From contig WBVU01000003.1 of assembly GCA_009192285.1 (NCBI GenBank), positions 3,503,973 through 3,567,972 on the forward strand: a stretch of 64,000 nt of DNA. Reading direction: 5' to 3'. Each line of letters starts with the position of its first letter. The first letter of the stretch is position 1. Positions 1 to 64,000 of the stretch are shown piece after piece. The position numbers were made by a program, and so were the translations under genes. The DNA comes from Morchella semilibera. Taxonomy: Eukaryota > Ascomycota > Pezizomycetes > Pezizales > Morchellaceae. The notes under the pieces are model-generated. The model was not told the origin of the DNA, made no database searches, and worked only from the letters and a program-made list of their open reading frames with translations.

Positions 1-3000
1 GATAGCCAATTTTTCGAGCTTTTACGGTATATCAGAAGAGGGGTGTTCCAGCGGCGGAGTGCTAAAATATGAACCAAAGTTAGCGAAGCGAGATTAGGGG
101 TGCATTTCAATGTCGGGCATGCATATGAGATGGTATTAGGAAAGGTTGATTCGGTATGATCCCAGCCATTTCTGACGTGTGCATACATGTAGATAGAAGT
201 AGGGAATCTATCCGGTTCATATGTAAATGTGTGTGTGTGGGGGGGGGGGGGGAGGGGAATCAATCGATCGTTACTCGGTAAACTAACGTACATGCGTTAT
301 GTATATAATTTGGGGGCCTTCATGTGATTCATGGGAGTTAAAGCGTTATGAAATATGCCTTCTTGCCTTCAGGCTATTAACCCGCGCCCAGGGTATCTTT
401 TATGGAAGCTTCATTAGACCCTGGAAATGAGACAAACGTTCGTGGAAGCGCATTTGGAATCTCCGAGAAGGAAACAGCCGCGGCAACTCTTCCGCTTTGG
501 TCAAGACATTTAAGTCTATAAGGTGGGGGTAAGATCTGCTATTGTTATTGCTATAGCTAAGTACTTGGTAGTTATGCTGTCGATTGGGATGGCAATTTAC
601 CTACTGTATATTATAAAATGCCAAGGCTCCGACTCATCTCTCTGTATGGTAGCTAACCGTGGGGAAGGAGTGCGTTATTATTATTTCATAGGCCAGCAGC
701 TCAGAAGTTGAGACTAGACTCTGATACCGAGTGATATTTCATGCAGGAGCCTCCAGCACAAAAAGTACGTGTGTCGCGGCTATAGACAATTGGAAGATGA
801 GGCTGGGTTTTAGGAAACATGATTTATTTCAATCTATAACCGAGACCCGAGAGATTGAGCGGGTGGTTCTTTTTGTCAGTTTTCTACGATTTGTGATCCT
901 CATAGACAAAGCTACATACTCTCTAGATCTTATCTTCTCATGGCGGCCACCGGTCCGTGTTCAACATTCCTGGTCGCAAGCCAACACCTTGCCCTGGCCA
1001 TGGTATCTCAATCGAGGTCATGATCACTTAAAAACTTGAAGAGGGAAAAGCAGAGAGGTTACTTCAAATTCATGGCGCCAAGATCGTTTCGAAGCGAGCA
1101 GACAAACAAGGTCTATCCCAGAACCTAGCTCCCTTTGTGGATAGATATATGTAGAGTCCGGGCAGACTCAATAATGAGCCTATGACTGATCCTGGTACCA
1201 ACTTTGACGCCGTTATTAGGACCGAAAGCAGTTCATTAGCGACTGTAGCAGTTGTCAAAACACTCGGCTCTGACGCTTCAATGACCTGACTTCTAAAACT
1301 GTAAAATCCCGTCACTCTAATAGTTCCTAGCTGGGAACTGTAACTTTGACCTGGGAAGGATCCCTCGGAGGTTTTCAGGCCGTTCCACCGAACCTTGCCT
1401 CTAGCCCCAACATTCTTCTTGAGATGATTATGAGTAACGAGAGACCGAATATCATAGATCATTTTGGTGTCGGGATCCCGGGAGAGATCCTGTGCCATAA
1501 CTGATGAAGACGTTGAATGATTCCCGTTATAGCTAGGGCTCGATTATATCTAGAAAGTATTGTAAAATATTATAGGCAAGGAACGTACCGTCATTAATCG
1601 CACTATACTATGAAACTCTTACTGAGCTACACACATATATTCGAGGGTTAATCCACCACAGGCCAGTAGTCAATGATCATGATTCATGTTTTATCACTCG
1701 CCAGAATTCAAATAACCTGGCGGTGAAACGGCGATCGCCACAGAGATGTACACGTGGGCAATTTTTCGATTACCTGCCAGCTGCGATGGACGAATTTCCT
1801 CATCCTTGAAAAATATATACCTTGCAATCTATGTATGTCAATTCTACAGGGCTCCTTTTCGGCTGAATCACATAATCCGCTAGCATTAGTTTTGTAACCA
1901 CCAATACAATAATAAAGAGCTGATTAATCGTAAAAACGCGAGACGGTACATACGGTGTTCCCAGCCAATTTTTCGTATAAAACAGAAAATACTTTCATTT
2001 GCTTACCGAAGCCGTTTTCGGCTTGTAGTTACACCTGTGCAAATCTCGACCAGGTCTCCGAGACCGGTCCCCCGCGTGCCTAGGATACCCCCGCTCACTG
2101 AACCACCCCTCAATTTGTTTCCGAGTGACCCCGATATCCCGCCTTGGGGGACCAAACATAATGGCAAATATCGTTCTTATTGGCTCTAGTATTATACGAT
2201 CTTCCCCCACCCCCCACCCCCCACCCCGGGCGCCCGTTATCTTAAATTTGTTTGCTTCGGAGTGTGGTGGGTACCTAGCCCAATGAGTCGATTTGATTTA
2301 AAACGGGTCATGGCCCCGGAGAGCTAAAGATGCCCAAAGCTCACAAAACATTTGCCTTCAAAGGCACCACCCGCCTCACACGGCAGGGCGGAATACCGAT
2401 ATCTAAGCAGATAGGGCCTTCTTTTTCGACCCCATGGTGTCGGCAACGTTAGAGATTGCCTCATTTTGCCTTGTTTGAAAAACAAAAAAATATCTGAGGT
2501 GGATCGCCTAGCAAAAAGGTCTCGGCACATGTTTTGCGATATTAACTGATGTAGGAACGTATTGTAGTTTGCATCAGGGACTAGGGGAAGTGTTTCTCCC
2601 ATACGCATATGCGTTGGGGGTTTTGAAATTGCCCCTTGGGTGGGCGTTATAGCTAATTATAGCAAACGGAGCACCTGGTCTGCTGAAAACTAGTTATGCG
2701 CGGAGACGAGAAGGACGAATCATAATCTAAACCTACTATTTAAGAGAATCTTTAAAACTGCTATCTGTAGCTCACCGGACTGCTCGGTGGTACGGAGGCA
2801 GAATGTGGGACGTACATTATTTGAAACAAGTGCCACAGACTAACTGGTAGCTCTAATCACAAATCACGAGCGTCTATGAGCTTAGAAGATATTTAGTAGA
2901 CCGGTTAGGAGTTTCCTACTCCTACAAGGGCTCGAAACGCGGCTGTTTATTACATAGGTTGTGATATGACTTGAAGTAATCCTATTTATATGTGACCTAG

Positions 3001-4735
3001 ATAGCTAGAAGTATCGATTAACCTAGGCCTAGAATAATTAGCAAAAGCCTCGCATGAAGTATATATGACAAAGCAAAGGGGATAGCTACAACATAGGCTC
3101 AGTGACTAGAGCGAAAGTTTCGCGGGGTGAGTGCGCCCGCTGGCGGTTTCATAATTATAAGTGTAAAGATTCGAGATAGCGTTATTTTGGTTTCAGTTGC
3201 TTCACCAGATCTCACTCAGGTTCCCAAGTACACTACACCACTGGGAGGGTAGAAAGGTGAACCAACCTAGAAAATTGGATTCTAAAATTCAGGAAAGAAA
3301 GTCTCTAGAGCGGATTAGCAGATTACATCATATGAGGGAAACAAGATGGTCTAGTAGTGAAATGTCGCCAAGCCTGAGTGAGCGAACCATAACCTATGAT
3401 CGCACTTTGTCCGAACCTTGAACTGGTTAACAGTCACAAACAATGAATTGTGCTAACAAATATTCGTAAAGGCCAGGGAAAACGTTTGCTGACCGCACTC
3501 GTACCTCGATATCGTGTCTGAGACAAGGTCTGGGCTTTGACCCAGATTCACCGCTTAACAAATAGGCTTCTTCCACCATCAATTGTAGATTTAGTAGGAT
3601 GGGGATCAGCGGTTACTCACTAATTAGTTATCATGATCAGTTTGTTGTAGTATGATGTGGGTGTATAACTACATGTAAAGGAACTTTACTTCCGCAGGCG
3701 ACATAGTGGGGTGGGAAGCCCTTACTAATTTAACAACTATCTGATAAGGCCATCAGCTATATGATGTATAGCTGTCTCTTAGGAGATATAGTCGTAAAGT
3801 TTAGGGGTGACCGACAAGAGGCGGGGGGAGCAACAGAGTGTATTTTCGTGTATAGGTGCATCGACGGTACGGTTTCAGCGTGAGAAGTACATGTATGTAT
3901 GCAGCCACCAACGAAGATGGGAAAGCGGGTCACTCTCCCTGATACGGCGCCTTTAAAGCTGGCCAAAGTTACCCGCCGGTGCCATACATTGCGCAATCGC
4001 ATCTTGAAATTAAGCCAGCAGCTGTAGCAAATACAGAAATCATTGTATAACTCCCCACCCCCCCTCAAGCCTCATTTCATATGCATATATGGGGCCCAAG
4101 AATGTCAGCCAATTCATACGGTCAGCGGCTGACCTTCGGAGTTACATTCAGACAGCTCATCATATACACCGGCCGTATACTACAATCTCTTACCTACGGC
4201 CACAAAGATGTGAGAATGAAGGGGAGGGGGGAGAGTCCGAACGAAGAGGGGATTAAGCTATTAAATTCCACCCATTGAGGTCCACACGGGAGCCTTTTAG
4301 TTTCGATAAAGAAGAAGTTTGACCTACCTCTGTGTGATTCCAGACTAGGGCGAGCTCGAGGATATGTGTATTTTTACTTTGTTTATTTTCGATTGTTCAT
4401 GGACTACATTTAGTACGCAATGGCACCATGTTTGTTTGAAAAGGCTATCGTACGCATTCATAACCCCTCTTTGGATATTCAGCTACTGCGCAGGCTAAAG
4501 AGGGAGAAAAAAACAAAAAAGAAAAGGAACAAAGGGAGAAACAAGTTCCACAGGTCAATGATAGCTGGGCCCGTGTGCCAAGAAAACGAGACTTTTCATC
4601 TACCTCATACCAGCAAAAAGAACCAATCACTCAAGCAAGAGTAACTGCTTAGTATACTCATCTCAACTCATACAAGGCTTCCCTACCATAAATCTCAACT
4701 CCCGAGAAAGCAGAATTTCACCCCCAGATGCTAAA
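1..4735. other. gene-free stretch, left end of window
   Basis: I see no credible gene here. Open frames are short, lack family resemblance and lie on both strands without splice-linked continuation. The stretch holds a TG run followed by 14 G at 239-252, C/A-rich homopolymers near 2205-2225, and three copies of the palindrome TACATGTA (184, 3670, 3888). The purine-rich block at 4499-4545 gives open frames on both strands but is low complexity rather than coding. The last 100 bases are probably the 3' untranslated region of the ERD2-like gene on the minus strand. Confidence 0.6.
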
Positions 4736-5730
4736 TCACTTTGTAGGATCGATCAAGTTCCTCTGTGAGCCCAGCCCTTCAACTTCCAAGTCGTCCTCGC
4801 TCTCATCCTGTAGCTCATCTTCAAGTTCATCCCCACTATCGATATTCCCCCCCACTAAGACTTCGTCATCGGCACTAACGCTCAAGCCGCCGCCCCTCCA
4901 TCCTCCACCGGTAGTCCTTCCAGACACCGATCCTCCCTTCTTGCCAATCAACCATCCGAGTATCAACCCACCGCTGATAAAGTCGTCGCCGTCGAGAATC
5001 GCGCCATTTTCCCGGATCTTGACTCGCTGGCGCCGATAATAGATCCAGGCAAAGTCAATGTATAAAGCTGTCTGAATAACACCGAAAATGAAGGCATTGG
5101 GGTCGAAGAAGCGGTCTTTACTATCTGTAAGGCGGATGATCCAATTTGGAATGTAGAGGGCGCGGTATAATCCGAGGGCGAGGAGGTAATAAGATGTTAT
5201 CGCAGTGGGTATCTGGGTATGGCGGAGGAGCGAGATCTGCGGGATCACTGCGAATGCTTCGAGAATGAGGGAGAATGTGCGGAATGTCTACGGACAGTAA
5301 ATGTTAGCCAAATTGCTTCCCTCAGTTGGCATTAAAGGCGAAGGAAGGGAATGCATACTTCTATAAACCAGTCCCTACTCTCGTCAAAAATCGCCTTCAT
5401 GATTGGGGCTGCGATAGTACTTCCGGCTAATATGGTTGCGGCAATCTTCCACTCTTTTTCCTCTTCGCGCGTCCGGGCGTACACCTTGACCATCAAGAAG
5501 AGGATATACAGCGAGCTGGCGATGTAGAAGACCTTAAAGATGGTATTATAACCAAACTCCGACCATATCAGAAGATCAAGGTATCGCGTCAGGAATACCA
5601 ACGTGTAAAGTAGCTGTGTCAATAACGAGATTCCCTCCGCGCTGCGACGGCTATGGATTGTAAAGATCAAGATCAGTATCGATATCGCATGCGTAAAATC
5701 CGCAGCGATACGGAAGATATTGAACACCAT
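4736..5730 (-). CDS. ER lumen protein-retaining receptor (ERD2/KDEL receptor family)
   Basis: Two exons, 5730-5359 and 5287-4736, joined across a 71-nt intron (GTATGC donor, CTAAC branch, TAG acceptor), give 307 residues. Known role of the family: a seven-helix Golgi receptor that binds HDEL/KDEL tails of escaped ER residents and returns them in COPI vesicles. Seen: an N-terminal MVFNIFRIAADFTHAIS, the signature AEGIS followed by QLLYTLVFLTRYLDLL (about residues 30-52), and after the intron a LEAFAVIPQ helix and YYLLALGLYRALYIPNWI, which match the conserved second half of ERD2. The start is the ATG at 5730 because the upstream in-frame residues are His-rich and unlike the family. Odd: the family is usually about 210-220 residues, and here the last 90 or so are a Gly/Ser and then strongly acidic tail. 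A diverged second ERD2 paralogue is possible. Confidence 0.9.
5288..5358 (-). other. intron of the ERD2-like gene
   Basis: The donor GTATGC and acceptor CCGTAG (minus strand), with GCTAAC as a likely branch point, restore the reading frame exactly between two conserved helices. Confidence 0.85.
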
Positions 5731-6011
5731 CTTTGAAGACGGACAATTGAGTTTTGAGTGGGGTATGTGAAATTTACAAGATGGCAAACGTTTGTGATGA
5801 TGGTGGTGGTTGATCAAAATGTGATGTGGTCCCAGAGGTTGGCCTACGTAGGAGGAGGAGGGGGTGACACGTAAGGGTTAGGGGATTGCGGGGGGGGCTC
5901 TAGCTGTTGTGTAACGATGGATTGAAGCAACATTAATAGAGAAGTGTCAAATAAGTGACGGTTGCGGGACTATTCCTCTCAGTCACCTAATCACACATGG
6001 AAGGTATGATA

Positions 6012-6503
6012 GTAGAAAATAGAGAGTATTTACCAAGTGTCAAAACCGACAATTCACACTTCGCCACATCGAAAAGTGGTTGCCGAAACCGTCAATTCTG
6101 ACCAATTTCCCAAGTAGGAAACGCCTGGGGATGTTTACAATACCACGTGTAGTTTATATCCTGCCTACGTATTTCACAGTAAGTGTGAAGAACTACATGT
6201 ATATATCTACTAGTTAATTGGGTTACTGGGAACTGCTGATTTTGCCTCCGGAACCGTTATTTTTGAATTGTCAATTGTCGGATTTGACACTTAATAAATA
6301 GCCTCTAATCCGCAGGTAAACAGTTCTTCACGCTTACTGTGAAATACCCTGGCAGGATATGGGCTGCACACAGATGGTAAACATCTCTGGGCGTATCATA
6401 CATCCCTACTTCAGAAAATTGACGGTTTCGGCAACCACTTTTTAATGTGGCGAAGTGTAAATTGTCGGTTTTGACACTGGGTCAATACTCTCTATTATCT
6501 ACA
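6012..6503. mobile_element. foldback (long inverted repeat) MITE-like element
   Basis: Two arms of about 180 bases, 6012-6193 and 6319-6503, are reverse complements with scattered substitutions and small indels. The outer ends begin near AATAGAGAGTATT on each arm. The best-matched blocks are AGTGTCAAAACCGACAATT and GTGGTTGCCGAAACCGTCAA. The 125-base centre carries no open frame. It is non-autonomous because no transposase frame is present. The structure is seen directly; the mobile origin is inferred. The exact ends and any target-site duplication cannot be fixed by eye. Confidence 0.75.
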
Positions 6504-9500
6504 CTGTAAATGTACCTAAATAGGTGTAATTATGAACTTGTTTTTATTTTCCTTGAAACTTTTTCTAGAGAGCCAGAAAGGAAGATGGTTGACGTTGAGT
6601 GTTTGACAGAAGGGTACGTAAGCCTGAAACGCACGGTTATAAATACATGTACATATATGTAAGTAAGTACATGTACATAAGAGTACATGTAACCAACCCC
6701 ACGAATTACTAGGGTCGGGAGCTCATCTAGATGTCATCTCCACAATACAATATGTAGTATATCGTCTTTGGTGGTTCTAGCTAGAAAGTACTACTTAAAG
6801 CGCTGCTACATCATCTCTCACCCAAAGCTCCGTAACAACATCTCTCTTGAAATCAAATCAACACGTAATTAAAGCATACAGTACGTTACGTACACGTAGC
6901 ACCCCAATTGCGCCAGAAATCACTAGCAGTAGATTTATGGTTTAATACAGTGCTACATGCTACAACACTGCAAAAGACATCACAGTTAATCGGTATGTGC
7001 ATAGACCTCTCGCCCAGCTTCATCAGTACTGACCATCTTTCGTCTCCCATGGAAGGTTTGATTCTACTAGTTCCACATCAGGATTATCCAACGCTCGAAT
7101 GCACATAGCGTTATATTATAGCTCTTAGAGATTACTTCAAGTTGTATTCTCTAGCGTCTCGATATATTAAGTTAAGGAATTCACTATTATAAGTGAAGCC
7201 TCCGCAACATCGTCCTTATATTAAACATTCCGATTCAAGCTGTGTCTAAGACCAGTATCAAACCTAGGTATTTATGTCACTTCGATCGTAAAGGCCATAA
7301 CAACTGACAATAGATCTAGGAATCGCAATTATTACCTACCGACTACAGCCACTCGCAATCTAAGTGGGTACGGATGTGCGCCCTCCCCCCCCCCCCGCGC
7401 CCCGCGCCCCGCGCGTCGAGATCAAGGATAATTATACCGCTAGACTCAAGAGACTAAGGTTCAGCTAGAAGCGCAGTATCGATCCCACAAATAAGTGACA
7501 AAGCGCACATGGACCAGACAAAAAAGGGGGGATAGATCGAGGCAGCTATCCTTCGCTGAAACAGACGCGCTACTCTGACCCTGTCGTGCGCATGCGACAA
7601 TATTCACTCATACAAATCGTCTACAATCGAGCTAGATAGAATCATAAGGAAGAAAAAGGTTTATACAAAAGGGGTGCACTGATGCATGCAAATGGTGACC
7701 ACGACTGTATCCGAGTGCTGTCCTGTGATTCACGCTGGAACTTCCCGTGCGGTTGAGAATCAGGTCAAAGCTACAAGCAAATAATTCTGGTGCAAGGCGC
7801 TTACAAAAGACTGAATAGCCCTACAGGTTGTGCGTCAAGGGAGAATATATATCTAGCTTGGCAAGAATCATTTTCTTCAGGGTATCAATATGCAGGTGTT
7901 TTTGGAAAGCCAAACATTGTAATGCGTATTTCAAACCGACCTGGAGCGCTAATGATCATTTGAGGAGTCCGAAGAGAAACCTCGAACCCCATGTGTAACA
8001 TTGCCAGCCAGCCAGCTAACTGGGTGAAGTATCGTGGCCATAAGGCTTATAACCGCAACGATGCATTTACAGGACTTTCCAAAGCCATGAAGGTTGTCAT
8101 CAAGGTGATCCCACATTTTCGGGTCAGTGCATCGGATGTACGATAAGGGACTATCATACCGAAACTCGAGTAAAGAGGCATTTGTAACCCGCGAAGTGTT
8201 CATACTCTGCGGGTAGCAGGTAAGTATTACGGTCGAAGCTGGGCGAGAAAGAAAGAAAGAAAAACAAAACCAATCACCACATACAGATAACTACCTTCAA
8301 GGGTTTCCGTGTTTTGCGAATCCCTGCATAATTACCGACAACTCCCCCAGTAACTACATACATTCGCCGGTACAGAAGTAATTTCTACGACCATACCGTA
8401 TTCAGCGCCCAATGTTTTGAATACCTTTTCCCGGATATATTGCGGATACGAGGGTATTGAAATAAACTAGTGGAGCGTGCGGACTTCCGCGTGAGTATAA
8501 TTGATGGTTCGATATACTACTTGGGCTAGAGCTCTAGAGCTCATGTGCCGTTACGGCCGAGACAAATTAAGGATACCTGGAAGCATGATCGGGGGTGGAG
8601 TAGGTAATAATATATGACTTGGGGAATTCAAGAGCTTCTTGGTAAGACATAACTAGCGCAGTATAACCCCCTTCCCCTCTTCAAAGAATGATGAAGAAAT
8701 TACAGGAGTTCCTAATTCACGAGAATAAAAGCCGCGGGTATGTAGTAAATAGTTGTAACACTGCCCGCAGTTCAAGCGACTACTTTAGACCCCAATGTAG
8801 TGAACTGGGCTGAAACAAGAGAGTTGACGGGTTTTGCAAATCCTTATTATCGGGTGAGTTTTTCTTCTTAGGGCGGGATGACAATTTGGAATTTTTGTTG
8901 AGAAATAACTCTATTCAATATATGTGTGTGAAGGTAGCTATTTGTTCCGCATACCATCGATCCAGGAGAGAGGAGGCAGAACCAGAGGTAGAGGGCTCAC
9001 CTCGGAAAATTGCAAGGTATTAACGGCACACCGAAGATTGTCCGGCCCGGGGTTGATACGATGCTTTGCTGCTGGAGGAACTTTGGAGGCGTGCAAGGAT
9101 CGCAGATTCAAGAATTGCACGGCACATCGACATCCATAAAATCGCAAAGATCAGCGAGACTGGAGCAGTAATAGAGGTTGCACCAAACATGTTTCACCTA
9201 TAGGAGCATATATTTTTGCCGGTTAAATGATATATGTTTTGTTTTGCTACCGGCAGGGTTTTGAAATTTGTACTCAAAGACAAAAATTTGGCATCTTCTC
9301 TGGGAAACACAGAGCTTGGCCCCTTCCCTAGATCAAGGAAGCTGCCGTTTCTCGCTTCAGTCAATCTCTGCCAGCGGCAGAGCAGTGTGATCCTCGGAAT
9401 TAATACCAATAGGCAAGGGATTTGTGGCCATACGTCGTCCATCTGGTAGATCTGCACCAAATCACCTCCATATCAGCACTTTCACGACTACCTGGCTGTT

Positions 9501-10544
9501 CTTGCCTCTTCCACTGTCATTTAGCACCACTCCTTCCGTCATTAGGACAGTGAATACAAGGCTGGGCCCCTATGGGAGACCTATACGCGAAGACAGAGAG
9601 CTAATAGACTGTGGTCTACATTTAGGTACAAGGCACGCAGAATTCCGCATTATCCCTGACCACCAACTCTTGAAGTCTTGATCGGTATCACGATTGGAGG
9701 GCTGGAAGCGCACGCGGTGGCTTGTCCCATGAGTGCTTTTGATACGATTCTAGAACAGCCGGTTGTATGTATGGGCACTGATGAATTGTGGACCACAGGG
9801 AAAGAGGATGCCAGTGCAGTGAAGCAGTATGTATGAATACCCGGCATGGGAGCTGCTTACCTATTTTAAGTCTTTGCAATTGGGCCAAGGGTAATTTTAC
9901 CTTGTTGGGTTGGGGGGTGCCTACTATCCATGCTGAGTTGCAAAACAAACATCTCTCCAATCAGATGTTTCCCACTGCTTACACGGTATGCCAGGCCGGA
10001 TGTAGCACAATCTACGCTGCCTAAGCGGTGAACTATTTTGACACCGGGGATCTGCAAGGCCTTATTAGTTGACCTATGAGCTTTCCGAAAGTCGCGGGTC
10101 AATTGTTTTAACAGACAGCAGATAGAACTCGTGACTTGTTGAGTCTGGAATATCTAAGCGGTGATAATCCTCGCAGGCGGGCTATGGGTGATTTACAAGT
10201 GCAAAAATATCTGTGGGGACGGGTGCGAAATGATTGCTTGGGATAGACCTCAGAGTTCAAATATTTAGTTCTTGGCGACCAGTTTCTGGTGTGGATAGCC
10301 CGCCAAGAGCTCAAAATTTGAAATGTGGTCGTTGCCAAACGCTCTATCAGATAACGTAATGGTATGATAATACAAAAGATGTGAATCGTCCTCTACAACT
10401 ATCAAGCTAGGCTAAGGATGAGTAATAAGCTAGTTTATTAGGCCCCAATTACCCTGGTTTTGGGGCAGACTCTAAATCTTGAAGGATATGTAGCTGTTGA
10501 TGGTGTGATGCCCATGCCCAGTTGCATGAACTTGCACTTATAGA

Positions 10545-10594
10545 TACTTGCGGCGAGAATAATTTTCTGCAGAAACCTATTCTCGCGGCAAGTA
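10545..10594. repeat. hairpin with 17-bp stem
   Basis: The left arm TACTTGCGGCGAGAATA (10545-10561) pairs with the right arm at 10578-10594 with one mismatch, around a 16-base loop. It may be a tiny MITE or a transcript hairpin. Nothing around it identifies a gene. Confidence 0.6.
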
Positions 10595-10850
10595 CAATAT
10601 CTTTTTAAATCAATACTCCACTTTGATCATTGATACCCACTAGTAAAGATTTTTGTTGAAACACCGCACATAACAAGATTTGTATATACCTAAAAGCAGC
10701 ATTGTTAGGTCAATGATTAAATTGTGCCAAGATATTGTCATCGAGTAACTTGTCTGCAACAAAATTACAGTATGAAAAAACGGAGCGAAATCACTATAGG
10801 ACTACGGAATTTAGTATTGAATACCGAATCAAACCGGCATCGGAGGAAAA

Positions 10851-10938
10851 GTACAGTACTAATACCGTATTCTTACCGTATTGCTAGCGTGTTGACGGGA
10901 ATACCGTAGTGATCCCACCCCTCTTTTTGGTACTGTAG
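10851..10938. repeat. dispersed repeat, copy A (possible small MITE)
   Basis: This copy shares long stretches with 26340-26418, including GTGTTGACGGGAATACCGTAGTGAT here against a close variant there (the common core is TGACGGGAATAC). The ends are imperfect inverted repeats (GTACAGTACTA on the left, TGGTACTGTA on the right), which suggests a short terminal-inverted-repeat element. Confidence 0.55.
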
Positions 10939-11431
10939 ACAAAGTCAATTGTTTCATCTAGGCCTAAATTAGCTTATGAAATTCAATTCACACTGGTACC
11001 TTATTACGTGAATGTGGGAAGATGTTTATGTCATGAAATTGTAATTGTAAAGGGGATTTACATATTGATATCAAACTCGGTCACAGATAGGCATAGATTA
11101 GATTTCGCTCTTCCTGTTGTAGTTTCTATTGAGCCTATCAAGCCTAAGACTCAATTCTACTCCGTTACACGTGCATTTGGGGGGGTTGCGATTTTATAGG
11201 TTGTGCCGGCTGTCGTTTTTGTTTTCTGCTGTGTATATGGATCACCTCAACAATTTTAGTTTTCACCTCCGCCAGCTGGTTTATCTGTTGCTGTTTTCAA
11301 GGCATATACATACCACTAGACCTAGCTACAGCCCTTGATAAGAGTGGTTATGTATAGCCAACTCTAATAGAGATCAGGCTGAGGAGTTAAATATGACTAA
11401 AAAAAAGTGTTTGATCATTATCTCAATGTGG

Positions 11432-11453
11432 AAACCACACTATTGTGTGGTTT
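11432..11453. repeat. perfect 9-bp hairpin
   Basis: AAACCACAC and GTGTGGTTT flank a four-base loop. It stands alone in gene-free DNA and its function is unknown. Confidence 0.5.
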
Positions 11454-12701
11454 GGGCCCGTAGAGTAGAGTATTGCTCAATGCCTTATTTAGGCCAAGGG
11501 TACATATATATATATACTCCGTACTTTGGGCACAGGCTAAGGATTTAGCCCTGAGCTCATCAGCTTTTGTTGTCCTTGAATACTGAGTGAAATTTCGAAT
11601 GACGTTAGTGCTGCCACCAGTGCGTACCCGGGAGTTTATATCAACTGGGCTAGCGATTATCAAAGCCGACTTATATTATCGTAGGAAGAGTTCGTGAATG
11701 AAGCTTGGCACAGCAGATGGGTTTTTACACGATTTTGATTCCCATCAACCTGACGTTATTGATGTCTCGGCTTTAGAGATGAATCTTTTTGCAACAGATG
11801 AAGAAAATATCAGTGTCGCAGTTCACCGGAATAAAAATAGCTCTAGAGGTAGAAAAATAATGTCGAATCTTCTAGAAGATGAGTGGATTATCGAATATGA
11901 TATCAGTCAGGAATAGCCTGAATAAATATACAGCCATAGAGAATTCACTGGGCCGATAACCAATTATTGTATTTATCACTGGTAGACTTCCAAGATAGAA
12001 ATCTTCTTTTGACTACTGTATTGGAGGGCCGTAGGAGACTTTTGTTTAAAAACGAGTATCTCTGCAAGGACTTGCTAGTAATATCCCTCTTGCACGGATA
12101 AGGGCTTGAAGAAAATAGGTTTGGCTAACGGTTGTAGTTCATCTATTCGAGGAACAGGCCCAAACGGTCTAGTGTGTGTTATCGACGACCCAGGAATGTG
12201 AGAGGACTCCGCAGGATTGAGAGGTAATGATCGGATTTCAATTTTGACCCATGCTACGATATAAAATCCTTCACTGGCCGGTATAATCTTGCTCCTCGGA
12301 GTTATTGTGAAGGCCGGATACGTTAACACCAATGAGCGTCTGTGTTCGACTGCGCACCGAACCTGCTCCAGCCGTTGTGTTTGTAACTACACCTGCAATG
12401 CTCTCCAATGACATCCAAGGAAACGGCGGTTTGCTCCATAGAACAAGGCTATCATAGAATTCAGATATCCGGGCGCCGTAGCCGACATACGGAGCCTCAA
12501 ATGCCCTGAGGCGATCCTCCGGCTGGCTGGAGGGGGAAAAGATTTAATTTTTCGAGTAAATCGAATCCCATTTTCTATGGGGCCATGTGGTAGTAAGTAC
12601 CTTAAACCTCTAACGTATCCTCTAGTACTCGCCGTATGCATGTGGCTCTCTTCGATGTTTATGGCAAGCAAGATTGTGGGAACAGATCTAAATGTTCAGC
12701 C

Positions 12702-13397
12702 TTAAGAATATCTTACCAACATTCTGCATTGTGCCACAATATCTCTCTTTTCCTCCTCTTTTGATGTTCGTTCCCACACCTCCCGCTCTATAATTTCTGT
12801 TTGGCCAGAGCCTGTATCCCTAACAACGACTTGACCGCTGTAGTGCTGAGAGTTCATGAACCCTAGAAGTTCACGAAACAGGTGCTCCCCAGCAGGTGTT
12901 ACGCAAAGTGCTGCAACAGAGTCATCATCACAAACACGGTTCCACGATGTTGATTTATACAAGTACTTACCTGAATAACCAACCACGCCCTTGCACCCTT
13001 CTGCTATCATTTTTGCCACAGAACCCTTCAGATCCTCCCATACCCATGCCCCGAAACTGCCCCAACCCTGTCTCCAAGCCTCGAAGCGTTCGATATGCCA
13101 TACATGTAGCCCTACCGTCTCACCTATTATCCCGAGGTGCGCTGGGGTGATATCCCATTCTTTCAGCTCACCTCTGATCAATTCTTCCCAGTGGCCTGAA
13201 ATGACAGGTAGAATTATGCATATTCCGCATGGCGATGTATTTTCGGACGTGGAGAGGTACTTAAAAGAGAGGGATGGCACTGCGGAGGTCCAAGAGGAGA
13301 GGGTAGAGAGGGTCAAGGGTGAGGGGTAAAGAGAAGCATCAGCATCTAGGAGCTGAGGAAGATCGGCGGGGCTTATGGGTACTAAATACGGCGCCAT
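12702..13397 (-). CDS. GNAT-like N-acetyltransferase fold protein
   Basis: Exons 13397-12971 and 12910-12702 give 211 residues. The 60-nt intron has a textbook GTAAGTACTTG donor and TTGCAG acceptor. Left unspliced it adds 20 residues without a stop. After splicing the C-terminal half reads VTPAGEHLFRELLGF, which resembles the GNAT motif following the acetyl-CoA loop (TPEG then an LGF helix). The N-terminus starts MAPYLVPISPADLPQLLDAD, typical of a GNAT opening strand and helix. Known role of the superfamily: acetyl transfer from acetyl-CoA to an amine. The substrate cannot be inferred. The assignment is by weak motif only. No neighbour is functionally linked, and the nearest gene is over 4 kb away and divergent. 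Confidence 0.65.
   Translation of the reverse strand: MAPYLVPISPADLPQLLDADASLYPSPLTLSTLSSWTSAVPSLSFKYLSTSENTSPCGICIILPVISGHWEELIRGELKEWDITPAHLGIIGETVGLHVWHIERFEAWRQGWGSFGAWVWEDLKGSVAKMIAEGCKGVVGYSGKYLYKSTSWNRVCDDDSVAALCVTPAGEHLFRELLGFMNSQHYSGQVVVRDTGSGQTEIIEREVWERTSKEEEKRDIVAQCRMLVRYS
12911..12970 (-). other. 60-nt in-frame intron of the GNAT-like gene
   Basis: GTAAGTACTT donor and TCTGTTGCAG acceptor. The length is a multiple of three and contains no stop, so both spliced and retained forms stay open. Removing it improves the match to the GNAT motif. Confidence 0.8.
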
Positions 13398-16300
13398 TGC
13401 TTTGGCATTCGACTAGGTGGGTTGGAGGTCTTAGGATTGAAGTTGCAGAGTCCGTAACAAATATTAGAAGTATGGGAGGACGGGCGTGCTAGTGGTAAAT
13501 CTAGCCTATAACGTGCTAATATTTCAAATTGACCCATAAAAAATGATTGAATGTTTCACGGCCTTGCTCCGCGCAGTTTTTTTTTTGTTCACTGAGGTTG
13601 CGTGATCATAAATTCCCCGGTTGTTCTCAGATCTGCACCTGTATCACTCAGTCTTGAATAGTGCGTATCAAATTGCGACGCTAACCCACATGCTTTGGAG
13701 TAATTCTCCGAGAAATCGCATGTACCTATATAGCTATGCCGAAAAAACTTACCGCCTGATTCTCACCAGCTAGTAAGGCGTGTCAATGCAGGTTGATTAG
13801 CGCAGAGCGCGAAAGACTAGATACATGGAGGTACATGTACATGTAGGTACATAAATCTGGACTCGGAGTCTAGAGTAAGGTTCATCCCGCCGTCAGTACT
13901 CTACAGTTTACTGAAGTTTAAGAACTTAAGCTCGAGGTTGAGATGCTGTCTTGTAGCCTGATTCCCTACTCTGGCAATTTATCTCATCCCTGCTCTCCAG
14001 TGTCTTAGTGCTAACAATTTATCAATGATGGAGCTTTAATCCAGGAAAGGAAACCAAAAACCACACCAGTGCACCCACTAGAATGTGTAGAAACACGTGT
14101 TTAGAATGCGTAGGGCTGCATTGTCGGGGAATATAGGTACATAAATGTACTTGTAGGGCTTGTGATAGCATACGTGTAGTACTACCTAGATTACCCCGCT
14201 AGTATTGTTCTTTTAAGCAGTACCTACTTACCTACTTCAAATTCATGTCAAAAGCCTCCTGTTTGGTCTTTACACCATTTCTCTGAGGTTTCCAATTACA
14301 CCAAAAGGTGGTTACTGCCGGCGCAGGTATCATTACCTGGGGGACCTTCACAGCTAGATTTAATACTATATTCTACAACTTACATTTATATTCAGGCTGT
14401 TTGGATTGGTTACAGCAAAAATGTCAGTATAACCTATCCTAGCATGTGCCTCTCAAGCGGCCCCTAATCAATTATTTGGGCCATTCACAGCTACCTCCAA
14501 ATCGACCCCCACAATCGAGCTCATAATTTTCGGACGGGCCAGTACCGTTGGCGGTCCCTGGAGCCGCGACAGAATCTATCCTGGCCTCACCGCCCAACAG
14601 CCCTTCGGGATACTTGAACCCCCTCACCTTCGCCTTGATCCCTAGAGGGTGTGACATCAGACTCTTCTACCCCTGTGCAACTGTATGGAAGGCTACATGC
14701 GAAAGTTCAAGTTGCTTTATCGTATTAGATTTTTACATGAGATTCAGGCAATTGACAGGGTCCAGGAAGGTTCTGGATGGAGTGTAGAGTATCAAAGTCT
14801 TGATAGGCGGTCAAGTTGTTGCGATAGCTGATTCTAGCAACGGGGACAACTTCTCAGCCTTTTGTTCCAAATATAGAGGATAATGGCCTAAAGTTCTACT
14901 CCAGAACCTGGGGCCTCAACAGGGGCGCCTCGCTGCACCTGAGGTAAAGTGTCCTTCTCGCCCCCCCCCCAAAAAAAAAAGTCTATTGGTGATTTGTGTG
15001 GCAACCGCACCTAAAGTGTCGATAGACTTTATTTTGGCGAGTATTATATGTGGGGTAAGTCAGCACTGAATGCAGTGAGCACTTGCAATTGTGCTGGCAA
15101 AGTTGGGAAAGCAAGTCTATTGGGTTACTAGAAAAGAGGAGTCCGGCGCTGAGGCCCAGCTGGCCAGCCACTTGCTTGTGCAGAATGCAGTGCATCATAA
15201 TGGCATCCTAATGTATTCGATCGTGAGAGATAGTGGTATTGTGGATAATGGCTGCAGCGGGTGGGTGTACTGGGACTAGTATCATCAATGCAATAAAGGC
15301 AATGGGGTACGGGGATAGACAAAACATGGGCACATTGAGACCAGATATTTTGGATCGAAGGAATTTAACTTGTATATCTGAGTTGCTTTTGATAAATTAG
15401 GAGAATAAGGCTGACGTGATGATACCAGTGTTCTGGGAGAATACACATTCCTGCGTGGCAACAAAACCACCACGGCGAAAAAGTGGGCAGGTTAGAGTCA
15501 CTACCAGATGTCAAAGGTGACATTGACAGACAGCACCGACGCCCAGATGAATACGGTTATCTGTGCTACAGGTTGGGATATAATTGTAGTCTAGGATCCC
15601 TCCGACCCCGAATCTACGCCCAGGGATATCTACAGGTGGCGTCTACCGCCCACCTTCTATACTCTAAGCTTACTACCCCAAAGAGCTCAGTGCAAAATGG
15701 AGGGGTTTGGGAAGCACAGTTCAAGGTTATAGTGAGCTCTTCCCACGACTGGCATCACCGCCACCCTCTTATAGGGCCCCAACTATACCATATAACCAAT
15801 TTCGCCTTTACAACCGCATCCCCCAAAGGTCGCTTTATGAAAGTAACGACAACCATTTATTCTTGTCGGTTCTGTCGGGACGGGGTATAGAGCCATTGTA
15901 CCTGAGTGTATGGGTGGTAGGGCGGTAACTTACAGACGATGGGGGAGATTCTGTACATACTGTAGGATTTCTTTCCCGTAAGCCAAATCAGCCTTGATAT
16001 TCAACGATTATGATGAGATCCAATCATATAACGAAAGTTGCTAATGTAACGTAATTGATCGATGTTATGTTAACTGAATATAGAAAGTAACAGAGGATAG
16101 TCCACGCTGTTTGAGCGGGTTACAATTGCCTGTTTCTGTCTTTAGAATCCAGGTATATACATATAAATATATATATTATAGCAATTGCAGTAAGTTTTTC
16201 CCAAAACGAAACGTGGACCCGAGCTCGAGAGGGAGATCCAGCTTGCGTATCTGATAAATAACGGCCGCAATTTAGTAAGCCTTGGACATAGAGACTCGAG

Positions 16301-17795
16301 GGGAAAATAAACTGGTGATTCACCATCGTAGGTCTACCATATTTCAGATGTTTCACACCCCGCACTTTGAATTACTGTCACTCACTGGGTATTGATGGAC
16401 ACTGGGTGTTGACGGACAGGGCTTTTTGGCGAATAAGAACAAAATAACCGGACTTAGCTACTTCTCTTTTGTAGGATCCGTCAACACCCAGTATCCATCA
16501 TCACCCCGTGAACGACAGTACTCCCTGTTTAGACGGAGTATCCCACTGCGGTTTCCAGGCTTACCTAATTATAACTACATACATGTAGTTAGTGTTAGGA
16601 GAATGTAAGAGAAAGATTCTGATCAGAAGAGTTGAAGCGGAAAGACAAGCCTTGAATGAATGTCTCTAGCCTATGACTGATTCAAGTATCTGTTTCAATT
16701 ATCGATCTACCAATATACTCATATGTAGAGAGTATCTATTATAAACTCTTGAAACTAGTAGAAGTTTAATCAGTATTTAATTAGCTAAGGCTGGCTGATT
16801 TCGTAGCAAAAGATTGTCTGTGTATTTACGTACGTATTTTGAGGCGGTGATGGGTTATGTGGAATGGGGTTTCGAGTGATATGTCTTTGTGGTTCTGATA
16901 TGATAATGCCTGTCAATTAGTTTAACTACCAGGAGCCTAGTGTGCTGCAATTCGGACCAAGTTCAAAAAAGCTTGTTGCAAGACTTCAGGGGACCAGGAT
17001 GAGTTGGTTTGAAATCAGTTGGGTTCGTGTACCGCCATTCGAGTCTAACCCACACAGGCGTTAACTACATGTAGTATGTAACTACTTCATGTATCTAACT
17101 AGCTCAGGGCCAAATATGAGCGATGAACTGCTTCAGCAATCCCATGCTGGAGAGGGATAGGCTGCATATATTACTCTATTACTTACTCAGTCAGGGACTC
17201 AGCACAATTACTGAGCTAGTTTCTCGGCCATCAATCGTGAACCTCCCCCACCCCCCCCCCCCCTCTCTCTCCTCCTTCCCTCTCTGCTGTGCGTCGCTGT
17301 GCGTCTTATGCCCGTTACAGCAGCACGTATGACCCGCGGGGTGTGTCTATCAGCTACCTGTACTTATTGTTATGTACGGAACGGATTGCTATGTCAATAG
17401 ATTTTTATTTTATTTCGATATCGTGGAGCCTTTTACCTGCGCACATTGAACTTGATTCTAAGTGGGTCTCTGAGGCTCTGCGTGGATCAATATTAGCGTG
17501 GTCGCGGCGGCTGATCTCTCGAAAACGCTCCAACCGATTCCAACGTCAAACATCTTCATGTCAAAAACACCTTGTCATCCGTCATCATCTTCACACCCAA
17601 CCTTCTTCCACTATAACTCTCTTTCTCTCGCTCGCTCATTCACCTTTTTACATTCACCGTTCAATACTATACAGGTTTACGTCCATACTCTCATTAAAAG
17701 TAGCAACAACAACCACTACCCTCTCGTCCTCGCCGTCTCATCATCCTCTCCTTCTTCTTCTTTTATCGACGTAGCCTTGCTTTAAAGCAGCCATT
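13398..17795. other. gene-free stretch between divergent genes
   Basis: This is the shared upstream region of the GNAT-like gene (-) and the Zn2Cys6 gene (+). I see no supported gene. It holds two overlapping TACATGTA copies (13832, 13838), two more at 16580 and 17066, a C10/A10 block near 14961-14980, and a TA-flanked MITE at 16373-16520. The last 300 bases are pyrimidine-rich (TTC/CTC runs at 17590-17765), as is common in fungal promoters and 5' leaders. Confidence 0.6.
16373..16520. mobile_element. 148-bp terminal-inverted-repeat MITE flanked by TA
   Basis: The left end TACTGTCACTCACTGGGT and the right end, read in reverse complement as TACTGTCGTTCACGGGGT, continue to match for about 44 bases up to GTGTTGACGGA. 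The central 50 or so bases are unique. The outer TA on each side suggests a TA target duplication, and the termini CTGTC/GACAG are compatible with Tc1/mariner-type MITEs. Inside the left arm two near-identical 17-base units with CACTGGGT lie in tandem. There is no coding capacity. Confidence 0.75.
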
Positions 17796-20171
17796 ATGAC
17801 TGGAGGAAAGGCGGTTCAAGTGGTATTTGCCGCCAACAATAGCGCATATAGAAAGCGCAAAAGAGCACATCGCGCATGTGAACAGTGCAAGAGCAGACGG
17901 GTATATATCGCAACCTAAGAAAGTAACCCTTTGATAGTTGCCAATCTGACAGATACAGAGAAAATGTCCTCCACCATTCGAAAACCACGAGCGTTGTGCG
18001 AGTTGTGCTCAGGATGGCATTCAGTGCAGGTTATGGCTACTATCCACCAGAAAATCTTGTATTAACACTTGTGTAATAGTCTGGCTTTGATTGATTCCGA
18101 GGCACCACAAACCACGACAAGGCCATCAGACGAATCCCGCAACGACAACGACGATCCCGTCGAACAAAATTCAATCACCGATAAGAATCCTCGTTTTATT
18201 GGTGATCTTAATCCAGAGTCCGTGTTTCTGACGGTCAGCGGTGATTCCGCGTCGGCGCACGAGGTCGCAACTGACCGCAATGAGGTGGGCGTTTGGGTCT
18301 CACAATCACCTGAACCCCTGTCCAGGCACAAGGGAGCGAAACGGCCGCGTTTTCAAGACCAGGAGAGCTCTAAAAAGCCTACTTCCGCAGCGCCGGCCGC
18401 AGAAGGTGAGCCTGAAAAACACTTGAACGCATATCTTACTTCGTTAAGTGCCTACGCACTCCCGACTCGACCATGTATGGATTTGTTGCTCGGGATATAT
18501 GAAAATTCAATCCATCCTTTATTTCCAATTATCGATGATGCGACTTGTGCATTATTTAAAAGAACTCCGGACAAGATTCCGATTGTACTACTACAGAGTA
18601 TACTACTTGTTGCCTCTCGGCACGCTGATGCGGCAGCACATTTGCGCTTATCGGCGTCTGGCGAACTTCTGAAACCTGGTGAATTTTCACAGCGTCTTGA
18701 AACACGCATCAAAGCACTTATATATGCGGATGATGAGCGTAATCGAATGAACCTCATACGTGTATATGCGCTATTATCTCTAGGTGGAGGGAACGAATCG
18801 AGTCGCAACTTGGCTATGGCGATTCACCATGCACACTCGCTGGGCCTGCATATCAGCAATTCCAAGGCCGAAGAGTTATGGTGGTGTCTATGGACGCTGG
18901 ATAAACTCCAGGCTGCAATGAACGGAAGGCCCATCTTAGTTAAATTGGAAGACGTCAGTATTGATCGGCCCTCTAAGGTTAAAGGCGGACGGGGGGCAGC
19001 GTTTCGTATTATGGTAAAACTTGCTGGACTTTTGGAGTCAGTTATTGCTCTGTATCGCCCCGGGAATGAAAGTGATTGGGAAAAACCGTTTCCAGACTTT
19101 CAGAGTCATTTACAAGATGAAGAGGTACCAGAAGGAGGTCAACTAGGTAGATTACAGACAGTCCCCAGTCCTACCTACTACAGTAAACTAAAATGTTGCA
19201 GTGGTTCTCAAATTGATTTATTGCGCTATTTCTATCCTCTCTCACCGCACACGTACTCAGAACCAAATCCGCAGTAATTCCTACATTCGCCGCCTAAACG
19301 CTGCCATGGATGTTATAACGATTTTCCGCGAAACCAAAATACCACTCCCTCCGACACCCATATTGCCTTACGCACTATCCCTCGCTTTGACTACCTTTTA
19401 TGCACAAGTGCGTGAAGGTCGCGGTAAATGTATGGAAGAGTATTCTTATTGTATTGAGAAACTCACGTACTATAGTGAATGGTGGTGGGTCGCAGGCGCA
19501 ATGGCAAAATTGGGTAGTCGTGCGATCAGTAATTCAGGGCATCAAAAAAGGGCAGTGGAAGAAAAAGAATGTGCTGCAGTGCTATCAAGCCTGAAGAGCA
19601 CTGGAGAGGACCCAAAGAACACGTATGGCAGCGTACACCGAGAAAGGATAGTTACACATAAAGTTATCACACCAGGTATTCTCATAAACATCCTTTAATT
19701 TAAGGAACATTCACCTGCTCACGCTACTAAGGGTCCACAAGATCGCCACCTTCGAAATCACCTCTACTGACATCACCAGCATCAACACCCCCACATGGAC
19801 CGAAACGTCACCCGATATATGCAGGAACGCCGCCGATAATGTCGATGTCCCCAATCATCGAAAACATACCGCTTTCACCTTATACAACCTATGATTCTGC
19901 CCTGACTATGGGGCCACCAATAATGCACCAACGCACTTATGTGACGTCGAGTCCCCAGTTCTACACCGAGCAATTCCTCCCGGGCGGTCACTTGGATTCG
20001 TTCCTACTCGACCAATTCTCAAACCCGGGTAACCCAGTAGATTTTGACGGTTTTGATTTGGGTCAAGTCTGGATAGACCCCGCTTGTGCACTTCATCAAC
20101 CAAACTACGGACTCGGAGAAAACTGGAATAGCCGAAACGATGGTACTTCGTCAACGTGGGCTGGGGGGTGA
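17796..20171 (+). CDS. Zn2Cys6 fungal transcription factor
   Basis: Five exons, 17796-17900, 17959-18029, 18080-19146, 19202-19675 and 19825-20171, keep one frame for 687 residues. The first two exons form the zinc binuclear cluster: RACEQCKSRRRKC then C-x9-C-x2-C-x6-C (residues about 28-58), preceded by a basic YRKRKRAHR. Exon 3 carries the middle homology region typical of PF04082: LGLHISN, then EELWWCLWTLDKLQAAMNGR and a DRPS motif. The C-terminus is acidic and aromatic (FLLDQFSN, DFDGFDLGQ), like an activation domain. Known role of the family: a nuclear, promoter-binding regulator of metabolism, often of pathway genes. The target is unknown; no cluster of enzymes lies alongside. The last junction (19676-19824, 149 nt) is the least certain. 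It was chosen because it keeps phase and yields a smooth Pro-rich join. Confidence 0.85.
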
Positions 20172-20343
20172 GCCGACTTGAGACAGAAACTCTTGAGCCC
20201 CCCCCCCGTGATTGGAATTTTGGTTATTTTTTTTTTGGTCATTATCTCGTGTCGGGTTTTGTTCGCAGCTTCAAGTAAGTTCACGTGTTTATGCCTTCTT
20301 TTTCTTAAAAAAAAAAAAAACCTAAAACAAAAACCGATCAATC

Positions 20344-20366
20344 TTTTTTTTTTTTTTTTTTTTTTT
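20344..20366. repeat. T23 homopolymer
   Basis: An uninterrupted thymine run just downstream of the Zn2Cys6 gene. The length is as printed in the assembly and may be inexact. Confidence 0.8.
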
Positions 20367-21353
20367 GAGTTCGCTTTTCAGGCAGCGCAAAAAAAGGGAA
20401 AAATGGGGTAGTTATTATTGGTTATTAAAAATTTTTGCAAAAAATGGTTCAAGTACTAGAGGTCGTGAGAGGGTGCCAGTCATATCCTCCAGGGGGGGGT
20501 TTTTTTTTAAAGAAAAAAAAAAAAATTAACGGGTATTCGTGGTAAAAAAAAAAAAAAAAGAAAAAAAAACCCCCATTTCGGAAGGATCGAAAACTTTATT
20601 GTACATACCCAATCCGATGTACAAAAAAAAAGCAAAGAAAGAAACCTGTAACTGGAGGTTTTAGTTTATTGTGGGCGTCATCTCCCTTTTTTTTTGGGGG
20701 GGGGGTAACGATATGTGTTGACGACAAAGACAGAAAGGCCGGGGGAAGAGAGGGGGAGGGAGGGGGAGAAGAAGGGGGGGGGGTGGGAGATTGGGGGGGG
20801 GTGACGAAGATTAATCCGCAGATGGATCATCAGCTCAGTGGTATAGGAATCTTGGGGGGGGGGAAAGGGGACATGATGTAGTTACGAGTTACGGCATTAG
20901 CGGGCGCTCTGTTTTTTTTTTTTTTTTTTTGATATTTACACTATGTACCTACATAGTATCTAAGCATCTCTATAGCACATATATAGAGCCCGTTTCAGGC
21001 AGGCCGGGGGGGGGGGGAAAAGAAGGCGTTTTATCGAACCCCACATATACATAGATAACAGTTGGCGGTGGTGGTGGGTGGTGGTGGTGCGCGCATGTGA
21101 CCGAGTGATAGGAGCTGACCGAGACCGAGACCATCACGGGGGAAAACCTATCAGTAACTGCCTGTATATACGCCCTTTTTCCTTTAAGTAACGCTGCCCT
21201 GCCCTGCCCTGCCCGCACTAGCGCGCCTCGCAAAGCTAATACTCCAGACAGATCATACATGCGCGCCGACTAGCTATACATATATAAACTACATGTACCA
21301 GGGTGGTGCGTAGCGTGGTGATATACACCCCAGCCTAGGTTAATATAAAAAAA

Positions 21354-21361
<8 letters not shown>

Positions 21362-21395
<34 letters not shown>
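21362..21395. repeat. (GA)n microsatellite
   Basis: About 16 uninterrupted GA units, directly preceded by an A-run. Confidence 0.9.
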
Positions 21396-21398
<3 letters not shown>

Positions 21399-21845
21399 CT
21401 CTGCATATAATAAACGCCCCTCTTCACTGGGGGGGGGGGGGGGAGGGGATAAAGAAACCTAAACTTCTAAAAAAAAAAGGGGGGGGGGGGGCAATGATGG
21501 ATAAGGCTCCAAACTCCATGATACGGTACGATACATACATACATGTAGGTAAAAACAACCTCTTTCTTTTTTTAGATATATGTTTATACGTATAACCCAT
21601 CCATGAACTCCTCGCGGGCCGGGGGGGAAGAGAGATATAAAAAAAAAAAAAGGTTGTTTTTTCCACGGGGGTGAGGTCATAAAAAGAAATAAAAAAATAA
21701 AAAAATAAAAACGAGAAGAAGAAGAAGAGAAAGAAGAAGAAGGAAGAAGAAAACAAATTTATTTCAACTACCTGGGAAAGAAAACACAAAAAGAGAGAGA
21801 AAGAGAGAGAGAGAAAAGGAGGGGAATCTGCCCCTGATGTCCCTG

Positions 21846-22683
21846 TTAGTCTTTTAATCGACCATCCAGGGCATCAGCGCCCCTCAGAAACCCCTCCACG
21901 AACGTCGACATCTCGTCCACCTTCCAGTCGTGGTGGATGTCGTTCTCCAGCACGGTAACCTGCTTTTTACTCAGGTTATCCCTCGCCGCGAACAACAGCC
22001 GACTCAGCCGTTCCAGCGAGTTTGCGAATGCCTCGAGGTCGGCGCGGGGGTTAGGCTCCCCCTCCCCCTCCTCTTCCTCCTCCTCCCCCGCTTCCTCTTC
22101 ATCATCCTTTGCGCCTTCTCCCCCCTCCTCTTTCCACTCACCCGCCCTTGTCTGCCTGCTGCGTTCGGGGCCGTTTGTGCTGGTAGGAGTCCTCGGGGTC
22201 TATACTGCTCGACGAGGGCGGCGGCGTGGACCGTTTTTTGGCGCCGGCGGAGGAGCGGACCGCTGGCGCGGGAGTCGTGCGCTTACTCTGCGCGCGCGTG
22301 TTTGGCGGCGATTTAGTAGTAGTAGTGGTGGTGGCGGCGGCGGTTGTGGCAGCCTTGCTCTTCCTGAGCTCCCGCACCGCGTCCAGATCCGACTTTAGCT
22401 CCCCGGCCCCCCCCTCGCTCGCGGTGTCGTCATCGATCTTTATGAACGTCTGAGCCGAGGCGCCGCCATTAGCGCCGTTAGCGCTCCTGCTGCGGGTGCT
22501 GCTACCGCCCTTCGTAACCGCGGGCACGGGACTCGTGGACGAAGGCTCTGTCGTCTGCCGGAACTCGGAGGTCTGGTTCGAGTTATTTGTGAGTCTGCGG
22601 CGGGGGGGAGGGGGCGCGGTAGCGGCTGCGTGCTCGGTTTGGCCGCGCGTCTGTGGCTTGCTGCGGGCGGCGTCCTTTGACAT
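21846..22683 (-). CDS. unrecognised nuclear-type protein, frame broken once
   Basis: The product has no family I recognise. The ATG at 22683 sits in a good context (CCACAATGTC). The first 180 codons encode a Ser/Thr/Pro/Arg-rich, probably disordered and nuclear segment, including Ala/Thr-rich stretches and a KRPR basic patch near residue 174. That frame hits TGA at 22138-22140. The next frame continues without a stop through an acidic Glu-rich stretch to a helical ending, LEAFANSLERLSRLLFAARD, and a stop at 21846-21848. Skipping one base in the GGG at 22141-22143 would make 278 continuous codons. The GTGAGT there also looks like a donor, but no acceptor in the right phase precedes the conserved-looking tail. 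I read it as one gene with a +1 base, either a sequencing error or a true lesion. Confidence 0.6.
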
Positions 22684-23467
22684 TGTGGGTGGTTGCGGGC
22701 GCGGGCGCGGGTGCGGTGAGGGGTTGGGACGGCGTCGGCGACGGCGGGGGCCGGGTTGGGGGGACGACGACGAGGACGAGGAGGAGGCTGAGAGGGAGTT
22801 TGCGGTTCTGCGGCCGGCGGGAGGCAGGAAGGGTGTGGATGCGGATGCTGGCGTCTTTTTATTCCGCGCCTGGAGAGCAGGAATGGGGGGCGGGAAATGT
22901 TAGTGTCAATTAAAGCATTGAGTGGGGGGGTTTGGTTGGTGGCTACGGGTGCGGGTGCGGGTGATGGGTGTGTGTGTGTGTGTGTGCGGGTATCGGGAGG
23001 AGGTTGTTAGTGGAGGAGGGGGAGCGCGAATGACGGGAAGAAGAAGGAGTCGCGAACAGCAAACGGTGATTATAGATGGAATATTAATAATCGCTATCCA
23101 AGACGACGACGATGAAGACGATGATGATGATGGTGATGGTAATGATAATAATAGTACAAATTATTGGTAGTTATTCTTCCTCGAATATACGAGGGGGAGG
23201 AAGGGAAGGAAGGAAAGGAAGGAGGAAAAGGAAAGGAAAGACGCGTCTGGAGAGAGTTCGTCGGGTAAAAGATGAAGATGAAGAAGAAGAGGAAGAAGCG
23301 GAGGAGGAGTAGAGGAAGAACCACAACACCAACAAGAGATAATCATAATCATCATCATCATAATCATCATCATCATCAGCATAATCATAATCACCATCAT
23401 CATCACCATCATCAATCACCACGATTCATGAGAATTAAAAGGGCAGTCGATAGGTCCGGGCTGCGGC
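22684..23467. other. G-rich and (CAT)n low-complexity spacer
   Basis: This lies between two minus-strand genes. It holds GC-rich GGGTGCGG-type repeats (22690-22760, 22940-22970), (TG)n at 22969-22986, GAC/GAT triplets at 23102-23160, polypurine DNA to 23310 and a CAT-type microsatellite at 23338-23420. Long reading frames here are repeat artefacts (poly-His, poly-Asp, poly-Met). No gene is supported. Confidence 0.65.
23338..23420. repeat. (CAT)n-type imperfect microsatellite
   Basis: About 80 bases of ATC/AAT triplets with few interruptions, beginning GATAATCATAATCATCATC. Confidence 0.85.
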
Positions 23468-24739
23468 TCAATCCACCCCAAATTGCAAGCCAGGCCAGCA
23501 GATAACAGAACCCACCACTTGCTGTAAGATGGGATGAATTATACAGGAAGAGGAATTAAAAAAAAGGAACATCTCCTACCTTCTTCTCGAGTTCATTAAT
23601 TGCACTTTCAAAATATCTCTATCGCTCCAATGTCAAAAGATCAGCAAAAGTTGCAGCAACAGTAACTCAAAGAGGCCAACAAAACACCACAACAACAACC
23701 AACAACCAACATCTTGAATAAAAAAAATAATAATAAATAAAAGATAATAATAAAATAATAATAAAATAATAATAATAGTTATAGAAATAATAAGATAGAA
23801 ATAATAAGATAGAAATAATAAGATAAAAATAATAATAAAAAATATCCCCTACCTTGCCATGTGGAATCTCCGCTGCTTCGAATTTCTGACTCTCAACAAC
23901 TTCTCTCCAGCCCTTCTCCGTAAATGTCTTTCCAGAATCAACCCACTGCTTAGCTATTTGACTCAATATTCTCCTCCTCCTCCTACTCCTACTCCTGCTA
24001 TCCCCACCACCACCACCACCACCTCCTCCTCCAACAACAACCGCGGCGCTCCTACTATTACTGGTACTAGTACTACTATTATTATTATTACTGTTATTGC
24101 GCCGTCCCCCCCCAAGCTCTTTCGCCTGGTCTATGCTCGCCCTGGTGCTCATGAAGCTTGCATCCCCCCTCCTCGAGCGGCACGTCGAGCACGTCCGCAT
24201 CTCCTTACCCTCGTAGCGTTTCCCCTTCCCCTCAAACTCACCGATCGGCTTCTGCGTGCGGCAGTCGGAGCAGATCTTCTCAACGATGGCGGGGGAGGCT
24301 CCGATCTGTTTTTCGTACTTGCTCCGGCACGTCAGACACGTCCGCATCGTCTTGCCGACGTTCTTGTCGGTCCCCTGGAACCGCTCAATGGGCCGTATCG
24401 TGCGGCAGCCTGAACACCGTCGTTCGTCTTCTCCCTCTTCCCCTTCCTCCCTTCCTCCCCCTCCTCCTCCCCCTCCTTCCCCTCATCCTTCCCCTCATCC
24501 TCTGCAACGGCCTCGGCTTCTTCCTTCTTCTTCTCCTCCTCTTTACCATCATCCTTCTTCCCATCATCCTTTTTCCCATCATCCCTTTTCTTCTCCTCTT
24601 CCTCCGCCGCCTGCCCCTCCTTCTCCCCCTCCTTCTCCCCCTCCTTCTCCTTCTCCTTCTCCTCCTCCTCATCCCTCTTCTCGACCTCCATGCTCTCGGC
24701 GGCAACGACAACGATGGCCTCGCTCTCGATCCCCGACAT
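23468..24739 (-). CDS. tandem CxxC zinc-module protein with charged N-terminus
   Basis: Exons run 24739-23853, 23618-23580 and 23521-23468. The first part is MSGIESEAIVVVAAESME followed by a Lys/Glu/Asp-rich low-complexity stretch of about 90 residues. It is then out of frame by one base with two tandem zinc-type modules: CSGCR...TCLTCR and CSDCR...TCSTCR. Each is a CxxC pair, about 25 residues, then a second CxxC pair, with a shared phenylalanine before the second pair. Gly-, Ser- and Arg-rich linkers follow. A helix (QIAKQWVDSGKTFTEKGWR) is continued across a large TTA-rich intron by the short exon YFESAINELEKK and a 17-residue last exon. Restoring one base gives about 326 residues. The zinc binding is inferred from cysteine spacing. 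I do not recognise the family. The frame break lies in a polypurine tract (about 24430-24480) without a usable donor. Confidence 0.65.
23620..23852 (-). other. large TTA-rich intron of the CxxC-module gene
   Basis: GTAGGG donor and GATAG acceptor (intron 23852-23619). On the plus strand the body is mostly TAA/TAATAA and AGAAATAAT repeats (about 23710-23845), an unusual microsatellite intron. Confidence 0.65.
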
Positions 24740-26339
24740 GTTCCCTGGTTAATTCCCGGTGGTGTATCTGATAGCCTAGGATCGGTGGAGTTTTCGTAGT
24801 AGTAGCAGTATTAGTAGTAGTAGTAGTAGTGCGATTGATTGATTAGATTAGGTCGTGGGTGCCGCATAGAATAGAGTGGTTGTCGGGTGGGTGGGGGAGG
24901 GTTGTGCGAGCTTTATACATATCAGCATGCAGATTCGCCTTGTTTGGCTTGGCGGAGTTTGGGGGGGGGGGGACATACATGTAGGCAGCAATGCCGCGCA
25001 GGGAACGCGTTGTGCCCTATGGTTTGAGAGCGTTATATTGGTAACTGCTTGACTTACAACTACATCATGTAGGCGAGATGGCGTTATGTCAAGATGTAGT
25101 TTCGGGTCGAGCAAACACTGACTGGTGGGCCCGGGGGAGAGGGGGGGGGGTGGTTTGTGCGTTAACGACGTTCGGACCTCTAGGCCTGCCAGTGTTTTAC
25201 GATATACATGCAGATACTTCTTCTCTTGTATGTGCATGTTTGTTTGTTTGTACTGCATTGCAATACTCCTGACAACCAAAAATCAAAAGCGATGACAAAG
25301 CCCAGTACAGTGTCAATGTCTCTGCCGGCGCCAATTAATACCCCTATCCTGTCCTATCCTAAATATAACTGCCCTGATCTATCTGATCTACATTGATCTG
25401 ATCTCAGCCATGGGGGGATAACTTGGGCTGAGGGCTGAGATGAGACATTATTAGGGATTTAGGCTCTTTGCACCTACATCGTACTCTACAAAAAAAAAAA
25501 GGGACCCATCCAGTCGGGATCCACGGCCTCATCATCCATCCATACCTGCATTGCATTTTGTCCAACTCTAAGCTGGCGCATACACACCGTATGCCCTCCT
25601 CTCCAAACGCGACCACCACCAGCGCCAACACCAACATATGTGGGGTAAAAACCCCCCACGTAGGTAGGGGGCGCGCGGCTACATATGATGCCGCCCTCAT
25701 GAACAGAGCAGGCCGCCCACCAAGGCGGTTACCTCGATGGGGGGGGCGGGTGGAATGTCCGAGTGATGGACTGTGATTACTGGTTTTGTCCCCCGCCAAG
25801 GAAGTGTTGGTGGTGGGCCGGAGGCATCCCGGCCGGCCCGGCGCGGATTAATTCAGGTGTTCCGTCGTTGTGGTCCTGCCCCTCCCCCCCCCGGCCCGTC
25901 GAGACTGCAATGTACTTACTAGTAAGTACATATATGTACATGTGCTTTCATTGCATGCATATGGGGGTTGTCAGCGGGCTCCAGTACTCTAATGTCGTAT
26001 CCGCGCGCGTGGTGCTTCGGCGCACCCCCGCTGTGAAACGAAACCTCAATCAGTATGGAAGAGGGTGGGTGGGTGAGATCACTAGGACTACGGGATATTT
26101 TACATGTATGTATGCAGTGACGAGGGGTTCTTAAGCGATTGAGGGGCGAGGAAACACAGGTAAGATCCCCTAGTAAGTGGGTAAGTATGCGCTACTGTGG
26201 AGTTTGGTAGCATCGCAGTTCCGGGTAAGTACTGTGATAGGTTTGTTTCCTCCCCTCCCCTTGTTTTTGATTTTTTAATTTTGCCTCTGGCGCGGGCCGT
26301 CCTTGGCCACGGACGGGCGGAGCGGGGCGGGGGATACTC

Positions 26340-26418
26340 AGCTGTACCAATACCGCACTGCTAGTATAGTGACGGGAATACAGTAGTGATCTCACCAACC
26401 ACCCCTTTTGTGCTGTAT
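26340..26418. repeat. dispersed repeat, copy B
   Basis: This is related to 10851-10938. Both contain CCAATACCGCACTGCTAG-like and GTGACGGGAATAC-like segments, then GTAGTGATC, an ACCCCTTTT-like segment and a closing TGCTGTA or TACTGTA. Confidence 0.55.
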
Positions 26419-26977
26419 ATACACACATTTCATTCTCTTTAAAACCCCTAACTCCGTGAAGGGGGAAACCATCACGCATTTATATATCCTTGTGATATAC
26501 TTTGACTTCACCACGTACATCCGTGCTGGTAGAAGTGTTTGATATCTATACTATGTAAACGCACCCACCATTCAGCTGATTCTAGTAACTACAGTTACAT
26601 ACATGTATCTAATCCCACATGTATGTGGATAAAAAGGCCCACCCACCCCCCCAGAAAGTCTACACTTATCGGGCTATTAGGGGCCGGAAAAAGCGAGACC
26701 CATATTATATTCGACTCACATGCCAGGAGCACAGTGATCCATCCAACTACATGTAGCTAACTACCTAGCTAGGGGGCCGGCGGCGGCGATATAATCCTAG
26801 AGCTGTAGATACCGATACCGATACCAATTAATAGCCAATAACTGATACCAAATTCCACACGTCCCCCCCCCCCCTCCTTTCGATCCAGCCTCCGCCGGCC
26901 CCCACCTCACACAAGGAAAAATGAAATCTCTCGTCAGCCATCGATTCCCCCCCGCCCCGCCCCCCCCCCCCCCTCCC

Positions 26978-27115
26978 AAAAAAAAAAAAAAAAAAAAAAA
27001 GACCTCGAGCATGGAAGGGTTGTGGTTGTGATTTCGTTACTGAGAGGGGTGAGAGGGGTGAGAGATGAGAGTTGACTGGGGCGGATTTCTTTTTTTTTTT
27101 TTTTTTTTTTTTTTT
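26978..27115. repeat. A23 and T26 runs in inverted arrangement
   Basis: A23 at 26978-27000 and T26 at 27090-27115 flank 89 bases of unique DNA containing three GAGAGGGGT-like units. The paired homopolymers could fold on each other. Confidence 0.7.
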
Positions 27116-27809
27116 CGCCCACGATATATACATGTATATAAGTTTGCAACCGGTGTGCATCATCAACGGTCACTCGCCGGCGCCTAGACTTTAGCTTCGA
27201 CATTGGTGGCGCCAAGCTTTGGGGGGGCTAGCTAGATTGGTTTCAAACATTGCATGGCCCGAGTGGATGATACTTGCAACTGATCGACCTCAAACATATG
27301 TAAGGTTATTTAACGGACTTCACCTGATGCTGGCTGGCTGGCTAATCAAGAGGGCCGTCAAGGGTGAGTGGATAATGAGATATCTCGGGGAAAATGCTTG
27401 ATGGCAATCCATAGATTTGGGGCTCTTCGGAGTAGGAGAAAGGTTTGAAGCATGTGGGTCCTGCACATATATATATTAACCCTAACCCTGACCAAAGGTA
27501 TTCCTTGTCACCATGGATTTATGCTCAGATCAACTCAATAATATTTTAGGATTCGTGATCGTAATATAGACACCTGTCGCACTGTAGGAAAAAAAAAAGC
27601 GAGAAAGCGAGAAACATCTTTATACACCATACCAACCCCAAATAGAAACCCAGAAAGAAAGAAAGAAAGTAAAAGAATGCAACCTGTTAAATAGAACCTC
27701 CTGAGAAAGGGAAGAAAAGAAGGGGAAAAAATAACCCGCGAAATTACGGTGCTCCCAGAGGGGAAAGAATCATGCCAGCATGTAGTGTGCGAACCCACAA
27801 TTAGTTCCT

Positions 27810-29471
27810 TCAGTTCCAACCCATGGTGTTGTTGGAGATATCAACGATATCTCTTTCACCTGCCTGAAGCCCTTCTAAGCTCCAGCCGTCGTTTCCGAGT
27901 CCCATAGCTCTCATTCCCTCGACACTGAGAGCGTCCGAGGGCCCCTGCCATGCCACCACCGGTCTCTCCATCACCGCTGGGGAAATCTGGGGGCGGAACA
28001 CCAGCCAAGAATGCGTCACGCTGGCGAACCGCGTACTCAACGCTCGATTTACAAAGCGGCGCAGCGGGAATGTACAAAACGCTGCTATCACCAGTGCCGT
28101 TGTGGACACGGTCCACAGAGTGGATGGTGTCGCAGTGCCAGGCAACATAGTCTCCCGGCGCAACGCGGGGCACATGGATCATGGTCTTTGAGAGATTAAG
28201 GTGGGGGTGCCATTTGTCGTTAAATTCCTGGGAGGCGGCGGGGACGGCCCCGGGGAAGTCGGGGGTGGGGGTCTCAGGGATGCGCCAGTTCGAAAGGGAG
28301 TTAGGGTTGGAGGCAGACGGAGCGAAAAAGGGGCGGAGGAGGAAGTAAGCAGTGGCATGTTTGAGCAAGGGGTTGACGAGGAGGGTGCCCTCATTTGGGC
28401 CAGTGTTTGACATGCTCAGCTATATTAAAGAGTTAGTCATCAGGGTCTTGCGTTGTGCAAAGGGTACTATTTGAGGAGCTTACCCAGCCTTGCCACATCC
28501 GGAACATGGCACAACTCCCGGCTCCATTGTAGAGATCCATGGTGGCATTTACACGGTGGCGCGCGTCATACGCATCATAGTTCTCCCAGTCGGCCTGAAA
28601 AATCTTTTTTGTAAACGGCAGAGTACTCCGGATCTTCCCAGCGCTCCAAAGAGCCACCATCGACATGGGCCCCAAGCGCAAACCCGGCATCGCCGGGAAG
28701 ACGGATACGGAGCCGGTCAGCATAGGTAAGAGGATGTTTGAGCGAAATCTGGGTGGCAGGAGAAGAGCTGTGCCACATTGACATGAGGAACTTCTGGGCC
28801 TTGAGGAGCGATGGGTTCGAGCGAGCGCGAACTTGAGAGGGTGACCAGTACAGCTCATAGACAGCTGGAGAGGCAGCAGGGAAAGCTATAAAAAGGAAGG
28901 TAAAGCTTCTTAGTTTATGCCAATAAAGATTTAAAGGGTATAAGATGACATGTGGTGTATGTACCTTTTGCCTTTGGATTTTGACGAATGTAATCCTTAA
29001 GATCTGCCTTCAACTGAAGAGCTTCCTCCTCAGGAATCACATTACGAATAACCACAGTCCCGCGGCGTTTGATCTCTGCAACCTCAGCTGGAGATGCGTT
29101 TGCAATATCTTTGTACTCAATACTCGGGATAACCTTTTCTATAATTAACACCAACATCCATAAAAAAAAAACGCCAACCCAAAGAATAAAGAAGAACAAA
29201 CCTTAGTCCCCAATGCGCTAACCTCTTCGACTTCACGCTTGAGTTCCTTGACCAATCTATCCCACGAAGCCTGCAACTGCTCTTCCTTTCCTTTGAGGAA
29301 TTTTGATTTGAGCGTAGCAAACCTTGGCTGGAGTGGAGCCGATGCAATTCCAGAAAGCGATGGGAACACAGAAGAGATATCTCCAGCAGGCTTTTGTGTA
29401 GTAGGTATGACAACGGACCTCTTGCTGGTTGCAGCAGCAATGTTGCGAATGGGTAACCTCAGTGAAAGCAT
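27810..29471 (-). CDS. DUF1479 family dioxygenase-like protein, two frame breaks
   Basis: Exons run 29471-29202, 29133-28965, 28885-28484 and 28419-27810. Known for the family: a double-stranded beta-helix related to Fe(II)/2-oxoglutarate oxygenases, with unknown substrate. Seen: an N-terminal basic MLSLRLPIRNIAAATSKRS that could target mitochondria; the segment KRRGTVVIRNVIP typical of the family; the putative iron-binding GAHVDGG with His about 220 and Asp about 222; and AWHCDTIHSVDRVHNG with the distal His near 375-380. The frame breaks twice, each time by one extra base: in A6 at 28605-28610 (minus strand A, plus strand T) and most simply in the G4 at 27942-27945. Without both the model is about 482 residues, as expected for the family. 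Both sites are homopolymers, so assembly error is likely, although a decaying gene cannot be excluded. Confidence 0.85.
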
Positions 29472-29493
29472 TGTGTGAGAAAGTGGTTCTTTG

Positions 29494-29535
<42 letters not shown>

Positions 29536-32470
29536 TGGATTGAGGATGGGCTAATTGATGGAAAGATAACTTTAGAGATCACAAAAGAAGTGCTACTTTG
29601 ATGTGAGAGTCGATATAGAGAGTAGTTGGGGCAGACAGATGCAAGATATGCAACTCAGGACTTTATGAATTGGGGAGAGTGAAAGATATAAAGTTTGAAC
29701 TGTTTAGTTTAGACTACCAGAAATGGAAGTCTATCCACTTATCTAGCTTGATTTGGTTATCTTCATATAAGATCACTCTTATCACGGATCGCTGAAACTT
29801 GTTTTGAAGTGGCGCTTTTTTTGGCTTCGATCCTCCCCTTGTACTAAATCCAAATGCAGTAGCATAACTTCAATCCATTTTCGGTTAGCTATCTACAGGA
29901 AAAGTTGTATTGAGCTAACCCTCCCCCCTTCACGGGCGTCAATTATGTACTGAGTGGAATTTCCCCCTGGTTTGTAAATACCGAGGGACCTCTCTATGTT
30001 CGTTTGTTGGGAACGGATTTCGGCTAGGTATGGCGCGAGTGAGTGACGAGCGGGGGGATAGAAGAAAGAAGATGAGGGGTCTACTGACCGGGGCTAAGGA
30101 ATGTTTGTGTCTGTTTCTCTTATGCCACCATCCTAAAATGGATAGATTTCATAGACGCCATAGTTAGTACATACCTGGTTATCGAATTGTCTTCGATGCT
30201 CGATTTTAAGTGTGGTGGGCACTGGTGGCTACATTTACTACACATGACACAATTACATACATCGTATAAACCTCGCCGAATCACTAGCAAGATTTCTCCA
30301 GGCTAATAACACGACGATATTCCAACACCCCCCCCCCCTCCCCTACTCCTCCTCCCTCCGCCATCTCCGCATCAGCAGAGTTCCGTTGATCGATTTACAA
30401 ACTCGCACCCTGGTTTATGGGACAGGTGCCGCCCCCTCACTGCTTGAGCATGAGGGCAGAAATTAAATGCATTATTTGAATTCCTCGCTCATGCATGGAT
30501 GAATGTTTTACCGTGCCGATTCCTACTAATATAATAGTAAAAAAAAAAGGAGAAATATGTACCTCAGGAAGCACTGAGCTTCAGGCAAATATGGTGGTTG
30601 AAACCATTATGTTCATCATTTACTACATGCGTATGTACTTACAGATATCATCTACCTTCATATATGTGATGCAAATATACCCGCAATTTTCCGCACAGTG
30701 TAACGTGAGACAGAGCAAGGCATTCTGCACTTGACACTCGGCTCCTTTATGATGTTTTATGTGTGAAAGAGGCGTAACTGGGCCCCGCAGCAAGAAACTT
30801 TTGGGGGTGTCAGTGCACCATGATCATGGCATCGCGATAAATTCGACCCCGCAGTTAGTATTGTTTTTTTCCCCCTTGTAATCACCATGGACTGCATTTC
30901 AAACCTCCGAGCACTGTAGCCTTTGACCAGTAAACTCTTGGTGGTGAAACATCTCCGGAACATGGCATGCATATATATACTCAGTCGTTAATTAGAAAGT
31001 CGGAATTTTTGATAAGCGTTTGGTTGCAACGATATCCGACGACTTAGTTAACGCGCGAGTATATATATATACCTGTTTCTGTTGCTATCTGTTGGTATGT
31101 ATAGACCACCGGATTAGACAACTTAAGCTATCCGGCTTTTTAAGGCCTTTGATTGTAAAAACATCTTGCTGTATTGTCAGGCATGTGGGGTGGCTTATAC
31201 CTCCTATCTAGTTGAAATCAAAGTGTCTGTCCATATCTCTGGCAAAAACATCATTAGTATATACATGTAGCACATCTTGGCTGCGTGGTTGTAACTTCTG
31301 CCGGGGTTGAAGTAGGTACATGGAAGTGCTCCTCTGGGGGGCGTGTTGCTAAGTTCTACTCGGACCTCCCCCCCCCCCCCGACATTCCCCGATACGGAGG
31401 TGGGTATATATCGGCACTGGGTAGCCCTACCGTCATCTCATCTCATCACAGCTCGCTTAATTCTCCGAAAACTACATAACAACTGCCGCTGAAGACAAAA
31501 ACCTAAGCAGTTTTCATCCTAGTAAGTAAAAGCTTATTTTGACATCGAGAGGCCACGTTTTGCCGTGAACCCGACAGTCCAGATCTGTTGCCATGATGAG
31601 CCCTTGACCAAGAGAGAACATCCTCGTCCAACTCCACAAAAATTGGCCCATTCTCTAAGACCTTTGAAGTGGGGCTATGGGACTCTAAGTACATGTACCC
31701 ACCCATATTTCAGTTGCAGTTTTCTTCTTCGGTACCCTTGCCACCGTCTGGATACTGACATGTGGTGTTGTATGGATGCGGCGTTTGCTAGCCATCATAG
31801 GAAATGACTCGGCAGAAGCCCCAACACGAACACATGTCTGTAAATACCACCCGCCCCCTCAAAAAAAAAAAAGAGAAAAAAAAAAAAACCAGATTACTGA
31901 TTAAAGGGCCAGTAGGAACATAGTCTGTCAACCTAAGAGTAATAAGTGCAAACTTCCGCGTGGGGAAACCCGGGGACAGAAAGAAGTGTTTTTCTAGTTG
32001 TGGAGAACAGCCAGACAGACCCCACACGAAGAAATTAGAATCGCTTTCTCGTGGGAGTTGGGATATCTCCCCGAGAGCCGGCAGCGTCCGAGAATCTCTG
32101 CCTATGGGTATCGCACGATCCTCGACCCTTCTCTCTAATCATTGGCCCTTTCACCTAAAACGTAAGAGGAAAGTTATCCACATATGCACGGCAACTAGAG
32201 TACAATATTTAGTAACTCGTTAGTTGGCAAGGTACATAGAGGTATGTATTAGGCCCCCCTAGGTACAATATCGGACCTCTTTCCGAGCAGATAATATGTT
32301 GAGACGTTAATCAATTCCTTAGAACTGACTAACGATGACCAAGAAATCAGAAGACAATGTGATATTATGAAGGAACTGAGGTTGCTATACGAGTGCGTAG
32401 TGGATACATATGCATGAGGTCATTTTGTCTAATCTCCTATGCTTGTAAATATCTCAAACACCTTAAGCAC
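29472..32470. other. gene-free stretch
   Basis: The first 110 bases include a GA repeat (29498-29526) that lies in the 5' leader of the DUF1479 gene. The remainder holds a C-rich tract at 30330-30360, TACATGTA at 31262 and 31690, an A-rich tract at 31861-31888 and short frames on both strands. I find no supported gene or RNA. Confidence 0.6.
29498..29526. repeat. (GA)n microsatellite in 5' leader
   Basis: About 14 GA units (CT on the transcribed minus strand) lie 27-55 bases upstream of the DUF1479 gene ATG. CT-rich tracts are common in highly used fungal promoters and leaders. Confidence 0.8.
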
Positions 32471-33193
32471 TCAGTCAGATTCATAGAACGCAATGCTCTC
32501 CGGGTCTGGATCGAATTCTTCCTCCGGAATCCCCTTATAAACCTCCTTGGCCACCATGCGAGTCGCCTGGAGTTGAGTTGTTACGCGCGTCGCCTCCGTC
32601 TTGCTCCCTTTCTTGCTCGGAGGGCCGAGGTGCATTTCCGACAGGGCCTTACTGTCGCAGTTCTTCTCGACCGTGGCAGCTTCCCACTGAGCGCGCTGGA
32701 ATAGAAGGTCCGAAAGGGCTCTTTCTTGGGACTCAAGCTCAGCAAGGTCTTCCGCTGTGATTGGTTTCTACCAGGGAGATGCGTTCAGATTTGTCTTTCT
32801 TGCTCACCAATCGAAAAGTGTACGGTGTGGACTTACCGGCTCGGATCCATCGCTGGGCTCCACACGAGCTCTGGACTTTCCCATAGATGGTGCTAGCTGT
32901 AATACTTGTCGTAAAGCTGCTTCAGCCGTAGATGACAGGGGCTGGCGAAAGTAAAAAGTTGCACGTCGCTTTGGTGTGCTTTTCTTTGTTTCGTTAGCAC
33001 GCGACGGCCTAACAATATGGAGACCCCAAAATACCTCTACGGACGTAGACCTCTTTCTTGCTGTTGGTTTGTTAATTACTAGTGGGTCAGTTGGAACCTT
33101 GTAAGGAGTTGAACGTGGCAGAAGATGATTGCCAACTGAAGGAAGGAGTACAGGTACTCCCGTGGCAGACGGGGGTGGATTTCTTCTCGTCAT
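32471..33193 (-). CDS. unrecognised small basic protein with C-terminal coiled-coil-like region
   Basis: Exons 33193-32837 and 32767-32471 are joined across a 69-nt intron (GTAAGTCC donor, GGTAG acceptor, phase 0) and give 217 residues. I recognise no family. The N-terminal 120 residues are Pro/Ser/Arg/Lys-rich (MTRRNPPPSATGVPVLLPS, KPTARKRSTSVEVFWG, SRANETKKSTPKRRATFYF), suggesting a nuclear, phosphorylated, largely disordered region. After the intron a charged helix (AEDLAELESQERALSDLLF) may form a coiled coil. The protein ends in an acidic IPEEEFDPDPESIAFYESD. It lies head-to-tail 377 bases downstream of the helicase gene on the same strand, so each probably has its own promoter. Coding status rests on the clean splice and good composition on both sides. 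Confidence 0.65.
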
Positions 33194-33570
33194 CGCCGTC
33201 TATCGTCGTCTTTACGGTGAGTCTGGTATGGAGTTTGAGGGTTGAAATCTGTTTGCTCGTTATGATCTTTTCACTTGTGGAAGGGAAGGGGCCCACAAAG
33301 GGTGTGTGTGGTGTGTGGACGAACGCCGAGTGATAAAGCGTGATTCACTCCACATGTAAAGTAATTCTATACCTAATACGCGAACTAGATTAGACTAGAG
33401 CGTCATTTTCCATTTGCGCAGTTTGTATTCTAGCTACCCTCTCGATGGAACGATTATTATATTTTAAAATCTTTCAAAATTCGACCAACCAATTGTATCC
33501 TGCTGGCCCAGGGGCGTTACTTCCGAGTCTTTAGGCTCAACAATTCAAAATAAAAAATCACTAATATTTT
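33194..33570. other. spacer downstream of the helicase gene
   Basis: This spacer of 377 bases separates two same-strand genes. It probably contains the helicase 3' end and the promoter of the small basic protein gene. No distinct element is visible. Confidence 0.5.
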
Positions 33571-36500
33571 TTATAGCATATCATCATACATGTAGTTATA
33601 ATTTGTTAATTTACGATTTCTAATAAACATGAGTAATATTTGCTTATCCAATGCAATAACCGAGTAAGGATACATACACCTACCAAACCCATATAAATCC
33701 CGACATTCTAGTTCGACCTCTTCATACGTGGCTGCTGGAACAAGATACCCCATGAATACATTATATGCTTCCTCATCCAAGACCGGACTCTTATCTCATC
33801 TGCAGCATTCATATCCTCAAACTTCCGAAGCCATCCGCCTCTCTTACTCGGTGGTTCGCGCACAACTGCACTTTGTGTACCCAAATCACCGTCCTCAATT
33901 CTGTTCAGGATATCCGCAAGCCTCTCTAGCTCCGTGATCGTTTCGTACTCGGATTCCGTATGGGAATCTACCACGCCGCGCAATAAAGGTTTATAAAAAC
34001 CAACAACACATCTGTGGCATCCAATGACACCTTCCTTGTCACCAAAAGGGAATTTCCCCATTTTCTTGATTACTAGATTCGACCCAAACTTTGCTGTTGC
34101 CATCACTGTCTCATATCCTATCAAATGACCGCACGTTCGGGCAGGGCCAATTGCAGCTCCCCCGTCCCAACACGTAGGACACTCTCCTTGCGGGCTCAAA
34201 CACCACCTGTAGCTGCCAGATTCAGAAACCAACGAAGACCTCGTATTTTGTCCAATGTGCAACTCTTTGCGGGCTCGCGTACTAGCCACGTACATTATTC
34301 TAACCCCTTCAAGTTCGGAATCCCTCACCCCACTGCTATGTCTGTGTATGTGGAGAGCAGCAAAATCGTCTGCCATTACAACACTATCCCATTCCAGTCC
34401 CTTCGCCTGGTGCGCGCTGCACAGAATCGCATCTGCGTGTTCGGCATTATCTACTATCCTTTCGCTACAGAAATCAACCTTCTCAAGGAAGTTAGGGTCC
34501 GATAATAGGTCCTGCCTCTCCAGACCCGCTATGAGTTTAAGTTCAGGGGAAAACATTCGTGCTATGACGTCTCTCGAAATGAATGCTTGAAGAAACTTTT
34601 TAGCGTTTGGCGGGGGGTTTCTTTTAATAAGCTGTTGTATTTGATTCTTATCCTGACGGCTAAGTTTATATTTCCGCATCATATCCTTCAAAAGAACTTC
34701 GGCGCCGAGGGTCTCTAGCTCTTCTTCCGCCTCCTCGTAGAGTAATTTGCATTTCTTTGAGGCGCCTGCGTTGATTGAAGCCTCGGAGGTGGCTTTTGCT
34801 ACAACTGCTTCTATTGATCTGAATCCTCTGAGTGGTCCGGACTTTAAAGGATTGCCCCGTTTCAACTCATACGCGTCTCTAAGATATGAGAACAGAGGCC
34901 GAGGTTGCATGTGGGATGGAGCCTTGATATAAACCTGGTGCTTTGGATGCGAATGACAATACGAAAATAGAATTGAAACTAGAGCTATAATGTATCATAT
35001 GGTCAGAAAAACCCCGTTCATAAGGAATAGTGAAATTTAGGGGCTTACAGCTGTTTTTTCGACAAATCACTACATGTTTCCCACTCCCACCAACTGAAGA
35101 CGGGCCCGGCGGTAGATTGATTATACTCGTTGGAAGTTCTAGAGGATCTACCACCTCAGGGATCTTTGGAAGATCTGTCTTGAGCACATCGACATCTCCG
35201 ATAGCTCTCATAGTAAGTGGTTCTCGTATAGCCCGTAAACAGAGTGTTGCAGCTGCAGCAATCCCCAGGCCGAAGCGGAATGAATATGTCAGTGACTTGT
35301 TATGGGTTACCGGATAGATATCTCCGTCAAAGCACTCGTTATTTGTTCCTCGAAATTCGTAAATCATCTGGTTGGGGTCGCCGACAACGATTAGGCGTGA
35401 AAACGGGCGTTGTCTAAATATAATCTCTGCCATTACTGAATCCGCATCCTATTTGAGTTAGAAGATTCTTCGACGTAGAGAGGGGGGTTTAGTTTACCTG
35501 AGCCTCGTCAAACATGATCCCATCATATTCACCGAAAGCCAACGTATCCGCTCTACACCTCAAGCCCTCTTTGTTGCTGCCACCAACCCCATCAAGATGC
35601 ATCATCTTCAAATATGCATCGTGAGGAAAGCGCGACCCCTGGAATTTCTGTAATTCTTCCCAAACTTCCCGTGTCCATTCCAGAATAACATCCCTTTTCA
35701 ACCCAAACTTTTCAGCCATCATCCAATGCAAGGACGCGTAATCGATCTCGACCTCAGCCGAAGTGAAGAAAGTAAGAAGAGTCTCGTTGATCACTCTAGC
35801 TACCTTTGATGGTGATGGGGTTTTTTCTGATGGATCGAGAAGTGCTGTTTTGAGGATTTCTTTGTCGCCTAGGGTTAAGGTGTCAATGATATAGGGGATG
35901 AGGTTATTTTCCGAGCTTCCTGGCGTCTTCAGTTCTGGCCGCATTCTAAGAATTGTCTCACGGGTTAGGGAGTGAATAGTCCTACCTAAGGCCACAGATT
36001 AGATACGATGAAAGATGGATAGTTGGGAAATCTAACTCACAAACGACATTTGGACCGAACTTCTTTTCAGCGTCCTTTTGAATACTGTTGTTAAAGGTAA
36101 GGAATAACCATTTCTCTTGCGGTCTAATAAGTAAGCCCCAAATCCAGCTCTTCAACTAATCCTGAGCAGGAGATGAAGATGTGTACATACCGAGCTTTAG
36201 CGTACTCAGTCAAGACCGTCGTCTTCCCAGTCCCGGCAAAAGCCTTAACCCTAAGGATCTCACCAACATCAAGGTTCAAATTTACTATTTCCCTCTGCTC
36301 AACAGTTAGGCCATCACTGGGTGCTAGGGGAATTTCAGAACCAGATCCCCTATTCAAGTTGTAGAGAAACAAGCTGCTTTTTAGTCGACCCAAGAGAACT
36401 CTTCTCGAATGGCGGCTAAAGAAATCCTCCGAATCCTCTTGGATTATCAACGCCTCTTTCAACCCTTTCTTGGTCTTCGGATACTTGAAACGCAAATCAT

Positions 36501-37347
36501 CGTCCGCCTCACACATCTCAAGGTATAGGAATAAGAATGAAAAATACTCTTTAATCAAGTCATCGCCTATCTTCGGCATTCCGCCAATAACCGATGGAGT
36601 TGACAAAATATTGCGAATGTCTTGTGGTGTAAGAGAAGTATAGAAGAGGTACGCAGTAAGAATCCGGTAAACAGAAGATGAGGCCTCGGTCTGAGAAGAG
36701 TTGGCAAAAGCCCAGGAACCTTTGGTTGAACCCAGTGATAGTGTGCGACTAACAAGCTTCCTGACGACTTTGTAGGGTCCAAACTTATTCTCCAAAAGTA
36801 ACAAAAGTTCATGCAAGTCAACATTCAATGGACGAAGATTGTCATTGACGCTAAGTATGTTGAAAATATCTCCCACGTTGATTCGGGGGAGCAGTATTGT
36901 TGGTAAGGCTCCTCCTATATGGTCTTTATCGCCTCCTTTGGTATCTAGAGTTAGAGGCAGCAACCCCAAGTCGCATAGAAGATTTCTTGTCATATTTTCA
37001 AACTCCCACTCAAGTTTTGACATCTCTTCTAGTGCGGACATGTCGCCGAATTCCCTATCCCGCTTTATACTAGATGCTCTGCTCCAACAACGACCTAACA
37101 GGGCCTGATACTCTTTAAGTCTTTCTTCCCAGGAGAGCTCAGGCGGATCACTTGATGTATGGTACAACGAGCGAGAGAGCTGGGTGGGGACAGGCTTCGT
37201 CCTATCACAACCATGAAGGTGGCGGTTTGTAAACGGCCCCTGATTGTATCTGTATACAGAGAGCGCTAGCGTTGGCCTGGCGGTTTTGGGCAATATATTT
37301 GCCTTTACGATTAACCCAGGACGTTGGTGCCTGATGATCTTCCTCAT
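33571..37347 (-). CDS. UvrD/SF1A DNA helicase, FBH1-like
   Basis: Six exons, 37347-36191, 36123-36041, 35985-35498, 35448-35049, 34984-33848 and 33794-33571, give about 1162 residues. Helicase motifs are in order: Walker A AGTGKTTV (about 371-378), a TIHSLT motif after exon 2, Walker B DEAQ split by an intron from DADS (573-580), GDPNQMIYEFRG (from 599), SAHQAKGLEWD (about 899-909) and YVASTRARKEL (about 941-951). This set best fits the FBH1 group, known to restrain Rad51 filaments and process replication forks with 3'-5' polarity. No F-box is visible in the 370-residue N-terminus. That region begins with a basic, acid-free segment which could be a mitochondrial presequence. Two CxxC pairs (CPTC about 978, CHRC about 1032) suggest a zinc ribbon. 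The last junction is uncertain: the stop-to-stop alternative ends at 33708. Confidence 0.88.
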
Positions 37348-38376
37348 TTGGGATCTATATCTCTTGTTTTCCGGGGCCGAAAGGCGAATTTATACAGATC
37401 TGGACGAATCACAAAATGTGGAAGATTCAAAGAGAGATGAATTGGGGGGGGGGGGGAAGTTTATTTGAAGAAGCTACTCAGCGTCGCACTTTGATGGACC
37501 TTATATCTTCAACGATCCATTTTGCTGCTTAGTGGAAGGCAAACAATATGCGGTACAGCCAGTATACTAGCACTTGGTGATCCGCATGAGAGAATTGCAA
37601 GCCGATATTATTTATAACTACGTCGGGTATCAGACGTGACAAACAAATACCTGCATATCTAGCACGAGTCAAGATAATTCAAACCTGCACAAAGCGGACC
37701 GGGATGAGAAGTTATATGTTTCAATAAACCTCCTACCAATCAACGGTTAGATATCTCAACATCCATGCAGAATCATACAAACTCACTCGTATTTCCTAGA
37801 GCACCCTTAGCCGCAAGCCTCTCCCACTCATAACTTTATACAAGTCTTAATTACGCGGCCCTTATCAGGAAAAACATATACCGGTGTTATATGGCTTAAG
37901 TGTACCTATTATCACAATATGCAGCTGCCTTATCACCGCAAACATTGAGCCGTACCATACCAAAAGACCTATCAGTAATCGGGAAATTTGCTACTTATCA
38001 ACCTCGCGGACAAACCCAGGCTTAAGCCTTCTTGCAGAACAGCAGTCAAACCGAGTGACATTTCATGACGACGGAACGCCACACCACGGAACCCCACCTA
38101 AACTTCAAGAGAACGGCACCTAACTATATATAGACTATTACCTATCATTACAAGCTAACCTTTTGTCTAGCATGTGGCTAGTTTAAGAGGATTTAATACT
38201 TATGGTAATATTGTAATTTACGCAGGTGAAATCACGCGAACCCTATCGTTTTTACTGTGAACGCATATCAATTGAAAGCCCGCTATAAAATTTTAAAATA
38301 CAAGTCCGCCAATCCCTCTCCCAGCTAAGCCATTCCGGCGTAAAAACAAATACACAACATCGAGTAGATTCAACGC
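37348..38376. other. intergenic spacer between glucoamylase 3' end and helicase 5' end
   Basis: AT-rich DNA without a supported gene. A G14 run lies at 37443-37456, about 100 bases upstream of the helicase ATG on the minus strand (a C-run in transcript sense). Confidence 0.6.
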
Positions 38377-39869
38377 TTAGAACGCAATAGTTCCCGCCCT
38401 GGCCGCAGCAGCAGTCAAGAAACTAGCGTAACTCCATGTCAAATCCCTAGCTCCCTTCTGGAGACCATCAGTCCTCGAGAACTGCTCACTCAAACTTCCG
38501 TTGTTCGCTGCATGGAGCTGTGCAGTCGCCACAAAGGTATCGGCGTAGGTGTTGATGGCAGCAATGATGTTTGTGAAGTCGCTTGATCCAGCGGTGTAGG
38601 TTGATCCAGAGCTAGCGGTGCTCAAGAATTGCTGGAAGAAGCTCTGGCTGATGGACGAAACGGTGATCGAGCCTGCCTCAGTGAATTCCTTGGCGGCCGT
38701 GAAGAGAACCTCGGCAGTAGTGAGGGTGCAGATGAACCATGGGTTTGCAACGCTGGTGCCAACACCGTCATAGACGTCCTCGGGGTAACGACCAATGGCA
38801 ACTCCGGGTGCGCTGGAGGCAGTGTTGATGGGGTAGAGAGTCTTCATTGAGTCCACAAGGGCCTTGAGGGTAGCAAGAACTTCAGGGGAGGATGCGGGGT
38901 AGACATCGAAGCCTCTTGCACCGTTACCGTGAAGGGAACCTAGAAGGGTTCCGCAGTCGATACCAGTGCGGCCAGTGTTGAGAGTTGCAAGGAGGTAGCC
39001 CTTGCTAGAGCTCCAGAAGGAAGAGAGCCTGGACTTGATGGAGGCTGCCTGGGTGGTGTAGTAGGTTCCGGCGCCGGTGTCACCGAGCCTGTTCGCGAGC
39101 TCGGCACCCTCGATAAGGGCACGGTACTGGACGATGTAGGTGAAGAAGTGTTGGCCATTGACCTCTTCCCAGAGGTCGAAACCGCTTTGGGTCCAGTAGT
39201 TTGAGACGTACTCGAGGTCGGCCTTGATGACGGAGTTTGTGGGAAAGGCACCGTCGTAGAGGTTCGAGGTGACATAGGAGGTCTGACCGGCATCAAGGAG
39301 CATGTTGGCGAACTTGGTCAAGACGGTGGCCCGAATTGCTGGGCCGTCGAGCTGGGGGCGGCCCCAGCTGCCAGTGAAGGCAGTGCCGTCGACGTTGAAC
39401 TTGGGCTCGCCGATACCACCGGTGGTGTAAGAACCGCTGGGGTTGCTAACCTTTTGGAGCTTTGCACTCTCGGTGGCATACTCCTTGAGCATGGTCTCAA
39501 GGGAGCTGTTCCCGTTGATGTACTGGTTGAGGAGCACCTTGAACACCATTGCAGAATCACGAGTCCATTGGTAGTAGCTATCTATATGTGAGTATGAAAT
39601 CCTTCCCATATAACTCCATTGGGGAATAAAGCTTACTAGTCAGGGCTGCTGGTTGAAGGGGAAGCAATCACAGCACCAGCATCAACATTCTTTGCAAACT
39701 CTCCAGAGGATCCGATGTTGCGGAAAAGACTTGACAAAGCAATGCTTTCCTCAGCCGAGACCCATGAGCTGACACTGGTCTGGCGCTTGTCTTGTAGGGA
39801 ACGTGAGAACGAAACCGATGCCAGAGACAGAAGGCCGATGGCCTGGTAGATGGAGAAAGTGAACCTCAT
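38377..39869 (-). CDS. secreted glucoamylase, glycoside hydrolase family 15
   Basis: Exons 39869-39637 and 39577-38377 (59-nt intron, GTAAGC donor) give 477 residues. Known reaction: release of beta-D-glucose from non-reducing ends of starch and dextrins by inverting hydrolysis of alpha-1,4 bonds. Seen: a signal peptide MRFTFSIYQAIGLLSLASVS, then DKR, a likely Kex2 cleavage site; the family signature SPDYYYQWTRDSA, split by the intron; GSWGRPQLDGPAIRA; the catalytic acid Glu of DLWEEVNG (about residue 215); and the base Glu of SEQFSRTDG (about 442), followed by ARDLTWSYA. The protein stops right after the catalytic domain, so there is no starch-binding CBM20 module. It lies with a TATA-like sequence about 95 bases upstream of the start and a long upstream region, as expected of a regulated secreted enzyme. 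Confidence 0.96.
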
Positions 39870-39961
39870 TGTGCCAAGTGCTGTTTGATGACTGCTTATA
39901 CCAACTATGAACGGTGCGAAGCTGATGGTGAGAGAAGGTCATTAGCTGGAGGGAAAATCAA

Positions 39962-39973
39962 AGTATATATACT
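39962..39973 (-). promoter_or_regulatory. TATA-like element of the glucoamylase gene
   Basis: AAGTATATATAC lies about 95 bases upstream of the minus-strand ATG at 39869. Position and composition fit a TATA box. No transcript data are available. Confidence 0.4.
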
Positions 39974-41193
39974 CAAACTCCTCCGCGATACCACGTACCA
40001 GGAAAATTTAGTTAACGAGACCCAAAACACTCACAAGTCTAACTACCTCCCTAACTTTCGTGGAAATGACATCGCTCGGCCGGAGCTGAAGGATCCACAT
40101 GTCAGAAAGTTTTTCCACCCGATCCATGAAAAACTAACTTATCATGAGGATATTTCTTATGACGATCTCCTCAAGGCCAAATTAAAAGCTGGGGTGATGT
40201 GGGGTTCAGGTACAGGTTCAGGTACATGACGACTAAGGAATGTCACGTAGTAGACCCTACAGGGACAGGGGTGGGGGGAGAAGTTGTGTTTTCCCCAAAA
40301 TGGAGATCTCCCACAATAGCCGAGTGCGGGGATTGCGCAAGGACAAATTTGCTTTTTATCCACCAGAGGGTTCTTTAGACTCCAGTCATCCTACTCTATT
40401 CTACTCTACTCTACTCTTGATCACGAAGCTGGCCGTGACATTATTCCGGCCGGCCGCTTGGCCCCGCCGTGACAGGCCTCGTACAAGTGTAATATATATC
40501 GATATTGAGCAAGGTGCAAATTGTGAACCCACATTAGTGCTCTAGAGAGTATTGAGTATATGTATCTGTTCCTCGGGTTTATGGTTTCCAATAATTGGTT
40601 GATGGTGGTGAGAAAGGAAGGGGAGGAATTCTACTAGCTGTCCGGTGCAAATTAGAGCGTATTCTTGGTGTTGACCAAATCTAAAGCAAAGGTCCTTTGT
40701 ATCAAAAACAAGGTAAGTTTACCACCTTACCTTCATTTCACTTCAGCTCAGCTGGATGTCGGGAGATGAGGCAAACCTGATCAGTTCCAAAGTATTTGGA
40801 GGAGATGTAGGTACCGCAGTGCTGATGCTGACGCAGGTCTCACATCTCACATACCACTCACTTCCCAGTGTTGTGGTTCAGATGCTTTTTTGTGGCGCCG
40901 CCTCTGCCGTCATTCTGTGTGACCATTAGGGGGAAAAAAAAAGCCTCCCCTGCTTGGCAACGTTGTTCCGTGCTCGCAACTTGCAAGTGTGATTTATCCA
41001 TTCTACCGAGCCCACTAAGCTTCTCCACAACACTCTCTTACTGATGTTTCCCCATACTACAACTCCCCTACCCTACTGTTTTAGACATCCTTGCACCCAC
41101 TTCCGAATTCCGACCTTGTGGAGTACATCGTCTTAACCTAATTTAGATTCAATATATCGCCTATGACCAATCAGAGCCCGCCTTCCCCCAGGT

Positions 41194-41195
41194 AA

Positions 41196-41226
<31 letters not shown>

Positions 41227-41232
41227 CTAAAC
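41194..41232. repeat. (CTAAA)n microsatellite
   Basis: About seven uninterrupted five-base units, TAAACTAAACTAAACTAAAC onward. Confidence 0.85.
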
Positions 41233-42671
41233 CAACGCATAAGATAAAGGCCAAAAAGACCCCGCGTCTGCCCAGGTAAACACCATCTAGAAAAAGGCCC
41301 TTTCCCGGGAAACACGGCGGTGGCGGTGAGGGGATGCGCCGGCATCAGGGAGGGAGGGGCAATAGGCGCGATAGGTGACGTGACGTTGCCCCACATATGC
41401 AGGGGTTTTTTTTCTATCTGGCTTGGATCTAGCCCGGGGCTGTTTCCTGTTGGGGACAGCGCGGATTGGTTATTGCAGATGCTTGGGGTTTCTGGTAGAT
41501 GGAGGTGGGGGAGGATGGTCTGGGCTGACAGATAGGTCGTGGACCTATATCACCCCGTGTAGGTTGTGTGTGTTTCTAGGAAACGAGTGTCAGGCGCCTT
41601 CTCTGTGTTTGTAGTGCCAAACTGCTACACCTTTAACCTACCAGCCAGCAAAGCCAGGAAATATGAGAGCTCGCACATGAGCAACTTCTTTACTGGATCG
41701 CTCAAGGGTAACGTCAGCATAAGGACAGTCTTCTTCTTTATGAGTAACGGAATAATTCTCGGCCCGGGCACGAGATGGGCTTATGAACTCTCGTCTTCAC
41801 TAGACGGCCTTATGGTCGGAAAGGTAAAGTAAAGGATTCAACAGCACCTTACAGCATCACATGGCACTGACAGTCCTAATAGGAAAAAGAAAAAGAAATT
41901 AAATACGTCGAGGAGCGTCGCGCTTTCTGCCTTTACCTTCTGTCATGCAAATTCAACCAATTATCGAAAAGCCCCCACTCCATGATAGAGGGCAAGAGTT
42001 TTCAAGAGAAGGGCGGGATACATCTTTAAGTAACAATCATCAGTGTACTCCGGCTCCGAATATCGACTGGCTGATGGTCACGATGCCGCGTGCACCCTTC
42101 ACATGCGGATACAGCCACATAGGCCTGCTGTCCCACAGTTCAACAAGCCTAACCACTAGTATGAGCACCTTCGTAGAACACCAGCCACACTAGTTAGTAT
42201 AGATATAGTATAGGTACTTGTTAAGTATATGTAGTTGGAAGTGTCTCCTTGTAAGCTAGAGCCTCCCTCCCCTCAGATAGAATAAAGCACTATCGAGGCT
42301 AGTGGTTCAATATTTCTTTATAAGCTGGCACCGCCACACCCCGCAGCCATCCACTGCAGGATTACGGTAGTAGTATACCAAGAAGGATATAAAGTACGGA
42401 GCATTAGAGATTAGCCCCAAGGGACAAGGTCACAATGACGCGGACACAAGTGGGTCAAGCAAAGTCACAGCTATTGTATGGGGCATGTTGCAGACAAAAA
42501 AAGTTCTCAGCCAACCATAGGGTTGGAGGTAAAGGGGGTTCGGTGCGCTTTTGTATTTGGCTGGTAGTGTTTGCTAGCAGATCTTGTTATCTAGATAAAT
42601 TACTTAAATCTTATCAGATAACTGATCTTCCATACAAACCCTGACCCTCTATTATCGTCGAGACAATGCTG

Positions 42672-42709
42672 CCCCCCCCCCCAAAAAAAAAAAAAAAAAA
42701 AAAAAAAAA
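42672..42709. repeat. C11 run fused to A27 run
   Basis: An uninterrupted C homopolymer passes directly into an A homopolymer. Similar C/A or G/T fusions recur in the window (14961, 20492, 20690, 21471, 26946). Confidence 0.85.
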
Positions 42710-44224
42710 CATGTGGTTAGTGAAATTCTATGGTACTTGTTGGTGCTGCCCGATCTCACATGAGGGGTGTCAGCATCGACGGCCTACGGGATACTGAGAA
42801 GATCAGCATTAACAGCTTACGGGATAAAATGTTTATCGTTTGGGAATTCTCAGGGCCAGATTAGCTCCATCTCTTTTTTCCCCCTCAAATACTTAATGCA
42901 AACCAGGCCTGAAAGAGTAAAGAGGGCTACCACCACCATTAGGGTTCGGGCTTAAAAGAGCAAAGATGGTTGTCACCACCATGCGTTGAGAGGCTGTGGC
43001 TTAGTGGTCGTGGTGGAGAGGTTCCGCAGCCGCGCATGGGGGTCTGCCCCTGGTGGACTAACTTTTTTTTTTCTCCCCTAAGGGCCGACATAATAGGACT
43101 ACCGGGTCACGCAAGTCCTATAGTACTGTCCTTTGTAGCATGTTCTGTCCCAGTCGACACACCAGGGGATCTTATTGGCCGATAGGTTTTCTAGTTGGCT
43201 ATCCACAGGGAGAGAGAGAGAGAGAGGTGGAGCCATGCGCGATCAAAACAGTGTAATACACTACCTCCCAACACCAGGCTGTATCACGACTACCCTCTTC
43301 TTCAAGAACCTAGCTAGCAGGGGCTTACAGATTAGATTATTAAAACCTCACCCCCCCCCCCCCGGATGAACAAACACCTCCGCACATCGCAGTATTGGCA
43401 CCATCTACTCTTGGCGCTTCCCCCACCAGTCTAGAGACGCAAGGGCATGTTTCTCTACACCGAGTGAGAATCTGTGACCAACACCACTACAGGTGTAGAA
43501 TGCGCCAATTCAATTGGGGTGGTGACTGCACCCCCCGCGCCCCAGACCCCCAACCCCGCTAGATACATATAGATACAGGTATACGAGGGTTCCAACACGT
43601 GCAATACTGGCAGGGCTTGCATATAAGCCGTGTACGTATTATGCCCTGACCTATACTGGCCCTTCTAATTCAATGCCGAGGCGATTCTACCCAGCGGAAG
43701 ACATTTGGATCTGTGTTCTGGGCAGCGGTTTATGTAACCTTAAACATGAAGTAGCCGCGCCAGAATACCACAGCAATTGGAATAGGGGGAGGGGGGCGAT
43801 CTTTCGTGGGTATCGACAAGCCTAAAACCCGGTAGAGGCAGAGAACGGGCGACCTGGCCCCAAACCCGTACATGTATTGATCCGTGTAATCGCGGTCCCA
43901 CTCGGTACGCTGCACAGTCAACACTTGTACTACTATTCCTGGGTCCCCTATTCCTTTGATATTGGTATGCGTCTCTATAGAAAATATGCAGTTAAAAAAA
44001 ATATACAAGCTACGCCCCCCCCCCCCTCGGCCCTTTCCCTAAACCCCACTTTACATCCGTCCAAACGCACGGGATTAAAAACAATACTCGTCCTAATAAT
44101 TTTAACAAAGAAAAAAATGGGAACAAAAAGAAAAAAAGGGAACTCGTTGGTACATTATATAATTATCTCATCTATCGTATCACCCCATCCCATGCCACCC
44201 CATCTAAGACTACTTTAACCTAAT

Positions 44225-46331
44225 TCAATAAAATCGTAACCTGATAATTGAGAAGAGCATGTTCTGCAGAACATGTACCATCACTGCCCTACACCCACAT
44301 AATTAGCATCACAGAAAATAGGTAGGGTATTTGTGTGGAGAGAGGGGGGGGAAACTTACAGACAAGCAGGCACTAGCTCCGGATATTTTATAAAGTCGCC
44401 CACAGCCTCGGCGGTCACATCGAACTTGAACCAATACCGGACCAATCTCCTCACGATCCACGCCGCCACCATCTCGCACGCCCACGTCCCCAGCGACGCA
44501 TAGAAAGTGAGTCGGAACGTGTACGGGTCCTCTTTATCACTGAACGAGAAATATGGATACACCTACCACATAACAGTCAGCCGAGTGATACCGTATGATG
44601 CAAAAAGTAAGACAAAAAAGAGACTCACCTTGGTATTCCACCCATAATGTAGTCCCACTACCCACCCCAGCCACGCCACCATACTGACATTCTCCGCAAG
44701 CCCTCTCACATAAAAGTACCGACCCATAAACTTCCTATACTCCGCATACGTCTGCCCGTTCCATCCCGCCCACACATACGCCCCATGCACCGCCCTCGTC
44801 ATGCTCAACGGCTGCCACACAACCACCATGCTCGAGCTCAACACCTGCAGCGCAACAAACTGGCTCGGGCTGCGTAGCCGCGCGTAAAGCGCGCGAACGT
44901 ACGTCTGGTACGTGATGGCGAAATACAGCTTGAAAACCCAACCGAGCGGGTAGCTGCCCACGCGCGCGCCGAGAATCCAGCCGGTCAGGCCGTCGAGGAC
45001 GTTGATAGTCAGCACCCAGGACCAGACGTAAATGACGGTCTCGAGGGCGTTGTGCGGGAGTGTGCGGAGATAGAGCTCGGCGTAAGCTTCCCCAAGGACA
45101 AGCGCGATTAGGGAGAGAAGCAGGGCGAGGCCAAACCAGATGAAGCGGATGTAGGAGGCGGGGAGCGACAGCAAGTGGAGGTGGGTGCGCCAGGCTGAGG
45201 CGCGCGGAGAGGGGTCGAGGCGCTGGCTAGTGGTAGGAGAGGTGCTGAAGAGGAGTTGGGTGTCAGAGAGGGCAGAGCGGCGGCCAAGGTGGCCGGAGCG
45301 ACGCTCAAAAAGAAGGACGAGGAATGAAATTATCAGAGGGCTGAGCATGGTCGTGAAGGTGAGAAGGATCCAGGTGAGATTGTGGTTGAGGATTGGTGCC
45401 GGGAGGAGGTAGTACATGGGGATTGAGAAGAGTAGTGGGAGAAGGTTGAAGAGTGTGAAGGCATGCGGGAAGCCGAGGCGTGCGGGCCACCAGTTGAGGG
45501 AGTAGAGGTTGAAGAGCTTGGTGATCCACAGCAGCCCAACTAGGTTGTAGAAGCCGTAGTAGACTGTGAGGAAAAACCAGAAATTGAGGGTAACGAGTGC
45601 TTCGCCGTGACCGGGGCCGCCACCTCCTCCTCCTCCTCCGGTGCCATTATTGGGGCGGTCTGGATCCGGGAGTGGGAGTTGCGGGACAGAGTCGTTGAGT
45701 CTATGCAGGAACGAAGCTATCATGTCTCGGATTACTGAGACATCAAAGACATTCTTGACAGCCTGCCACAGCAGGCCAAATATCGATACCGGGCCCCCAA
45801 CAGTAGTAGAAATGGTTTCAGCACGGGGGTAATGATCGTAATAAGGTTGTACTGGCAGCACCGACGGCTCCTTGCCCACTATCGGATACGTCGGCCACGG
45901 TATCGCACACCACGCAATAACCTACGCGCGCATCAGAACCCACAAATCAGATATTAAAAAAGGGATCCATAGTTATATCTACTCACAATCGCCGCCGGCA
46001 GCACCACCAGTACCCCCATGCGACTCCACCACTGTCCCACCAGCCGTATCACCACGCGCCTACGCGGGCTAATCAGCATCCTGTCGAGCCACCACCTCCG
46101 CGCCTCCACCTCCGGGTCTTCCTCCTCATCATCGGCGGCGGCGTAGGACTCGACATTGATGCTGCCGTAGCCGTAGGCACCCTTGTGGTCCTCCGAGCCC
46201 GGGGTTATGCCAAGGGCGGTGAAGAGGTCGTTGGGGAGCGCGCGGAAGCGCCCGTAGCGGAGCGACTCGGAGTCGGGTGGGGGGAGGGCGCGCGTGTCGG
46301 AGCCTTGCTGGAAGTCAAAGAACGTGGGCAT
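44225..46331 (-). CDS. polytopic membrane protein, function unknown
   Basis: Exons run 46331-45987, 45921-44629, 44562-44360 and 44288-44225, giving 634 residues. The soluble N-terminus is acidic, with SYAAADDEEEDPEVEARRWW before the first membrane segment (MGVLVVLPAAIVIAWCAIPW, split by intron 1). A lumenal/extracellular-looking stretch ends in a Gly8 linker. At least eight further hydrophobic helices follow (for example LNFWFFLTVYYGFYNLVGLLW, FTLFNLLPLLFSIPMYYLL, WILLTFTTMLSPLIISFLVLL, FIWFGLALLLSLIALVLGEA). No transporter or enzyme signature is visible, and I do not recognise the family beyond a general fungal integral membrane protein. The model stops at TAA 44354-44356 if the last intron is ignored. 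That intron (44359-44289, GTAAGT donor, TGCTAAT branch, TGTAG acceptor) adds a coding exon ending FSIIRLRFY. The gene is divergent from the GST gene, sharing 1.5 kb. Confidence 0.75.
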
Positions 46332-47887
46332 GGCAGTGATGAGCGTGTGGTGGTCATGAAGGGGGAGGAGAGGAGAGACGGGGGAGGAGGAGGAATAGGT
46401 AGAGGGAGAAGGAGGAGGGGGAAGGGAGGAGGAGGATGAGGAAGATGATCCTCTACTCAGTCAGAGTGAGAATCAGACGGAAGGGCGTGGGGGCGCAGTA
46501 AAATGGAGGGCGGCGGCGGCGACGGCGCCTCAGTGGGACAGAGATAAAAAAGCTAAGATGAGGAGGGGGAATCTCAGACACTGACTGGTGCACGAAGAAA
46601 AAAGAAAGTAGAGTCTCTAATAGTAAAGAGCTAGAGAGAGAGAGGCATGAGTACCTACAGGTACAGTAGTTTATTTAGTCTAACTACATGCATGTAGTGA
46701 GAGCTTCTTCCGGCTTGTAATCACTACCGAGAGTGACATGGAGTAAGTGTAAATAGAGAGAGTAACTCCACTCACTCACTCCACTCTGCTCCACTTGGAT
46801 ACATCATGTAGTCTGATGTAAAGGACTGTCCACAAGGTGTCCGTGACCACAAAAAAGCCATACCAAACCATAAGTACATACACACGCATCGGATGACGGT
46901 GGTGGTGGTGGGGAACTTTGTTGTTTACATACTTGCAGCCCCTGGGCCCTGGCCATCAGTTAGTCCCTGCACCACAACTACATTTAGGTACCATGTAACA
47001 ACCTACCTAGCTGAGTCTGGCTCAGCAGCAGACCCCTCACTACTCACTCTCCCACCCCCGCATTTGCGCATTCCCTCGCATGGACATTCAGATCAGAGGA
47101 ACGTGAGGCGGGGGGGGGAGAGATGAGAAGGGTAGAGCAGACCGTAGGTTACATACAATCCTAGGATAGGAGGAGGATGGTGATAGGATGTGAGCTATCA
47201 GTTATCTATGTGGTTGTGGTGGTTTGTGCGTGTGATGTGATGTGATCGATGGAGAGAAAAGCGTTGAGGGCGGGGGAGGGGAAAGACCTTACGTTTTGAG
47301 AGAGAGGTGGCCACATCTGTTCAGTCTGACTGACTGGTTTGGTTGGTTGGTCCGGTTGGATCAGCAGCTTCAGCTTGAGGATTCAGATTGAGGAACACAC
47401 CACTGAGGAACCCCATATTTGTTTATATGAAGTTGTATTCAAGTAAATAAGTAGTGGCGACATAAATACTTGTTTCGACCTTTGCCTTTGCTTTCACTGG
47501 GCCCATTACATGTAATCTACTCTACCACTCTCTAGATCATCATCAGAGACAACAGTATTGAAAAGAACCCTAACCCAGCTTCAACAGCCCGTTTCCTTAC
47601 CGTACCGTTTGCTACAATGGTACTATATAAATGCACCTACCTAATAAACATTAGAGTAGTAGGCACAAACTTCCATCCGGCCCCAGCCATCCCCTGCACA
47701 CATCATGCACAACACCCATAACCCCGTATAATTAAATATATCCATACCGGGCACTTGGGTGCCAATGAGTCATTAAGCTCTGTCTTCAACTATTGTCATA
47801 TCTATATATCTTCAGTATCTCTCTTTCTTCACTACCTCCACCCCAATTATTACCCCCCAAAAATCGATCATTACCACTCAAAAAAAA
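46332..47887. other. shared upstream region of divergent genes
   Basis: Upstream DNA between the membrane protein gene (-) and the GST-like gene (+). It holds GGAGGA-type purine tracts at 46361-46445, GAGAGA at 46633-46642, GGTGGT repeats at 46896-46908, a G9 run at 47110 and TACATGTA at 47507. TATATATC lies about 80 bases before the GST start. No gene is supported. Confidence 0.55.
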
Positions 47888-48977
47888 ATGTCTAGAATTA
47901 TCTCTTCCCGCGACCCCAACGCCGAGTATCTCCTCGTCGGCGCGTACATTCGCTACTCCAGTAAGCAGGGACAAAAAAATATCAAGAGTTTGGAACTTCA
48001 AGAAATTATAATTGACACGACTGCGCAGGTTGGACCGCTCGCATCGTGGCCATCTTGGAGCACTTCGAGATTCCGTACCGCTTCTCGCCGCATAATAAGG
48101 CCGATCCTAATGGGCTCCAGACTGTAGTTACCTGCCTTCCTCCCTAGCCCCTCCTACTACTATCATTGCAATGTGTTTTTAATGGGCGGGATCTGCAAGC
48201 TTGACCGCAACTCCACCACAGGATCCCCCCCAGAAACACCTCCCAACCCGAATAATCCCCCATACCGACACTAACACCGCTAGATCCGCTCCCAACCCGC
48301 CAGCCTAGTCCCCACGCTCACCGTCCCCACGCTCAGCCCCCTCCCCATCCACGACACCCTCTCCATCACCGAGTACCTCGCCGAGTCGCACCCCACGCTC
48401 CGTATCTGGCCCGCCTCTCCTCGCCTGCGCGCCCTCGCCCGAAGCCTCGTGGCAGAGCTCCACTCCGGCTTCATGACACTACGAAACAACTACCACACCA
48501 ACTACGTCGTGCGCTATGTCGGCAACGTGCCAATGATGCCAGGCGCCGTGAAGGAAGTCGCGAGGTTCCTGGAGTGTGTGGATCTGGCGCGGAGGGTGAC
48601 GGCGGAGGCGGGCGTCAAGGGGCCGTATCTGTTTGGGGAGTTTGGAGCAGCAGATGCGTTTTATTGGCCGGTGCTTTGGGTGGGTCCCCTGTCTATTTGG
48701 GGCGCGCTGGGGGGTGCATGGGCTAATGGGGGTATAGAGGCTGCGCACATACGGCTTTGACCTGAGTGCTGCGTCGCCGGCGGCGAGGGAGTGGGTCGTC
48801 ACGATGTGGAAGGACCCGGTGCTACTGGAACTCGATAGGCAGATGTTTGCTGACGCAAAAGACCCGGGGACGAGGGTGGCAGAATATGAGAATATCTTTC
48901 CAGGCAAGGCGGAGATGGTGAGGTTTGAAGAGGGGGTGGAGTATGTGCCGAGCTTCGACCCGAGTGATGGGCTGTGA
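47888..48977 (+). CDS. glutathione S-transferase-like protein
   Basis: Exons run 47888-47960, 48029-48123, 48284-48679 and 48738-48977, giving 267 residues. Known role: cytosolic thioredoxin-fold plus alpha-helical domain; conjugation of glutathione to electrophiles, or peroxide/maleylacetoacetate-type chemistry. Seen: the first strand and helix SSWTARIVAILEHFEIPYRF, with the Ser-rich loop where the catalytic residue sits in many GSTs; then SLVPTLTVPTLSPLPIHDTLSITEYLAESHP, the cis-Pro and glutathione-binding turn (SLVPTL, then D-T-x-S-I-x-EYL); then a helical domain containing GPYLFGEFGAADAFYWPVLW, the N-capping box and hydrophobic core of the C-terminal domain. All junctions preserve frame; intron 2 (160 nt) is the longest. 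The subclass is not assignable by eye. The start ATG follows an A8 run, a favourable fungal leader. Confidence 0.88.
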
Positions 48978-50684
48978 AGTCGAGTAAAGGTGGATGGTGA
49001 TGACTATATATATATATTCTACATATATATATATTGGTCGAGCTTGCACTGCCAACTGTGCTGTGGCTAACTACACGCAGATATGTATACTACATAGAGA
49101 GATTGTAGTCTGGCGGTGAGATATATGGAGGGTGTGTATGGGTACGTTAACCCTTCATATAGCGTCTCCAATATAGAGGCGACTCTCCCTGTGTGTTATG
49201 GGGTGCTTGTTCTGTCCCGTTGGTGAATTTCTAGTTGACGGATGAGATGCTATGTTCAGTTGATTTCACCAGCTAACTGATCTTCCCCAATTGGCACCCA
49301 CTATGAGTATAGGCGCCTAGTAGAAGTATATGTATTCCGGGCCTTGAGCTTCGTAGGTATATATTTGACCCCTGTGGTGAAGGTAAACCCCCTATAAGGG
49401 TGCCAGCCTTCGGCCCCGATGCATCTTTATAGAAAGAGTTGTATGCAAAGAAATTTAGAGTAGCAGTAGAGCAGTGGTGTGATCCATCATCATATATGCT
49501 AGCCCTTCTTCATTGGCTGGAGAGTGTGTCCATATGTTCTTGCAAGCAACCATGTTTCCTACAAAAGTATATTGAGCTGATAGAACTCCACTGGTATATA
49601 GTGGGGGAGGGGCATTCAAGTTGATTCGACTATGCACCTCTTCGCACCTGATTGTTTGCGTTAAGGACGTCATCCAGGGGCAATAGATCCACGTGTTTGG
49701 GTGTGTACCTTGCAGAAGTAAGGCTTTTTTTCAGGGGAGATGGGCCTCTAATTTTGGGAGCTCTTATCGATCATCTATATAGATGGGCTTGCTCTCGCCA
49801 CCCGGCATGGATGAGAACTGCAGCTGGGAAGTTTGTTGAGTAGATTCACATGTCGAGCAGCTTCGTAGTCTTGGCGGTTTTTTGTGTGTAATATTAGTCG
49901 GGTTCAAAAACGCGAGTAGTAAACCTTGAGCCTCATGGCAGGCACTCTGTGTGTTGTTCGGGTGGACAAGTTTAATACCCGAAGATTTAAACACCCGTTA
50001 TTTTTCTAAAAAAACTGATCCCCTTCCAGAATAACCAAAGAAATGTTGATGAGATAAGCCACACCCACCCGCACCACTGGAACCGAGTGTCACGATAATA
50101 TTATCGCTAAGGCTATAATAAGCCACCAACCACTGTGACATATCACGATAACTCCTCTTCTGGGGAGATCATAGCTACATGTCGATACCCCATAATGGTC
50201 TCTTAGTGCGTTTCTTTTGTACGTGCTTCGACCGAGTTACTCGCATATTAAAGGACTTTATTCCCTTGTTCGGGGTAAGATGGCACAGTAAGTAGGGTAT
50301 TAACCACACAAGCTAAAGAGCTTCCTTCCCAAGTTCAGAGCATTGCCTCCAACATTCCCGTCACGAAATACCGACACCGGCCCCTCGACGCCTCCCTCTT
50401 ATCAAATCCCAGAACTCTGGAGTACCTCCTCTCTATAATTACATGTATTAATTCCTAAAAATAAAAGCGCATGCTTGGCACACGTCCCCACGGTGAAACG
50501 TGAAACAAGCAAAAAATACCATACCAAACCCTAACCCCCACAGCCTCTTCCCCCCCAACCCAAAATAGTGACTATAAACCTTCCAACAACTCCAGCTAGC
50601 TACATAGCTAGCTACATAGACACACACAAAACAGAAAAGAAAGAATCGATACTTCACTCACCCCCAATCTAATCATCAGCAATA
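48978..50684. other. intergenic spacer between two plus-strand genes
   Basis: It contains the GST 3' end with an imperfect TATATA hairpin region at 49004-49034, TACATGTA at 50440 and the promoter of the Hsp70-like gene. GCTAGCTACATAGCTAGCTACATAG at about 50595 is a short tandem repeat. No gene is supported. Confidence 0.55.
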
Positions 50685-53167
50685 ATGAGTAATAGCATCC
50701 GGGAGGGAAAACATGGCTCCTCCATCCGGGAGGGAAAACATGGCACCTCCATCCGCTCGTTTTTCGGCAGCTTCGGTAGTAAGAACAAGTCCGCCCTGAA
50801 CGTGTCGGCACCTCTACGTCCATCGACAGCTCTATCAGTACCCACGCCCGCAACAGGGCCGTTTCCCTCTGGACGGGCCTCAGATATTGGAGTCAGGCCG
50901 CCGCTGCAGCAGCAGTCATTTGACTCCGGGAGGGGAACGAGCTTCGAGAACCCGAGGACGACCCCACTGCGGTACCAACCACCACCCCCGCCCCCGCCCC
51001 CGCCCCCACCACTGGCAGCGCTGGAGAGGGTCAGGAAGCCAAAGTTGATTATTGGGATTGATTTTGTGAGTCTTTTTTTTTTCTTTTTTTTCTTTTTTTG
51101 CTGGGTGGTTGGGTGGGTGTGGTTGGGCTGGCTGGGCTGGCTGTGTGGAGCTTTGCTGATTGGATTGGGCTAGGGAACAACGTTCAGCGGTGTCGCGTTC
51201 GCGTTTACAACGGATGCGGGGGTGAAGGAGGGGATTATCACAGAATGGCCAGGTGCCGGTAATCAGTCGAGGAATAAGGTACCGCTTTCCATCCGTTTCT
51301 ATCTGATGGGTTTTGTTTGTAGGGCGGTTCTTAATATCTTAGTGCAATTAGGTGCCGACTATACTATACTATGACAAAGAACAAAGCATACTTGGTTGGG
51401 GATTGGAGTATGCAGCAGCTTTAGCCCCTAGCGGGTATCCAAAGCCAGGCGTACAGAAGGTCGGTGTTTTTTTCTAACGGGTTTCTACCCTGGTCCCTTC
51501 AATTATACTCGTTTCCAGAGCATTGAGTCACTAAGATGTTGAGTCGTTCTCCACACACAGGTCGAATGGTTCAAAATGCAGCTCATGCAGTCCGACGACA
51601 CCTATCTGAAGAACGACAAACTACCCCCACTCCCCTCCGGAAAGACGCCCGTCGACGTCACTGCAGACTACCTCATCCAGCTCCGCAAAGCCCTGCGAAT
51701 CCAGCTGCAAAAGATCCTAGGCGAAGCCGTCTACAACCGCCACGAGGAAAGCATCCACTACTACCTCACCGTCCCCGCAATCTGGAACGACGCCGGCAAA
51801 GCGGCCACAAAGCGGGCCGCTATCCAGGCGGGCTTTGTGCGACCCGAAGGCGAATCCAGAGTCACCCTGATATCCGAACCCGAAGCCGCGGCGCAGTTCT
51901 GCTCGAAAACGGGGCTTCTGAATCTGAAGATCATGGATGCAGTGCTAGTGGTGGACTGTGGAGGTGGGACTGTGGACTTGATCGCGTATGAGGTTACGCA
52001 GGAGGAGCCGCTTACGCTGGTCGAGGCCACGACGGGATCGGGCGACTCGTGCGGGTCCACGGCAGTAAACCGGAATTTCTCGGGGCTGCTAAGGCGAAGG
52101 ATTGACATGATGGATCTGCCGGCGGGGACGAAGACGGGGCCCAAGATATACGCAAAGTGTCTGACGGAGTTTGAGAACCGCATCAAGGCGGACTTTAGAA
52201 ATAATGGGCAGGTGTGGGCAGTGGACATCGGCGTGGAGACGGACTATCCCGAGGCGGGTGTAGAGGAGGGGTATATGACGTTCACGGACGAAGAGATCCT
52301 GGCGTGCTATAGACCAGTCATTAACCGGATATTGGAACTTGTAAGGAACCAGATTACCGCGATCCAGACGCAGAACCGCCACTTGCAGGTAATGACAGCT
52401 TTTCTTTCTCCCTTTTCTTCCTTGTCCACTGTGGTTATTGTTTGGCTCTGCTAACCTGTGAGCTGTTATCAGAATGTCCTGGTTGTAGGGGGCTTCGGCG
52501 GATCTGAGTTTCTCTTCCAGCAGATTAAGGAGAATGTTCCGCAGCAGTATCAGCATGGTGTCGTACGGCCTATGGACGCAGTTGCGGCGGTGGTGAAGGG
52601 GGCTGTTACTGCCGGTGTGAGCCAGAGCTTAGTGACGGCCCGGGTCGCGCGAAGGCACTACCTCATGGCGACCTTGACACCGTTCAAAGAGGGGTACCAC
52701 CGAGAAGAGTATCGAGTCCCCAGCTTGGATGGTAATGACCGATGCAAATTCACGCGGCATGTATTCGTCACCAAGGGCAGCGTATAGCGATCGGGGAGCC
52801 CGTCAAAATCTCGTTTTTTAGGCAGGTGGCGGCTGGTTCATCGCTGACCTACAGCGACATCTTATATGTGTGTGATATGGAACAATGCCCGGAATATATA
52901 ACGGATCCTGGTTAGTCTTGCCTTGACGCCCCCCACTCTCACGTCTGTGGCTAAACCTTTGGAATAGGTATCAGACCGCTGGTAACACTGACGTCGGACC
53001 TCTCTAGGAAGTCGCTGGAGCGCGATTTCCAGACGGTGGCGACGCCGCAGGGCATCTTTTACAAGGTCTACTTTGACATATACTTGACCCTTGACGGGTC
53101 TGAATTTAGCGCGGAGGTGGTCTGTCAGGGCGAAATCATGGGGGCGTGCCAGGTTAAGTTTGAATGA
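50685..53167 (+). CDS. Hsp70-superfamily ATPase (HSPA12-like), C-terminal frame break
   Basis: Exons run 50685-51065, 51174-51278, 51352-51459, 51561-52388, 52473-52910 and 52968-53167. Seen: phosphate-1 motif IGIDFGTTFSG split by intron 1 (residues about 123-133); phosphate-2 motif VVDCGGGTVDL (about 328-338); YLTVPAIWNDAGKAATKRAA; LISEPEAAA; and the adenosine motif VLVVGGFGGSEFL after intron 4. This actin/Hsp70 fold without a canonical substrate-binding domain is typical of the large fungal HSPA12-like group, whose function is mostly unknown. The 120-residue N-terminus is disordered, with a 27-bp tandem duplication and a Pro12 run. The exon-5 frame ends at TAG 52785-52787 (578 residues). 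A one-base shift there leads into an open frame that splices (52911-52967) to a family-like ending at 53167, about 686 residues in all. Truncation or assembly error are both possible. Confidence 0.85.
50694..50756 (+). repeat. 27-bp tandem duplication in the Hsp70-like N-terminus
   Basis: Two 27-bp units (50694-50720 and 50721-50747) encode SIREGKHGS and SIREGKHGT. A third partial unit (SIR) follows. Units differ at only a few bases, so the duplication is recent or homogenised. Confidence 0.85.
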
Positions 53168-54984
53168 TTTATTTGGTCTTGATGGGCCTTCTAATGATAC
53201 CTTTATTGTTTTTGTTTTTCTTTCATATTTTCATCCTGTTTTTGCGGCGTATTTCTTGTAAATATCTTCTGAAAACTCGGGAGTTTGCTATATTGGAGAG
53301 AATAAGTCGGAATTAAATGATATATTGATATTCTGATGCCCAAGTCTATATATGTAGGGGTGTGTTAGTGCTTTTACCCTAAAGAATTTTGGTATTTACA
53401 GACCTAACGGATCGGGTAAGGCTTACTTAAGGAGGCCTACTAATGTGGCTCGATCTAGGTTAGCTCGCGGGTATCAATTGAATCTTAGATTGCCCAGATG
53501 GGCGGGTACCTGCTCGAGGTTATCTACACGCAGCTATGGCTGGTGACAGCTAGAAGGGTGCATGTAGGTACATGTACTCTCACCCCAACACAAGAGACGG
53601 GCTGTTAGGTAGCTTTAGGAACAGTAGGACGCAATCCCTGTGGCAAAAAGGCTCCAACTATCACTCTCCCCCTCTCTATGACTGAGCAGGCTGTCATGTT
53701 GTGAATCTATCTATTTATGGGTGTGAATCAACCTAGGTGCAGATAACTTCACAAGGAGGAGGGGGGGGAAGATTATAGCGTTTAGAGATGGCTCCATTGT
53801 GTTGGTTGGTTGGTAGATCAACTGTTGTATCATGGGCGTTTCTACGATTCACGTCGTCCTTGTAAACAACAAACATCCGAGTGGGATCATGAAATATCAC
53901 TCACAATCTCGCTGGGCCAATAGCGGGACTGATTGATGCATGCATGCATGCAGCGGCCAATAGCAAAAGGTTTCCCAGCGAGAGTCCCTCTATATAAGCG
54001 ACGTGTTACTGCAGAACTACGCACGCTGGCCTAAGCACGAGCGAGGCATTCCCTCCGTGCGGCCAATGAGGGGGGGGAGGGAGGGAGGGAGTGATTACCG
54101 CTCGAATAGTGTGTTCACCAGCCATGGTACCGTACCTATGCCCCGCCGGCCATCTCCAAACCAATCAAGCTCTGTTGGGGGGGGGGTCTCCATTACTTGA
54201 TGGGTTAGAGCTCCCAACCGTCAATTGATCCCACTATTGATACTTCAAACTTGACAGCTCGCCTAGCTCAGCGGCCAAAGTCGATTAGGTTGATATAATT
54301 GGTATGACGAAATAAACTGCATCTGTGATACTTCTGGCACGCCCCACAGCACACTGCCACTGAAATTCGGAATTGATGTCTCCAGTTTCTGTTTGGAATT
54401 GACAGTTTAAGAGCACTCTCTATCAATCGATAAGTTAATCAACAGCTGTAGCGGGTCATGGAATATCACTCGTGGGATAAGAGTAGCAGGGGTGTTTACC
54501 CGCCCCCGCACGAAGCGGAACCTTGCGTGTCAACGACGTCATATTATCAGCACCCTGCCCCACGGCGGCGGGCATGACATGACACCGGGGGGTACCTGTC
54601 GGTCGGTCGGAGGTGAGCTGTTTTCTCGGCTCGCCTAAGCGATCGGGCGAATTCCATCCCTAGTGGTTGATCTGTATGTCGAAGCGAATAGCGGGGCAAC
54701 ACTGCGACCGACGGATGGCGATATCCGGCGAGATGACGACACTGTGGACCATTGGCTCCCAAACCACCGCCTAGAATGAACGTGGATCATACGCAATCAC
54801 TCGTCATTGACCTTACGCGCATTTTTAGGTGTTTGGTGATTGAATGGAGACTTTCTGCTTTGCATCATTTAGGCTACCTCCATATATATACAGTGAAATC
54901 CATTTCCAGACCCCCCAAGACAGTCGCCCAGATCAAGTAATGGCCTAGAATACAGGACTATGTAGATAAATACAAACCCCACAC
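53168..54984. other. spacer between convergent genes
   Basis: 3' ends of the Hsp70-like (+) and DUF1772 (-) genes. It has TACATGTA at 53569, GGGAGG purine runs at 54070-54092, CATG repeats at 53937-53952 and a G11 run at 54177-54187. Short frames on both strands lack motifs. No gene is supported. Confidence 0.55.
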
Positions 54985-55562
54985 TCAACAAATCGCCTTC
55001 ACCAATGCCGTTCCAAACCCCACCCCCAGCATGGTGACCCTAACCCAGTTGAGCACCGTCCACTCATGCAGCAGCTGCCTCAAACGTTGCCTATCAACCT
55101 CCACCCACGCCCTCTTCTCCAGGAGCGCGCGCAGATTTGCCCTCATGCCCACGACGGTGAACGGGATGATCCCCACCACCGACACGGCCGCAACCGTGTA
55201 CGGTGTGCGCAGGCTCTCGTCGTGGTAGGCCACGTACGAGAAGGCCGCCCCGGCAATAATGGAGAGCGGTGGGAGCGTGAACTTGCCGCGGTCGTAGAGA
55301 TGGTTCCACTGAGCTTGGAGCTCCCTTGGTGGCGCCGAGCGCGGCGAGAGAAGGGCTGGCATGGCGAGGTAGGAGGCACAGAAGTTCGTGCCTGGCAACT
55401 CATGTGTTAGAATTACAGATGTATCACGATTTTACCACTAAAATTTGTCTAGTTCATGGGGGAGGGGGAGGGGGAAGAAGAAACGGGGACTCTACCAGTA
55501 GCGATACCGGCGGTGAAGATGCCGACGGCTTTTACGTAGTTCAGTACATCTTCGGAAGCCAT
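54985..55562 (-). CDS. DUF1772 (anthrone-oxygenase-like) membrane protein
   Basis: Exons 55562-55496 and 55391-54985 (104-nt intron, GTAGAG donor, TTGCCAG acceptor) give 157 residues. The family (PF08592) includes small four-helix membrane proteins. Some act as anthrone oxygenases in polyketide clusters; most are uncharacterised. Seen: helix 1 VKAVGIFTAGIATGTNFCASYLAMPALL, interrupted by the intron; the family-like LQAQWNHLYDRGK linker; then helices FTLPPLSIIAGAAFSYVAY, YTVAAVSVVGIIPFTVVGM and VLNWVRVTMLGVGFGTALVKAI. The Arg/Glu-rich loop between helices 3 and 4 and the WNHLYDRG motif are the strongest support. No polyketide synthase is nearby, so a secondary-metabolite role is not indicated. 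The start is the only ATG giving a complete first helix. Confidence 0.88.
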
Positions 55563-56620
55563 AATATCTAGTATCGTAGAACTCAAGAGAATCTTTTGAG
55601 TGTAATTGGTAGTAGTAGTAGTAGGATCGCAGCACAATGATAGATACTGTATATAAATACCCCAACCTCGGGGGGAACCCTCACTTATACAACATTTGCC
55701 CCATATACAGTATCCTTGCGGCATTTTTTCTTGATTTGCAATATCTTCCCCACCCCCCTTGCATCGTGCAGCTGCTGTTGTACGATCGTGTGTGTGCCAA
55801 GAGGTAATGAGTCAGTCAGTCAAGTCTTCAGGGCACGTGACTGGCAGGGTCAATTCCTTGTACTTCTACACAACTGTCGCCTATTAACTTATTACTACAA
55901 ACCAGAGAAATAAGAATAGTTGGGGAAATAGCGCCCTAAAATCTTCTTCTCTAGGAAAGGTTTTTTTTAATGATATGTTTATCAAAGGAAGAAAGAAGAA
56001 AAAGGAAAAGGAAAAGGAAATCGCCAATGGCTAACCGATCTGGAACATCAATAGCGCCAGTACCATTCGGTAGTGTTAATGTTAGCGCGTAGAAAATAGT
56101 AATCTGCAGGGGCCAAGAATAGTCCTTGCCAAGACCACCGCCATTTAGTTATATTCGGCGAGTGATACGGCATGACTTGCTCGGCGCAGATATCAAATAT
56201 TAAGCCCCGCATAGTAAGTGATTTGGGTAGGGTTTAGCTAAGCCTATTAGGGATATGAGATATAAATCACCTGTGTAGCTACAAAGACTAGAAAATAAGA
56301 TAAAATCACAAACGCCGTCTATTCATTTACCCACCGGACCCACTAAATTTTAGGAATCAACACCCATACTCGGAGCTACACCCCTCCCACAGCTCATCAA
56401 AAAATAATAATACAACTGACTTGACACGTAAAAAAAAAGAGAGAGATAGAGAGAACCAAACAGTCTCACAGGTTACAGAAATTAGAAAGAAAAATTGAAA
56501 TAAAAAAGGATGAAATAATCAACCCAAAGAAAGGTATGAAGATTAATTTAGATGTAAAATGGTTAGGAAAAAGTAGGCTAGTGATGATACCCTGTCTCAC
56601 AATGATACATAAGAAAACAC
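55563..56620. other. intergenic spacer
   Basis: 5' region of the DUF1772 gene and 3' region of the giant gene, both on the minus strand. A-rich and AAGGAA-type tracts occupy 55975-56020, an A9/GA block lies at 56430-56455 and (ATC)/(TAC) triplets at 55606-55622. No gene is supported. Confidence 0.55.
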
Positions 56621-59600
56621 CTATGCACCTGGGCCCCCATAAGTACTCATATTACCTTCATCACTCTCATCGTCATCGCTCATCTCTACATCTGCCTCCT
56701 GTGACCCGTCCCTCGAATCGTGACTGTCACCTGAACGTGAACCACCCTCAGTTTGTCTTCCTCTAGATTTTCTCTTTGGAGCGTTATATGCAATTGCTGT
56801 TCTAGTCCTCTTACGTTTTCCGAGGTTTCCATTTTGCGCCTCAATGAATTCTTCTTCTTTTGTAGCCCTTGGATCAGCCTCTGTTGTTGAGACAAAAGTG
56901 GGGGTCTTATAAGTTTTCCCTCTGACGCGCTGTCTTGTTTTTCCATCCTCCAGCCCATCTTGAGGGCTCGGTTCGGTAGGGCTGCTACCGGATATTGCCG
57001 GTAGTGAAGCTGGGCTTGGGCGGCTTGAAAAGACACCAAACATTTGGGAAGTTGATGCCGTACTGTTGCCATTAAAGCGCATGGCCGCGGTCGGCGGAAC
57101 TGAAGTGCTCTTTCCTACAGGGGTTTTGTTTGGGACCGTGAACGAATTGGAATAGGGCCTAAAACCATTGGAGGTAACTGACACATCGCCGCTAACAATA
57201 GGTTCATCGGCATCAGTTGATTCTCCGTTGCGGCTATACTCAGGTGGGGAATTAAAACGTCCATTAAAATCAAAGGCATCGGTGTCTTCGTCTTCTATTC
57301 TTGCCTCATCATCATCCACTGAACTCGCAGTCTCAATACGCAGTCCAGACGAAGCTGTCACCGCAGCCCCCCTTCCTCTCCCCCTCCCTCTACCTCTGCT
57401 CGTGGGTACGCCTCGTCCTCGTCCTCGTCCCCTCCCCCTCCCCCTCCCCCGCCCTCTCCCCCTACCTCTGCCCCTCGTCGGAGTAGTCGCTCCTTCCGGG
57501 GCGGAATCGTAGACAGGAGATACTCGATCCTCACCCATTCCAACCGTATCAGTCATCAATGTGAGCAAATCTTCATTTTGACGGATTTGCTTTCCACCAC
57601 GGTAGAACCCCGTAGGAGATACAGGCTCCGACTGTGTAACAGGAATACTGAGTAAACGCGGTAATGGTATGGTATCGGGTGTTTCAACAGGGTTTGGATC
57701 TTTTGAAAGAATGTCCCTCAATTTCTCGCGACCGTTAGCACTAAACCTAATCCGAAGTTCGCTATAGGATTGATCTGTTGGCTCCGCTACAGAAGATTCA
57801 ACTATATCATCACCTCTAGAATCCCCAGCCGACTGTCCTGGTCCGAAATTACTGAGCCGCCCACTTCTCCGATTTGAGAGCGGCGAGCCTCGGACTCGGC
57901 TAAAATTATCTGCTGAGTGAGTACGGGAAAGCGGAACCGCCGCAAGCAGCTCTCTAGGCTGTGCTTGGGCCGCTGCAAGAGCCAAAGCATGAGCGTTAGG
58001 ATTTTTTGGCGGTCTACCAACCCTCTTTTTGACAGGAGGCATTAAAGGGTCGATGCCAGGTGGTAGTTGAACAGGCGCTGATTCCGCTCTCCCATTCTCC
58101 TTACCTGAGTCCTTTTCCTTATTCTTGTCTTCCGCCAATCTTCGGCGTCTTGTGAGTTTAGGCTGCAAAGTATGGACTCGGGGGTCCTTGAATTCGTATC
58201 CAGGCATGATAACATACTCGGCGGCTTTATCACGGCTCCGCAATTCCCTGCCTCTGATCGAGTATTTACCAGATTGTTGTCCATCTGCATCCTGTTTACC
58301 GCGTTTATCGGGAGCAGGGTCATACGCGAAACCGTAAAGTTCCGCCTCCTTTTTGTCTTCCCAGACGACACGGTCATCAGGCCCAAGAGGATCTTTGAAA
58401 TGGGATCTAATCCTTCCTCTTTGTACGCCACCTCTCCCCCTCCCTCTCCCCCTCCCCCTCCCCCTCCCATTGGTCATGGTCTCACCACTAAAGGTTGCAG
58501 AGGCTTCTTCTTCAGCCTCTTTCTGCCTGATGACCTCCTCTAGAAGTAAATACTCCTTTTGCATCGCTTCCAAAGCCCAGACAATATTTTCCTCTGCATG
58601 GAACCTCTCGGTCTCGTCTTTAGCATTGTCAAGACTTCTCTGGAATTCTGAAACATCGGTAAGTTTAGAAAACAAAAGTTCTTGGATAGTGGTGCTTGAT
58701 GGAAATTGTCCAGATAAAAGGGTCGCCTCCATAGACGCGAGCTCCCTTTCAACGGTTTCCGGGTCACAGACGATATAAGCCGGAAGGTCTTTCCGATTCT
58801 GTACGGATCTGTGAAACCTCAAAGAATCTTGCAACTCCGGATCCAAAGTAGCATCACCCCCTCCATCAATGGCATCCTCCATTGCGTCTTCATCTTCCCA
58901 TTTCTCTTCATCCTCTTCATCCCCTTCGTCCTCCTCTTCGTCCTCTTCATCCTCTTCATCCTCCTCATCACCCTGTCCCTCGATTTCCTCTGACTCTGCC
59001 TCATCAATATCCATATCAATTGCAGCTTCCTCCTCTTCCTCCTCGTCCTCAATTCTGTCCTCATCATCCTCATCGCCCTCCGGATATACTTTAGTGCATA
59101 ACTCCAAGTGTTTTTTCATGATTTCAATACCACTAAGACTTTGCTCTAAGCCCATCGCTTTGCGTATTGTAAGAATATCGGCAAGGGTAGTTTGACATAT
59201 TGGACACTCATGAGTCTGGGTCACACCCCTGTGTAGGGGGTTCGACGGACCACTAATCACATCATTAGGTGATCTGCAAATGTACACGGTACTGGTTAAC
59301 ATACCTGCTTTCTATGTTGGCAAATTGAGAATAGGTCCGTTTTTTTGTAGTTGTAACTGCAGGGACCGAGCCAAAACCGATTAGCCGAACAGCAGCTTGG
59401 TAAATTTCATTTTCAATCGGATTCGGTTCCTATGCATCTGTAAGTAACAGCTAAGTAACTTCAAAGGGGACGATGGACCTTTATCAGCGAAAGCTCTCCA
59501 AGAGTTCCCCGAGGTTCGGCTGCTGCAAGTGTTTGGCGGGGCTTAACGTCAATTAGTGTTAGGTGATCCTCTTCGCAGTTCGTTGTAGCATCCTGAATAG

Positions 59601-62600
59601 GGTCTGGAGTTTGTTCGCCGGTTGCCCTGACGGCTGCAGTAACGCCTTTTGATATAACGTCCAACGTCTCAATATCCTTAAGTTTATCATCCTCAACGTT
59701 ATCAGCAATAGTTTTTTGCGGCTCCAATTGAGCGCCAGCAGGCCCCTCAACAGATTCCTCCACAACAGGCCCCTCCACGACAGGCCCCTCCACGACAGGC
59801 CCCTCCACGACAGGCCCCTCCACAACAGGCCCCTCCACAACAGGCCCCTCCACAATAGGCCCCTCCACAACAGGCCCCTCCACAATAGGCCCCTCCACAA
59901 CAGGCCCCTCCACAACAGGCCCCTCCACAACAGCCCCCTCCACAACAGGCCCCTCCAAAATAGGCTTCCCCACAACGGGTTCCTCTAAAACGGGTTCCTC
60001 CGTAATAGATTCCTCTACAATGGGCTCCTTGACAACAAGTCCCACCACGGCAGGTTCCTCCAAGGCAGGTTCCTCCACGGCAGGTTCTTCCACGACAGGT
60101 TCTTCCACAAGCGGTTCCTCCACAAGAGGCTCCACAACAGGTTCTTCCACAACAGGTTCCTCCACAACAAGTTCTTCCACAACAGGTTCCTCCACAAGTG
60201 GCTCCTTCACAAGGGGTTCCTCCGTAAGGGGTTCCTCCACAAGGGGTTCCTCCACATCCGCAAGGGGTTCCTCCGCAAGGGGTTCCTCCACAAGGGGTTC
60301 CTCCACAAGGGGTTCCTCCACAAGGGGTTCCTCCACAAGGGGTTCCTCCACAAGGGGTTCCTCCACAAGGGGTTCCTCCACAAGGGGTTCCTCCACAAGG
60401 GGTTCCTCTACAACGCTTTTACCCACGGTGGTTTCCTTCGCGGCGGCTTCCTCGGCCGTGGTTTCCCCATCGTGTATCGGAGGACTATCACCAACAACCA
60501 ATTGGAATTCAACATTTAAATCATTCGAACTTTCATTGAAATCACCCTAAAAGTATCTGTTAAATGACACATTCACATTTCTATTGGTAAGACTTACCAT
60601 AATAACATCTTCTTCCCGGTTAGGAACATTGGAATTCCCTCTTGCAACCTGTTTTTGCAATTCACCGTCCGGGCCTAAAGATAAGCGTCTTCCAATCGGT
60701 CTACCTAGGTACGCCCCTTCACGTGCAAGGAGCTCCGAGTGATCGGAAGTTTCCAGTTCATCTGTGAAGCTAGCTGTTGATTGAGACTCAGAGCACGATG
60801 TCCCATCCTCATCATCGGTCTGTTCGGGGTTATTAATTGGCACTTGCCTAACCGATTCTTTAATCAAAGGCGTAGTCCTTCGCACTTTAAGGTCACTATC
60901 ACTAGTGGTTTCGGCCTCGTTAGTCTGATCGTGCTGCTCACTATCTTTCTCAGCCTCTGCAAGCAGTTGATACGATGGAGAGCCACCCTTGGCCCTATCT
61001 TCACTGCTATTTGGAGGTTGAAGGGATGAATCGGCAGTGAAACTCTGTGTAACAGTTGCTGTAGATAAGGGCTCGTCAACATGGGTTAAGAACTTGGGGT
61101 CGCTTCTTTCTTCCTCTGCGTCAATTTCGAGCATCATTATCTCGTCCCCTTCCTCGTCCTCCTTTTTGATATCTTCAATTTCTATACCACCCATCGCAGT
61201 CCCAAGAAGCAGGTCCACTGCTGCTTCAACCAAGTTTACTGGTGCTTGCGCACCGTCCACAACAACAACTTCTCCGCGTAGGAGTGGCCCGAAGTCTTCT
61301 TCAAAGGCATTATTAACCTGGTCTCGGATGGCAGAGTCGAATTTAATACCATTGCCGGCCATAGCATCCGAAAGCCCAACCTTTCTCTTATATTCTTCCC
61401 GTTCCCGCTGCTTCTGACGTAAAAGTCGTTGTTTCTGTGGACTTTTATATATATTCCGGGGCTTCTTGCGTCGTGTCTTTGAAAGCATTTTTGCTGACGA
61501 TGATAGCTCATGTTTACCTTTTTGGCTTGCGCTAGGCGATGTATCACGTGACTCCCTACCCCCTTCTGATGACTTTGGTGATGAATGATGGTCGTGATGC
61601 GGAGGTGATAAACTAGCTATACGTATATTTTCTCGGGACGTTTCAATTCGCCCTACATCGGATTCGGGTATATTAAGATCCCTAAACATTCCAATTCTAA
61701 ATCAATATCATCGCGTTGCGTTCCATCAGTATATATGCATTCATTGGAGGCCTCAACTTACCGATTTTCAGCATCGGTAGACTCAGTCAAACGAAGGCCT
61801 CCTTGCGCCTGCTCATCCCCCATCTGTATGTCTTGCATGTGGATATCAATATCTGGGTTCCCTATGATTGCTTCCTCATTGAACCCCCCGGTTCCTCCCT
61901 TCTCCAGATTTGTTTCTTTCCCGGAGGTATTTGTTTCTGTGCTGGAGATAAAATCCAATTTTTGAGGTAGAGTGCCATTAGCCGAATCAACAGACTTATC
62001 CATCTCATTTCCGGATGTGATTGAGTTGAATAATGATTCCTTTCTTCCACCTCTCTGGGGATCGTTGACCCCCCCGTTTTGGAATACTGTTTCCAGTAAT
62101 TTTGTGTCTGGCATTTCTTGTTTAAACCCCGATGGTGTCCTTTTTTTTGGACTAAATCCCGGAGACGCTGCTGTAAATATAGGGCCTGCACCGGGCGTTA
62201 CTTCAGCAGAAGATAATGTATTATCTATCCTCATTGTCGGATTATTATTCGTAGAATTTATGCTAGCTCTTCTTGTTCGCCCGGTGGTAGAGTTATATTG
62301 ACTAGGAGGGAGTATAGCTTCCCTTATAGTTTCTCTAGCCTTTACAGCTGTCACCCTTGACGATCGGCGCTGTGATTCTAATTGTGGTGAGGTTTGAGCC
62401 AAAGTCCACGATGAATTGTTGCCCGTGGATGGTGCAGATAGCGGTGCACGGGTAGTTAACTGCTGTTTTGGAGGCTCGATTGTCAAGGAGGATTGGCTCT
62501 TTCTTGAACGGGTTGTACGAGGTGTAATTCCCACAGGAACAGCTGAAGAGTTATTGGGAGGCGGGGGCGAAGAAGACGAGGGCTGGTCCTGAATAGATTT

Positions 62601-62621
62601 TGCTCGTCGGCGAGGTGGCAT
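56621..62621 (-). CDS. giant nuclear-type protein with repeat tract, UBZ-like finger, AT-hook and RG repeats
   Basis: Five exons, 62621-61762, 61696-60598, 60546-59479, 59429-59305 and 59273-56621, keep one frame for about 1934 residues. N-terminus MPPRRRAKSIQ is Ser/Thr/Arg-rich; a basic helix (KQRLLRQKQREREEYKRK) and Glu-rich segments follow. Exon 3 is a five-residue repeat tract (EEPLV then EGPVV, about residues 700-920). Exon 4 (EPNPIENEIYQAAVRLIGFG) leads to CPIC...HLELC (about 1074-1110), a Cys2-His-Cys arrangement like UBZ4 with a long insertion. After it come poly-acidic DEED stretches, RG repeats (about 1320 and 1650-1690), an AT-hook-like KKRVGRPPKN (about 1465) and a basic/acidic tail (GKRKRTRTA, EADVEMSDDDESDEG). 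These are hallmarks of a chromatin or nuclear scaffold protein. I do not recognise an orthologue. The 31-nt intron (59304-59274) is the weakest join; splitting into two genes is the alternative. Confidence 0.7.
57365..57480 (-). repeat. RG-coding GGGAGG-type repeat
   Basis: Low-complexity DNA, GAGGGGGAGGGGGAGG in transcript sense, encodes an (RG)n stretch (about 30 residues with short breaks). A second shorter block lies at 58431-58470. RG/RGG tracts usually bind nucleic acid. Confidence 0.85.
59274..59304 (-). other. predicted 31-nt intron
   Basis: GTATGT donor, GTTAAC as the only branch-like site, and TTTGCAG acceptor. Read through, the frame hits a stop within 15 codons on the far side. 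Removed, two open segments join in phase. It is shorter than the usual fungal minimum. Confidence 0.5.
59745..60412 (-). repeat. coding minisatellite with 15-bp unit
   Basis: About 44 tandem or near-tandem units of 15 bp lie within exon 3. Toward 60410 the unit is close to AGGGGTTCCTCCACA (plus strand; protein EEPLV). Toward 59760 it becomes CAGGCCCCTCCACAA (EGPVV). The units between are mixed (EEPVV, EEPAV, EELVV). The gradient suggests stepwise expansion from two homogenised ends. Confidence 0.9.
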
Positions 62622-64000
62622 ACTTGGGATTTATGCGACAGAAGAACCTAAGTTAGTAAAAATAGATGTAAGCTAGAGGATCCGTGAATAGTGTATGTAA
62701 GAGGGAAAATTAAAATTAAAATTAATTTCTTTTTTTTAAAAAAAAAACTTAAATAAAGTGGCAGGGTATGGAGATAGATACAAATGTAGAGAAAGGTATC
62801 GCTATAATTTGATATTGTCTAGAATTGTATCAAAGCAATTGCGAATAAATGTGAATATGTTTAATGGGGAAAGAAACAATTTGAGGGGACTTCAAGAAAA
62901 TGGGATAGCAGGTGTATAAGTGAAGAGTAGGATATATGTAGAAAGAACGACGGAATGCGGTTGGTTGCGTGCAAACCGAGCTTCCGAAGCGCGTCTCACA
63001 TGACATCAAGCGACGACTGCTGCTCCAAGAAGAGCGAGATTGCAAATAACCAGAATAAACAGAATGAAGGGGAATTAAATGGAGAAAATCAGAGGAATTT
63101 AAATAGAATGTGTAAAAGAAAAACCACATTTACATACCTTTTTGTGGCGACAGTCAATAAGGAACAAGGCCGGGTATTCACACTTTCAGCGCCGCCTCAA
63201 GGTTATCAAAAGAGTATGTTCAAGAAGCAGCAAAGAGCTGCCAAGTCGTGCGCTAAATAAAATTAGAAATCCTGGTGTAAACTTAATGTAGGTGGAAGCA
63301 GAAAAAAATGAAGGAAGAGACAAGATGGAGACCGGGAGAAGCTTGTTTGATCAAGAGGTAGATAAACTCGCGTAACATGGAGTTCCATATAAATAGGACT
63401 GGGGTACATGTAACTGCAAGATTGATGGAAGTGTACAAAGTAAAACCAACTCACCTCAAACTTTGTAAATACTCGCTGAGATTCTTGGGTTGAACTTGGT
63501 CTGGATTGCGCCACAGATAAACTGGGTTAACACAGTGCTCTGTTGGCAGTAAAGTTTGGAGGGGTGATGAGATCTGATAAATATCCAAAGAAAAACTAGG
63601 TGCACGGTGTGGAAGAGAGGGGTGCTAAGTTGTCCAAGCGATAATTGGAAGCCAGCAGTGCAAGACCAGATACAAGGGGGGTTATGAAGAGTGAAAAAAG
63701 ATTCGAACTTTGAAACGCGATCAAAAGGATGGGGACATCTCGGAGGAAGCAAAATACAGGTTAAGGGATGCTGAGTCAATGTAATTGAGCGCACCAAATC
63801 TTGCACATGTATATGAGGGAAATAGCTCGTCGCAAGAAGAGGGCTGGTGAAGAAAGAAGAGCAACTGCAAAAAGCCAACAAGAAAATAAATCTTACTTAC
63901 GTCCTGAACAAGCCAGGGAAAAATAGATCAGTTTGAGATTACAGAATGGTGCCCGATGAAAGGATATCAAGGTGGGTTTTAAAAGCCCATGGCTGTCATC
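62622..64000 (-). other. probable spliced 5' leader of the giant gene and upstream DNA
   Basis: No coding region is evident, but on the minus strand there are strong donors at 63900 (GTAAGTAAG), 63454 (GTGAGTTGG) and 63137 (GTATGTAAA). Acceptors lie at about 63844 (TTCACCAG), 63253 (TTATTTAG) and 62648, where TTTTACTAACTTAG forms an ideal branch point and acceptor 27 bases before the ATG at 62621. The three short stretches between these sites contain stops in all frames, so they would be untranslated leader exons. TACATGTA occurs at 63405. Confidence 0.4.

Follow-up and report, generated by a model that had tools for sequence, protein, structure and literature searches.

HIP1 of cyanobacteria is a single palindromic octamer that is hugely over-represented in a genome and is common in coding DNA. 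Elements of the Tc1/mariner type have CA and TG as their terminal dinucleotides, and Eide and Anderson 1988 is said to be the source for the TA-CATG-TA footprint of Tc1 in C. elegans. A section of PMC3520976 cites taCATGta as a rare excision footprint of Tc1 in C. elegans, and the footprint of Sleeping Beauty is quoted in a section of PMC2874221 as TAG(T/A)CTA, unlike TACATGTA. The target consensus reported for Sleeping Beauty in sections of PMC2756404 and PMC5241402 is ANNTANNT. Finally, in Phytophthora, an unrelated eukaryote, the same palindrome TACATGTA occurs in great numbers upstream of genes as motif-1 or M93 (sections of PMC3520976 and PMC3597505). It was read there as the site of a transcription factor, correlated with expression, and an origin as a footprint was considered but set aside because of conservation and abundance.

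Here, TACATGTA, an exact 8-bp palindrome, is found about 20 times above expectation in the morel genome, and most of its copies are probably insertion scars of DNA transposons of the Tc1/mariner (IS630) type in non-coding DNA. It resembles HIP1 in being one over-represented palindromic octamer, and differs from it in being non-coding and in having, in one case, an insertion origin; a limited literature search for HIP1-like octamers in fungi found none. With the Tc1 footprint of C. elegans it shares the identical 8 bp, with 6 bp added at a TA; while this footprint form is rare in C. elegans, in the morel it ranks first among the non-homopolymer octamers of the window, i.e., of the whole 64-kb stretch of DNA analysed. 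A supposedly similar motif of Candida Bcr1 was rejected, as the literature match was a primer only and its consensus led to two unrelated papers.

Abundance and distribution of the octamer

The window contains 27 copies of TACATGTA versus about one expected. All 26 positions listed in the original prediction are exact (26/26), its count being incomplete by a copy overlooked at 13101..13108, and its estimate of about one expected copy agrees with the 1.17 obtained under independent bases. The expectation is 0.79, 1.04 and 1.72 under Markov orders 1, 2 and 3, and 4.4 and 10.4 under orders 4 and 5, which absorb the word itself. By order-2 excess, only poly-A and poly-C words rank above the octamer in the window. 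A search of the window for tRNAs and for Rfam families (gathering threshold) found none. In a sample of 23 stretches (the window and 22 of 10 kb; 284,000 bases including about 8,650 N), 77 copies were counted versus 4.5 expected (order 2), which places the word first when all 256 palindromic octamers are ranked by excess. Genome-wide, 22,206 copies were found versus roughly 930 extrapolated and versus 3,723 for the reversed-letter control ATGTACAT, so that the Markov comparison proposed earlier gave counts far above expectation. An explanation by composition or Markov background was rejected on the window, sample and genome-wide counts.

The copies (unstranded coordinates) occur singly and in clusters. 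Exact matches are located at 184..191, 3670..3677, 21290..21297, 24976..24983, 31262..31269, 31690..31697, 43869..43876, 47507..47514, 50440..50447, 53569..53576 and 63405..63412. The copy at 3888..3895 has ANN..NNT flanks, and those at 6644..6651, 6668..6675, 16580..16587, 21540..21547 and 26600..26607 have TANN..NNTA flanks; the surroundings of 6644..6651, 6668..6675 and 6684..6691 are without another genomic match. The copy at 26101..26108 is separated by about 20 bp from a small repeat (26127-26331), and 27129..27136 is within an alternating TA run. Two copies overlap as TACATGTACATGTA (13832..13839 and 13838..13845), which may represent one scar nested within another. The extension to ACTACATGTAG, predicted for several copies, was seen, with two extended forms read in the window flanks, ACTACATGTAGT at 17066..17073 and ACTACATGTAG at 26748..26755; the 12-mer ACTACATGTAGT has 442 copies genome-wide versus 2 for its reversed control. 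Clustering shows in the first 100 listed sites of one scaffold (C1), where 30 of 99 gaps are shorter than 200 bp versus 8.7 expected.

It is most improbable that this excess stems from base composition, from a microsatellite junction or from a single abundant repeat family. Some features do point that way: the flanks of TACATGTA lean towards alternating TA, the repeat unit TACATACA is moderately enriched in the 23-stretch sample (42 vs 10.9), and some other alternating palindromes are raised 3-4-fold (observed/expected 16/5.1 for ATGTACAT, 12/3.65 for CATGCATG and 5/1.4 for ACGTACGT). Moreover, 60-bp flanks have another match within the sample in 21 of 77 cases, of which 8 come from a duplicate pair of stretches (L013/L014) and the rest are mostly TA runs, the MITE discussed below and short local matches. 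However, the junction word (77 vs 4.5) stands far above the repeat unit, the octamer is strict, with 22,206 of the 26,405 plus-strand occurrences of TACATGT genome-wide continuing with A, and only one of the 24 sites queried genome-wide lies within a listed repeat (in part of these searches, the best 40 candidates were scored). One repeat family was rejected on this last count, and the single abundant family that the original prediction had named as its counter-case did not appear. A microsatellite-junction or general alternating-palindrome effect is too small.

Flanks, filled and empty sites, and variants

Site-level comparisons used 73 sites, obtained from the 23 stretches minus two duplicate stretches. 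TA is present at +3/+4 in 50 of 146 half-flanks versus 10.4 expected, and the context ANN-core-NNT at 26 of 73 sites versus 1,263 of 13,202 (9.6%) other non-coding TAs. Genome-wide, the TANN..NNTA form TANNTACATGTANNTA comprises 3,317 of the 22,206 copies versus 251 for the reversed control pattern. The flank bases at -3/+3 around the TA are the same symmetrical ones as in the Sleeping Beauty consensus ANNTANNT; unlike this consensus, the morel sites show an additional preference for A at +4 and, more weakly, for alternating TA farther out. An origin from quasi-palindromes or hairpins was rejected, as none of the 15 flank positions shows complementarity between the two sides that clearly exceeds expectation.

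The insertion itself can be read in a MITE-like family, of which 18 copies were compared at one position. Fifteen have a single TA there (13 reading GTAGTTCATATC or GCAGTTCATATC, and two close variants from the window), and one, L039, reads GTAGTCCATACATGTATCC, an exact gain of 6 bp; with these 6 bp removed, it matches L036 at 98.6% over 72 bp. No other clean filled/empty pair was found, and further small indels occur in this family. The window copy at 6194..6201 also lies within a MITE-like copy and, with 6 bp removed, can be aligned to other copies without gaps for about 36 bp; the MAFFT alignment places no 6-bp gap there, and shows substitutions beside a deletion instead, so this site is ambiguous. 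The allelic scaffolds C9 and C10 do not differ anywhere in the 9,842 bp that were aligned, and are therefore uninformative as a filled/empty pair.

A 6-bp insertion that does not come from Tc1/mariner excision, e.g., through abortive insertion, templated end-joining at TA-rich breaks or a domesticated nuclease, is improbable. It would fit the L043 and L045 copies of the MITE-like family, which carry other small TA-rich insertions at the very same TA, and it would fit the commoner, 2-bp Tc1 footprints (TACATA, TATGTA), which show no special excess (1.6-fold, versus 1.9 for TATATA and 1.85 for TAGCTA). Because of this latter result, the footprint-like nature of TACATGTA is probable, not proven. 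Against such other insertion processes, the excess is due to one exact product, CATG between two TAs, which matches the transposon terminal dinucleotides and sits in a Tc1-like target context.

The variants of the octamer are consistent with ageing scars. Non-coding one-step variants are in excess for transitions (76 vs 31.2 expected), with transversions at 64 vs 60.1; TATATGTA makes up half of the transition variants (38 vs 13.7), and the other three transition classes are each raised about 2-fold. Such a transition-rich spectrum is like that of decaying TACATGTA copies. The TA flank is raised in transversion variants (30/132) as in transition variants (41/158), and therefore does not itself separate decay from tolerance.

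As for possible sources, the genome has 77 matches to PF13358 (DDE_3), 57 of them over the cut-off (a domain-level count with families pooled), some within open frames of 366-426 codons. A candidate element, L005:2036-2223, has the ends TA-CAGT...ACTG-TA and own flanks that are not ANN/NNT, and no second copy of it was found in the sequence fetched. No intact element with CA...TG ends tied to the scars was found. A section of PMC7014384 lists few classified DNA transposons in the genome, the main ones being hAT-Ac (182) and CMC-EnSpm (117).

Position relative to genes and a regulatory reading

Within the 73 sites, 72 fall in 186,308 non-coding bases versus 4.0 expected, and one in 71,697 bases of called coding sequence versus 0.5 expected. 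For this sole coding site (L008:1262), L020 holds a relative with 72% identity, which is not an empty site. The original claim that all copies but one are intergenic roughly stands, except that 13101..13108 is within a 231-aa ORF (12702-13397) left uncalled by the coding model; the copy at 33587..33594, placed earlier at the very end of a helicase gene, is actually about 115 bp past the stop of the helicase-like ORF 33708-34910 (- strand). Based on crude gene calls, the distance to a 5' coding end is 300-1500 bp for 20 of 56 site clusters versus 13.3 expected (P 0.02), and 18 lie at this distance on the 3' side versus 13.8. Divergent intergenic DNA holds 19 sites versus 6.7 expected over all bases. 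The presence of gene-position effects was counted against the scar reading.

The octamer as the site of a homodimeric DNA-binding protein under selection in intergenic DNA (e.g., an Iroquois-like TALE homeodomain or a general regulatory or chromatin factor) is unlikely, though it has several points in its favour. TACATGTA is strictly palindromic, non-coding and clustered, and the excess of clusters on the 5' side would suit it. In sections of PMC3520976, the same word is cited as the preferred site of Irx homeodomains and described as the motif of a transcription factor, present upstream of 12,070 Phytophthora genes, and in a section of PMC3597505 it is the high-confidence motif M93 of P. infestans. 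Under a whole-sample null, divergent intergenic DNA is also enriched (19/72 sites vs 9.2, P 0.001; 11/56 clusters vs 7.1, P 0.10); however, this enrichment is gone under a same-locus null (19 vs 18.3 sites; 11 vs 12.5 clusters). In the MITE copy, moreover, the octamer arises through the exact 6-bp gain.

Iroquois and alpha2 homeodomains have a small residue at position 50. None of the three TALE-type helix matches in the genome (WFINARRR, WFLNTRR(R/S) and WFINVRR(R/S), with I, L and I at this position) carries one, and since the backwards control of the helix pattern, which misses helices split by introns, also gave three, two of the three matches may be due to chance. The homeodomain profiles PF05920 and PF00046 gave one and five matches, respectively. 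No protein fitting an Irx-type homeodomain was seen in the profile and helix-pattern searches.

Probable origin and meaning of the proposed scars

Of the three readings that the original prediction had offered, which included a replication or chromatin signal, insertion or footprint of small elements is the best supported, by the 6-bp pair, the Tc1-like flanks and the transition bias; that of a protein-binding site is weakened but keeps some probability. For the scar reading, a Tc1/mariner element would insert at a TA and duplicate it. On excision, the two TAs would stay behind with the element's terminal dinucleotides, CA and TG, enclosed, so that TA would become TA-CA-TG-TA and be 6 bp longer on balance. 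These scars would build up where 6 bp are harmless, favour TA targets in an ANN-TA-NNT context, cluster, occasionally nest as in TACATGTACATGTA, and decay via point mutation. We infer that the scars are produced by excision and not by a different 6-bp insertion process, that they trace back to one or a few families of transposons, and that host end-joining retains both terminal dinucleotides. More than 20,000 scars are very many, and this number was counted against the scar reading.

A bolder version, which we regard as doubtful, is that a single excision system wrote more than 20,000 uniform scars in the non-coding DNA of the morel, with host repair keeping both ends, and that TACATGTA of Phytophthora may be the same kind of scar; at the extreme, excision could be a domesticated, programmed process. 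If the Phytophthora word is the same kind of scar, the published "transcription-factor motif" would be transposon debris. Its reading as a transcription-factor site deserves rechecking, for which comparing genomes is a direct check. If the scar reading of the morel octamer is right, over-represented palindromes that motif discovery finds near genes can be transposon scars and not binding sites. The scars would then record cut-and-paste transposition at high density, despite the few classified DNA transposons of this genome, and would offer thousands of natural repair outcomes showing how the host joins Tc1-type breaks.

Abundance and strictness of the octamer

The palindromic octamer TACATGTA (layout TA-CATG-TA) is present at every one of the 26 positions first claimed for it in the window, and a further copy was found at 13101, bringing the total to 27. 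The original expectation of about one copy agrees with the computed values of 1.17 (independent bases) and 1.04 (order-2 Markov); chance is far from able to give 27. Once poly-A and poly-C words are set aside, it ranks first among the window octamers. When 23 sampled stretches (the window and 22 of 10 kb) were counted together, 77 copies were observed versus 4.5 expected, and the next of the 256 palindromic octamers by excess were TATATATA (68 versus 11.5 expected), ATATATAT (61 versus 13.0) and CGGCGCCG (10 versus 1.4). The genome total is 22,206, versus 3,723 for the reversed control (the same letters read backwards, also a palindrome). Scaling up the order-2 value gives a genome expectation of ~930, so that the excess is, by this extrapolation, about 24-fold, and the over-representation noticed in the window extends to the whole genome. 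The excess is real and striking, and no report of it in a fungus was found in those parts of the literature searched.

One-step variants are much scarcer than the octamer itself. The three last-base variants together amount to 8,326 genome-wide on both strands, so that, of the 26,405 plus-strand occurrences of TACATGT, 22,206 have A as the next base. Within non-coding sample DNA, transition variants exceed expectation (76 versus 31.2), whereas transversions do not (64 versus 60.1), with the exception of TAAATGTA (18 versus 8.6). Half of the transition variants are TATATGTA (38 versus 13.7, a count that TA runs may inflate), and the remaining three classes stand at 14 versus 7.2, 14 versus 6.1 and 10 versus 4.3. 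Such a transition-biased spectrum is expected of copies decaying through ordinary mutation.

Position relative to genes and repeats

Coding regions were called with a simple codon model, which is crude and misses exons and UTRs, and the duplicate stretches L014 and L017 were dropped for these counts, leaving 73 sites. The proposed bias towards gene-free DNA was borne out, with 72 non-coding sites versus 4.0 expected and a single called-coding one versus 0.5, about the chance level. L020 holds a distant relative of this sole coding site (L008:1262), one in which the site is not empty. Clustering was also recovered: for the first 100 sites listed, on scaffold C1, 30 of 99 gaps were below 200 bp (8.7 expected). 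Under a whole-sample null, divergent intergenic DNA contained 19 of 72 sites (9.2 expected, P 0.001) and 11 of 56 site clusters (7.1 expected, P 0.10), but the excess is absent under a same-locus null (sites 19 versus 18.3, clusters 11 versus 12.5). For clusters under the latter null, the 300-1500 bp on the 5' side of coding ends were mildly enriched (20 versus 13.3, P 0.02), while the first 300 bp were avoided (1 versus 5.5, P 0.015), and the 3' side enrichment was weaker (18 versus 13.8, P 0.11). Taken together, these counts place the octamer in intergenic DNA, and no strong sign of a promoter preference emerges from them.

A single repeat family as the source was rejected, since only one of the 24 sites searched genome-wide, that at 6194, sits within a repeat among the matches listed. 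The searches covered window 6100-6800 (4 sites), window 20900-27500 (7), L011 6500-7560 (2) and L006 2000-9700 (11); scoring in the last three was confined to the best 40 candidates and may have overlooked weaker repeats. The tight cluster at 6644-6691 had no second genomic match in the search with window 6100-6800. Within the sample, the 60-bp flanks of 21 of the 77 sites had another match, eight from the duplicate pair L013/L014 and the others mainly from TA runs, the MITE-like family below and short local matches. Several repeats were seen along the way: a small one at window 26127-26331 (8 other matches at 78-93%), starting ~20 bp from the copy at 26101; a 160-bp inverted-repeat element at L011:7126-7285 (tens of matches, identity up to 96%), with a copy ~18 bp past its end; and a ~305-bp repeat at L006:6487-6796, found in ~30 places among the matches listed, whose very uneven lengths suggest many indels.

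Candidate origins of the octamer

A MITE-like element of ~330 bp with inverted ends (TAGAGCGTATTTAC...) is present in the window at about 6012-6502 as two copies, diverged from each other and oppositely oriented, and site 6194 lies in it; the family has 73 match rows genome-wide, the window's own included. Eighteen copies were compared, two from the window and 16 fetched from further matches. One internal position is a single TA in 15 of them; L039 (C2:975750-976090) carries GTAGTCCATACATGTATCC there, and L043 and L045 have other small insertions, making this TA a hot spot for such events. Without its 6 bp, L039 matches L036 at 98.6% identity over 72 bp, and together with the single TA of most copies this indicates that its octamer arose through an exact 6-bp gain at TA. 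Mere luck is unlikely, even with other small insertions in the family, because the product exactly equals the octamer favoured genome-wide. The origin of site 6194 as a 6-bp insertion is ambiguous on alignment: removal of 6 bp allows a gapless alignment over ~36 bp, but MAFFT places no 6-bp gap there and shows substitutions next to a deletion instead.

We consider Tc1/mariner-type insertion scars the most likely cause of the excess, and a probable one. In the cited portions of PMC2170065, IS630/Tc1-type transposases insert almost solely at TA and cut two nucleotides inside the transposon 5' ends. For an element with CA...TG ends, an excision that left both end dinucleotides behind would give TA-CA-TG-TA. 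The identical 8-mer is cited as a C. elegans Tc1 footprint, although a rare one there (an excerpt of PMC3520976). PF13358 has 77 matches in the morel genome, 57 over the cut-off, and a candidate MITE-like element of 188 bp with Tc1-type ends (TA-CAGTCTCCCTCCGCTATAAC...ACTG-TA) lies at L005:2036-2223. Weak points are that 2-bp footprints show no special excess, that the footprint quoted for Sleeping Beauty, in the text available, differs from TA-CATG-TA, and that the putative Tc1/mariner-type source would have left a very large number of scars.

The flanks resemble a transposon target. With strands pooled, T occupies the third position outward in 61% and A the fourth in 48%, versus 31% and 30% respectively at other non-coding TAs, TA alternation persisting more weakly further out; TANNTACATGTANNTA has 3,317 copies genome-wide versus 251 for its reversed control. 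ANN-core-NNT occurs at 26 of 73 sites (11 of 27 in the window) versus 9.6% of other non-coding TAs, a pattern shared with the Sleeping Beauty target consensus, given as ANNTANNT in the published text available. Of the 73 sites, 25 have TA on the left, 25 on the right and 9 on both sides, and the two flanks appear to vary independently of each other. Overlapping pairs TACATGTACATGTA, present in the window, L002 and L025, fit nesting in a newly made TA, but overlapping protein sites would look alike.

A protein-binding site is indeed the main rival, albeit an unlikely one, and draws on Phytophthora, where excerpts describe the same palindrome as a transcription-factor motif tied to Irx homeodomains (PMC3520976) and as motif M93 (PMC3597505). 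In morel, homeodomain profiles gave one match for PF05920 and five for PF00046, and a pattern search found three TALE-type helices, as many as in its backwards control. Irx and alpha2 homeodomains have a small residue at position 50, which is missing from all three helices, though some other protein could bind TACATGTA.

Possible duplication among the scaffolds

The assembly holds 56,756,124 bases in 23 scaffolds. The portions of PMC7014384 available describe the Morchella crassipes (yellow morel) genome as 23 scaffolds (longest 7,341,407, shortest 544,727; Table 1), 56.7 Mb and 11,565 predicted proteins, with 15.34% repeats (section 2.2). N bases fill ~4.5 kb of L016 and ~4.2 kb of L017, both 10-kb stretches, and the ORF at window 59461-60501 (-) is mostly a tandem amino-acid repeat of VEEPLVEEPL type. 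Scaffolds C9 (L013) and C10 (L014) are 100% identical across the 9,842 bp compared, and C12/C13 and C21/C22 show paired matches at almost the same coordinates. These three pairs look like duplicated haplotypes, and the published size of 56.7 Mb may contain redundancy.
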